DNA of 64,000 nucleotides, taken from contig JAULBX010012652.1 in the NCBI GenBank assembly GCA_032358255.1, forward strand, positions 1-64,000, written 5' to 3'. How positions within the stretch are numbered: position 1 is the first letter of the stretch; every line of letters begins with the position of its first letter. The notes below the pieces were generated by a model. The model was given only the letters and a program-made list of their open reading frames with translations. It was not told the DNA's origin and did no database searches. The position numbers and the translations under genes are program-made. Positions 1-64,000 of the stretch are shown here, piece by piece. This DNA comes from Heterotrichella gracilis. Taxonomy: Eukaryota > Sar > Xanthophyceae > Tribonematales > Xanthonemataceae.

Positions 1-233
1 AAACATCCTGGGCATTGAAGTGCCACCCCCATTTTCGCCCATTAAAACCTTACTCGATTACGTGGCTCCCACTGTACCATGTTTTTGATATATTGCAGCA
101 ATATTGCACCCATTTGATGTATTTGATGACGTGCACAATCAATTGGATGTCGGCTTTATTAAGGTAACATTTATCTTTGTTGTCTACTTCGAAATGTGTG
201 AAAATATAGATTCAACCCCTGGATTCACCCCAC

Positions 234-1718
234 CTTGGCATACTATGTAGTGTGTCCCGGGCTTGCTGAACAGGCGAGTGTAGCTGCCAACCTTCTTGGC
301 AGCATCCAGCACAGCAAGGCGGGAGAGTTGGCACTTGTCTGCGGCATACATTGCCGCTGTGAGGTGTACACATGCGGGGGGATGCTAGGGACTCACATAG
401 AAAATCAACAACAGAATCCTGATTGACATAAGATTACAACAAATAATTCAGTTAATTATATTGAAGGAAGGTTCGCACTTCTGATCTGCTGAAACTGTGA
501 ATAAAAATTCTTCCGGTGGGAGGGGGGAGTTGGCAAGTGCCGCCGAGAGTTACAACAAGTCCACAGCTGCAAGCTATTATGGCATGATGCAGGCATGGGC
601 TACATGGGCAACAAGGAATACAGTCATCTATGACTACCATTTGGGAATTTAACATGCTCACACGCTCAGACGCACACCCACATAACCCACATCCACACAC
701 GTCACCAGAAGTAGCAGGCAGAAGAGTTTTCCTTTCGGTAGTTCCTGGGCAAGCACGATCTAAAATAACCATTACAGCTAGCGTGCATGATATACAACTG
801 CACCGCAACCGTGGTCAAAGGTTAAAACACTAAAAATAGCCACTTGCATTTACCTAAGTACACATCCACTTCAACAGTGCGTACCAAAGGCTAGCTTGTC
901 AGGTGCTGCCGCTATTCCATGCTTGATCTTTGACCACGTGAAGCGAATGGCATCGCCGCAGTTGATGGTGATGGGCTTGTAGGGCTTGAATCCCGGCTGA
1001 TACTCCCATAGCAGGGGAACTACCTTGGCATCTCCTGCTTCCAGGAAAGTGACCATGCTATTCAAATGCGGGATAACATCACATACACTTATATCTCAAA
1101 CATGGGTTTGGGCTGTAGGATTTTGGGGTTTATGGTTTTAAGCTGTAGGGCTTGCATGAGGTGGGCCATTCACAAAATGGGCTGCGTGGGCAGGTTGGGG
1201 AGTTCATGTGTGGCAAAACGAGCAGGAGTAGAAATGTTGAAGTTAAATTGCAACCAGCCAATTGCAGAGGGTTTTGCCTATCCTGGCTAGAAGTGGGGGT
1301 TTAAAGGTAGATGTGCAAAATGCGGGAAGAATGGGGCAAGTTGTAACCCCTGCAACAGATGCAAGGTAAACACAGGTTGTTTATAAGGTACTTGATACAA
1401 CTAGCAGCTTGTGGGTATTTTCGTGGCGGCAAGTTGCTAGGCAGCTAACTGCCCAGCTCCTCTGGACAGATATTTAGGGGGGCTGGGTCAGGGACTGCGC
1501 AGCTGTGTAGGGCACGGTACATAGGCTCAAGGGTTCAGGGTACAGGAACAATGCCACAAGGCAGGGGAAGTGCAGCTTCCTGAAGGGGTGGCTAGGGAGT
1601 ACGTACCAACGTTCGAAGTTGCGCATAGCACTAGCATAGTTGCCACGACCTTGAGCTTATGGGCGGCCTTGATGCCTCTAGTGGCCATGGCAGTACTGGT
1701 GGCACCAACAGCCGCCAT
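234..1718 (-). CDS. Phytocyanin-like cupredoxin (blue-copper domain), 3' part beyond window
   Basis: Three exons on the minus strand join in phase: 1718-1607, 1034-885 and 356-234; introns follow GT-AG. Exon 1 gives an N-terminal signal-like segment (hydrophobic VVATMLVLCATS after a basic stretch); an in-frame ATG ten codons later is an alternative start. Exon 2 carries PITINCGDAIRFTW followed by IKHGI, the usual first beta strands and first His ligand of plastocyanin-like domains. Exon 3 ends with KPGTHYIVCQ, which fits the strand bearing the copper-ligand Cys. The remaining His and the axial ligand are not visible; a possible next acceptor lies at bases 8-9, so the gene probably continues off the left edge. 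By family the product would be a secreted or periplasmic electron carrier or metal-binding wall protein. Two cysteines (one in exon 2, one in exon 3) could form a structural disulphide. Family is well supported; exact function is not known. Confidence 0.62.
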
Positions 1719-2296
1719 CTGTGTTAGTAAAACTCCTTCGGGATGCTGTTTTGTTGGGAGGAAAGTCTGATGTTTGAGGTTATGTTGGGATAGCAGTGCA
1801 AAAGCTCGACACGGCCCTACAATTAGTCGGCAAACAAACCCAAGTCATGCCACTTTATACAATATTGGGCTCCGTTTAGCAACTATCTGTGTGCCTTACC
1901 GTGGCCGAAGTATTCGAAAGACGGTGCAGCAGTCACTGGCCATTGCAATATTCAGGGCAGTTGGCCAACACCGAGCAGGAGAGTACACGCCCAGAACCGT
2001 TGCAGAACGCCAATACCTCGCGTGCGCGTATCGGTGTCGTATGACAGCCACGCCAGACACGCCTCAAGCCCCCACTTAGAGGCTCCAACACTCCTCGCGC
2101 ATATTTCCACACGCTGGCCACGCTCCGTGGCGTGTGCGCACGAGCCAGTTTACTAAATTGTATAAATTTTAATGTTAAAAAATTTGGTACGTTATCTATA
2201 TTTTATTCGGTTCAAATCAGGTAGTCTATGTAGTCAACCCAATTTACTGTATTTTGCAGGCTTGAATTTTTTTGCAGGAATACAGGAAGTATATGC

Positions 2297-2691
2297 CTAG
2301 TGGTGGCACTCTGGGCCAAATTTGGGGGGGGCAAGGACCATGCGATTTGGACCCCTTCCGGTGGTCAAACACACTTTTTGAACACATATTCGGAATCAGC
2401 ACTTCGACATTGGTTTGTACGATGTTTCAGAAAGTGTGTCTAGGACGCGGAAAATGGCCATATTTTCCTTACAAAATCAGTCAGCAACTAAACCAGTCAA
2501 AATCGTCCCAAAGTCGACGTACAAAACGACTCGAAACGACTTCCGAACAACACAAAAGAAAGTTCGAAAGCGTAGATACGCTTCTCGTCGAGTTACCTTT
2601 GCAACACCGTTTTTAAAAGTTCGAAATTCGTCGGGAATTGGGACCATGGTCCGCGGCCCCAGAGTGGGAAATCAGAGAGTGCCAGCACTAG
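2297..2691. mobile_element. MITE-like non-autonomous DNA element with terminal inverted repeats
   Basis: The element starts CTAGTGGTGGCACTCT (2297-2312) and ends with the inverse AGAGTGCCAGCACTAG (2676-2691), 15 of 16 positions paired. It is flanked on both sides by the same 11 bases, GAAGTATATGC (2286-2296 and 2692-2702), as expected for a target-site duplication. The 395-bp interior has no convincing coding frame. Caveat: the GAAGTATATGC motif also recurs just downstream (near 2739 and 2770), so part of the flank identity may come from a local tandem repeat. An 11-bp duplication would resemble Mutator-like rather than CACTA elements. Confidence 0.55.
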
Positions 2692-2785
2692 GAAGTATAT
2701 GCACATAATGTATATTTTTTGCAGGAATACAATATAAGGAAGTATATGCACATAAGCCTCCCCATAAGGAAGTATATGCAAGTAA
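2686..2785. repeat. Short local repeat of GGAAGTATATGC
   Basis: Three copies of the 12-mer lie within about 90 bases (starting near 2691, 2738 and 2769), with another at 2285 left of the MITE-like element. Two copies are followed by ACATAA. The rest of 1,719-3,708 has no gene I can support. Confidence 0.5.
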
Positions 2786-3708
2786 GTATAAGGGAAACTG
2801 TTATCAATGTCAAACTTTTTTCTTCTTTTTTTCCAAGCCTGGGTTAGCATGTCTGGGCCGGTGTCTGGCCATGCCTCACCCCAGTCCAAGAGCCAAGACT
2901 TATGCGACACTTTTCCAGTGTGGCAGATGGTGGTCAAGCAGTCATGCCGTCTACTGCACTTTCATGCTACCCATATATCCTGCAGCTTTACAGAGTACCA
3001 GGTAACCATGCAAGGCAGGTTCTGTGCATTAAATAGCTATGATTTCCCAGACGTGCACGCAGTGCATGCAGTCATGCAGTCATCATGTTGTCACTATGCA
3101 CACTGTGTGGTAGTTTTCCGCAAATCTTGAAGGATGTGTATCGATTCGCAGGATAGCAAATCTAGCACTGTCAGTGACAGAGTAAATTTGCAATGGCCGA
3201 TTTAATGTCAACGCAACCAGCAGGCACCTAGTCCCTGTTGGGTGAGGTGGACCAGCTGGACGGCTGTACCCCGTCTATGCACCTGGATAAAAACGTTTAG
3301 TTTTTTTTTTAAACAGATGCAATAACACTAGCAAGGATGAAGGCAACATGATTTACGGAAATTGATCATGTCAAACAATACCGTGGGCCAATCATATAAT
3401 GGCAAAACATACAGTACACGCGACTTCCATTTCAGTCAATATGGTAGCTCCACATTGCACTTACGTTACAATGTTGACTCATACAGACTTATTACCAAAG
3501 GTATGGCATGTGACTGGTTAAGTGCAAATTGTAAATGCCATACCAAATGTACTAAATACTCAAACCTGCGTCACGTTACCCAGTGGGTGTCCATGTATCC
3601 TGCCTTACAACTTACATCATACTGGCCCTAAATAGTATTAACTACGTACCCTGTTGTCTGCATTGCCTGTGTGTGTGTTTACCCATGGTGTCTACTCTTT
3701 TGCTGGTT

Positions 3709-6700
3709 TTAAGTTTTCTTTTTGGGAGGCGGTGACCGCTTGGATCTGGGTGGAGGTGATTTCTTTGGGGGGGGTGATTTCTTGAGGTTGATTGGTTGCT
3801 GACTCTTGGGAGGGGGTGGTTTTTTGAGGTTGGCCGGTGGCATTTTCTTGAGCGGGGGTGGGTTTCGTTTGGGCGGGGGAAGCAGGGGTGGTTTGCGCGT
3901 TGGCGGGGGTTGGCGACTGGCAGGGGATGGCCGCTTGACAAGCTTTGGAGGTGGCGGAGCTGACTTTGTTATGGTGGGTGGTGGTGACTTGGCTACGGGT
4001 GGTGGAGACTTCGAAATGGGTGGTGGTGTCTTGGCGGTGGGTGGAGGTGACTTTACAATGGGTGATGGTGACTTTGCGGTGGGTGAAGGAGGCGGTGATG
4101 ACATCGGTGATGTGGTGCCAGGTGGTGGTGGTGTGGCAGTGGTAGATGTCGGGGGCTTCACAATGGGTGGCGGTGACTTGGTGGTGGGAGGTGGCGATTT
4201 TGCGACGGGTGAAGATGACTTGGCGGCAGGTGGTGGGGCCAGGCCTGCATGCATTGCACTGCTTACATTGCATTCAAGTAACTCTGAAGGGGCTAGCATT
4301 GGAGAAGGAGACCATACATTTTATATCGATTCCCAAGTAACCTTGTTTGCAGAGTATCCCACAATGGCAAGAGTATCTGAGTATGTTTTCTTTTTCAATA
4401 CGACTTTACAGAATGTGTAGTTCTAATGAGGATAAATGCGCATTAAAGTTACACAGCACCGTCCCAAAGATAGGCTTGCATGGGCCCTGTATGCAAGATA
4501 TTGCTTTTCTAAGTACTTTTCCGCAGGGTATATAAACGCTTGTACTCACATGCAGGTGCTATGCAGGCTGTGTTGATAGAAAACGAGGCTGTCAGAAGAT
4601 ACAGGGCATCAACCTCAGTTTCTGCGCTTGAGACTTTCACTTCCGCTGAGCCTGCCCCTGCAAAAAAGGCACACACTTGTTTCATTTCATATAAAGAAAA
4701 TATTTACCAAGCATGTAAAATTTCAGCTCTGAGACGAGGCCTTTGTAGCATGTCTAGGTATGTCTCCCTGCAATTCAAGGGTCAAGGTAACCAATGCTTC
4801 TAGGGAAAGTCCTCAACGCTGACCCTATGTAGCGCTATGCGCATGGTACTACAAGGTCAAGAAATACCTGTCTACATGATCCTATTAATCCAACTGCCAA
4901 TTGCAGAGCATTAATTCTGTCACAAACACTGCATGGTTGCTAAATGCGTGTAACTACTTGACACCTCAATGTGGGACGCACACTTGTTAACAGTTACGAC
5001 ATGGGGCATGCACGTGATGCAGGTGCTGATGCAGGTGCTGACGTAATTTCAGTGATGCCAGTGTGCAGCTTGAGTGCATTTAGTGCAATTTTTGTGTGTA
5101 ATAACCTGCACACATGTGCACGTTAAAGGAGCCAGAATTTCAGTTAATGAAATTGCTCCAGGCCGGAGTAAGGGTTAACGTGAGTGGTGAAATAGGAGAT
5201 CCCCACAAACTGTATATATTTTCTTAAGTTTATATCGTGGCGTGGTAGGTAGCTTGATAGGTAACCACACCGTGTACCATTGGTTGTAGTGTATTTCAAT
5301 TGTTGCCCAGCCTGAAAAGAGGAGGTATTTGAATATCCCATCTCCCAATACAAGCTCATTCCCCATGGCACATATTATATACATCAATGCGCATAGTGCG
5401 TATTGCCTGCAGATGCCTCCTACCTGCTGCGCTGCAGGGCACCAATAGATTGAGAGTGAAGCGGTCCAAAGCATCATCCTCGCTGTGCCAAAACCGGTTG
5501 GAGCTGCAAGGAGGTGGAATGGGAGCGGTCTCTAGATACAATCTCAATGAATACGTTATGATTCATTGTTGGAATTTATGGCATTTGTCATCATGATTGA
5601 ACCCCATCGTTGGGCCCGGGCCCTCGGGAGCAATGGCGTTTTTTGGGACAGTCAATGCAATGGAATGGTCAAGATCTTGACTCAGGAAGTACTAAATTTA
5701 CTATATTGATCCAATATCACTCGTTTTTCCATCCCGGAAAAGAATGGGAATGCTGTTTAGCATAAGTGCCTGTCAGTTCTATATTTTAATTATTTTAATT
5801 CACATGCAAGTTTCTTCTCCCCATAATACCTGTTCACCCTATTATTGTGTCAGATGCCAGGGGTATCAACAAATGGCGGAAATATAAACATGAATGAGTC
5901 TTTCTTTTAATTATTATAGGCCAAAGTAATATGATATGTTTTTAAGTGAGACATGTTTATCTTCCGACTTGAGGCATTTTTTTATTCGGCGAAAAACAAC
6001 ACCGGCAGTTAATGAACTCATTCATATTATCCTATGTGTCAGAATAGTTTTTATCTCATGTCTTATCTTATGTATAAAATTTGTAGCTACAAAGACCGCA
6101 GGCACCTGGTACCCATTTGACCCATGAATATGTGGCTAGCCACACATTCTGTCCGTATAGGCAGAGCCCTAGGGCCTCTCCTTGACCGCGATGCCCTTTT
6201 AGCCCTCTACAACATTCGTGCAGACACTACATCCACTGAAGCTCATGTGCAGTAAACTAAGTTAACTAAGTTGACAGTGTCCAGTGCACGCACCATGCCT
6301 TGTCCTCTGCGAAGCCAAAGGTGCCGGTGGTTGATGTGACATATGCCTGCCGGTAGCTATCTTCAGGGAAGGATACGGTGAGGGTATGTCTCTGCCCAGG
6401 GCACAAACTGGTGCGGGTGGAGGTGCTGCCGGACAGGCTTAGGGTGATGCGGGAGGAGCTGCAGCAGAGTGAACGGCAAAATAACAATATCAGACCACTT
6501 ATGAGACATTTACTGCGATGGATAGGACAAGTGAGGGGGGATGGTAATGGGTTAAAAAAAACATCAAGGAAAAACAGACAGAGGGTTCTAGACAATGCAT
6601 GGTGTGTGTTAATTAGACCAAAATGGGTGAGGTTAGAGCTGAGGTTAGCGGCCATTAATGGACTTTGTCAGAGCCTCAGCTTTGAACATTTGTATCTGAC

Positions 6701-7146
6701 AGTTACAAAAAGGACGCTAACCTGGGCTCACACGACTGGTGGAGGGTGCTTAACCCCGCAGGCTAAGAAGTCTAGACATGGCCTACATGGCCAGATCTGT
6801 GAGTTGATACTGTGTGACATTTACACAAGAAAAATATGAATTGGAGTTTGGTTGGTTGAACATCCAAAAGTTTTGCTCTCGGCTGGGTGGTTGTTCACAA
6901 TCCTATATGCCACCCGCACTGGTTCATACAGGAGCACTGCTGAGCTGTTGAAAGATCTGGGGTTGGCGCATGCGCACACCTATCGGTTCGAGGGTCTTTG
7001 TGCTCCGCTATCTCGTATACGCCTCCCCCCACGGGATGCAACAGGCACCGCTTGGAGGCGTCTTGTGAAAACATCGAGTTCACCGCATCTACCCAATGCT
7101 GTGGGTGGGCACTTGCGCATGTTGCTGCCAGTATCCAAGCCACCAT
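3709..7146 (-). CDS. Secreted Reeler-like domain protein with Lys/Pro-rich wall-type tail
   Basis: Minus-strand model with exons 7146-6980, 6458-6294, 5503-5424, about 5311-5271, 4657-4550 and 4244-3709. Exon 1 starts with a signal peptide (MVAWILAATCASAH). Exon 2 holds an SSRITLSLSG strand followed by LCPGQRHTLTVSF and AYVTSTTGTF, and exon 3 holds CSNRF...LNLLVPCSAA; this order matches the N-terminal module of the cytochrome b561 gene at 17,607. Exon 6 (about 178 residues) is a long run of SPPP, PPPK and KSPPP units ending PPPKKKT and a stop, typical of hydroxyproline-rich wall glycoproteins. Junctions 1-2, 2-3, 3-4 and 5-6 agree in phase; the exon 4 to exon 5 junction does not with the obvious donor (phase 0 into phase 1), so the boundary of exon 4 is wrong or a small exon is missing. 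Product: probably a secreted cell-wall or periplasmic protein. No catalytic residues seen. It is divergent from the FEA-like gene. Confidence 0.6.
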
Positions 7147-7790
7147 CACGAGTATGGAGGGTGTGCAGGTGAGTAAAGCTTGGTGGGCAGGGGGGACCAT
7201 TCTATCGCGTCGTAAATCGACCTAATAACTGCACATTTGCACGTTAGAGCAACGTATAGATAGTTTAGACCCAAACCGACACGATATATTAGGTTTCCCT
7301 TTTTCGCGCGGGTTAAAGAAATCGTGCGCCTGGCCTGCACAGTTAAGTCGCACTGTCTGCAGCGTGCTAGCTTCGCCGCCGCCAATCACTCCAGAAATGC
7401 TTATCCAGTCAAAGGCCAAAAAATCTCGAGGAGCTGCTGAAGGGAAAACTTTCGTGCTTAGCTTGCACCTGGCGCGTGCCGCACGCCACTCCAGGGCCCA
7501 CCCTAGGGGGGTGGCTGCACGGCGGCACACAGGCACAGAGCGGGCAGCGCGCTTGCACCAGGCAAACTGCGCGTTGACTACCTTTGACAGGCTATCGGCG
7601 TTGTAAGTCGACGTTTTTTGCAGTAAGCGCTTGCATATACGAGCGCACGGTTGAAGGCTATTTGAGCAGCGGCAGTGCAGATGTTGGGTAGTAATACCAG
7701 CACCATTTTTTTGTATCGGTGCGTGCGTATCGACTACAAGGGTTGACTAGGCCTAACCCAGCGTTGCCGTGTTTGCTTTGCCTTGGCAGG
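7147..7790. promoter_or_regulatory. Shared divergent intergenic region (Reeler-like gene left, FEA-like gene right)
   Basis: The start codons of the two oppositely oriented genes are only 644 bp apart (ATG at 7146 minus and ATG at 7791 plus), so both promoters must lie here or in upstream non-coding exons. The segment is locally GC- and CpG-rich (for example around 7,300-7,560), as in many green-algal promoters. A TTGGCAG just before the ATG at 7791 could be a splice acceptor of a 5' non-coding exon. I see no clear TATA box. Confidence 0.45.
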
Positions 7791-10700
7791 ATGGCTAGGC
7801 AACTTCTAGCCTGTCCATCAAAGGCGGCGCTGGTTCTGCTGGTGTGTGCATTGCAGGTGACATCCCACCTGCAGGCCGCCGCTGCCAGGACTGGGGCACG
7901 CACCCTGCTCCAGACCTTGCCCGAAGGCACCTTGGCCAATACCACCGACATCGCCTGGTTAGGATACAAGTTCGCCGGCAATGTGGCAGGTGATGTTCGC
8001 GATAGCAACCTTCCTAGAGTGTGGACCTGTTTTGCACCTTGAAATGGACGCATGCCATTACATGTAAAGGAATGTTAGGAATGCGACCACCATCATGATC
8101 ATCATCAGCTCGGCCAACCCTATGCACAACACTCATGACCTAACACAATCTATGCACAACGTCTAAAGTCTATAAAATAACGTGACGAAATACAAGAGGT
8201 TTTAGATTACAAGATGTTTTAGCTGCTATTACAAGATGTTTTAGTTGTACAGTGTTTGGATGTTGCAGGCGCGGATTTGCCAACAGCATTCATTATTTTC
8301 TATCGCTGACAGTGCTGGGTTAGCGATGGCCCTTTTTTCAAAAACACAAAAAACCTGAAATTACTTTCAGGGTTGAAAAGCTGCCTGTCGCAATAAAATA
8401 TTAGAATGGGTGTTGGATGGCCATGCGCATGCTGATTGTATTGCGCTGGTTTGGTCCCGTGTGCATACTGTGTATGTACTGTTTAATTTAAGTAATTACT
8501 GGCATACTAGCTAAACACTCTTGTCGATGTTTCTTTTTCTGCCAAGATGCTCAAACTTTGTTGGTGCCGTATTGACACCCCGCTCTCCCTCCCCCCCGCC
8601 CATGCTCCCCTGCAGGCTACATGTTCCTGAGTGATGATAGCTGTGACATGGCAGCAGCGCTGGCGGCTGGAAACCTGTCTGCAGCCGCTGACATTTATGC
8701 CAAGGGGAAGAACTCGCTGCTGGGCTCTGGACTACCGAGGACCCTTAAGGGTACATATGTGTCTCCGGCACTGCCACAGCGTTGAAAGTGTACTCTGCCA
8801 GTGCCCTACCTATACTACTGCAGTGTACTAATAACTCTAAATGAACAAAAAGACCATGTAAGCTATATAAGCTATCTAGGCCAATGCTGCATGACATCTC
8901 ATGGCATCACGTGGCAATGTAGTAAATGCAGTAGATAAATCTTTATATTATTGTAATAAGCTGAAGAAATCATTTCCTTTCTATTTCTCAACCAGAGTGA
9001 TATGGAATAAGCCTATAGGCCGGCGCCCACCTTGTAATCTTGGAAGCCGTGTTTGCAACTGTACAGGCAGTGGTAAGCCCATCTTGTCACAAAGGCAGAC
9101 CATACTATGATGCTACACTTTAAGCGATTTAACCCTTACTCTGGTTAACTGTTTGCCACCATCATCACACTTGCCCTGCAGCCTTGACCCTATTTAACGC
9201 AACCTGGCCTGCTTCAACCGGACTCATCTGCCATTTTGCAGCCTTTGCCCTGTCCAACCGCAACCTGACCCTGTTCAACCAGTTTGCTGCCTATTTTGGG
9301 TCACGCACCTGGCTGGATGACTACATTGGAGCGGCAGCCAATGGCACAGGTGGGGTGCAGTAGGTGGAGTAGGTGGAGGAAGTGCCTTAGATGTGAGGGT
9401 GGGTACTCGCGTGGGTGACGAGTGCGGGTGTGCGTAGTGCGCTGTATTACTTGCTGAGTAATTAATACAACAGCATTTCAATGCCTACCTTCGCCTAATA
9501 CTTAGTTGATCACATATGTTGGGGCACTTTTTATTACATAGTCTGTGACATGCACCCTTCCAGTTGCTGCACTTATTCATTACTTCATTTGCACAGGTGT
9601 GTTTGCCCAAGCTAGTGATGCCGTGCGCGGTGCCGCCCTCCTGCACGGCTCCCGAGGTCTGGTGATCAACTACCTGCTCTACGAGCTGGAGTCTGGATAC
9701 GCAAAGGTCCTGGTTAACAACACTGCACCGGCAACAGGTGGGCAGTGCCTTAGAAAAGTGCTTAGTTTAATAAATTAAAGACCACATATTTGGAGCATGC
9801 CAGAAATGCAAGGGGTTGCAGCACTTTAAACAACTAGCTATGGGTGGTGAGTGCCGCACCCTCTTCTCATTTGGCTATTGTCTGCTAAAAAACATTGTTG
9901 TCTACTAAAAAGCATTACCCAAAATTAGGTTTAGGGCTTCCATTGTGATGCGCCCTCCACACAATGCGCTGACGCAATCTGGGCATCAAATGCGCTGATA
10001 AAACTTTGGCACCACACCCTGAAATCTACAACCCACATCAAACACAAGCTAGAATTTACCCGAGGGAGCTCCACACAAACTGTGATCCCAGGTCACAACG
10101 CCCTGGTCACCTCAACCTCTCGATCTCCCTAAACCAGGGTTTACCTCCTGCGCCCTACACACTGTTGAGGTGGACCGGACACCACCACCTGGTCCCTTAA
10201 CCATCAACTCTGCATCACCCTAAGTACCCTAATCTAGGGTGTGCATGCGCAGGCGCCCCCCACAACGTTGATGAGGCCTGGGCACTCTACACAGGCAAAA
10301 CCCCATCCTGTGCCCCCTGGGGTCTGGCAGAGGCGGCGGGGGCGGGTTTTGGAACTCTGGCCAATAATTGCAGTGTGAGGTGAGGATCGGCACAGTAGGC
10401 ATGTTAGCCAGCATATCCTAGGTAAGGGAGGTAGGTCGGCTGGTTCGATAATTTCCTCTTGGATGTACAGAACTGGGTTGCACATGTGCTTGATAGTTGT
10501 GGCCCACGTCTCAGCGTCAGGTGAGGAATCAGAGGCAGGCAATAGCCCTCCTTGGCAATAATTAATTATAAACTGATCTTAATATTTTATTAACCAGGGT
10601 TTGCGGCTTCCTTGTAGAAAGAAAAAAAAAAGTGGGACAGATTACCAGAGGCTGGGGATTTTTGCTTATATCTATTATGACACTGTTGGTTGCATACACA

Positions 10701-13700
10701 TATGTTAAGTCAGGAGTATTCATAATATTATTTCGCTAAAACAAATTCTTCTCCCACTACTTTGACTTGCCAACTTGAATCACTGGATAGAAAAAAACAC
10801 TTACATACTTTATACTTTTTCTTGTGTTTTATGACCACCATCACACTCCCCGCGCAGTTCTGTCAACACAGCAGCCACCTCCTCCTACAACACCATGATG
10901 GTCGCAGCACGAGCGGGTGATGGACCAAACTATGCAGCTGCTTTGGCAGCCCTGGTGAAGCAGATTGCACTGGCATTTGCACAGTCAACACTGGTGGCTG
11001 TGGATCAGCTAGAGCAGACGCTTGGTGCCGCTGCAGCTAACAGCAGCGCTATTCAGGTGGGTGGGGGTGGGGCAGGTGGGTTCACTCGTGCCACTCAGAA
11101 CAATTTCCCTTCGACTTTGCACTTGATTGGAGGAAAACGAATTACCGAGTTTCGTATTTCATTGAGGACGGGGTTCAGGAGTGAACAAAAGCCTTTTGCA
11201 AAAATACATGCATGGGTCCATGTCCTTGATTAAGGCCAAGCAGGTAGCTGTGGTGCAAACCTGGTGCAAACATTTCATCAATCTCATTGATTGGATGCAA
11301 TAATGTAGTGTAATCCTCTGTCACCCTGCATGCTCTGACCGCGCTTGTCTATCCCTGCCCTGCATGATACAGTAAAGAGCCCGAATACAATACATGGCCA
11401 ATGACGTCAGCCAAAATTCCTCGTTCCATCACCACCAGCTACTTTGGGCCTATCCAACCGCAAGTGATCCCCTTGTGACTTGTTTTTCTCCAGGCCACCG
11501 CATACGCATTCTTCCGTACTGTCGCCCCCCTGGGTGCTTCCAGATCCCCCGCAGCTGTGCTGTCTGTCATGCAGAAGCTGAGGCCAGAGACAGTGAACTC
11601 TGCCAGCTCCATCAGCTACACTCAGGTAAGGTTTAAGTGTCACAGTCTAGTTGTTGTCTTATATGCAGAGGTGATCTACAGTTGACAAGGCAGTAACCAA
11701 CTGCACATGCAGCCATTTTTTCAGGTTGTGTTTCTGCATCCAGAGGTTTTGGACCCTCTCCTGAGACGTACGAGTCAAATTTACTCGACAAGTGCAATGT
11801 AAACAATTCAAATGCCCTGCCAAGTGCTATGTTCACACAATTGTCCACCTCTGTTTCCACCTACCAAGACGTTAACATTCGAGACCTAAAATGTTCTCTC
11901 ATTGTGTCACCGTCGAAGTTACCACCAGGCAATTGTACTAAATGGGAGAGCTCACATTTGAAATATTCGGCATAAATATGTTACAATATCCTGACTTGGT
12001 TACACAGTGGTTGGTACATGAGTGCAACCACCGCCCCCTCCTCCTTTCCCAGGTTGCCGGTGACATGCGCCTGGTGCTGTCTGCAATGGGCCTGTCTTCA
12101 GCTGCCCTGGGGACACTCGGGTCCACCTGTACCTTTATGCCAGCGGTGATAAACAACATCAACACTACGGGGACAAACCTGCTAGGCTTCACGTTTGCTG
12201 GCTCAGTAGGAGGTGGGTACGATCCGTTGTCCTGTATGGTGGCCACCCCAGGGGTTAATGAGAGTACGCAGTGAGATGTGTGAGTCTGTCAGATCTATGA
12301 GATCAGCACGACGTGGTGTAAAATACTCCAATCTTGCAAACTCCTCCTTCACTGTACAAACTCTCTACACACCCTGCACTTTATCCATGCACTTCTTTTC
12401 ATCCCACACTGGTGAGTCTTTCCGTGTCCCAACCTTCAATTTATTGATCCTAGTACCCTGGCTCCCTTGGTCCTTGCAATTGCTCCATCATTTTGGCCCA
12501 ATGCATTTTGCAATTGCTCCCCGTCTTGCTTTCAGATACCCTTGCTCCGCACTCTAACTTTTCCTCCCCTGTGCACGTGGCTACAATATTGATAGAAACC
12601 AGACAAACCAACAAATACCAGAACAATGATGGGTGCCCGCCATAGCAACCAGGTTACAACCAGGATTGTTTTTACAGTCCCCCTTTGCCACATTGCACCC
12701 TTGTCACCTTTCACTATTCTCATACCCTATTACCACCCCCTGATTACCCTGGCGTGTGGCTACCCAGGCTACCTGTACTTGTCTGACGACATGTGCGCTA
12801 TTGAGGAGGCTGTGGGGTCTGGAGACCTGCCAGGGGCGGTCAGCGTGTATGCCGATGGGAAGAGCTCGCTGCTGGGCACTGGCCGATTCAGGACCCTAAA
12901 AGGTAGGCTTGGAGAGTTGCGGCATTGTGTGCGCATTGCAAAAAAGTGTTGACGAGTAGCTACATGTGCTGTACCCTGACCTCCCAGACCACCACCGCCA
13001 AACCCCCTTGAACATGTTGCCAAAGCAGATGGCAATGTGTTGTGCACTGCTGTTCCATCCCTGCAGCGATTTTTTTGTGTACCTAGTCTACCCCATCCAA
13101 AGCAACCAGCTATTCACTTCAGGTTCCTGTCACAACTCTCCCTCACAAGGTTGGTTTCCCTCCCTTGCAGCCTTTGCCCTATCCAACCGCAACCTGACCC
13201 TGTTCAACCAGTTTGCTGCGTACTTCGGGTCACGCACATGGCTGGATGACTACATTGGGGCAGCTGGGAATGGAACAGGTGGGTTGGGTGGTGAGTCACA
13301 TGTGGTGTGGGCGGGGAGGGTGAAGCAAGCTTAGGATCTTGTAGTTACCTCGTATGATCAAGTTTGAAATTACATTAATGAGCAACATGCCATGTTGAAG
13401 CGGTATAGAGTTGCAGTAGTGAGCACCATTAGCTTCATGCCAGAAGACTGGATTAAAGCAAGAACAGTGCAGATTAGGTAGACTGGGAGGGGTGGTGATC
13501 AGTTGTAGTAATATTGTAGCTACAGGTTAGGTTGCTAAAAACCCAAGCTAATTATATATGCTCAGGCAACCTTGAAATTATCTGTGTTTGTAGTTCGAGG
13601 TTTATGGCATCCAGCCACCGCAGGTTCCATTGCTCTGATACATGTGTGTGTAACCATCTATAACAGAGACACACTCACATTGCACTGTATGCTGCAGCAC

Positions 13701-15904
13701 GGTTTGCTGGCCGTAGCGGTGGCGCTCGTGGGTCTGCGGTGCTCCACGGCTCACGTGCCTTGCTGGTGAGCTATCTGCTATACGAGCTTGAATCAGGCTA
13801 CGCAAAAGTCTTAGTCAACAACACTGCACCGGCAACAGGTGAGCAGTTTGCACATGAAATGCACAGGAGATGAGGCAGAAAATCATATGATGGCAAACCT
13901 AGGCTATACCTGTAGCCTGTGGGCTATAAGTACCTGCAGCCCTCCTTCTGAGATGCTGTATGTGCTTTATAGTGGACCTTTTTAAACTCTAAATCCGAAA
14001 CCCTATAGCAGCGAGTCGTGGCTTCAGCACTAGTGTAATTAAGTACCTGCAGCAGCAATTGTGGGTATGTGCGCTTGCCACAAGATGGAGAGCACAAGCA
14101 GTGCATGCATAGCCTTTCTCTGAATTTGCTTGGAGGAACCTGAGCTAGAACTTTCATCCCACAGGTGCCCCCCACAATGTGGACGAGGCATGGGCCATAT
14201 GGGCCGGGCGCACACCCGATTGCTCACTCTACGGCATGGCTGAGGCACTGGGGGCACAATTTGGAGCACAGGCACAGGGATGCACAATCAGGTGCGCTGG
14301 TGCAGTCAACATCTACGAATCCCTGCCAGGCGTTCCAATATCTGTAGCCATTCCATGTGCTGCATTAATGCACTAATGCACTAAGCTGCAGCAACCTTGA
14401 TGTTTGGAATACAGTAGTACTGTCTATCCAGTCACATGTAGCAAAAATTATACTAATGCATCTACCTCACTTACTCTACAAACGCCTGTTTGGCCTGTTG
14501 AAAATGCAACATGGCCTTTATTAGACCATGTATATATTTTCATCCTCATCACCACCCCACTGCTGACATGGCGACATATTTCCATATGTGCACTGCAGCT
14601 CCACAAATGCTGCTGTCGTGTCCGCCTACAGCTCCATGATGGCTGCTGCACTAGCGGGCGACGCACCAGGCTATTCCCAAGCGCAAGCAAAGTTGGTGGG
14701 GGCGATAGCAACCATCTACATCCAAGCAACCCTTTCTGCCGTCAGGCGCTGGGGCACGGCAGGGGTGGGGGACAAGCCACGCTTGCAGGTAGGGAATTGT
14801 GTTGCTCAAGGTGCAATGAGGATATAGGCTACGCAAAGTCGACGTAAAATTCATGCGTATGAATATCCTCTGCCTTTACTGCATTGGCTCATCTTGTACC
14901 ACTATACATGCGCTTTGCAACTGTATCTGTAACTGGTTTTTCTGGATGTACGCTGTACAGTTTTAATTGCTGGTGGCATACAGCCAGCATTTGACTAGCC
15001 AGTACTGTGCACAACATGTCTCATTCACCGATACCTACAGCCTGCTATTACTCTGCTGAACCCCCTGTAGAACACGCCAAATGCACGCGCTCACCTAGCG
15101 CACCCAATCCTATCTCAATCCAGGCTGAGGCCTACACATTCCTGCGTACCCTGGCACCCCTTGCGCCAACCGGCCCGGCAGCCACTGGCGTGTCAGCACT
15201 GCTGCAGGCACTGGACGTGGCAGGAACCCCACCCACAGTGTCATACACCCAGGTATGCTGCGCCAGGATGTGTACAGGCTTGCCTGCTTGCTCTTTTTCT
15301 TAGTTAACTCCACCCAGGCCTGGGTCTAAGCAAAAGAACCCTTCCTCTATCCGACAGGCTGATAACTAATTTGTACTACCGGTAATTATCTGGCCTATTG
15401 TGTAATCGTATATACGTGACAAAAGAAATGTTCGTTCAGGTGCAGCCGTTCCCTAAGTGACCAAATGGCACAAACCAAACACCCCCCTCCCGCTTGCCTC
15501 AGGTGAAGACACTTCTGAACACGTTCGCCGCTGCGCTTGACATCCCAATTGCTTCAATTGGCACGTACAACGCGGATTGCACAGTTTCGCCGCCACCTGC
15601 GCCACCATCCCCAGCACCACCCGTCTCACCACCACCACCATTCCCTGCCAAGTCACCACCACCCACCAAGAAATCACCACCACCCACCAAGAAATCACCA
15701 CCACCCACCAAGAAATCACCACCACCCACCAAGAATTCACCACCACCCACCAAGAAATCACCACCACCCGCCAAGAAATCGCCACCACCTACCAAGAAAT
15801 CACCACCGCCCACCAAGAAATCACCACCACCCACCAAGAAAGCACCACCACCAAAGCAGAAGTCCCCTCCACCAAAGAGGGCCACTGGGAGGAGGCTTGC
15901 ATGA
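7791..15904 (+). CDS. FEA/H43-like periplasmic iron-assimilation protein, two tandem domains plus SPPPTKK tail
   Basis: Fifteen exons join in phase to 810 residues: 7791-7989, 8616-8750, 9242-9349, 9597-9737, 10253-10379, 10858-11056, 11494-11625, 12053-12212, 12768-12902, 13171-13278, 13698-13838, 14165-14291, 14599-14788, 15124-15252, 15503-15904. A signal peptide (ALVLLVCALQVTSHLQAAAA) opens the protein. Exons 2-7 and 9-14 encode the same six blocks in the same order: YLSDD, ALSNRNLTLFNQFAAYFGSR, YLLYELESGYAKVLVNN, APHNVDEAWA with a Cys-containing turn and AEA.GA.FG, an alanine-rich helix block, and a TFLRTLAPL block. The DEAWA...AE...FG signature is the one I associate with the FEA1/H43 low-iron or high-CO2 induced periplasmic proteins of chlorophytes and the related phytotransferrins. 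Exon 15 gives a proline-rich tail of nine SPPPTKK-type heptads ending in TGRRLA and a stop. Inferred role: extracellular ferric-iron capture, possibly wall-attached. Secretion and the duplication are directly visible; the family name is from memory and less sure. Confidence 0.68.
9182..9221 (+). pseudogene. Degenerate partial copy of FEA-like exon 3 in the preceding intron
   Basis: Immediately before the true exon 3 (9242-9349) there is a second CTGCAG acceptor followed by about 40 bases that align to the first 40 bases of exon 3 at roughly 80% with small indels (shared cores include CGCAACCTG and TTCAACC). It lacks the rest of the exon and no donor follows at the matching place. I read it as a remnant of a local duplication, not a used exon. 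Confidence 0.5.
15653..15841 (+). repeat. Coding 21-bp tandem repeat, nine SPPP(T/A)K(K/N) heptads
   Basis: Nine consecutive 21-base units (TCACCACCACCCACCAAGAAA and close variants) encode SPPPTKK with one SPPPTKN and one SPPPAKK variant; APPPKQK and SPPPKRA follow. Near-identity between units suggests recent slippage or unequal crossing-over. Proline clusters preceded by Ser are typical targets of prolyl hydroxylation and arabinosylation in plant and algal wall proteins; the interspersed lysines make the tail strongly basic. Confidence 0.9.
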
Positions 15905-16367
15905 AGTACATGAAGTACTGCAATAGGGTATCTAGGGCAGCTGCATTGAATGGCAGTGAGCCTAACATGCGTTAACAACTCATCTACCACTCCAGTGCAC
16001 CAAAGAAGTATGGATTAGCAACGTTGAATCTGAAAACATTGCATGCCACTTGAAATTGGACTGTCGATGTGCAACCCTGATCACCTTGCGATTTGGGCAC
16101 CTTGTCCACCTGTCACAGTTTTGTGTGTAGGTGGGGTATTATCCCCTTGCCATGTTGTCCGATGACAGTTCGTAAAAATGATTGCAAACTGTTGCATGAC
16201 ACTTGAAAATTTGGTTTTCAAAATTTTATAGCTTCCCCTGGTAATTCATGACCCATTGTGACATATGTGACATGATCACCAGTTTATGGCCTCGGCAGCA
16301 TTCCTGTCTGTAAATGCAACTCAACAGCTGGTGTTAATAATCTACTAGACAACTGGTTAAATTGCAG

Positions 16368-16483
16368 GGCAGATGGTGATGTTAGCCAACATGCCGTCAG
16401 CTGCTAGCATCATCTACATCATCAATGTGGACGGCTAGAACGGCACGCCTATCACAATGCCGCACTCCAGGGCCCTCAAGTGA
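16368..16483 (+). pseudogene. Exon-like relic with an in-frame TAG
   Basis: After an ATTGCAG acceptor, a frame reads MVMLANMPSAASIIYIINVDG, then TAG, then in the same frame NGTPITMPHSRALK and TGA. Both halves look protein-like. No upstream partner exon was found between 15,905 and 16,360. The family is not recognised. The remainder of the 15,905-17,606 intergenic stretch shows no gene I can support. Confidence 0.3.
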
Positions 16484-17606
16484 CCTTCTAGACCTTCACT
16501 GCCTTGACGCCTTGTGATTGGAAGAGGATTTGAAATGACTTAAAGTTACCTTCTGCATAGCATGGCTCAATATAATATACATGGTATACAGTCTTAACCA
16601 CCAGCAGCATATGTGCACTTGTCTGCACGCCATTTCCTGACTGGTCAGTGATAGCGTCCGGGCTTGCCAGGGGTAGGCTGTAGGCTGTCAGTGTAGTGAT
16701 CGTTCCATATAAGATACGCTATCGTAGCGGCGCTATAGCATGTATAAATGCTTCCCCTTCAAACATGTAACCATTTGCTGCAATTAATTTACGGCAAAAC
16801 TTTGTAGTAAACCGGGGGCAATATTTTAAATTTGACCCCTCTGCTGGACAAAAAGACTTTGTCGTTCCTGCTGGGCTGTCCTAGCACTGCCAAAATAAAT
16901 ATACTAAATCATGGCATGTGATGGCTTTCCAGGCTGATTCCTTCCCGGAGTCTGGACCCCCATGACCCACGCGTTATTGCTATGCCCCCGTTTTTTGTTT
17001 TTTTTCCACATCAAATCAGACAAAACAAATCAAGGCTCAGCCTGCAGTGCAGCCCAAGTGGCAGGCATTTGAGGGGACTCGACTGCCACCATCTCCCAGG
17101 CGCTGGCCAGGCACGCGCTTTTTTGGGTGACACACCCTTACCACTCGCGTTGCAGCAATGCAACCTTATCCACCACTGAAATGAGAAGGATAGTTGAGTG
17201 CAACAACGTAGGATGGAGGCACAAAGGCGCGCGAAGTGGCTACACCAGGGCGGCCCGCGGCGGCGAAGAGTGTGCCTGGCCTGTGTACCCGTTGCACCTA
17301 GGTACCCGTTGGAGTGGCAGCAAGCGTTACGAGGCCTTCAGAAACAGTACCATATGTACTTGGTGAACACCAGTCAAACTAGAGGTCGCAAAGGGCAGGT
17401 TGTGGAACGCAAGGTGGACACTGGGTGTACACTTGCTGCTTTGTCTATGACCGTCGCTTGCCAAGGTGGAAGGAGTTGGACGCCGAGCTAGATGCTACGG
17501 CTGTGGACTACTAACCTTTGTTGCATATCGTGCTGAGGCAGCAGAGAGACTCCCAGTACTCCCAGCCAGGACTGAGGCCAGCTGCAAGTAGTGCACACCT
17601 ACCAAG

Positions 17607-20600
17607 ATGAGCACACTTGCAATACCAGTAACACTGTCTCCACTCCAGTGGCCACCTCAACTGCATAGGTTGCTGTGGGTTTGTGTAGTGGTGGCCTTGG
17701 CTGTCATGTTTGATTCAGCCCAGGCATATCCAGTGCTGTATTTGGCGGGGTACAGCATGGAGGACTGCAGCGCACTGCCCACAACAGCGCTGGGACCGCA
17801 TGGTGCACCACAACCCGACACGTGTGTGACGCCCACCCTGGAACCCTCCAAAAAATCTGTCTCCGTCAGGGTGCATGGGGCCTCACAAGGTGTCCATCTA
17901 GAATCTGTTCTCTGAGGCTTATGGGTCAGATATTTGACTATCACCTGGCGACAGATAATGCCTGTATCTGCAGTTGCAATGTACAAGCGCAGATTACGAT
18001 ACTATACTTGTGTATATCTAGTATATCTTAAAGCATACCAACTATACTGACTACGTTGACATGCAGCATACTGCCTACTTGGACAAGGCCCATGACATCC
18101 TTGGCATCCTGGTTTGTGCAGGGGGGTCGACATTCGCCTGAACCCATCACTTGCCCCACAGCTTACACAGCCTGCGGAGCAAGCTCGAGATGCACCAGGA
18201 GTTTCTACTGTGCATTCTGTCAACAATGCCTCTGGGCGGCTGTGCCCCGGCCAGCCGCATGGATTGCAGGTGGGTGGGCAACCTGAGCAACCTGGGGCAA
18301 AGGGGTTAGAGGAAGTAGGGGTCCAGACGGGCCAGCATTTTGCATGTGGGTACATTGCAATTTCTGCGTGAGTGAAGGAATTAAGGGAACAAGAAAGGTT
18401 ACACACAAGTGTGTTTTCTATATATCTTGCCCCACCTCAGTTTCCCCAAATGTTGGAAGGTGGTGGCAGTGCACTGCATAATTTTGATACACTCTCTAAG
18501 ACCCAAATGAGCATGGTCCAGGCCAACCTGCTGTCATATACCAATGTGACTCCAAATTATGCCGCCTTCCCATCTCTACCTTCCCATCCCATGCTTGCAG
18601 CTGTTCTTCCGCACTCCCCGTCTCATTTACGTGACCACCAACCTTGGGGCCCTGACAAACCCACAGCCTCCGCCAGATGAGGCCCCACTGGACATGTTTG
18701 GATGGTAGGGCCTGATCATTACCTACAAACATGTTACTTTTGATGCCTGTTTTGCAACAAATTAATAATGACACTAAGCCACGTACAATTGTTCTCCAAA
18801 GTTTTTTATTTCCTTTGCACCGGAACTTCCCTCAGTAATTGCCTGCCGAGCACTGTCTCTAAAGTGCCCAAAATTAGGGATCGTTTTTGAAACAGGCCAA
18901 GCTGTTCAAGTCAACCCTGGGCACTTAATCTACATATTCCATGCAAACGTGAACCAGTCACATAGCTTACATACAATGCTATTCATGTTGTTGACTCACA
19001 TCTGCTTGATTGTGACCTTGACTCTGGATAGTCCATGTAGTCATGCGTGCATGCCTTGCCCCAGCATGCAGGCATGTAAGGAGCGGTAGCTGGTACCAGT
19101 TTGGATCACATGTTGCATGTGTACGCAGCTCAAATCGCTATGCCACCAGTGCTATGGAGCCTCCAGGGAGCGGCCTTGACACCTGGGAGCTGACATGGAA
19201 AGCACCCTGCACAGGTAGCGTATGTTTGGAACGCAGCAGTCAGACAACCCAGTATAAAGCACTTGTATGTGTGGCGGTGAGGGTGTGGCATTGAAGTGCA
19301 GCACCTGGTAACATTATCATGCCTATTTATCCTTGCATGCCACGCCCTGACAAACGGCGGCATGGTACACAGTGCTGTGAAGTGCCCATGGAATAATCAT
19401 GTATCAATGGTTAAAATACAAACTTTGCGTAACGCCTTCGACGTTTGCATCACCTGACATTCAACATGGTAGCCAATACAGTGAACACAAGGAAAGGGAA
19501 TGCCGGCCCTTTGCCAACTCCCAGGATGGCCATTTCTAAGCAACGTTATTGTACGAGAACAGGCTACAGTTAATTATTTGTTCGCATCCATCTGCCTACG
19601 ATTCCATAATTGTTTCTGCATTTCCCTACATGCACTTGTGCAGGGTATACTGGGAAGGCCACGCAGCTGGAGGTGCATGTGCTGAGCACGGTGGGCGAAG
19701 CCCATCCACTACTGTACGCCAAAGCCACGTTTGCCCCCGACTGGTCATGCGCCAGCGCCACCTGTGCGTTCGTGGGGCCGGGTCACATTGAGCCAGCCAT
19801 CCCGGTGTAGCCGGCATGTGCAATCAATCTATCTTCTATAAGTCACAATATATATTTTGTGCAGCACTCTACTCTATATCCTAACCTCTAATATGTCAGC
19901 AGTATGAATAGCATAGATAAATGCCCCAGCCAGCAAACAGGTGTTGTGGTGCCCTGCTTTATTTTCTTTATCTGCTTAATGGAACTTTTCATGTGCACAC
20001 CACCTGATCAAGCCAGTAGGGAGCACCTTACTTTCAATTAGCTGAGCCCACCCCCTGCCAGTCAACACCCCACCTGCTAGCCATGCTTCACTGCCACACA
20101 CCACATCTGCTGCCATGCACACTTCACACAGCCACTTAGCTGCCAGAAATGCCTATCGTACTCATGGGCCGCATTGCATGGCCTGGGTAGGAATTATCAA
20201 CAAACAATGGCCACATAGCCACACACCATGCACTCCCGTTTGTTTGAAGGTTGGTAACAGCAGGCAAGTGGCCACCAAGTGATCACCACTCCTGAGTTAA
20301 CGTTGGGGCAATAAGGTCCATCTTAATGCATCTGTGTTTTTGCACCCTACTCATCCAAATGTATATGGTGCAGGTGCTAGGTCAGCCCCAATCGACCATG
20401 CACCCACACCTGCCTCATATGGCTTGCCATCATCAGCTACGTCAACACCTGTAGCAGCACCCCCCGCTGACCTGGGACCATCACCTTCACAGGTGCGTAT
20501 ACGTACTTGCGATAGCAGTACTAGTACCGCGAGGGGGCGGGTGTGGGGTGTGGGGTGGGGGTCGGAGGGGGAGGAGGGGGAGTGTATTTGTCTAAACCCG

Positions 20601-23600
20601 ATTTTACAACCCTTTCTCTTCCCCTCAGAGATGCATTAGATGCAAGCTCTCACGTATGTCTAGTGCGGCATCCGGATTTCGATGTGCACACAAATGATGC
20701 GCATGACAGCCACACCCACTGGATTTGAAACTTCCACCAAGAGCCTTATCCAGGCTTAGGAATTAAGTTATAACAGACTACGCTCCTGCACACTGTACAG
20801 GAATAACAGGGATCCTATAACATCCTATTGAGTTGATAACAATCAATTGGGTTGAACAGCCCATACAAGGATCTACGAGTGCATACAATTGCAAACACAC
20901 GTACTAATTATGAAACCCAGTCTACACTCTGCATGGCACACGTAATATCTCTTTCACAAACTTTTGGGTTCAACATCGCAGGCTGGGTCCCTATGTGCCA
21001 CCTCGCCGCTGGGCTACCAATGCTCTCTCCTTCTTGGCACTGCAACCCTCCACTACAGCCTGCTATCTGCATCCAAACCACCTCCCGCCAATGGCTGCAC
21101 CGCTGCCGCCGCCACATACCAGGTCAATGCAAACACAGGAGGGGTCCAAGTACCTCAGGCGGCTCATGCAATGAGGGCTGGTGCACAGCCACCTGAGAGT
21201 GACCACACTCCAGACATTGGCCCACAACCTGCCCCACCGGTGATGCCGTGTGCCTCCATGCCAACTGCATCACCTTTTGCCAACGGCGGAAATGCTGAGG
21301 GAAGCAATGAAGTAAATGGCAGCAGGAATTTGGCCACCGACTGCATAGTGGTGAATGAAAGCATGGTGTTGCACCTGGCATTGGAGGCAGAAACAAGTGG
21401 CTATTTGGCGCTTGCCTTCCCTGCTACTGTGGGTGAGTACAACACACGTACTTGTGCACATACAGATAGCTGTGTATTGATGAATATATACATTGCCTTT
21501 CATGTGCTTGTTTAAGCAGGTATGGCGACATATATGCAGTTGTCTAGCTGATGGGACAAGCTAGAGAGATAAATAAATTTAATATTCAGGAAACAAGGAA
21601 ATGCAAGGGTTGCACGATGATTTATCTCAATCTCAAGATGTTGTCAACAAAGTTTTTAGTCTTTAAACCCCTGGCAGTGCTGCTCATGATCTGTACAGTT
21701 GCGTTGTCAGATGCCAACAAATAATGCCATCGGTGTGCGCGCGCCGATGCGCCTAGTTGCATTTATTGCATTGTTCAAATTAGACTTGCAATATTGCAAA
21801 TGAACGAGGTCTCTCTTTTTTTGCACCCTGATACTTTATCGCACACTCACTGTACTTACATCACTCACCATATTTGGCATGCTCGTTTTGTAGGCATTAT
21901 GTCACCATCTGATTCCGTCATCGCCTGGGTGGACCCCAAAACCCTCCTGGCCCACATCCAACCCTACACAACCACAAGCTATGCTGTTGACCAGGAAGAC
22001 GTGACAGTGGCAGGATGGGCAAGGGGCATGGGGGTGGTGAGGACAGGACAGGGATCTACCAGCTCCACCCTTATGTGCTTCCACAGAATGCTGAAGGATG
22101 GCCAGGCAGGGGTGTCGGCAGAGCTGAACATGGAAGCAGGTTGTGCACCTATCACCAAAATAATCCGGCTGCATTAGTTGGCTGTTACCTTGCACATTTG
22201 CCAAGTGATTGTGCCACCATATGGCAAGATCAATACAATGGGTGGCCACCACACACACGACCACCCAAACTTTGGTATACAAAACACACATGCAATATTA
22301 CCTGAAATGATGGGCTCCAGATGGCATAGATGGCATACATATGTATACATAACCAGTATGGTGTGTACATATGTACCTTCATAAGGTATGAAGGTACACA
22401 TGGACACATCATACTGGCTATGTGCTGTGTGCCGCCTTGGTGTTTATTGATATGCCTATGCGCTCCCCCATATCCCTAGTCCCCCACCCCTGCAGGCATT
22501 CCCATAAACTGGGCACTGGGCAAGCTCGCTCGACTTTCAATGCACTATGAAACTGGCGGGGTACTGCTGAGGTTTGGGTCATCGGCAGATCCAGGTATGT
22601 GTAGTAGGCAAAGCGTCCTTATAGTGCACTTAATTCTATGATGGCTATAAGAGATTTTTCCATGCAAACTTTTCTGCGATTCAGATGCCCAATGGGGGCC
22701 ATCATAGGCCCAAGTCTGCCTGCAATAAATACAATTAAAGTGCACATGTAGCAACTTTGATGCCATTGAGGCTTACCTTCTGTCATTGAGGCATACCTTA
22801 CGTGGTGTTGCTGAGGCCCATTGAATTTCACGACACACACTACATGCCTAATTGTAGAAGGAAATGAAAAAAAATGCCAAAAAATTGCACAACATTTACA
22901 CCATTGGAAAAACCGTATTGAGCTGTGCATATGTGTATATACAGTGCACAGTGCAACATAGTCGTTCATGTGTTGGCACTTTGTACTAATTACACTCTTC
23001 CAAGCGACCGTCTCAGGCTCCAATTTCAATGCACTGTCACCTTTTCATCCTGATCAGCTTGTTCCAGTGATACACAACTCTGTATAAATTAACTCATATT
23101 GTTTATGATAAAATGAACTCTAAAACAAACGCAAATATACTCTGTTACACTAATGAATTAGGCTAATAGACCACTGAGTCGGCCATTCAAAGTATAAAAT
23201 GGATAATTACTGCAGCCATGCAATTAAAGCCTGGCATGGCAGCCTTCAATTAATGTCATAGCCTTTTTATGTTCTATGCAAGCCAGTGACAAATCTCTGC
23301 ATGCAGCATCCATTGCCCCATCGGCGGCCCCAACCTACCAATCATGGGGTATGTGGCATGGTGTGATGATGTCATTGGCATGGCTGGTGGCGGCGCCATG
23401 TGGTGTGCTTGCGTCACGGTACCGTTGGGTGTGCACTTCCCCTGTGGTCCACACAAGGAGTGGCAAGCCAAGGCGGGCAGTGTGGTTTGAGGTGCACTGG
23501 GGGCTGCAGGTGGGGCTGCATTGTTTGCACAAATGTTTTGCATACAGCACATTTAATTCATACAGCACCAGATAACCCTATATTTTGCTAAAACAATATC

Positions 23601-24685
23601 TGGGAGATTGCAGAGATGCAGGTTTTTACTGTGTTACATTCCATAGATGTTGCGACAACCCATACATAATAGAAAGCACTCTTTCTGACCATGCTTTATT
23701 TAAGTTGCATTTATGTAGTGTCAATGTCACAGTGGTTACAGTGGAACAGTGCAAAAAAGGGAATTTCCATGCGCAAAGAAGTTTGCACCCGGAAGCAGCT
23801 AGGTAAATAAACATGTACTGTTGACGAACAAGATAAGCAAGATTGACCACAACAAAAAACCGAGAAAAACGGCTCAGACAACCTAGGACTGTCTTTAGTA
23901 TGGTGGTTTGGCTTAGAATATTTTTGTTTCTGTAAACGCTACTTACAGTATTTTTTTAATTATGGTTAAAGGATTGTATGCACATTGGTTACACTCGTTG
24001 TTCTTTTGTCCTCGCAACTGCAGTTGTTGGCCACAGCGCTGTTTGCCGCCAGCAGCGCAATTGCGTTCGCATGCTTACCGTGGGAGGCGACTGCTGGAGG
24101 GGTGGGGTATGCACATCGGGTAATGGGCATAGCAGCCATTGTGGCGACCGGCGCACAGGTGGGTAGCTAGGGCGCCAGGGTAGGATGGGTGGCCGGGACA
24201 GAATGAATACCTTCAACACCTATCCACAGGAGGATACCCCCTTTCTCTTATTTAGCTGAGCTCCTACAGCTTTCTCTAACGTCTCCGACAGGCTGTTATA
24301 TGACATCTGTCTGGTCTGCTTTGTCACTTTTTAGTTTCGCACATGGTTTCTCACATAGTCTTATACCACCCTTGTGCAGGTATTGGCAGGCATCCTGCGC
24401 CCTGCTGCACAGGGGCCACTTCGTCCATATTGGCAATGGACACATGCTTGGCTAGGACGCGCGCTGTGTGTGATGTGCTGGGCAAACTGCTACGTGGGGG
24501 CTGCTCTCATGCGTAGCCTTTCACAGGGGAATGAATTCATGCAATGGGTGGCGGGAATGTCAGCAACACTGGCGACAGTTGTGGTGGTGGGTGTGGGCCT
24601 GGATGTGCGTGGGTGTTGGCTGCGGCGTAGGCAAGGGAATGGCGAATGCAGCAACCCCAGGTCTATCACTCAGGCACTGTGTTAA
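17607..24685 (+). CDS. Reeler-DOMON-cytochrome b561 protein (ferric-chelate-reductase-1-like)
   Basis: Twelve exons close in phase to about 760 residues: 17607-17870, 18162-18269, 18601-18704, 19129-19214, 19644-19781, 20374-20492, 20982-21432, 21894-22139, 22496-22594, 23283-23509, 24024-24158, 24380-24685. The exon 5 donor (GTCACA) is weak and that junction is tentative; exons 7 and 8 also use unusual or weak sites nearby. Order of domains: signal peptide ending DSAQA; Reeler-like module (LCPGQPHGLQ, LIYVTTNLGAL, CSNRY...APCTG); a proline-rich linker; a C-rich LGYQCSLLLGTATLHYSL block and DOMON domain (SMVLHLALE, SGYLALAFPATVG, IMSPSDSVIAWVD); then a five-helix cytochrome b561 core. Four candidate haem-ligand histidines are visible in WHGVMM, EVHWGLQ, YAHRVMG and THAWLGR. 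By family this moves electrons across a membrane and can reduce ferric iron or copper outside, with ascorbate as usual donor. A further 3' exon near 25,014-25,169 cannot be excluded. It faces the GT31-like gene tail to tail. Confidence 0.72.
22349..22421. repeat. Long imperfect inverted repeat inside a DOMON-region intron
   Basis: Two 35-base arms (22349-22383 and 22387-22421) separated by three bases pair at 31 of 35 positions and would form a strong hairpin in DNA or pre-mRNA. The arms include GTACCTTCATA and its inverse. It lies within the intron 22140-22495. It could be a tiny palindromic element or a structured intron segment. Confidence 0.65.
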
Positions 24686-25390
24686 TCGCCTTTGTTATGG
24701 CCTACGTCTGTGGGTATCTTGGCAGCAGCTGCTAGTATACCTGTTTGAGCACCAGGTTGACCACTTTAATTCCAATATCTTTGCCATGGCAAACATGGCA
24801 GCTTGGGTTGCAATTTATTTGCAACCTATTTTTTATTGTGCAGGCTGCCAAGTGCACCTTGAATAATTTAATGCATATTATGCATGATTGCGCAGCTCCT
24901 TCCAGGCTGCAATTACTGCACTGCTTTATTGAGTTTTACTTTCAGCATTACAAACAAGACCATGGTTTAACTTTAGCGGCACCACCTTGGAGGTCATGCA
25001 TCACACCCATTTAGCCAGGAACATGGCGGCAGCAGCATGGGGGAAGCCTGTTCATGCTGTGCAGCACGCTGTGCGCATAAGTGCTGGTTGCTGCATAGCA
25101 GCTGCCATGGTGGTGCCTTTCAGATGGCGATTGTGGAAAAAGCACTTCACTGTAAACTCTAGGGCATGACTGCTTCATATTGCGTATGCCGTTTTATAGC
25201 GCCAACAACCCTAGAAAGCAGCAGCGTTCTACACTGATGCCACACGACAAAGTCACGCAATGCCCCATGGGTGGTAACCTCATGAGTTGGAACTCTGTTA
25301 AATGGAATCAGGAACGGAACACTACAATAAAACAGTGAACTTTGTATCATTGCCGCCCGATGAATCACGTGCCAACCGATTGGGCCTCAG

Positions 25391-27914
25391 TCAGTGCCAC
25401 CCACACACTTGCCTATCCAGCACCAGCACGGCAACAGCTGCATGCTGGTCTATCTGGCCAGCGCCCAGTTTCAGGGCCTTTAGGGTCTCCACCAAGGTCT
25501 CCAGCGATTGCCTTGATGCAAGCACTGGCAAGGCCGCGCTGTTCCTTGCCAAGGAAGGGCCAGGGGCAGGTGCTTGCGTCTCGCGGGTGCACAGCTGCAT
25601 GCCATCAGGGCAGGTGCTCCGGGTGACAACCAGGGTAATGTTGGGCTGTCGGGAGTGCCCATAAACATGCACCGTGCCGTTGCCCTCCGATCGCTGCCAA
25701 AAGAAAGAGTGCTTCTGTTCCTGCTTATGGCGCGTGCGGAACATGTAGCCTTCAAATTGCTGCTTGGGCAGGTGGACGGGGACCCATTGGGACATGGTGG
25801 CCTCTGTAGCTTCCAGGTCGGTCTGTTGCGGCATATGCGGTACAAGGATCTGGATGGAGTAGCCCGCCGTGAGCACAAGAGTAAAGTTGTGCACCAAGTC
25901 TTGGAGCACAAACCTAGCAATACATAAAAAATCATATCAGGAAATAAATAAACATTAACATCATAATTAACATGGGAGAATGTACGAGACGATTTTTTTT
26001 TTTTGATGAGAACAAGATTTTACTGGGGAATAAATGCAGTGAGATGGAATAAATGACACAACACAACGCTCCCTGCCCCCAGCCTAGCACGTCATTGTGA
26101 AAGAGCGCGATAGACGCAGAGGCGCATGCCAGCCCATGTAGCTCCTGGTCAGGAAACACAAATGAAAGGACGGGAATATCTACATGCACTGTCCCCACCT
26201 GCGCAGGAAGAGGTGCGGTGCGGCGGCGTGCGCTGCATACATGGCTTGGATTGCGTCCTGGTTGGCCCTCCCCGGCATGAGCTGCAAAAAAATTATTAAT
26301 TTTAATTAAATAAATAAATATCCCATGAGGAAGTAGGAGTATACATATATATACACACATACATCTATATATATATATATAAATATATTAAGCAAATATA
26401 TTTCAGAAACATATAATATATATACTTGCATGTATATATATTCACATTTGTACATATACACAATAAGCAAATGTATTTAAGAAACATACCGATAGGAAAA
26501 ATCACGGAATATGCAACAACAAGAAAAAGTAAACAGGGACACAAAGAATTATTACCTGCAGCTGCCTGTGTTGGACATGGTGTAGAGAGCACAGGGGGCC
26601 GTGCAAGGCCACATACCCCTCCATAAACCCGCTCACGTCGCCGCTCAGATCCACCTGGTGCATGCACCTAGCATGCTCAAACACCGCCCCTGTGACACGC
26701 ATACACTCCTCAAAATACCGGTCCCCGGCCAGCCATGCAGACGACTTCAACTTGCATGCCCCAGAAGCCATGTGGTAAGCCACCCCGGCCCCAAAGGCCA
26801 TGCCGGCTCCGCCAAACACTCCCCGACCCAACCGCCGGATCTGGGCCGCTTCTTCAGAAATCGAGCCAAATACCAGTTTATCCCAGGGGTTCTGCTTCTC
26901 CAGCATGGCAATTATGTTTTTGGGCCACCACAGTGTGTCATCGTCGCCTGCACATGTAGAGGGAATGCAGATGTTGGAGGAACATCCACTGCCATGCGGT
27001 GGGGTGCGGAGGATGCATAGGTGGGGTGCATAGATTTTCAGTGCGCTACAATGCAAATTACATTAAATTTCAATTCAGCACTGTCACTAAATTTCTGTAA
27101 CTTCTGTAATTGCAATGTATGGGTAAAAAAAGCAAATTGAAGTTATATAATATTTTCTTATCTTAAGTAGCAGAAGTGGAGCCCTTTTTGCCTTTCTAAT
27201 TCATAGTTGTTTTAGTAAGCAAGGCGAATTCTTGCAACAACAACTCCAAATGTCTAGTGAGCACGGGTTGGCTCCCTCTTGATTGTCTCAACACACAACG
27301 GCTAGGTTTTCTTACCGTTCAAAAACCACTGCGTGTCGCAACCCGCCTCCTGTGTGGTAGAGTGAGTCAGCACACTCTGAGTGCGTGCGCCAATCTTCTT
27401 TGCCACCAGCGGCACCAGGGAAAGCCAAGGGTGGGTCAGTGTGAGGTTGACGAGGTCCCGAGGAAAGGGCTCAGCTGCAACACAGAATACCTGTCAGTTA
27501 CCACGTGGCAATGCGAGTGATTTACAAGAACACCAAATGCTTCCTTTCCTGGCTCCCAAACAACTCACCAGAAACATAGACAACCACCTTGGCATCCATC
27601 CCCTTGAGCTGCGGCACCCAGAAGGGGAGGAGCTCCAGTAGCCTGCCTGTGTTTGCCGTCACGCTGATCACGTTGAAGACGTATTTTGGCCCCCCTGCTG
27701 ATAGATATTTCGGGCAGTGTTTTGGAGGCCGGTCCCAGCGGAGGACCAAGGGACCGTCCAGCAGCGTTATCTGGTTGTGGTGCTGAGCTGGGTGTGGGGC
27801 TGCGGTCACCAGAAGGCTATGGTAGGTCACGTGGAGCAGGAGGGCGAGCACGAGGGTGTGCGCTGTGACCGGGGCCAAGAGGCTCCAGTTAAACAGCTGC
27901 TGGCTGTTCATCAA
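25391..27914 (-). CDS. Fringe-like glycosyltransferase (GT31/DUF604-like), type II membrane protein
   Basis: Five exons join in phase to 500 residues: 27914-27569, 27474-27316, 26947-26556, 26281-26199, 25913-25391. The N-terminus has one hydrophobic anchor (AHTLVLALLLHVTYHSLLV), as in Golgi type II transferases. Exon 3 starts with GDDDTLWW, a DXD-type metal/sugar-nucleotide motif, followed by KLVFGSISEE, the glycine-rich FGGAGMAFGAGVAYHM, DRYFEECMRVTGAVFEHARC, HQVDLSGDVSGF and GPLCSLHHV. This succession is the pattern of the fringe-like DUF604 group. Exon 5 gives a C-terminal region with QQFEGYMFRTRH and several N-linked sites, which I do not recognise elsewhere. Inferred function: transfer of a sugar onto secreted glycoproteins; donor and acceptor unknown. 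Possible upstream exons lie at 28,300-28,680 but could not be joined. Confidence 0.72.
26339..26465. repeat. TA-rich microsatellite in a glycosyltransferase intron
   Basis: A stretch of (TA)n interrupted by CA, with the longest TATATATATATATA run around 26,370, plus two near-identical copies of AAGCAAATRTATTT(A/C)AGAAACAT about 73 bases apart (26,391 and 26,464). It fills much of the intron between exons 3 and 4 (26282-26555). Confidence 0.7.
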
Positions 27915-28333
27915 GGTGCTTTGTTATTCTGTCCTCAAGTTGGGTGTGGATTGGCTGCACTACAGTGTCACCTTTCCACGTTCTGTGTTCACTCGAAGTG
28001 TTGGCGGTGCAAGCATGTTGTGCTGGGGGCCTATAGGAGGCGGAGGGGGAGAGGGGGGGGTTAAGGGGGAATGCCTGTAAAGGATGCGTGCCTGCACAGG
28101 AATAGGGCGCGGTGTGATGTTTGGCACACAGACTGCTTGTCAGTCTGTGGTGTGTGGCGCTGTCAATGAACTTGGTGATGATCAAGGGAAGCCTCCTTAG
28201 CAGACCCCCTGGTTTGCCCGATATGGGTTGGGGTGGCCAGGCTCTTGTGCACCTCCTAGAGGTATGCACAGCCATTGGATCCTAGGGAGTGCATTTATGC
28301 ATGCATGGTCCATATACTTGAAACGGTTTTTAC

Positions 28334-28476
28334 CTGAAAGCCCTCTGCCGCCGTTCCTTCACAAGCGTCCATATCCAGCCGCACGGCTCTTGATAGCAAA
28401 CGTTTGCACTTGTGATTTGGCAACCAGGTGTGGATGTCCAGGTCGTTCACGTTGCGGTGCCATGAAGCGCAATGGC
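28334..28476 (-). CDS. Unassigned exon-like segment upstream of the GT31-like gene
   Basis: On the minus strand a frame reads HRNVNDLDIHTWLPNHKC and RAVRLDMDACEGTAAEGFQ, ending exactly at a CAG|GTAAAA donor. A second protein-like stretch, ADAKLARNQDFVNLLHRQSL, lies at about 28,575-28,650 on the same strand. I could not find matching acceptors or a joining phase, and an overlapping frame also looks coding, so this may be a degenerate gene or missing 5' part of the downstream transferase. Family not recognised. Confidence 0.22.
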
Positions 28477-29053
28477 ACATGCATGCACATAAACCGGCAG
28501 CCAGTTGGTCTCCACGTCAAGATATGCAAACATAATAGCTTGTTGGAAAAATGTTATTTTCTTGTTTCTGTCGAGCTTATCAGCGATTGCCTGTGTAACA
28601 GGTTCACAAAGTCCTGGTTCCTGGCCAGCTTCGCGTCAGCTGTCTGGCTGTCAACACCCATGCAACGAAGTTAAAACAGACGGTATCTTGTAATGCTGCT
28701 GCAGTACATGCTGCTATACGAAGCGAGCATGTGTGTGCCATCACAAGCCACATTTCTGGGAAAATAATTACCATTTAATTAAACACGAAAAAAAGAAGAA
28801 ACAAACCTGATTTTATCAATAGAACAGCTGGGGGCAGTCGAGTAGTTGAACTGGGCGGGCAGTCGAGGGAAATTTCTGCAGAAACGTTTCGAAACCTGCG
28901 AGACGGTACAGAGAGTAGCGACAGCAGCGTCGCTCTTATCAATGCAAGGCAAGTAATCAGCTGCTTAAAACTCCTCAAACCGAACCTGTGCGAGCTTTTG
29001 AAGCCGCCGCCTGCAGTCAACGCACTTGTAAGCACTCGTAACCAAGTTATGTC

Positions 29054-29581
29054 GTGGGAGACTGTAGCGCTGTGGAAGTTGCTTGGCGTTATAACCTCGT
29101 GGAAAAGTCTCTAGTGAACTCTCAGCTACCCAGACAAGTACGTGCAGTTGTGTACCAGGCCCGTCTTGCCGCAGGGACGGTTCTGTCTCCTCAGCATTGG
29201 TTGCACCTCTTCGGTGATAGTCCTCCGCAGCAAGACCGGTTGCCTGCAAAACCGTTCCCTGCTGACACCACAGACCGAAACAACGCCCAGCAGATACAAC
29301 AGTACCCTGCGCCTATGGGGCTCCATCTCGAGCGACCAGTCGACCTCAACCCTCGCACGCTGACGAGGGCTGCACTGCACGACATCATGAAGGCACTGTG
29401 CGTGGTATGGTGGCTTTGGAGCGAGGCAGCGGAGCAGGGAAGTGGCGTGTCCAGGGCACTCACGTCCGTTATAATAGTAACGGATTGTGGACCATTAGCA
29501 GCCGAAGCTGATCTAGTGACAGAAGGGGCAGATCCAGGACCTGCGCCACCAGCAGCTGGGGAGGAGGCAGCGCTTGCATAG
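29054..29581 (+). CDS. Hypothetical 175-residue open frame in a GC-rich segment
   Basis: A single uninterrupted frame from ATG to TAG with a basic N-terminal half, a hydrophobic patch (ALCVVWWLW) and an acidic, Ala/Pro-rich C-terminus (APPAAGEEAALA). No domain recognised. A good donor (AAAG|GTGAGT at about 29,625) lies just downstream in another frame, so this could instead be a 5' non-coding exon or promoter-proximal CpG region. Between 27,915 and 33,332 nothing else is strongly supported. Confidence 0.22.
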   Translation: MGDCSAVEVAWRYNLVEKSLVNSQLPRQVRAVVYQARLAAGTVLSPQHWLHLFGDSPPQQDRLPAKPFPADTTDRNNAQQIQQYPAPMGLHLERPVDLNPRTLTRAALHDIMKALCVVWWLWSEAAEQGSGVSRALTSVIIVTDCGPLAAEADLVTEGADPGPAPPAAGEEAALA

Positions 29582-30047
29582 TTAGGACCAAGTAGACCAA
29601 GAGGTGCTTCGCAACAAAATCAAAGGTGAGTCACAAATGCAACAAACCAATCGAGTGGTCACCTGTGCTTATGCTATGCGTACTGTATCGGGGGTGGTGC
29701 AGGCAGCCAGCGGCTGCTGCCCTTTGCTTGTAGCACCATTGCCAATTGCAGTATCTAGATCTGGTAGCCACGCCACATGTGTTGTCCCAGATAATTCATG
29801 CACAGCTGCAGCACCATTCGCAACTTGCCATGCTACGTGCTCGCTGATTGATTACGAATAGTATGACTGAGTGACTTCATAGCTACATAACATCCGTTAC
29901 TGCGTTGCAGGAAGAGAGCCAGCTATAGAAAAGGGGGGGAGCTAGCTAAGGAGGGGAGCGCTCCCCTCGAGCCACCTATTTGGGTTAGCTAAGTAGCTAA
30001 GGAAGGCAGCCAGCTACTTGGGTTAAGGCATGTCTGTGCACTAAGGA

Positions 30048-30333
30048 ATGAGACTGCTGGTACTCATGCCGCATATGCCCCAGAAGCTTAAGCTAAAGGG
30101 GATTGTGACAGAGTTTCTGGTGGCGGCGCGCTCGGAGTGTGTGTTGGCAGAGCTGCTCCCGGTTGCCACTAGCCACGGAGGTAGCCAGCTGGAGGTGTAA
30201 GCAGTGCTGCTGGTGGAGCAGGCACTGGTTACACTGGTGAAGCAAAGATGGGAAATTACAAATGCATTTGGTGCTGGCCCAGATCAGCTAATAAAGCAAT
30301 CGCAGTTGCTGTGCTTGTGCCAATGCTGCTGAC
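30048..30333 (+). pseudogene. Coding-like fragment split by an in-frame TAA
   Basis: From ATG at 30048 a frame reads LKLKGIVTEFLVAARSE and ELLPVATSHGG, stops at TAA (30198-30200), then continues in the same frame with LLVEQALVTLVKQRWEIT and FGAGPDQLIKQSQLL before the next stop. The composition is protein-like on both sides of the stop. Origin unknown; a decayed transposon or gene fragment is plausible. Confidence 0.25.
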
Positions 30334-32625
30334 CCAGGGTGAACCTATAGTGGTATACGTATAGAAAATGGCTGTGTGTGCCTTACCTGCTGACATGAAT
30401 TGGTTCAACTTGATTCACAATTACCACTGAAAATTAGCGGTTAAGTGATGTAATAATGACAGATACTTCAAGCAAGTTTATATTTCTTTATGGCACGCCA
30501 TTGCTGGCACAGGCACTTGCAATTGCCATATTACAATTCAGGATAAATAGTGGCATTTGACTAAATGGATAATTATGCACAAGCTCACACTGCAAACTGC
30601 GTAATATTGACAGCCCTGACTACCGTGACAACTATGACACCTGGTGAAGTATTTAAATAGTGCGGATGCCCTTGGCATATATTCTTTGGTTCATCAAAAT
30701 GCACTGCCTGCTACTTGTACTACATGTGGCCATATATTTATTGCAGCTTTCATTCAATTGCCTGCAGTTAAAAAATGATTTGATTTAAAATTTGTTGGAT
30801 TTTAAAATTGAAATAAAACCTGATGCATTAGGTAACGTGCGCTATGTGCGCAGTCTGGTCTAAGAGGCATGGTAGTAATGGAAGTGATGCATAACAAACG
30901 AGTTTACGGGTGGCGTCCATATGTTGCGTGCTAGGGGTAACTGTTGTTTTTTCAAAATGCCACGGCAGAGGAAATGTGCCCCGCACTCATATTTGGTTTG
31001 CACCGGGCTGGTAGGCCTGGCTCAATGAGCTAATTGAGCACCGACAGGTGTTCGACTGGATGGCTCCCAAACTCGAATGCTATCAAGGATATAGGTACCC
31101 CAATAAATAGTTCAACCAAAGAACACCGTTGATATAGTAGCAGTACAAAGTTTGAAGCGCTGCACCTGTGTTTGCCAACCTTGCACCATCCGTTTGCAAA
31201 GTCCAGGCAATAGGTTCGACCTATGAAGGCAGATGGAAGATAAAGAAAATAGAATACATATAGATAACTTGTGGTGAAAATGCGAAAGCTTTGGATAAGG
31301 ATGTTTGAGCTCCAGGTAAGGTTATTTGGGCCCAAAGAATGGATACTGTTCTAAGATAAATTACAGGAGTTTGCAGGACTTACAGGACGAATATATATTG
31401 GCCTAAAACGTGAACGATACAGATAAATTCCTGTCCATTATCTGCCTTTATGTGTCAAAACAGGTTTGGCTGGTACTATTCCTAACCTCAGCCTAGCCCA
31501 CTAAATAGCACGAGAGAGCTTCACAATACACACTGGTGCGGTTTTGCGATATATACGTTTTGTGCTCTTGCACTTGATGTTCAAAAGGCAACTGCTGGCG
31601 CCAACTGGCAAATGACACTGTTGGGCAAAAACGTGCCACAGTTGTTTCCAGCGCTGAGCAGTTCAACTGTCTATCAGGCAAAATCAGTGCACGTCGCGAC
31701 GCGCCGGGCGCCTTTTTGAGCACCTACAACACAACAGTGACCTTTGAGGTTTCGTCCGTCGGTTCTTCCACTACCGCATGGCTCGAAACTGCTGTTGGCG
31801 TTGACGCTTTGAGGAGCGACGGGCACAGCCCAGCAACTCCTGTCGAACTTCCCACCTTTTGAGCTGCAAAATTTTGGCCGTTATGCAGCACAACAGTTGA
31901 ACATCCGTCCGCGGCTGGGCTGCGTGGCAGAAGCTACCTGGGCAAAGGGTACCCTTTGGCGGGCTGCCCTGCAGTTGTCTAGGACGTCAAGCACACTTGG
32001 CACTGATTCCATCAGAAATTCACGTGGGAGAGACGCACTGTAAACCTTTTGGTGTCTTTGGTTGGGTTGGCGATTGCGACGTGGCAGGTACTGCTGGCAC
32101 TGATATGCATGCATATGTGACTTGCATCCTAGGTAGCCACGGCAGCTAGACGGCCATGGAAGGGCTGGTGTTGCTTGCATCAACTAGGAAGGGAGGCTTG
32201 CTTAATTTGGAGCCAGATCTTCGGTGCTCGATGTAGTCCAGTTGCATACACAGCCCTTGCAAGGCACCTGCCACATTGGCACCGTTACGGGTCACTGGGT
32301 ATGGTCTTCGGTTGCGGTTCCAGTGGATGTCAAAGAGTATCGGTGTTGTGGATCATTCTTATATTGCCCGGCCTGGTTTCGACATAGCCAAGTTTTGCGC
32401 ACCCTGGGGTGCAAGAGGGGGGAGTCATGCCAAGAGTGGCTGAATTATAGTGTCCAGGGTGTGCAGTTGCTGCTGCACGCTTTCGTACTTGCACCCCTCT
32501 ACTACCCAACTCACCTCAACCCATAATATGGACCATTGCCACCAAATCTTGTATCTGCTTGGTGCGCTGCGTATGCCCTTGGCTGCTACCCGCCACCGAT
32601 GCCCACTGCTGTGTTTTCTATGCAG

Positions 32626-32963
32626 GTGAGGAGGGGGCACAGCAGCTTCAGGCAGCGGTGCATGAGCAACCCTTTGAGTTTTATCGGAAGGGGACTGCCG
32701 TACCTGGAGGCCTGTTGGACCAGGCACAGGGTGTAGGGTCCAGCACGCCTTGTCTGCAAGCACCTGGACCCCGGCTGCACATGCCAGCTGGACACCACTG
32801 CAGCGCTCCTAACACCCTTCAACACAGTCAGCACCGCCGACAGCTACATCACGTGACTACTTGTCCTGCCACTCCATACCACCGCCAGCGCTGCTATCTA
32901 CACCCCAGACCCCACACTACTCTCTCCTGCCTGGCCAGCACCCTAACTATGTCCGCCCATTGA
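32626..32963 (+). CDS. Unassigned exon-like open frame
   Basis: A CTATGCAG acceptor is followed by a frame beginning EEGAQQLQAAVHEQPFEFYR and continuing for about 110 codons into a His/Pro-rich segment. A second frame from about 32,908, entered through a possible intron (32,852-32,907), continues with low-complexity proline-rich residues to a stop near 33,094. No family recognised and no upstream exon located. It lies just upstream of the cysteine protease gene and could belong to a separate short gene. Confidence 0.22.
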
Positions 32964-33332
32964 CCCCCGCCATACCTATCAACCAGCATTGTCCACCCAG
33001 ACGGGGACAGCCCAGCCCACAGGCGCGCACAGACTTTCACCGCAAGGTCAGCTGCCCCAGCATGCCTTCTACACATTTAACTCAAGAGGGTTGAGCAGGT
33101 GGTAGACCCACATCGACGCGCGTCTGGACACCAGACCTGACATCAGGTTGGGTCTGGACTGCCCGCCGCGCTAGCAACCAAGCGGTGCACTGCAGCATCG
33201 GGTCCTTGGCATCTTGGATACCGCCGTTGCTGGCATCGTGTGGAGTGGGCTCGGGTGGGCTGCTGGCGTCCGGGACATGCACATGCACGTGGGAGCCATG
33301 TGCCCAAAGCTGTGCTGTTTTGAGCGCTGAAG

Positions 33333-36300
33333 ATGGCACTCACCACCATTTGGGCGTCGTCAAAGGGCATGCCAACCCGCCATGTGGCAGCGGTGACCCT
33401 GTGGATGTGCCTTGCACTCCTCTTAGGGTGCCAAGCAGACCATGATGGCGGTGCCAAGGTGGCGGCCCGTATGGAAGCACGCAGGCAGCGCGTGAAGGAC
33501 ATGCTGGAAAACGTCAAGGTAACTAACCCTGACCCTGACCCCTGAACCACATATTCCAAACCATGACCTCCAAACCCCACAACCCAAACCCTAGCCATGG
33601 GGGCCCGAATGCTGCATGGGGGCCCGAATGCTAGCTAAGGTTGTGCTGGAGATCATCAAGATGACTAGATCATAAGCCTTAAGCCCTAAACCCTGCACAG
33701 TGGTGGCAGAATGGTTGCACGCATTCCGCATGTGCATCAGGCGCTGGAAACCATCAAGGTGTCCAAACCTTGGCCTAAGCAGTGGTGGCCTTGGTGGCAG
33801 CATGCTGTCAGCACGTGATGATGATATGGGCGGTGTGACGTCTGCAAGGATGACTGCTCATCTGGCTGGCATGATACCTGCCTACTCGTGATTTATATGT
33901 CAGGTGCTCTGCTTCCCTGGGAAATGATGCGCTATGGCTGCCTGGCAGTATGGACTAATTCAGCATAATCCACGTGCGCAGGCCGGCGGGCGTGGTGCCT
34001 ATGCTGAGTGGGCGCAGGGCATGGGGCGCACTGTGCGACGGCAACAGGTAACAAAGGGATGGGGGGTGGGGTTTCCCTCATTGTGGTTTGTGGTTGACAC
34101 CACTGCGCGGGTGATGGGGGGCTTCATCCTGCATGGCAAAGCCGCACCAAAGGGGCCACCAGCACATCATTAAAGGACCAAGGGGTCACAAGTATGGCAT
34201 TGCACCAAGAAATTATGGGGGGAGGTAAATGTACCAACGGTGCTTGGCGACTGTGTTGTGCAGGAGATCGACCTGCGCTTTGCGATCTTCCAGCAATCGG
34301 TGGCAGACGTGGAGCAGATCAACAGCCAGAAGCTCCCATGGGTGGTGAGTACACGCAGTGTTGTGGGTGCAATGGTGAAAGTTGTTTTGTTGTGTCACTT
34401 GTGACTTTGAAATTGCGACTACTGCATATTTGCATTTCTTCCCCCCAACCAATTAAAGGCATTTCCACAGTGGTTAGCAGTCACGACTAGGGGGTGGTGA
34501 ATATGGTATTGCACGCATTACAGTCCATGGATGCACAAATAAGATTGTGCTGTGGCACATTGTAGCAATCTACCACCGTTGCACACAGTGATTACATTGC
34601 CAACTTGCTAATATTTAGCCAAGTTGACACAATAAAAGTGGTGACCGTTAGTGCCCCTGCAGTCTGGACACTGGACAGGCAGCAGCAGGGCTGCTTTCTG
34701 TACCCCTAATAAGGGTTTCCCTCCTGTAGGCCAACTTGACAGTGTTTGCTGATTGGTCTGCCGAGGAGCGCAGCGCCATGGGTGGGGCGTTGCCTCCTAC
34801 AGGGGAGGAATTGGAACTTTCAGACCAGGGAGGTGAGGTGCTTTCAGGCAGGCTGCAAGTCTGGGGGTTGGGTTTCTTGGTGGTTTTGGAGTGGAGGGGG
34901 TTTGGGATTGAAATTGTCTGGGAACGGATGCAGACTGGGAATATAGGGGATTTGGCGATTGAATGTTTGAAAAATGTGGCAGGCTGGGCAGGGAAAGGGA
35001 AGGGAGTAGGTGGAAGCGGGAGTGAAGGTCGGCTTGTTTTAAGCCTGGAACCTGGACCTCAAAGCTAATCAGTGACATCCTAAACTCCAAAACCCTGACC
35101 CTGACCCCACGTGTCATGTGCAGGGGGTGCTCGCAGGCTGCACCAATCCACCACCCTGCCCCTCTCCTGGGACTGGCGCAGCAGGGGCGTGGTCACGAGC
35201 GTCAAGTCCCAGGGGCCATGCGGGAGCTGCTGGGCGTTCTCCGCGGCTGCTTGCATCGAGTCGCTGGTGGCCATTCAAACGGGCAAGCTCATAGATATAT
35301 CCGAGCAGGTGCGTGCTTTGCTGCGCCAGTTGCCAGTACAAAAAGCGACTGTCACGAGGAGCATGGCCCTTTATTCGATGCGCCTTCATCGATGCATGCA
35401 GTTCAGGCTTGGGCATTCTAATCATTAATATTGTATCCTTTGGAAATACGTAAAAAGATTACAAGAAATAGACAAAAGCTACACCCAACCACATGAACGA
35501 GCCCACACCTTCACTCATTTGGCAAGCCCTGCTTGTTTCACACCTCAAAATACATTTGAGGTTTAATTTATTATCGTTTAATTTAAATTTATATTATAAC
35601 CATTTAACGTATTTTTCAAGTATAATGCGTACGTATTCCAAAAAAAGGGCGACATTTGCGACGTATTACGTACTGTTTTTCGAAAATGCAACGTATTGCA
35701 AATCCCTAGTGTATCCTGATGGCAATAAATTTGTTGTTTAACAAATCAGGAATCAATTAATGCAGTTGCAGGAGTACCTGAACTGCTTGGCGGTGCTTAG
35801 CAAACCTGTGTAGCTGCAACCATTGCAGCAGGGTTCACACACACCACAGCCACTCGGCATGGCCACATCCCGTCTTTCCCCCTCCCAACACCCCACTGAC
35901 ACCCTATCAATTAACACCTCCCACACCCTGTGCCCCTCAGGAGTATGTGAGCTGTTCATACGTGGCCGCCGACAAGGCCTGCGTCGCCGCGCCCATTACA
36001 GCAGGGTTTGCTTACACCAAGAAGAACGGGAGCGTGACTGAGGCGGTGTTCCCCTACGTGGCGTCGGTGGTGCCGTGCAACAGGAGTTCCGTTGACAGTG
36101 TGCCGGCTGCCAAACGGACGTGGATCACCGATTACAGCCTGGTACTGGGTGAGGGCAGGCTGGCGGAGCTGGTGTATGAGGTGCCTGCGCTGACGTATTT
36201 CAGGTGGGGCCTCGCGGCAGGGACAGGGAGGGAGCTCTCTTGGTGTGTGGTGGTAGTTGGGGGGTGGCGGGGGTTGGGGGCGGGGGAGTATGCTTTTCAA

Positions 36301-37997
36301 TGTTTTAGATCTCTTGGGAGAATTCTTTTCAATGTTTTGGTTTTAGACCTCTTGGAATGGTTGTAGCTCAATGATTGGTAATTGGTACTTAGGGTTATTT
36401 TCAGGGTAATGATGGCTGGATAATTGGAGCATGGGGTGCCCACCTTAGCCTTTTCAGGGGGTTTGTGGGGGTTAGTCCAAAACAAGCCCCAGTCGAAGGT
36501 GCAAACGCATCAAATGCACCCGAATAACGAAATAGTTATACCAACGCTGGGGCGGTGTCCAAGGAGTGGACTGGAACACAGAAATCCGTGAATTGCCTCG
36601 TAATGTTTGCCACCTATGCCTATGCCTCATTGTGCAGGCTGGGCAAAGAGTTCTACCTGTACCAAAGCGGGATATTCACGGCCGGCAGCTGCACAAACAA
36701 ATCCATCGACGCACACTCGCTTGTGGTTGTGGGCTGGGACGTCGACAGCACCACGGGGCTTGAGTACTGGATCCTGAAGAACCAATGGGGCAAAGGTTGG
36801 GGCATGGATGGGTACATATACGTGCAGGTGGGTGGGTGGCTTTGGGCGGGGTTTATGGGGTAGGGGCACTTCACAAAGGCTGTAAACAGTGCAAGCATGG
36901 CGTTGCACTGCTCTGGTATCTATAGTCTAGGTGATTCTGCCCAACACCCAACATGTGCTTGCTGCAGTGGGGAAAGGTGCTGTGTCTGCACTTCATTTCT
37001 ATCAATTTATTATTATTATTGTAGTTTCTTACCTGCCGCGCTGAGCTGTTTGGCCGGGGCTGGAACCCAGTGTCTATGCTGGTGGATCCCACGCACGATC
37101 AAGTACCCTGCATCAGCTGCGCCAGCAGTTGTGTATGATGGCGTTGGTGACTGTGTTTGACACCCCGGCGTGTGGCTGCTGCAGCGGGGCATTGGGCTGT
37201 GCATGGTAGGGTCATGGATTGTGGTGCCCAGGCGGAGGTTCCAGGTAGCGCCACCCAGCGCAAGCCCTGTGCTGGCGGCGCAACCCAGCGAGCCTGCCTA
37301 CCCAACCCCGGGTGAGCTCCAAACTCTACTCTTAAACCCTCAAAGTACCCAAACCCTACTTCCTGCCCGCTAGCCCCAAGCAGACAATGCCCTAGCTGGG
37401 CAACCCTGCAACCCACCCACCCAATCCCAACCGTAATCCCAATCACATTTACATAATCTCCATCCCAAGGCTAACCCCCGTCCCAACTCCTACCTGAGCC
37501 AGCCAACTGTCACAGTCCCGACACCACCCAACTCTGCACCCATCCTGTGCCCATGCCACCCTCACCCCCGCGTTCCAGGCAAGGGGCCCCCACCTTCCAC
37601 AGCTATCGCCAGTCTCGCGCCAAGCTCGCCACCACCCATGCTGACGCGCAACCCACCACCACCTACACCACCAGCCAAGCAGAAAATGCCGCCCCTCAAG
37701 CAAAAATCGCCACCACCCAAGCAAAAAGCGCATCCGCCTCCCAAGCAGAGAGGGTCGCCACCCAAGCGAAAAGTGCACCCGCCTCCCAAACAGAGAGCAC
37801 CACCGCCCAAGCACAAATTGCCACCACCTTTCAAGAAGAAAACATCGCCACTGCCCAAGCGAAAAGCATTTCCACCCCCAAAGGCAAAGCACCGGCCGCC
37901 ACCACATCCACATCTTGGGAACCGTAAAAGATCGCTACCGCCCAAGATGAAGCGCTGGTCTCCGCCGCCACGATCCAAGCCGAAGCATGCCTTCTAG
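33333..37997 (+). CDS. Secreted papain-family (C1A) cysteine protease with Lys/Pro-rich tail
   Basis: Nine exons join in phase to 539 residues: 33333-33518, 33982-34047, 34264-34344, 34730-34832, 35124-35308, 35941-36203, 36638-36827, 37185-37311, 37579-37997. The signal peptide is [15 protein letters not shown]. An I29 inhibitor prodomain follows ([36 protein letters not shown]). The mature enzyme starts near [19 protein letters not shown] and has CGSCWAF (catalytic Cys, preceded by the oxyanion Gln), [11 protein letters not shown] (catalytic His) and [10 protein letters not shown] (catalytic Asn), so it should be active. Instead of the usual GCNGG after the SEQ motif it reads [14 protein letters not shown]. 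Exons 8-9 replace the common granulin or short end with a proline-rich linker and about 120 residues of PPPKQK/PPPKHK-type repeats. Inferred role: extracellular or wall-associated proteolysis, held in the wall by its tail. A start 12 codons later (33369) is also possible. Confidence 0.85.
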
Positions 37998-39108
37998 GCG
38001 CTGGACACCAGACCCTACATGTTACACCCTAGAAGCCAGGACGTAGGTGCTAGAAGTCAGTCCACAAATGCCAATCAAACCAAATTATGCCCTGTCTTTT
38101 TTGTGGTAATTGCAAAGAAGAACTGTAGGTTTACGGTCCCCTAGAGTTTGGCTTTGTGTTAGGGTTTGGGATGTGGTTTGCACAACCCTTTATTCCGGCC
38201 TGGGCATACTCAACTCTCGATCAGTTTTGCGCGTGGTTTGCTGCTGGAAACCTTTTAAATTAAATATTTCATTCACTTCTTCCCCCCCATTTTCTTGTTT
38301 ATCATTACGACGTGGAGAAGAGGCTCTCTTGTCACAGTAATCACTGCAAGAAATGCATTGTGGCGGGAGCAGTGGCAACAATTTGCTGTTTTCGCAACCA
38401 TTGCGAGCAGCGGTGGCCTTTATTAGTAGGCAAATGTGCTATATAAAAAAATCGTTGTCGTTCCTTATAAAGCTGTGGACATACCTTTGCCTTGAAAGAC
38501 TTTTTCAAGTCATTGCCGTTTTCATGTTGGTAACCATGAATGGAGGTGGTGGTGAGGCAAATTGGGGTATCCTTTTCTCAGCTGTTTTACACGTGACACC
38601 AAAACCAGAATCCCGCACATCCAGGACGAGGTTTTGGTTATCCACTTACAAAAATGTTTGCCCGCTTTTTGCATGCCTTTTTTTGGCTTCGACAATACCA
38701 TGGTATTTCTCACGCTTTCCAAATGGTCATAGTAAACGTTGTTGTCAGCGTGGGTTGAGGATTGGGTACAAATTACTACTATCAACGTTTTCGCAAGCTT
38801 GAAGAACTTGCAATTCTTACAAAAACAGTGCTGTATAATGCATGCTGGTTTTCCCTAATGTTTTTTTTTATTTTTTGTGTGCAGTGGCTTTGTATGTACT
38901 CTGCACTTACCTTGCCCATTGTGCCAATGGCCCGTCCATGCCACTTACTAATGATGCATCATGCCACTTGACAAGCTCAAGTTGAGAGTCTGGCAATATC
39001 CAAGGGCAGGCCATTTCCATGTGGCTGTTCAGCACTGATGCGTGAAGCCAGAACCAACCTGTTGTGTTATTTCGTGTAATAAGTACTTACTGTATTTTGG
39101 TACTGCAG

Positions 39109-39250
39109 AATGACCCGCTGCTGTGAATACTGCCAGCGGTGTGCGTACTCTTGGGAGCAACGGCAGGCCGGGCACCAGGACTGCCCCGTGTGCCACAAGC
39201 CCTACGCCACCATTGTCCCCATCCAGCGGTCCAAACCTGGTCTCCAATAG
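39109..39250 (+). CDS. Last exon of a RING-type zinc-finger protein
   Basis: After a TACTGCAG acceptor, the frame reads RCCEYCQRCAYSWE, then GHQDCPVCHKPYATIVPIQ and ends in TAG. The spaced cysteine pairs (CEYC/CQRC and CPVC) match the second half of a C3HC4 RING, as in ubiquitin E3 ligases where the RING is at the C-terminus. The upstream half with the first Cys pairs was not found in 37,998-39,108, so the model is partial. The gap 39,251-40,942 shows no gene I can support. Confidence 0.45.
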
Positions 39251-40942
39251 CCAGAAAGGAACTTCCCAAGATATACAAGAATTAACGTAAGAAGATGACA
39301 AAGTTTGACAACGGAGACACACATTTTCACACGTGGTACATCACGACAGTTTGTTAATCCAATCCCAGATCAAGCACAAAGAAGTACCAAGCGAGGCCCT
39401 TCAAGAAGTCCAAGTTGGACATAGGTCAGCGACGCCTATCGATATCATGTACACCATAAAAGGAGCAGGATCAACTTGGAGCAGTACTGTTGTCAGCGCC
39501 ATGCACATCAGGCCAAACATCATGATGCTATTATAGTGATATGGATAATGTACTGTACGAGTGGACCAAGTGCAAGTTCATGATTCCATTTCTGGTGGTA
39601 TGGTCTATCATGATCTGTAAGGGAATTTTGGAGAAAAAAATGCATATGCTGTGGATCTGTGATTGAAAATTTTCTAAGAGTGCCACTTTAGTGGAGGGAA
39701 CTTCCTTTCAGATCGCCTGATCGGTCAGCCGTTGATGACGTGCCATGCAGTATTTGTTGACAATTGTAAAACTGGCATTGTCCCTGTGTCAACATTTAAA
39801 TTTCAATTGATACCCTAATAGGCTTGGCTCCCCAATGCCAAAGTAATCCTCATGACTTGAACTCCATGCTGGCCAAGGTTCCTTTGCCAGTACACAGATG
39901 TAGTACCTTTTTGCATGCCCTGTATGCTGGCAATGGCCTGGCATTGAATGCACCCGGGCAGCTTAAGAGGAGAAGGCCTGTGTAGCCTGTGCGTTCCGCT
40001 GACAGCCGTTCTAGCTGGTTGTGGTGCTTTAATGCGAGCCAATGGACCCCTAACTCCGCCTTGGTGCGTCCCTTTCTTTCTTTCATAAAGTCATCATTGA
40101 ATGCATTCTGCAGTCCGACATTCTGAGGATGGTGTTGCCAATCAGTGACTCTGTCATAATGCACTGCTAAGCCTCACTTGACACTGAGTGTCAAAATCAA
40201 ATATACTTATATAGACGATTTTCTGGACCATCCATCATGGTGTGACGCCGTTAGAAAATCGTTCATATTTATTTCGAGTCTTTGTAGTGCACAGGTAGCA
40301 CTGCCGCAGTGCTGTTACAAGTTGTTACCATCTCCCTTGCAAAATTGGGCAATGCCATAATATAATATGCCATAATGCATGCAGGCATCTCCCTTGCAAA
40401 ATTGGGCACAATGATTGCAGGCATTGAGTACACAGAGCGACTGGATAGTTCTTACTCACTACTTCAAGTTCTGTAACAGCAATCTATGCAATCATACAGT
40501 ATATGGATCATGTAGTATTGTACAACGTACTACAAGTACCATTATTGCATATTTACAGCATCGGCTTATTGCCTGTTGAACTTCAATGATGATCAAATTA
40601 CAGTCTGTGGTGACGAGTATTGCCTATGGAATCCAGTGCCGCCGTTACTGTAACGTTGGATGTGGCTGTAGCCTCTCTTGTAGTGTTGATGTGACCCAGC
40701 CCAGTGATGTTAACCACTGACTTGAAATATGACATCAGATGATATATTTAAATATCAGCTTTACACTGTATGCTTTATCTGAGATATGCAGGACAGGACA
40801 TGCATGCCTCTACCTAGCGTTTGGGGATCAAAATATCTGCCCCTGGTCACTCAATGGGACATACGACTAGAGTGACTTACAGCAGTACCAGTTGCTCTGA
40901 GAGTATTTACGACAATGATGGACGTTGCATGGAAAGTGTATT

Positions 40943-43900
40943 TCATGCGTTTGCTGCTGCCAATGCTGGCTGCAGAGCCGCCAGCGATATGAGCAGCGCC
41001 TCTTCTGTGCGTATGGTGCGGCTGCCCTGGGACGGGCAGGTGTTGATGTACATCTGGAAAAGGTCTTTGGGGTGTGTGGAGGCGGTGGATTGGTCAAACG
41101 AGGCCAGCTCCTCCAATCCCTGGGGACCTCCAAAGGCAATGAGAGCATGTCGAAAATTTGGAAGTTTGAATTCAGAGCCTGCAACGAAGAATTTTACAAT
41201 TAAAAAAAGTACCAAACAATTTTGAAGGAGGAGATACAGTGCACATGTGCCTAGTCCCATCCATTCTATTGTTGCACTGCTCTTCCTGCCTTTGTGCTCC
41301 ACAATTAAGACTCACTCGATGATCGCTTACCCAAAATAGTGGGTGCACTATACTAACAAGCCACTGATAGTCAGACCTGCTGCACTGCAAGAAAATATTT
41401 AAACACAGCAGGTGATCCCTGAGGGTTGATTAAGCAATCCACTGCTTCGACACCCACAATACTGGCACGCCGACAAAGCATTGTTTTCATGTGTGTAAAT
41501 ATAGATAAATGCACACATACATTACACAGTCGTCAGTTCTGGGCCTAAATGGAGGGGCCCATGCAATTTGGGTACGTTCTGGGTGACAGCACGGCTATAA
41601 TATATTATATCTTATTATCCTTGTCGTCCATTCCCAGGACAGATTTGAAATTACAACTTCAACTTGAATTTGTACATTGTTTGTATAAATTCCGCATAAA
41701 TGGGAAAGGTGGTCATCACAAAATCAGTCAAATGCTTAATCAGTCAAAATGTGTCCAACTGTCTGCATCAACCATGGTTTGCAGTTTTGTCCCATTCCAT
41801 TGCACTCACCAACCACTTGCTGCCCATGCTCCGACGTCCCTAGCGCCAAATCATAGCCTTCTTGGTAGGGGCACTCCTTTAACAAAGCCCCCAAGCCGTT
41901 TGCGATGCGGGTGGTGTACCCCCAATACAGACCCCCATGCTGGCGGGGAGCAAATGGAGATGCCACCGAGCCTGGGGCAGGAAAGTCAGATCAGAGTCAC
42001 AGGTTAGGTGTCAGAATGTCAAGATTATGGTATCGACGGTGGATGCCACCGAGCCTAGTACACACCGAGTTCAAGCCGCCTGCGACAAGGCTGCTGGCCA
42101 GGTTCAATCTGTAGCATATGAATTGACTTCTTAAAGTACAGACATATTGTACTTGCCAACACGTTTAGCGTGTCCCTTTCAAACATCTTTGGCAAATACT
42201 TTTCAACTGATGAAAAAAATGGTCACATGTTGTAACTTTGCCTCAGTCAAATGAGTTTCAATTCCGTTTGAAACTCAACCAAACTTCAATTTGAAGTTGT
42301 TACAAATCACTTTAGTCATCCCAACCAGTACTTTGAAAAAGTTTGATCAGTTCCAAAACTATTGAACTTTTTTTTGGGAACCATGGATATCAGAGGTTCC
42401 AAAGCTCTCCTCAACCATGGAAACTTGATCCCCAGAGGTTTCCCATCAAACCCACCAGAAAACACCATAGACCCATCTGGCGCGGTGCTTGTGGTTGCCG
42501 ATGCTCCCATCTCCATTGTCACTCGAGTGCCCTCTGGAACATGCTGACGGGGCGCAAAAGCCTCCTTATCCAGCCCCACATTTGCATAGGATCCTGCCAG
42601 AGAGGATCTGCAAAATAGAGGCACATTTGAGGGTTGAGCCCAAGGGTTGAGACCATGCTGACTATGTTTTAAGGCCGGTGTCCCGGTGGGAGGAATATGC
42701 ACCACTGGTTCAGGTATCCCTATTTCTATTTATTTACCTGGGTTCCATGACTTTCGTCAAACCTTTCATGCTACCAGTTTTAAAATGACCAGAAAGATGC
42801 AGGCATCTGAGTACATATTTCATGCAAATGATGAAGATACTCGACCACCCAGTAAATTTCGGCTTCAAAACCAGGTGAGCATGGCTTGCTTTGCCTCATC
42901 CCAGTCCAATACCCAGGCATTGGCTGGAGGAAGGGATATCTATTATTGTTTCCAGTGTGGGAGATGGGTAATAGATGGGTAGCCAGCCAATCGATACTTT
43001 CTTGGTGTCGATTATGTAGGACAGGTGCAAGGAAGGAACATGTGTGGTGTTGCAAACATGGCATTATCCTGTTACATTGTGGCCACCCCATTCCAGTAGG
43101 GGCACCACTCATTTGCCCGTGCGTGATGCATTTCTTTGATAATTAAAATAAGAACGCAAACTGTAAACATGCCCCATTTTCTCACCTTGTGACCACGCCT
43201 TCCCTGTAGGGGCACCACTCATTTGCCCGCATGTGGTGGGGGGCGTCAAGAGGAGGCAGCTGGCCGGCGAACCGGAGGTCATCGTGCACTGGAATAAGCG
43301 CCCTGCGGCAAAACAAAAATATTGTGTTTAATGAGGGAAACAAAGAACATACCTGGAACTTAAATGAGAAATAGAAAAGGGACATAGAGTAAGTTAACAA
43401 ACGATACACCAGATACGTTGCACAGTCACAATTTGGAATCTCGTCAAACACGCAAGGCAAATAAAATCTCCACCTAGGATCGCAGTTTCAAGGATAGCAA
43501 CACATATCATAGGAAATCCTGCTGTCTCGCAGGTTCCAACGCGTCAGGGACACACTGCAGGAATATGCAAGAACGGACATCCCAGTGGGGATTCACTGCA
43601 ATCCCGCTGCAACCCATTTGGGACTCGCCCTTAGGTACATGGACATGTTCCGCTGTTTTGCTTGAGCAGAGCAATAAAATCTTGTAAATCTTGTATATGA
43701 AAATGAAATTCGAGTATGGTATATTAAAGACCTTTTTGTACACCTTCTGAGATATTGCGGGGTCTCCATGAACTGTAATATCCGAGCAAGGATGGCGGTG
43801 CCCCGAGAAATGGTACCGACGTCATCTGGCGTGTCATTCACCACTATCACTTCGTCGATGTTGAATATGGCAGCTGTGCGCGCAATCTGCAGACAGAGAG

Positions 43901-44376
43901 GGTGTTAAAGCCATTCTCCGCCTGGCGATCGCCTAGGGCATAATCTTTAACAATGTGCGCTTAAATGTGTGGCTACACAACGTAGAGGCCACTGGATCTG
44001 GATGGTGATGGTAGTGCTGTTGGCGACAAAGATGGCAGTGGTGGTAGTGGTAACAATGTCGGTGTGGCGATGGCGTTTGTGGCAATGGTGACTTGGGTGC
44101 AGCAAGTACCATATCTGCCACAGCCTTTGCACAGTCTTAGGTTATACCCACCACCACAAGGACAATCAACCCACTACAGCATGGAGGTCTACAAGTAAGC
44201 GGATGCACCTCCACCCTGGGGTAAAACGAAGCAGCGCTGATGGTTGCTATGGTCGTGGCCACGATGGTGGTTTCAGTTGCTGCACGTACCATTCCCGCCA
44301 CAGCTGTAGCCAGCTCCATGCTCTGCGTGTTTTCTATTACCGACCCTGGAAGGGCGATGGACACAGTGGGAGGCCC
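40943..44376 (-). CDS. SPOUT1/CENP-32-like RNA methyltransferase (5' end not resolved)
   Basis: Six minus-strand exons join in phase: 44376-44290, 43886-43744, 43302-43186, 42607-42456, 41971-41810, 41178-40943. The protein reads through PTVSIALPGSVIENTQS, TAAIFNIDEVIVVND, LPPLDAPHHMR, a YANVGLDKEAF and EGTRVTMEM insert that fits the OB-like region, then APRQHGGLYWGYTTRIANGL, YDLALGTSEHG, HALIAFGGPQGLEE and NTCPSQGSRTIRTEEALLIS before a short C-terminus and TGA. The last block is the signature of the SPOUT1 (C9orf114) family, where the trefoil knot binds S-adenosylmethionine. By family it acts on RNA in the nucleus and associates with spindle/centromere functions in animals; the algal role is unknown. 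The first codons, before GPPTVSIALPG, must lie in an upstream exon I could not identify in 44,377-45,828. Confidence 0.85.
43097..43119 (-). repeat. 23-base duplicate of SPOUT1 exon 3 sequence in the following intron
   Basis: Bases 43097-43119 are identical to 43207-43229, which is coding sequence in exon 3 (the NEWCPYREG region). Similarity extends weakly on both sides (GCCACCCCATTCC against CCACGCCTTCCC), so a larger partial exon copy has decayed. A 15-base copy of the next acceptor and exon start also exists (42042-42056 against 41959-41973). Confidence 0.7.
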
Positions 44377-45828
44377 CTGCCACCTACACACAAGCACACA
44401 CAAAATACACATTATATTTTAACACTATTCCGTTTTATTGCTTCAGTGTCAAAGGACTGCAGCTTTTGAACCCCACCCCGTTCAGCGCCACGCTTTGCAC
44501 ATGACGTCAGTGTTCACTAGCCATGGGCAACTTCTATAATTGCAGTGCAGTTAACAAGCGGCTAAGGGGGTTATCAAAGCAGTAACAAAGAAAGCTTGCG
44601 ATATACTGTGAATGTGGGAGCTGGAGGAGTAGTTGCAATTTAGACTGATTGACAACAGCACACTCTTGATTTAACATCATTTGGAAAAAGCTAGCTAGTT
44701 GTAGGACTTGCATGCTTCTACTTGTCGGCTTGTGTAAAGGTAGCAGGAGTTGCAACTTGGAGTGCTGCTGGATGGGCTCCAAGCACGCCATTTATTGGAA
44801 CCCAGCTGAACCACAACGACGCAAATGCTTGTCGAAGTTTGAATACTGTGTTTGAGAGGCGAGTCTGCAAGAAAGCGTGGCCGTCCAGATGCATGCATGC
44901 ATATGCCATGGCAAGCCCATGCCCAAGGCAACCCGGATGGAAACGCGGGCTTAGGCATGGCAGCCTGCAAAACTTCACGTAGTGCATTCTCTCACCCTGG
45001 TGTGGCCACAGTGACATAAGCGGAGGCGCGCCCCTGCTGTGGAGGCGCAGCGCCCACCACCGCCATTGATATAATACTTCGACAAGTACACACTAGTGAG
45101 GACTGCTAAGGTTACACAACAACGCAACACGTATCTCGCAGTTTGGAGTTAGGTGGTATTGCGGAGCACGCCTATAAATACGTGTGAATCAAGTGGATTG
45201 GGGTGCACAGGGGGGTATAGTACCCCGGGTCTATATAGGTGCACCGGTACCCCTTAGCTGGGCCCTAATCGACACGGGCAGTGCCATACACCCTAGAAAA
45301 GCGAAGTAAAAACCCTGGTATAGCAAAGCATCGTGTGAAATGAAGGTTGGGTTGGACCACTTCTTTCCTGGTGTTGCACGCTTGCCCCCCTGCATGCCTC
45401 CACAGTGCACATTCTACCTGTTTGCATACCTGGACCTGCCAAGGTCTGGGACCGCAAGGACCCCTGACAGGAGAGTCTCCACTGCGGACCCTGCACCCAA
45501 AACAAGCGATTGTGCACAGGTCTGCACCACGACACGATGCCCACATGCTGCAGCACCAAAGCATAGTTTTGTGATGCTTAGAAGCGCTGCATGTTTTACT
45601 TTTGCTCCACCACCACTGCGGTCTATGGTGGGCTAGTGAGCCACAAACTTAATGTCACATGGCCTGAGTCAATTCCAGGCTTGCAAATGTTGGCTCGCAG
45701 CTTGGGGATGCACACCAGACATGGCCATTATCAACGCTGGAAAATACCTACTCCCTTGTACGGGTTGTACCCAGGATAGTATGAAGGTCATATATGGATA
45801 TCTATTAAAATGTGTTGCTTTGCAACAC

Positions 45829-48800
45829 TTAGATATGTAGCAGCTTTGTGTCACCGTCATGGGTCACAACCGCAAAGTTGGAAGGCACAGGATGCAAACT
45901 GAACTGCCCAAGTGCATATAGGGACATCTGCAATGAACGCGCAACAAAAATAATATGTTCAGTACTGCAACATACACCCTAGAACACCTGCAAAGTAAAT
46001 GCAAAGATAAGGTGAATAAGGGTACTTTCAGGGCATAACACAGCTGCAAGTGTGCAACCAGATTCGGAACAGACAAGGTAGCAACGTGTACTGGCTGCAT
46101 CTAGCGCATCAGGAGACCTTGATTAGAGACCCAGTCGCTTATATACTTGTCCAGGACAGATATCTCCTGTGGGCTACCAATGCGCCAACCTTGGCGATGG
46201 GCCACTGCCACGAGTCCCAGCATCGCACCACTGCCTTTGCTGAAAATGGCATTGTAGCGGTGGTTACTTCCAATGCAAATGAGGCAGAGCGCGGCGGCCA
46301 CCACTGCTTGCATTTCCAATGAGGCTGCACTCTTTCCAGCCGGTATGGCAAGCAGGCGCAATAGCGGCGGGACAACACCGGCAGCAACCAAGGCCTCGCG
46401 GCATGCATTGGCAACCCCGGAGGTACCGGAAGACCCCTCCATAGCAAGGCTACATATCACAAAAGCTGCTATCATCTGCTTGTTTACCATGTCCTCCTCT
46501 GATGAATGGCTGCCCAAAGCACGTACAAGTTGTTGAAGGATCCCGGGGGCTGTAACCACGACTGCACGGTGGCCTTCCACCCCAGTATGTACAACCCTGC
46601 CTGATATACACAGCCCAAAAAGGAATAAACTTAATCAAACAAGCGGCTGAAGAATGAATCCGGGTAAACCCATTTGTATGCAAGAAAAAACAATTTTGTT
46701 CATCGTGACACAGGAATGAACGCACGGCAGTCAATAGACAGACAGATTGAAAGTACAAATGGACTTCATGATGGTCCATGTAAATAAATAAAAGGAGAGT
46801 AATATATACAGGGAAATTGGAGACAGCACAATGAATCCGATCATTAATGAATATTTTAGAAATCATGCAGCCATTCTTAAATTGCACAAAGAGGCGGGCA
46901 TTGCCCCTGTGGTCCAACAAATTTTCCCCTATCTGAAACCATCACTTCCAATAACAATAATCCACCAGCGCTTGTTGGGCATTCTTGTACGTATATATCC
47001 AAGGGCCAACCTCCAAGCGTCACCAGCGCCCCGGCAGCTATCACCGCATCAACATGCCGCCCGATGTCATCGCCCATCGCCAGATTGCTCAGTACCCCTG
47101 CAGTTTATTTATAAACACAGATGCTTACATGCAACAAAGAAAATGATATGCTTCCTTGCCATGGCCATCTAAACTAGCAGGTGTAGTAGATTAGTTCTGG
47201 TAGTACATGACCTGAGGAGTTAGTCATCCAGCACAACTGACAACAAACTAATACAAACTAGATGCAGAGCCTACTATCCATACCTGGGATCCCACTGCAC
47301 TGCGCCGCACTGCAGGCGTGCAGCAGCTTGAGCAAGAAAATCCTTTGAGGGTTGACCCACTATGACAGTATGTGTATACAGCCTTGCCTGTATGGTAGCC
47401 GTATATACAGCATTTATATTTTAATGCTGTTTTAAATATATATAAAACAAGCCTTTTTTCAAAGATATATTGTTGTCCTCTCATTGAATGGAGAAGGGGG
47501 GGGTGTATGAGGTACAATACTGCCATACCACCATACCAGCCCAAGAGAATAGGGGGGGGGGGTAAAGGCACCATACCCCCATATCACCATACAGCCTTAT
47601 GAACATGTGGGGGGTACCTAAGGCACCATACCGCCATACCGCCATATCAGCCTCGAAAACTTGAACCCTAAAACCTAAAACCCTAAAACTTAAAACCCTA
47701 AACCGTAACCCTAAACCCTAAACCCTAAATCGAAACCCTAACAGGCACTTGACATGGGTGTCTTACAGGCACTGTATGGCTGTATAGCTGTATGGTGCCT
47801 AGGACCCCACCCCCCCATGTGGGGCTGGCATGATGCCTTCCCCCCCACTCCCATCCCCCCTACCCCTACCATACAGCCCTACTACCATACTGATTTCAAA
47901 CATGAAGATCAAAAGGGGGGAGGTGCAAGGCACCATACTGCCATATCACCATACTAGCTCCCCATGCCAGTATGGCACGCCAACAAATATATTGAGTAAC
48001 CGTATGGAAGCACACTGGCATACTGGATAAATACTGGGTACTTTTGATTTAAATACTGCCTCATTACCAGCTACCCTGTATACACCTACTGCTATACTGG
48101 GCCATTTGTCAATCCTTTGCATCACAAGGGGATCCCTCGAGTTTATGGCACAACCAATTAATAATCAGGCATCAAGTGCCTCAGGCACTAAAGAACAGAT
48201 AATGACTACCAATCGTTTAAACGCATGTTTATGATTACCAAGTGAACTAAGTGATGCGAGCAAGGGAAATAATAGTAGCCCATGGACATGTGCCCTGACT
48301 TACCAGAATCTGAGACTGATAAGCTGAAAACGATACACAGCGCCAGTAATGAACTGCTTGGCACTGGATGTGCAAAGGTGACTGCAAGTCTGGATGTGAT
48401 GTTAACATAACAGGCAGGCATATAACCAATCAACTTATAGGCAACTAATGCACCTTACCTGCAAGCTGGTATGCCGACAATCCAGGTATCCCTTTCTCGC
48501 TGCTGGTCATCACTTTCACGAGGTGCTCAGGCACTCCTTTGGCGACCATGGCACCAGCAGCCTTGGCCTTCCACTTGCCGGGTGCACAGAGACCTGCCGC
48601 AACAGCAATGATGCCAAGCCTTGCTATGAATCCATTGGGCTCCCCAGCTCCCGTACGCAAATCTACATCATAAATGGAATATATAAGAATAAATTAAAGA
48701 TAAAGGATGTATATTTCTATAGAAACATCATTCTGAAATAAAACTAAAAGTGGAATCTACAGAACTATATAAACTGCACCTGTATCTCCTCGGCTTCCCA

Positions 48801-48872
48801 CAGACGAGCTTCCCATTGCTCTGGCAGAGCCTACAGGGCCAGATACAGTTTGGCGCGGCTGAGGAATCCTTG
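45829..48872 (-). CDS. Armadillo-repeat protein (partial model)
   Basis: Minus-strand exons: 48872-48780 (Ser/Gly-rich linker), 48662-48459, 47359-47284, 47097-47011, 46600-46131 and a candidate last exon 45927-45829. They encode helical, Ala/Leu-rich repeats of ARM type: NGFIARLGIIAVAAGLCAPG with VAKGVPEHLVKVM; KDFLAQAAARLQCGAVQ; VLSNLAMGDDIGRHVDAV with IAAGALVTLG; GILQQLVRALGS, KQMIAAFVICSLAMEG and ALVAAGVVPPLLRLLAIP, VVAAALCLICIGSN. Phases agree for 1-2, 2-3, 4-5 and 5-6 (the last with a weak GTCTCT donor); junction 3-4 needs a missing small exon. The N-terminus is not established. ARM proteins serve as protein-interaction scaffolds; no partner can be inferred. An intron carries telomere-like repeats. 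Confidence 0.6.
47514..48030. repeat. CCATAC-rich minisatellite around interstitial telomeric repeats
   Basis: Multiple loosely conserved units built on GGCACCATAC, CCGCCATACC and CATATCA(C/G)C occur from 47,514 to 47,655, again in inverse orientation at 47,773-47,803 (GTATGGTGCCTAGG), and again forward at 47,866-47,960. G homopolymers (8-10 bases) interrupt them at about 47,497 and 47,552. Confidence 0.7.
47664..47741 (+). repeat. Interstitial telomere-type repeat, CCCTAAA/CCCTAAAA
   Basis: Seven perfect CCCTAA-containing units and four one- or two-base variants lie head to tail in about 78 bases. Both the 7-base (TTTAGGG, Arabidopsis-type) and 8-base (TTTTAGGG, Chlamydomonas-type) spacings occur. 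The tract is inside the ARM gene, in the intron between 48459 and 47359. Confidence 0.9.
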
Positions 48873-50691
48873 CTGTAAAGGTTGTTGTCAGACTCCTGCT
48901 GGAACTGTCAGCTTTATCAACATCTATGTATATTGTTGAATACCAGCTTGCAGGTGAGGTGATAGGGCAGCAGAAGTGGTTGGGGGGGACAGCCGGCTGC
49001 AGGCACCAAGGGATGGGAACGGTCAGCAAAGTACCAACAGTCAAACACATTGTATATGCAACAACAATACTGTCAGTCCTGGTCCTCCTGTGAAGTCACA
49101 GGAAAGAAAAGGACTGTGACACTTAAGCTGTGCCAGCTGCGTGCAGCACATTGATGCAATATCATATTGCATCAATTGAATATGTGGTCAAAATAACCTA
49201 TATGCAAACTAAAACAGCTAGCTAGCTAGCTACAATAATTTTAACACTCAAGCTTGGCTCATTGGTGACAATATCACTGCATAAAATCTTTTAGGGTGAT
49301 CGAGGTACAGGTGGAGGGAAGTGACAAGTGAATAACTCATTGTTTTGTGAAATTAATAGCATTGTCGGTACCATAATGCCTACAGCGCTGTCGGTACCAT
49401 ATGCCCTAGCTAGCAACAACCGAAGTTAACGAACAGGGATAAAAACAACGGTTCGTCTGTGTAGAGATATCTCTATGTGCGCACCCCAGATGCCGAGTTC
49501 CCCATTGTGGACAGTGAGGTGTGGCAAATTATTTCGTCTGCACCTTGCCAGAGTCCAGACCAGAGGACGATAGTAACTGAGTAATTGATATATTTTTCGC
49601 ACAATTTTCAGAGTTCGACCAGATTTCCTGTGACAAAAACAAGGCTTTCCAGACTTTAAGACACATCAACGTTTTTTTCTCGAGGTTGTCGCACCGAGCT
49701 CGTCGGCACCACTGGGCACGAGGTGTCGCTCCCGGCGTTTCGCAAGTGGCACAACAGATGATGCCACGCACAGCTATTTGCAAGTGGATATCGATTTGTT
49801 GAAAGAAATGCATTTTGCCCATATCTTCTGTATGACGCTTTGCATTGAGGTCTTGTGAAGCTTGTGAAACATGGCAGTTACAAAGTACAAGTGCCATCAT
49901 GGCCAACATTAAGTTAATGTTGGCGCTGCTGGAGTGCTCCCATGCATGGCCAGCCTATTTGGTTTGCTACCACCATCTCCGTGCCCTTGATCTGGTCGGA
50001 CCTAGATATCTTTATTCCATTTGTGTTGTGACTTCAGGTGGGTATTGGCAATCACATCTCTGACTATGTGGGAACAAGCTGGGAACGTGTCAATTGGCAT
50101 GTAAAGAATATGCAATACCTGCAAGTAAACCAATCCGTTGTTGCAGCCATTGCAATTAACCTGGACTTTTTACGCAACATATGATCTGAAGCATCAGCTT
50201 AACGTCCCTTGATCCTGAAACTCATTAAAAAAGAGATGCCCTGTAATTACTATTACCCATGGTTGCAATCGCCTGGCATGCTGGAAAGTGTACTGCCCAT
50301 GCATGTCTGCGCAATTTGCTCTGCACCCCTGTGGCAATTGCTGCAGCAGTTCCTCATTTGGAAGGTGCATTATAATATACTTGACAAGATGCATTATAAT
50401 ATCCTTGATTCTGGTCCGCTCGAATAAATGAGTTTATATTTCTTTTTAAATAGCACATGCCGTGTTTTGCTAGAATTGCATATTCTCATATCTGTTTGTC
50501 CAGGACCATTCAAAATGTAGATGACGAGGGAAAAAAAATGTGTCTCACTAGACTTTTATCTGACGACTACAAAAGGACATCACCCCAACTTGAAATCATT
50601 GACAGGGTGATCATGACAGGCATATATACACAGTATTTGCAAATTAGTATCGGCTACAATATTGTTGTATGTGACCTGAGGAAGTAGATTG
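48873..50691. other. Stretch without a supported gene
   Basis: A continuous minus-strand frame extends upstream of the ARM linker exon to about 49,050 but its start is uncertain. A GC-rich patch at 49,660-49,780 could be the ARM promoter. A minus-strand open frame at 49,529-49,909 has no recognisable domain. A 17-base repeat (GCATTATAATATMCTTGA) occurs twice at about 50,367 and 50,391. Confidence 0.4.
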
Positions 50692-53600
50692 TTACTGAGC
50701 AAAGGACCCCAGCCTGTGTCTGCTGGCCACAAAATGATCACGGCGATCACATAGACCATCCAGCTCAACCTTGAGCAGCAGCGTGAAATCGAGTTGTATG
50801 GAGATAACATCAAACCAGTCATCAAAATGAATACCATCGCCTGTGGTGTTCATAGTTGGGTTGCACTTTGTGAGCTCGTTCAGGGGCACGATAGGCGCTC
50901 CTGGCCAGCCCTTGCGCCCGTTCTTGTGGCTTGAACCCAGCTCCCTCCACAGCACCTCATTCAGCTCATCAATTCCTTCATTGGTGATGGGCTTGTTGTA
51001 CGGCTTTATAAATAGCCAAGGGTGCGTGTACGTGGTGTCGTGGAACACCCAGCGAGGTGCCGGCTTCAGCTGTTGGGAAAGTTGCACCAAGTATTGCTTC
51101 AAGAACTGCAGCTGCGCGGCATAGCTGGGTGGCCTGGGGAAGATTACATTGAATAAATAAGTTAGGTTTTATTCTGAAACCTTTATTTCAAGAGAAAAGG
51201 ACAGGAGATAGCAAGGAGTTGGATACTGCTCTCGTGCCAGGGCCAAATGCAAACAAGCTGCGCAAATAATGTCAAGTTACCAATTGTTTTTCATAATTAC
51301 TATCTCATTTTTTTAAATTCTATTTATTTGTATTTCTAGTCGACAGTGCTCAACATTTTCACCAGCAGTTGAACTCAACACACAACGCGAGATACCCAAA
51401 TAATTATTTAATGACATGGTTCCTTTTGAAGTTATACACTATGATGTTGCATTTATTAGAACCCCGGTAAACCCCATTACATTAGCTGGGCCTGAAGGCA
51501 ATAAGACGATGACGGCTGGGAGTGCCTTTCTGTTTGTTTTTTGTAAATCCCAATTGTAGCTAGGCCCCGCTTATTTGGGACCTGTGCAATGTCCCCTGCC
51601 TACTGTGTCCCCTACCTAGGGAAGATGGTACTGTACTGGCAGGCGGCCTGGTGCAAGCCGCTGGTCATGACCACCCCAGTTGGGGGTATCTCAGGGAACG
51701 TGTACTGGATGAGCTCCGTGATAACGTCAACGTACAGCCGGCGGAAGGCCCACGACATGCAGAAAGCAACCCGTCCTCCCTCCTTGGCACCTTGAAAGAC
51801 CAGGGACACCCCCTTGGACACCTGGTCACCCGCCACCTCGTCAAACAGGGTGTACCTGCAACGGCAGCAAAATGAATTGTTGTGAGTGGCTTGGGTGGCG
51901 GCATATCTGGGAACGTATCCTAATGGAATCTACATGCTAAATTCTATCATACATGTGTGAATATATTACTTTATCCTGATAGGTTACACTGCAACCCCAG
52001 AGCACCTAGAGCACCACTAGAGAATTGAGCCCCCTCGCAACTCTGCATACGTGACCCTGGCCAGAGCATGGACCTATTCCATCTGGCCCTGTACAACGCG
52101 CAGGGTATGAGAGTATCAGAATGTCTCTGCCTGGTGCTTACGCGACCGGATAGACTGTAACATGTTGGGAGTGCTGAATAACAATGCAGTGGTAGTACGT
52201 AACCTACTACCTGACTCGTCACCATACCAGCAGGAGTCCATGGTGGAGGTGTCATTGCAGCACATGAGGCGTGTGTTGTGCGGCTTGTACCACCGCCCCC
52301 CCCGCAGCCCCTCGCGCCGCATCCACTCCACCCCCTTGAGGATGCTGATGCCCCGCTCAAACCCAGCACGGCCCGAGGAGTCTGTGATCCATGCATACCA
52401 GGTGCTCCGCCCATGACGCTCCACTATATTCTGCATGTTGCAAGAGGGGCTGAGGGTTTACAACTGGCGGGCTTACGTTTTAGGACATGCAACTTAGGGT
52501 TTAGAAATTAAAGGTGTTTTGGTGGGAGGTGTGCAACCCCATTCCATTTCTAGCCAAATTACAGCACGGCAGTAGTGATTGACACTGCCATTAAAAAGCC
52601 TTGCCTGGCACCTGGATACACAGCACATGACACATTTGGACTATCAGGCTTGTTGATAATGAACATGTAAACAAATCAGTACGTTGCATTTGTTATCAGC
52701 AATCCCACGCGTGACAGGCCCGTGGCAGCCCTTACCAAGCACACATGATCATAGTGTCAAGTATGCGAATCAAGACACATTCCCTGCACGGTGTGATTGT
52801 GGTATTCCATCAGAGATGCTGGGCTTGACCTAAACCGTTATATATTACTGCTGCATGTATGTTGAGACTCAAAGCCATCATGTGGCTGGCAGTTTCACAG
52901 CAATGACTCACTTGCAGTATGCCCGGCTTGTTGAGGTTGAGCATGCCAGGGCAGCTCTTGGTGCCTGACAGGGTGTCGGTGGTGTAAAGGGAGGCTATCC
53001 GGCAAGGGAGGCAGTCTGGACAAGAGAAGAAGGAAGTAAGCCGGGTGGGTATCAGGAGGGGAGGACGAGGGAAGAGAAAAGGCAAGGAGGAGGGGAAGGG
53101 ACAAAGGGATAAACACGGGGAGAGGGGGAGAAGCCAAGAGGTGTGGGGGAATTAAAGGGGACAGGGGGAAGACAATTTCATGCATGCTTATTCTTACCAG
53201 GAGGACATGGGAAAGCTAAGGGCCAGACAAGCAGGCATGTTCACGTTGGGACACACAGCACTTCAGAGGCGGTATCAGACATGCCAAAACAGAGCTAAAT
53301 GAAACGCACTGTGCAAGAGACGCCTGCTCATCTGGCTGCACGGCCAGATTATTTGAGGCTAGCAACCTCCAGACAGTGTTTATAGGCCATGGCGTGACAG
53401 TGGCATGCCATCTCTGTGTTCTAATGAAGCCTAATAGTGGTAAATCAGAGGTGCTATAATACAGTTTTGAGCAAATAGAACACCTTCACCACTGTGCCCG
53501 CAAAGCAGTGCTCGGCATAAAATGGCCCCCCTGTAACGGATGTTGGTAGTTACATGTACCTGTGGTCTACCCAGCATGCAACTCTAGGTGTGCATACCTT

Positions 53601-53952
53601 TTCTGGAATGATTAACTGGCGAAAGCGCAGCTTGACATGCCTCCTGAAATGCAAACGCACTTTGTGAGTAGCCAGTAAAAAAAACCACAGCAAAATGCAG
53701 ATTAGATGCAGGCCGCTGTAGGTCATACACTGTGCTACGAAAACCATCTGCGAGTCCTTTGCAAATCTGTCTAGCATGCTTGTCTGACCCCACAGACTTT
53801 GCAAGGGCGCTCACCTGGTACTTGTGTCGATCCTCCTCAAGAGCAGATCCGCGGTCATCGCCCTCCACCATCAATCCCAGCAAACAGTGTAGGGTGCACA
53901 CAAGCAAGGCCAGCTTTTTCCTTGAGAGTGTGCAGTGTCGACCCATAGCCAT
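50692..53952 (-). CDS. SGNH/PC-esterase-like secretory protein
   Basis: Six exons join in phase to 398 residues: 53952-53815, 53643-53598, 53015-52912, 52430-52204, 51855-51616, 51133-50692. The donor ending exon 4 (GTTACG) is weak. The N-terminus is a signal or anchor (KKLALLVCTLHCLLGLMVEG). Exon 3 has a Cys-rich CLPCRIASLYTTD. Exon 4 contains TWYAWITDSSGRAGFERG, which fits the first SGNH block with a D-S nucleophile pair; exon 5 ends with VVMTSGLHQAACQY, like the GLH block; exon 6 carries RWVFHDTTYTHPW and near its end GDGIHFDDWFDVISIQLDFTLLL, which fits the final D-x-x-H block of the PC-esterase/CAS1/TBL group. By family it would esterify or de-esterify sugars on glycans in the secretory pathway. 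The exact subfamily is not certain. Confidence 0.62.
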
Positions 53953-54591
53953 ACAAGTTTGAGGACTATCTAGCTGTTCAGTATTATCTGGTGTGGTCAA
54001 GGCCAGAAGGTATATGGCGCTGGGGTTGATAGTCCATGCGGGCACAGCGTGGATGTAACAAGCTTGCAAACATTTTGAAAACGTCGGTTGTGATATGCAT
54101 ACACTGCCAACCTTGAAGGCCAAAACACCTAGTGAAGTGGAACACGATTGCTATTTTTGTCGTGCAGTTATACCAGACCTTGCCACGTAAGGGACGCAGT
54201 CAACTATTGGATGACAACGTGGCTGCTTGTCAGAGTTTTTCAGTTACCTCCTATCACTGCCTCCCGCTTGCATGTCTGACCAAATACGGTGAAGGAACTA
54301 GCTATGGGTAAAACATGCATGCATTCTCGTCTCGCAAACTTGCTTACCATAGCCATACTAGCAAAGAGCAACAATCCAGCACCCAGTTCCACGTTATATC
54401 ATCCTTCTTAGGTTCAAACACTACACTATATACACAAGTGTGGATATCTGCACGAATATATGCATGCATGTTGCAAGGGGTGGTACGATATGTAATTGAG
54501 GCTTGCTTATCCAGGGCCTTATCCTGGGTTCTTATGAAAGCCCTGCCCTCTTGCTGCCAAATTGTAGTGCAGTTGTCGATACTCTTGTGCC

Positions 54592-54840
54592 GTGCGTACC
54601 CTGGTAAGAGGACCAGCGAAATTTACAGTCCGTCCTCCAGAGACGCTTGCAGCACTTGGCTCGTACCCAGCTGAAGCAAACCCGCTCCCTGAATTCCTCA
54701 ATACTAGGAAGCCACTTGCCGCAAGGCCCTTTTTAAACCGTGGCGTGACAAGGCTACGATGGCGTAGTGCAAGCCTTGGTCGAGGCAACTTGATACCGCC
54801 CACCAGTGTGCCTAGCCCAAAGTGGTGGCTGGGAAGCTAG
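54592..54840 (+). CDS. Hypothetical open frame between divergent genes
   Basis: In the 53,953-55,110 space between the SGNH-like gene and SRP54, an 82-codon plus-strand frame reads AKFTVRPPETLAALGSYPAE and ends PSPKWWLGS. The antisense strand is open over the same bases for 94 codons. Neither is recognised; the shared openness suggests simple composition. The rest of this interval shows nothing I can support apart from likely promoters. Confidence 0.2.
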   Translation: MRTLVRGPAKFTVRPPETLAALGSYPAEANPLPEFLNTRKPLAARPFLNRGVTRLRWRSASLGRGNLIPPTSVPSPKWWLGS

Positions 54841-55205
54841 TGCAAGGGCACAGCTGCTCTAGCAATACCGTCCGGGTGAGTTGCAGCGATCTTACTTTTT
54901 TCAAGGTGACCTGTATGGCCTCGTTATGTTTGAGGTCCCTGTACCGACCCGTCCAGCCCATAAAATGCACATGCAGCCCACAACCTTGAGCCATGGAGCT
55001 AGCTAGGTCCACTGGGTGTTTTTCTCTCTTGCTCAGGTGTCTGTGCGGTGATTCAACCTCACGTGAACTGGGTGCAGTTGCACAGAACCACGAGCCACCT
55101 CCTGCAGCCATGCTGCTAGCGCAATTCAGCAGCTCGCGGCAAGCCCTGCTCCACACACACTCCCCTCACCAACAAGCCCGAATGCACACACTACCCACTC
55201 CCACC

Positions 55206-58200
55206 ATGTCCTGCCACGCGCTGCCAAGATGTTCACCAGGAGCAACATCAGCGAGACAATCGCTGGCGCCAGCACGGCTAGGTGTGGGGCCAGTGGGTAT
55301 GGGCAGCCCACGTCCCGCACAGCTGGGCAGGGGCCTGCGCCAATTCCACCCAGTCGCTCTGCCAGGCTTGCATGGCAAGGTAGGCACCTTGACCCTGCAG
55401 TGTTGCATCCGCCTGTCACCGCCTGCGCAGCCAGCCCCTAGCCAGTATTACCTCCAGGTTAGCCAGTGCAAGCACTGTGGCATGCATCATATACAGCCTG
55501 TGCGCCCTTGCCGCCGTTGCATTCCCGCAAAAAATTGCAACTCGCAAAGCCCTCTGCTGGCTGATCAAACCCCCCATGCCTTTGCAGACCACGCCTGCTC
55601 GCCGGCCACTGGCGCGCGGCCCGGTGGCGCCCCGCGCTGAGATGTTTGACGGCCTGTCCCGCTCCCTCAGCAAGGCTTGGGACTCCATCCGCAAGGACGG
55701 CAAGCTGACGGCAGACAACATCAAGACGCCGCTGAGGGACATACGGAGGGCGCTCCTGGAAGCTGATGTGAGTGCTGACACTTGTAGCGTGTGGTCCCCG
55801 GCTGGGATGTGCATTCTGTGTTATTGGCTGGCTGGCTTTGGCTGGCTGGCTGGCTGCAAAGCAGTACGTTGGACATGTATGGTTTGGTTTTGGGTTAATG
55901 TACATTACCCCAAATCCAAACCATGTATGCCAATTTCAAACAGGTATCAAACCAACAACTGATTGAACATGGACATTTATTCATCGGAGGTCAAAATTAT
56001 ATGGGCGTGCCCCCACCCCGCAGGTCTCCCTCCCCGTTGTGCGCCGCTTCATCTCCAAGGTGGAGCAGGGGGCGCTGGGTGTGGCTGTGACCAAGGGCGT
56101 GGCGCCTGACCAGCAGCTGGTGAAGGTGGTGTATGGCGAGCTGGTGGCGCTCATGGGGGGGGCGCAGGCGGAGCTGGTCCCCAGGGACAACGGGCCGCAG
56201 GTCGGAGATAAGTCAGGGTTTTACTGACAACTAAATGAAGGTTACCTGAGTCTTGAGTCTCTAGGGAATATCAACACGCATGTGGAGACACGCAACCATT
56301 CATTACTTGGCTGTTCAGGATGGCATGCCAGCCCATATCAGCATGGACTGCAAGCGCATCCTCGTGCTCAATCATAGTGCAGGAATTTTGTCTTAGAAAA
56401 CTTCCGAATACGTTTTTAAGGCACATTTATGACATCGCAATTTCTTGGGTATTCGTATACGTGGTCCCATCCCATGCAAAGAGGTCTAGGGCATGTCTGG
56501 AGTTCACAGGATCTGCATTACGTACAGCAATCTTGCATGAAGCATGCTAACAGTACCACAATGACATGACATGTCACCTCCCAGCAATAATGTATACGAA
56601 TACATGACCATGGTTAGTGCTACACCATTGAATATGCTACAAATCTCCTGCAGGTCATCCTCATGGCTGGGCTGCAAGGCACAGGCAAAACCACCGCCTG
56701 CGGCAAGCTGGCGCTGTACCTGAAGAAGAAGAACTACAAGGTGCTCATGGTGGCCACGGATGTGTACCGGCCAGCAGCCATTGACCAGCTGGTGTCTCTG
56801 GGGAAGCGGATCGACGTCCCCGTGTTCGAGCTGGGGACGGGGGTGTCGCCACCGGAGATTGCCAAACAGGGGTTGGAGGCGGCGAAAAAGGTGGGTGTGG
56901 TGGATGAGGGGAATGAAGCATCACCCACCCGAGTGGTGGTGGGGTAAACTTGGGTAAGGGTAGGAGTGGGGACTTGGGTGCCGATGTGGTTGGTGGCACT
57001 GGAGGGTGGAGGGGGGTTGTAGAGGTGGGGAAGGGCAGAGGCAGTGCTGGTCTCTGATGTTTGTCTTACTTGGTTGCGATGAATGTCATGTAAGAAAGTT
57101 GTTATTGTTGAAGCACACTCGCGTGCCCATTGGCGATCCATTGCATGGAAGGTGGGTTATATCTGGCCCACTTTCTTGGGTCAGGTGCAGAGCGCATGCC
57201 AAGGATGCAGCTGCGGGCACGGGGGCCAAGGTTAAACTTAAATAGCCTGGTGTGCATGGGTTGGAATTTGATGCACTGTATGCTATTCTTAATCTCTGGC
57301 AGGGGGGAAGCAAGGGCGTATGGGGTTGTTGTGTGTGCATTACTTAGTGTGTTTCTGTTGGGAGTATCATATCATGCTTACCTACAAGTATACAGTGGAA
57401 TCCATAGACATTCCAGAACCAGTGGCAGCCAGGACCTTGTGTCCAAACACCACTGGAAATTGCACTCAAAATCCTCGACCATAAAACCCTAGGAAAACCC
57501 TGAATATTGCACGTGACACCATCTGACACTGCCTTCCGTTCCACACCCTTACAGGGCAAGTACGACGCCGTCATCGTTGACACTGCGGGCCGCCTGCAAA
57601 TCGACGAGGCGCTGATGCAGGAGCTGAAGGACACCAAGCAGGCTGTCAATCCCTCAGATACCCTGCTGGTGGTGGACGCCATGACGGGGCAGGAGGCGGC
57701 CAACCTGGTCAAGGCATTTGACAGCGCGGTGTCGATCACAGGTATGGGGGACAGGGTTGGGGATTAGGTATTGGTCTGCACTCACCGTGGGCCCAGTCAG
57801 GATGCGATCAAGCTGGCAACAGTTATGTGTCAATTGCAGTGAAGTATACTCATAGGAATCCAGCATTTTCCCTTTTATATTTTATTTTTTCTATTTCAGA
57901 AACACCTACTGAAGTTGAAAACTGTCATGCGTGTATTAACTTTTTCCATGAAATTGTTTAATAGAAATAAAATTAAGGTTGCAATTTTTCAAGGACCCAA
58001 ATTGCAATTGCATGCCTTCTACTAACAAAATCACAAACAGCAATTTGATATGATTACCACGAAGACCAAACCTGTTACGTGCTGATCCCCATGCTGTGTG
58101 GCCCAGGTGCCATCCTGACCAAGCTGGATGGCGACTCACGGGGTGGCGCTGCGCTGAGTGTCAAGGAGGTGTCCAATAAGCCCATCAAGTTTGTTGGCAT

Positions 58201-59979
58201 GGGTGAGAAGATGGAGGCCCTGGAGCCGTTCTACCCAGAGCGAATGGCACAGCGAATCCTAGGTGAGCGATTGCAAAGAAACATGCCACGCTGCCTGTCT
58301 TCGGGCAAGCGTATTGGGTGATTGATTTTGAAATTGGCGGTGAGCTTTTACGGCACAGCTGGCTGGCAGGGCTCGCTTAGATGCAAAGGTGAACAGATGG
58401 TGTGGGATACCTTGTGCGCAAGGCTCACAACATGTCCAGCCCATTTTGCCAGGATGTCTTTCCTGCACCTGCTAGACTGGATAGTCCGGGGCCGGGGGGG
58501 GGGGGGGTATGCAGGCATAGGTGATGTGCTCACGCTGGCTGATAAGGACAAGAGTGCAATCAAGGAGGACATAGCTAAGCAGCTGAGCGCTTGAATATAA
58601 ATTATGGTTGTAACATCTAGCATGGTGGTGTGCAGGCATGGGTGATGTGCTGACGCTGGTTGAGAAGGCTGAGAGCGCCATCAAGGAGGACGAGGCCAAG
58701 GAGTTGACCGCCAGGATGATGGCGGCCAAGTTTGACTTCAACGACTTTCTGAAGCAGTACAAGATGCTCAACAGCATGGGCAGCATGGGGCAGGTCATGA
58801 AGATGGTGCCAGGTGGGTGTTGAGGCAGTTTAGGGTATCATTCTAGGGTTTTAAATGTAAATTGAAGAGGTAGCCCTCATCTCATCTCACACCCTCCATG
58901 TACACACCAACTGCAGCTGCTGTTTGCCACCCCCACCTTAAGTCAGATCCCAGCCGTAATCCCAGCCCTGACTCCTTCCTCAACCCGCCGCTCCCCACGC
59001 AGGCATGGGCCAAATCACCGACAAGCAGATGGCAGCTGCCGAGCGCCAGTTCAAGGTGTTTGAGAGCATGATCAACAGCATGACCGTGGAGGAGAGGGGC
59101 AACCCAGACCTCCTGGCAAAGTCACCCTCGCGGTGCGTTGGGGCTAGTGGGGTTTGGCTGTGCGGTTGCCACTGGAACAACCTAATTTGCCAGCAAAGTT
59201 GCCCTTGCGGCTCGAGGGGACTGATGCTAGAGTAGCCTCTGGTTTGCTGTAGTGTTGACGCTGGTTTGCTGTAGTGTTGTGGTGTGGGTGTATTGGATTG
59301 TGGCTTTCATTAGGCTTTCAACGGATGTGTCAATGAGCTCCTGGTTGATTTCCTCCCCTTCCAGGCGGCGCCGCATTGCCCGGGGGTCAGGCAGGCAGGA
59401 GTCCGATGTGGCGGGGATGCTGGGCACATTCACGGGGATGCGCTCCCGCATGCAGGAACTTTCAAAAATGCTGGCCAAGGGTGGTTTGACAGGTAAGGAG
59501 GGGACCTGCACCCTCCCCCACCAGCATCAGCATCAATACGCCAGCGCCATCAGTACCGTCATCAGCATCATTGCAATCTGCTCAACAACAACAGGCAACA
59601 AGAACAATGTTGCCAGCATGACCACTACCCCCAGCATCAATCTTGAGCCCTACACCATTCCCTCTGCATGCCAGATGAACCCATTGATGATCGATTAAGT
59701 GCAGCTCTGTCCCGTAACCCTCGGCCCTGAACATAAACCCTGAACCATAATCAGACGTAAACCCCAACCTCCAATGGTCAATCTAAAGCCATAAAACTGT
59801 GAAAACTGCACCGTCAACCCATGCAACTCTCCCCTGCAGGCATGGGTGGCCCCTCCATGACCGATGACGAGCTCCTCAAGGCCACGCTGGCAGGGGCAGG
59901 CCCTCGCAAGGTGGCCAAGGGCAAGGTGCGGCGCAAGAAGGGGTCGCGCGCGCTGGCGGAGCTGAAGACCCTGCGCTGA
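55206..59979 (+). CDS. cpSRP54: Chloroplast signal recognition particle 54 kDa subunit (GTPase)
   Basis: Ten exons join in phase to 561 residues: 55206-55379, 55588-55767, 56024-56200, 56654-56890, 57555-57741, 58107-58262, 58636-58812, 59003-59132, 59365-59492, 59840-59979. Exon 1 is a Ser/Ala/Arg-rich, acid-poor transit peptide; an upstream in-frame ATG at 55111 would lengthen it. The mature part has the N domain ([19 protein letters not shown]), the G domain with P-loop [38 protein letters not shown] and [18 protein letters not shown], and the M domain ([30 protein letters not shown]). The basic C-terminus [15 protein letters not shown] is comparable to the RRKR-type motif by which plant cpSRP54 binds cpSRP43. 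By family it targets light-harvesting and plastid-encoded proteins to thylakoids with cpFtsY and Alb3. The exon 3 donor (GTCGGA) is weak. Confidence 0.93.
58515..58594 (+). pseudogene. Stop-containing second copy of SRP54 exon 7
   Basis: About 120 bases before the true exon 7, after GTATGCAG, an 80-base segment encodes [19 protein letters not shown] and IAKQLSA then TGA. It aligns with the first 77 bases of exon 7 at about 78% nucleotide identity and 18 of 26 residues, and would be entered in the same phase. If spliced in it would end the protein before the M domain. Its acceptor is preceded by a run of G rather than pyrimidines, which argues against efficient use. Confidence 0.75.
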
Positions 59980-60435
59980 TGGGCATCGCCTGGGTCTTTG
60001 GGGGGAGGGGGACTGGGCAGCTGCGGGACACCGATCGGATGGGGGTAGTTGCAGAAATGAGTCCCAACACATTGGCGGGGAAGGTGGGGGAGGAGGCTGC
60101 GTGCTGGGCAGTGTGGGGGAGGCTCAAGGTGCCAACGGGCTGGGTGTGGTGGTGGTGTGGGGAGCGGGCGATTGCGAGCGGTGGTACAAGGCAAAAGCTT
60201 GCGGCATGGAGTTGGGGAATGCGCATGTTGGGGAGGGCTGGCTGAGGGGAAACGCAGCACGGTTGGTTCGTTGATAGGCGAGTTGGCATTGAGGAGGGCA
60301 TTTGGAGGGGGGGAAGGGCAACACTGGCAATGAACCAATTCCAGTCGGCTTTCATTCAATACAATTTGTGTAAGACTGGATACCAGGGCCAGTAAGCTGA
60401 ACAAGTGTTGACCTGCAACCCGACTGAATGTACCG

Positions 60436-60464
60436 CGTTGTGGTATTACGGTAATACCACAACG
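60436..60464. repeat. Perfect 14-bp-arm palindrome downstream of SRP54
   Basis: CGTTGTGGTATTAC and its exact inverse flank a single G. Related GTATTACGGTA and GGTATTACG fragments occur about 100 and 315 bases further on, hinting at a small repeat family. It could act in 3'-end formation of SRP54 or be a remnant of a palindromic element. Confidence 0.75.
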
Positions 60465-61244
60465 GTTTTGTGGCATGGCCTGTGCATCGCCCACGTTCAA
60501 CTTGACAAGGGGTGTGAGATCTAACTTTGCCCACCTGTAACATCACTGTGACCTGTGCCACTTGTATTACGGTACTACATCTGATACGGCCATTGTGACA
60601 AGACCTTGAAAAGCTCTTGGCAATGCAATGCAATGCGCTCTCAGCGTGTGAGCTGGCTCTGCCAGGGTGACTGAATGACGCCGGTTGCAGAAACTAGTGG
60701 CGTGTAGGGTATGAGGCATGGCATGCCTGGGGGGTTTAAACTAAATAAATGCTGCACGTTTCCAATTGGCTACCCCAGCACGGTATTACGCCAATCCGAT
60801 TGGGATTGAGGATGCACCCCCACATGTAATTTTGAAATGGGCGCCATGATTCATCAGTGATCAGATCCAATCATCGCATGCATGCCCCACATGCTCGCGC
60901 GTCCGACTGGGCCAGTAGCGACGCCGTTCACTACTACAACGCCAACTATTGGCGTGACGCCAACCGATCGCAATGCCATGCATGTAGTATCAGTAAATAC
61001 ATTTGGATACTGTAAATTAGTAACAAGACTGCGTTTGATTGTACTACCAGAGTCTGGACGGGTTGAGTCCCTGTCACTGTGCAGCGATTTCGTACGTACG
61101 GTACGGTATCTAAGCTACAGGTGTGTGTGCTGTGATTTGAAATCGGTTGGGCGAACTTCTGGGCCAGTTTTCCAGGTCCTGGAGCACTGGCAGTGGCGTC
61201 GCCGACAAGGTATCACTTCAGCAGCTTAGGGTTGCCAACGGATC

Positions 61245-61341
61245 GCCTTGGGTACGTTGGGCCAATTGGGCCAATTGGGTACGTTGGGCCAACCGTTGAC
61301 AACTCTTGAACCTTGGCAAGGTTCGAGAGTTGGCAACGGTT
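61245..61341. repeat. Tandem and hairpin repeat cluster
   Basis: TTGGGTACGTTGGGCCAA occurs twice (near 61,248 and 61,272), followed by a 51-base near-perfect hairpin: arms 61291-61315 and 61317-61341 pair at 23 of 25 positions around one base. No coding frame of interest; the antisense frame reads a low-complexity NWPNWPN string. Confidence 0.7.
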
Positions 61342-62363
61342 TCTCAGAGGCCTCCTTCAAGTTGGAATAGTTGGAAGGTTGTTGCCATGGCATGTGCCAC
61401 CCGATACTGTATCGGCTGACCAAATTCCCGGGACAGTCGCCGACCCATGGCATGGGCTGAGCCTTTACTAGATAATAATAGCTAGTAGCTAAATGCACAT
61501 GGTACTCGAGGGCTAACCAGTACGAGTCACATGGTACAACGTTTGCACATGTGCACAGTGCCGGTGGCGGCTGGGGAATGCCTTTCTGTTTGTTTGTTTG
61601 TTACAGTACTTCTGACGTTTTGTCTTGTTTTAATTTCATATCATCAATGGTTGTGCCAGTGAAGACCCCTTTCCCTAATTGGCAGTGTCACACAGCCTAC
61701 ACAGCCATTCCTCGGGGCTCCTTCACATCCATGTGCACAGCCCTCCCCATTCCCAACAACTTCCATCAGTGACACCAGTGCAGTTTACCCCCTCCTATCC
61801 TTGCCCCTCAGCCCCACTAGCTCAACTAGCTCAACCCACAGTCCCAGCCTGGTCCAACCATGAGGTTCCTCGCGGGCATCGTCAACCACTTATCATCAGC
61901 GTCGTATTGGGCGTGCTGAGGCGCACCCGGGTAATCACGTGAGTGCATAGATTGAACGGTGGTGCTGAGGTAGGCCGGGGATAGGGTGTTGAAATTCAGC
62001 ATAAGGCTTTCCAGCAGATCCCGTATATCCCATATGGTATGTCATGACATGGGAATCGATCGATTGATATTAATACCACTTGATATTAATAGCAATTGCC
62101 ATGGGTGAGGGTTATATGCCTGGCAGGGCCCTTTTAATCCTAGCTAGTGGCAATTACCACCGTCATGGAAGCTACGCAAATACAGATATGGGAGTACTTG
62201 AACACTCTAGGTTTGGGAAGAGTGCCACGGCGTCCACACTGCTTAGATGTTCTACTTCCCTAACCTGGCAATATGCTACTGTTTTCCTTTCTCCAATGTG
62301 GTCGCTGTTGCCCCTCTTCATAATCTACCAAACACATATCACCCTACTCTCCCTGCCGTGCAG

Positions 62364-63096
62364 CCTCCACCCGCGCGTCATCAAGAACGACACGGCCAGG
62401 GATATTGGTGGCTGCGGTGAGATCCTGTCCATATAAGCCCTAGCAGATTACCTAGGATCCTGTTGGTTTCAACCAATAATCCTATGAACCCTGCAGGTTT
62501 ATAAATCAGCTGATTTATAAACCTATCCACTCCTGCCAACATGTTTGTGAAATTCAGGGCTGCACTAGCTGCACTCACTTGACCGTCAAAGAAGTCTGTG
62601 TCAGCATTGCCAGCAAGGTACACAACTTTTCACCTTTGTAACCCTAACGACCTCGCGGGATCACTCCCTGAGGATGTATCCTATTGGTTAGCTGTGGCCA
62701 GGAGTGAGAGGGAGATGACCTGTCCACCGGGGTCCCTCACGCACCCGTTCAAAAACAGGTTTGCGCAAGTTATGTAACGTATCGGGCCTTGATGTATTGT
62801 ATGACTAGCCAGTAGAGTCGCGGGCCATAACATGTCGCCCTTTTTGTGCATTTATAATTTAATATGTATGTGCAGAGCATAAAAGTACTAAGGCAACAAT
62901 TTTCTGGTATATTCACAAGGACAATAAACATATCATTGGCACAATAATTTCTTAAAGAAATGTTCCCTCACCCTCTCAGGTGGACTTAGGTGAGGGCCTG
63001 ACCAAGGTTCCGGAGAATGTGGTGCGCGCCTTACAGCCTCCGCAGCCTGCCACAGGGGGCGTGCACTTGACAGTCCATCTGGGAGATGGCAACTAA
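62364..63096 (+). CDS. Unassigned gene, two last exons
   Basis: Candidate exons 62364-62416 and 62980-63096 join in phase as RPGILVAA followed by VDLGEGLTKVPENVVRALQ and GGVHLTVHLGDGN, then TAA; the last exon is open only in this phase. An upstream piece around 61,859-61,930 ends at a CCGG|GTAATC donor and may belong. No domain recognised. Confidence rests on splice-site quality and codon-like composition only. Confidence 0.3.
62496..62523. repeat. Perfect 28-bp palindrome
   Basis: GGTTTATAAATCAG is followed directly by its exact inverse, with no spacer. It lies in the proposed intron of the unassigned gene, next to a smaller TTGGTTTCAACCAA hairpin at 62,463. Confidence 0.85.
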
Positions 63097-63802
63097 GTAA
63101 AGCAAGTCAAATGGCTGCATATGCCTATCTATCTTAAGTCTTGTGATCCTTGTGGTCTATATTGTTTATGATCGAGTAACTGGGCCTACTACGGCTATGT
63201 AAATGGTGCCACTACCTGCCGCTATTGCCAGTGGGCAGTTGAGTGCTCAAGAGACCGCCAGGAATTACAGGGATGCTCACGCAGGGGCTGAAGGGGCTGA
63301 TCAATGCTAGCTGGTCCATATAAAACAACAACAAACAAAAGGCGTTCCAAGCCATCATCGGCTTATTGCCCTGTGTGCCCCTGAAGGGCACACATTTGGG
63401 ACATATACATCAGATATATATCTTATACTAGTACCAGTAGAAAGTTGCATCATTGCAACTTTGCAGTCCTTACATTACAGTCCCTTGTCATTACATTCCA
63501 GTTTTGCCGGCTGGATATGTAAAATGCTGCCATTTGGTGCCGTACTGTGCCTTGGTACAGCTGCCAGGTAGTTTTGCGGCAAGCATGGCCCGAGACTACC
63601 GGGACCTACACTGCCCCAAGCCACTGAGCACCATCATTACCAGTCTGCTGCATGTGGAGGGCGAATGCATGCCTTTGGAAGGCGTACAGCCGTATTATTA
63701 TTATTACACGCGTACCGGCAACAAAGCCAGATCAGCAATCAGCCTTGCACAAGCATGCGCCACCCGCCCCTGGAATTGCTTGTACCATTTTGTGATGTTT
63801 CT

Positions 63803-63985
63803 CGCCTGCAAGTGACGAGAGCAGCCCTTGTGGCCCTGGGTGCTCCCCTAGACCGCTTCCCGACCAGCTGCCCAAACACCATACGCTTGGGTATTCTGTC
63901 GTCTGCCATACGTCCTAAATGCCCCAGCCATTTTAGCCTAATAACCCTGAGCTTTTCCTCAACTGAGGATTGCCTACATCTATCT
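63803..63985 (-). mobile_element. LINE-type reverse transcriptase, C-terminal fragment
   Basis: The minus strand reads SVEEKLRVIRLKWLGHLGRM, then ADDRIPKRMVFGQLVGKRSR and GAPRATRAALVTC. The R-L-K-W-L-G-H-x-x-R-M-x-D-x-R-x-P-K pattern followed by G-K-R-S-R-G is the hallmark of the C-terminal end of many LINE (RTE/Jockey-like) ORF2 proteins. The upstream part would lie beyond the right edge; the downstream end loses frame at about 63,800, so this is either the 3' end of an element or a truncated copy. Confidence 0.75.
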
Positions 63986-64000
63986 AATAATTCCGCATTC

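Follow-up and report, generated by a model that had tools for sequence, protein, structure and literature searches.

The window analysed here, the first 64 kb of contig C128 in a genome of 68.5 Mb and 903 contigs, carries four neighbouring genes referred to as A, B, FEA and D, whose coordinates and domain layouts are collected in Table 1. The gene content includes Fea1, CYBDOM (DOMON-cytochrome b561), SRP54 and proline-rich wall-type tails, a set in keeping with a green alga. Splice models were built by hand from in-frame exon cores, after which introns were enumerated and scored with donors restricted to GT or GC and acceptors to AG. All 31 introns of the four gene models are of the GT-AG type, an agreement that is no test by itself because only GT/GC donors and AG acceptors were allowed. 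The top-scoring intron was chosen in 12 of 14 cases for FEA, in 9 of 11 for D and in all 11 for a paralogue of D on contig C343, with the remainder picked by homology.

Table 1. Gene models and other features at the locus, with positions counted from the first letter of the window
Feature	Position	Strand	Description	Basis
Gene A	235..1718	-	Cupredoxin-like fragment, incomplete at contig end, cut before the last copper ligands	Relative at C156:62506-62688
A exons (high to low)	1718-1607, 1034-885, 356-235	-		
Gene B	3709..7200	-	385 aa from 5 exons; start of signal-peptide type, then a Reeler-like domain homologous to the one in D and a long tail rich in proline	Model, homology to Reeler-like domain of D
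B exons (high to low)	7200-6980, 6458-6294, 5503-5424, 4657-4550, 4292-3709	-		
B/FEA intergenic region	7201..7790	.	590 bp between divergent start codons	Gene models, motif counts
FEA gene	7791..15904	+	810 aa from 15 exons; start of signal-peptide type, first Fea1 repeat in exons 1-8, second in exons 8-15, (SPPPTKK)n tail	Splice model and Pfam Fea1
FEA exons 1-8	7791-7989, 8616-8750, 9242-9349, 9597-9737, 10253-10379, 10858-11056, 11494-11625, 12053-12212	+		
FEA exons 9-15	12768-12902, 13171-13278, 13698-13838, 14165-14291, 14599-14788, 15124-15252, 15503-15904	+		
FEA exon 8	12053..12212	+	End of repeat 1 and start of repeat 2 in one open frame	
FEA tail repeat	15653..15852	+	21-bp unit repeated 9.5 times in tandem with 93% matches; encodes SPPPTKK	
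CYBDOM gene D	17607..24685	+	743 aa from 12 exons; start of signal-peptide type, Reeler-like domain, Pro-rich linker, DOMON, then cytochrome b561 (five hydrophobic segments)	Model, C343 phases, haem residues, hydrophobic segments
D exons 1-6	17607-17821, 18122-18269, 18601-18704, 19129-19214, 19644-19763, 20374-20492	+		
D exons 7-12	20982-21432, 21894-22139, 22496-22594, 23307-23509, 24024-24158, 24380-24685	+		

The protein predicted from FEA matches a single Pfam family, Fea1, in two stretches (E 1.1e-61; 209.3 bits for the whole protein against a cut-off of 25), and each half on its own also exceeds this cut-off with 120 and 98.9 bits. An earlier note made from the DNA letters had described this protein as FEA/H43-like; the profile test set beforehand came out in favour of that assignment, and the family call is close to certain. 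No other Fea1 locus was found in the 68.5 Mb, as all four matches of the profile search and all 14 of the protein search fall within the window, both counts being lower bounds.

On the evidence of sequence and exon structure, the two complete Fea1 domains are the product of an internal duplication. The repeats are identical at 182 of 328 residues, each contains seven introns, and the intron phases 1,1,1,1,2,0,0 occur twice in the same order. The paired exon lengths of repeat 1 and repeat 2 are 135/135, 108/108, 141/141 and 127/127, followed by 199/190 and 132/129. This symmetry is not wholly independent evidence because the match between the repeats guided some of the splice-site choices. At the DNA level, matches between the repeats are confined to the exons, with the exception of one 15-base match and a 46-base stretch at about 9,174-9,219 in intron 2, which is similar to part of exon 10. 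The duplication looks old, given a dS of 1.37 by the NG86 method or 0.95 by YN00. The corresponding dN values of 0.39 (NG86) and 0.43 (YN00), compared with dS, point to purifying selection, which implies that both repeats would have been kept by selection.

A hydrophobic segment at residues 5-23, seen by hydropathy only, lies at the N-terminus of the FEA protein. Two further stretches, 267-285 and 601-619, exceed the hydropathy threshold at the equivalent place in each repeat and are taken for buried helices. The hydropathy scan found no hydrophobic anchor near the C-terminus, where the SPPPTKK tail is found instead; this tail resembles those of wall hydroxyproline-rich glycoproteins. The protein has 11 sites of the N-glycosylation type, and a search of its 810 residues for R/K-E/D-x-x-E or R/K-E-x-x-E/D motifs gave no match. 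Neither the duplication of the Fea1 domain, nor the wall-type tail, nor the known precedents figured in the earlier note.

Gene D was read in the same note as encoding a Reeler-DOMON-cytochrome b561 protein, which is also the layout of FRRS1. The cytochrome part holds, with 25.5 bits for Pfam Cytochrom_B561 (cut-off 23), while DOMON stays below its cut-off (18.9 bits, E 0.0018, cut-off 32.7) and the Reeler part finds no match in Pfam. In the b561 region, His 547, 593, 628 and 664 lie close to the five hydrophobic segments, and Met417 and His513 of the DOMON region are in the expected places as judged by motif positions. D thus has the residues that would be needed to bind two haems in the b561 part and one in the DOMON part, and the CYBDOM call is strong.

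A whole-genome search with D located a second CYBDOM copy of 831 residues on contig C343 at about 99.0-105.4 kb on the minus strand, which brings the number of loci with both DOMON and b561 exons in the 68.5 Mb to at least two. At all 11 intron positions D and the paralogue have the same phase (2,0,2,1,1,0,1,1,1,0,0), the third exon of D having been located with the paralogue as a guide, and their DOMON-b561 parts are about 41-43% identical. Both proteins conserve the four b561 histidines, the DOMON methionine before S/NPxDS and the histidine of SMHYE. Beyond the DOMON domain D has five hydrophobic segments, and the paralogue is above the helix threshold at four of the five. Against Pfam, the paralogue gives DOMON with E 4.7e-5 and 24.0 bits, below the cut-off of 32.7, and Reeler with E 0.099, or with E 0.011 and 16.6 bits for the domain alone, below the cut-off of 21; Cytochrom_B561 gave no match with E values up to 10.

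The outer genes are less well defined. B was said to encode a secreted Reeler-like protein, and its domain is indeed homologous to the N-terminus of the C343 paralogue (E 4.5e-11), where the sub-threshold Reeler match lies, and to the N-terminus of D (E 2.6e-7). Neither B nor D matches Pfam Reeler, the two domain pieces alone matched no family, and no Pfam family scores above its cut-off with B as a whole. The intron phases of B (2,2,1,1) are those of the first introns of D without the phase-0 intron. The Reeler readings of B and D are therefore tentative. Since this domain occurs in both B and D, a local duplication may account for their closeness, which therefore does not count as separate evidence of a functional cluster. 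Gene A sits 2 kb beyond B at the contig end. Its description as a cupredoxin is also tentative and rests on an H...C pattern and one distant relative (E 3.3e-5, 41% identity) found in the whole-genome search; no Pfam family was above its cut-off for A in any form tried, and the relative likewise had no match.

One divergent promoter had been proposed for the neighbourhood. B and FEA are indeed divergent, and the region between their start codons is possibly a shared promoter. It is shared by these two genes only, as D and A each have an upstream region of their own, and the upstream regions of FEA and D are separate, the two genes lying 1.7 kb apart. Four motifs were counted in three upstream regions of 4,282 bp together. 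CACGCG, an iron-response element of Chlamydomonas FOX1, was observed five times with 1.0 expected (P 0.004 before correction for four motifs), an excess that may be read as a weak hint at best of an iron response. TGGCA, the core of a Chlamydomonas FEA1 element, is not enriched in the three regions, with 18 observed and 22.5 expected.

In bacteria, genes of the Fea1-like kind are rare. Scanning prokaryote genomes gave four loci with Fea1 relatives, all four above the Fea1 cut-off. Of 396 genomes sampled from Actinomycetota, the phylum of locus L052, three had such genes, including one known from the first scan. The NCBIfam model NF038033 for FEA1-related lipoproteins scores 159.6 bits with FEA repeat 1, below its cut-off of 250, and the two have a GAPHN-x-DEAWA block in common. 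The bacterial sequences examined have one domain and, by eye, lipoprotein-type starts, whereas FEA has two domains. When five bacterial proteins were aligned, with a sixth (L053) excluded for its broken frame, 48 columns were invariant in all five; repeat 1 keeps 30 of these and repeat 2 keeps 33. The columns common to all seven sequences number 28, with 11 of them in the block A-x-GAPHN-x-DEAWA. Identity to the protein of locus L050 is about a third for both repeats (103/303 and 99/299).

In two of six bacterial neighbourhoods, L052 and L053, a neighbour of the Fea1-like gene encodes a periplasmic binding protein of the ABC-importer type. At L052 it adjoins an importer operon consisting of a binding protein, an ATPase and a permease-like frame, and also the gene for a cupredoxin-like lipoprotein (Cupredoxin_1 E 2.1e-4, below cut-off). 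At L053 the broken Fea1 frame is found beside a binding protein similar to that of L052. Both binding proteins match SBP_bac_6, and a ferric substrate is a guess because their best NCBIfam models are those for 2-aminoethylphosphonate, far below cut-off. In the other four neighbourhoods (L050, L051, L060 and L061), nothing iron-related was seen by eye in the ORF lists. When the L050 protein was modelled with AlphaFold2 from three aligned sequences, the result was helical nearly throughout, at good confidence (mean pLDDT 82.6, pTM 0.83). A transferrin fold would be recognised by an alpha/beta two-domain lobe; the helical model is one of a bacterial relative and not of the algal FEA. A sequence search of the PDB found no FEA1 structure.

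As judged from these predicted proteins, the most likely role of the FEA-CYBDOM pair is to capture and reduce iron at the surface, and it is fairly probable that FEA and the adjacent gene D form a surface iron-acquisition pair. An extensin-like tail would fix the two-lobed FEA protein in the wall, where the protein would collect ferric iron. The CYBDOM protein D would carry electrons from cytosolic ascorbate via three haems and thereby reduce ferric iron at the surface, after which ferrous iron would enter through transporters encoded elsewhere, for instance by the FTR1 gene on contig C275. Gene B would encode a separate copy of the Reeler-like domain of CYBDOM, anchored in the wall. The genome search gave FTR1 and Ferric_reduct matches on other contigs, and the pair is therefore probably part of a larger system. 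Such a capture-plus-reduction module had been suggested for all four genes. Its FEA and DOMON-b561 components gain from the recurrence of their linkage in Chlamydomonas, while B and A are at most tentative members. The pair is further favoured by the invariant columns that the repeats keep, by the purifying selection on them, by the haem residues of D and by the binding-protein genes beside two bacterial Fea1-like genes. Against it stand the sub-threshold DOMON match of D, the missing Cytochrom_B561 match of the paralogue, the absence of R/K-E-x-x-E motifs, the lack of TGGCA enrichment, the mitochondrial role suggested for TEF22, the four bacterial neighbourhoods with nothing iron-related and the rarity of such genes in bacteria.

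The alternative that survives best holds that FEA and CYBDOM are genuine iron/redox genes which have come to lie side by side by accident, with D acting in general trans-membrane ascorbate redox balance or in wall redox chemistry and taking no part in the uptake of iron bound by FEA. This would agree with the position of the C343 copy, which is apart from any Fea1 gene found, and with the separate upstream regions of FEA and D across 1.7 kb. It has to be set against the linkage of equivalent gene kinds in Chlamydomonas and against the low number of such loci, with one Fea1 locus and two DOMON-b561 loci in 68.5 Mb (lower bounds). A rough estimate made after the fact puts the chance of immediate adjacency at about 1 in several thousand. 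Accidental adjacency is accordingly the less favoured explanation, one that still deserves serious weight.

A bolder version of the iron-acquisition pair is unlikely to hold in full. Here, FEA and CYBDOM would be an anciently linked green-algal module in which a two-lobed, wall-tethered FEA would use GAPHN-x-DEAWA in each lobe for ferric iron and hand the iron directly to the DOMON haem, with wall-anchored B as a docking or assembly part.

It is improbable that FEA serves mainly a high-CO2 or other extracellular response with iron secondary. Such a role is suggested by the names H43 and HCR1, and PMC8098128 describes FEA1 (H43) and HCR1 as induced both by high CO2 and by iron loss. Ostreococcus Fea1, on the other hand, is listed among iron-loaded proteins in PMC4855317, and the gene beside FEA is of a reductase type. 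It is highly improbable that the repeats belong to two genes in tandem and that the model of a single protein is wrong. The splice model was chosen partly by repeat-to-repeat matching, but exon 8 holds the end of one repeat and the start of the next and therefore joins both in one predicted protein, and the introns on either side of it scored highest among the options (13.8 and 6.8). Between the repeats there is no stop codon and, by hydropathy, no stretch of signal type, and Ostreococcus has a protein in which the Fea1 domain is likewise doubled (PMC4855317).

A surface iron-acquisition pair of FEA and CYBDOM would matter for the question of how FEA proteins work. FEA1 has been crystallised and its mechanism is called unknown in PMC8098128, and the mode of action of FEA in green algae is described there and in PMC4855317 as unknown or debated. 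The pair, found here outside Chlamydomonas, supplies a specific candidate partner, belonging to a type of reductase for which the use of ascorbate has been demonstrated in plants. In addition, the doubled domain with its matching introns and the invariant block common to the bacterial relatives indicate which residues to mutate first.

A plant counterpart of D is described in PMC10784544, which reports that Arabidopsis HYP1 uses cytosolic ascorbate to reduce ferric and cupric substrates; in the scheme proposed there, two His pairs bind the b561 haems and a Met-His pair forms the DOMON haem site. Arabidopsis HYP1/CRR has DOMON followed by a five-helix b561 with the same haem-ligand pattern as predicted for D (PMC10784544). 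Compared with HYP1/CRR and with animal CYBDOM proteins of the FRRS1 type, D has an extra Reeler-like domain and Pro-rich linker before DOMON.

For the FEA protein, PMC4855317 describes the Fea1 domain as having multiplied repeatedly and independently. Ot-Fea1 of Ostreococcus tauri (ostta18g01980), found among the iron-loaded proteins there, is of the secreted type with a duplicated Fea1 domain, as is predicted for FEA. It differs in its unrelated N-terminal region, its C-terminal membrane helix and its REXXE-type motifs, whereas FEA has neither motif nor helix and ends in the SPPPTKK tail. The diatom ISIP2a/phytotransferrin is described as belonging to the same Fea1 family, and FEA differs from it in having no REXXE motif and no C-terminal hydrophobic anchor. 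In this respect FEA is like Chlamydomonas FEA1, for which PMC4855317 gives the R/K-E-x-x-E motifs noted in Ostreococcus Fea1 and ISIP2a as absent. Chlamydomonas FEA1 ends at residue 362 (PMC8098128) and therefore appears to have room for one Fea1 domain only.

The gene order is best compared with that of Chlamydomonas reinhardtii, where a Fea1 gene is likewise linked to a DOMON-cytochrome b561 gene (FEA1, FEA2 and TEF22; Cre12.g546550, g546600 and g546500). TEF22 lies beside FEA1, with promoter sequences said to be common (PMC8226295 and PMC4855317), and both are high in iron-starved cells (PMC8226295). According to PMC4855317, TEF22 combines b561 with DOMON and is a possible ferrireductase, perhaps mitochondrial; its likeness to D rests on this description. 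In Chlamydomonas TEF22 is divergent from FEA1, whereas here CYBDOM is downstream on the same strand and the divergent partner is the Reeler-like B; there are two FEA genes in Chlamydomonas and here one gene with two Fea1 domains. The combination of a doubled Fea1 domain with a DOMON-b561 neighbour, or a wall-type tail, was not seen in the literature searched. The doubled domain and the DOMON-b561 neighbour each have a precedent, in different algae.

Within FEA itself, a stretch of intron 2 matches part of exon 10 in DNA comparison with 78.7% identity (E 8e-5) and is perhaps the relic of an additional small duplication. Downstream of the adjoining CYBDOM (DOMON-cytochrome b561) gene, one frame of a convergent gene matches DUF604 slightly above the cut-off in the Pfam profile search (E 9.7e-6), a family of Fringe-like glycosyltransferases, and wall glycoproteins could be a substrate of the predicted enzyme.

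Further along the window, an exon resembling papain-family cysteine proteases matches the Pfam profile Peptidase_C1 under the cut-off (E 0.007) and is followed downstream by a frame with a proline tail of the SPPPKQK type. If exon and frame belong to one gene, this type of tail would occur on at least three secreted-type genes within the window. The AACCCTAAA-type units are of the same type as those of plant telomeres and lie within the contig. In the SRP54-type gene, the first exon matches SRP54_N in a Pfam profile search (E 5.4e-10).

Features of the window and of bacterial loci encoding Fea1 relatives
Feature	Location	Strand	Basis or context
Exon 10-like stretch, 46 bases	window 9174-9219		in FEA intron 2; DNA match
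Gene with DUF604-matching frame	window about 25400-28000	-	downstream of CYBDOM gene, convergent with it
Papain-family cysteine protease-like exon and downstream frame	window 35782-37997	+	Peptidase_C1 profile; frame reading
Short array of AACCCTAAA-type units	window 47656-47741		contig-internal position
SRP54-type protein gene	window about 55480-60500	+	first exon matches SRP54_N
Adjoining Fea1-like lipoprotein gene, cupredoxin-like lipoprotein gene and ABC importer operon	L052 4180-9477		Actinomycetota MAG
Bacterial Fea1 protein gene	L060 7671-8843 (G268)		Fea1 and DUF4856 matches

Elsewhere in the alga assembly (G000), open frames on contig C111, 787 and 291 residues long, contain matches to DOMON and Reeler. 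The locus taken from this contig (L001) looks AT-rich and bacterial in its initial 600 bases, and the contig may derive from a bacterial contaminant or from a bacterial associate of the alga.

The Fea1 protein of the bacterial locus L060 also matches DUF4856 above that profile's cut-off (E 9e-6), through which the two families may be linked. In the Actinomycetota MAG, the Fea1-like gene stands beside a gene for a cupredoxin-like lipoprotein, a prokaryotic echo of the position of FEA near a cupredoxin-like gene.
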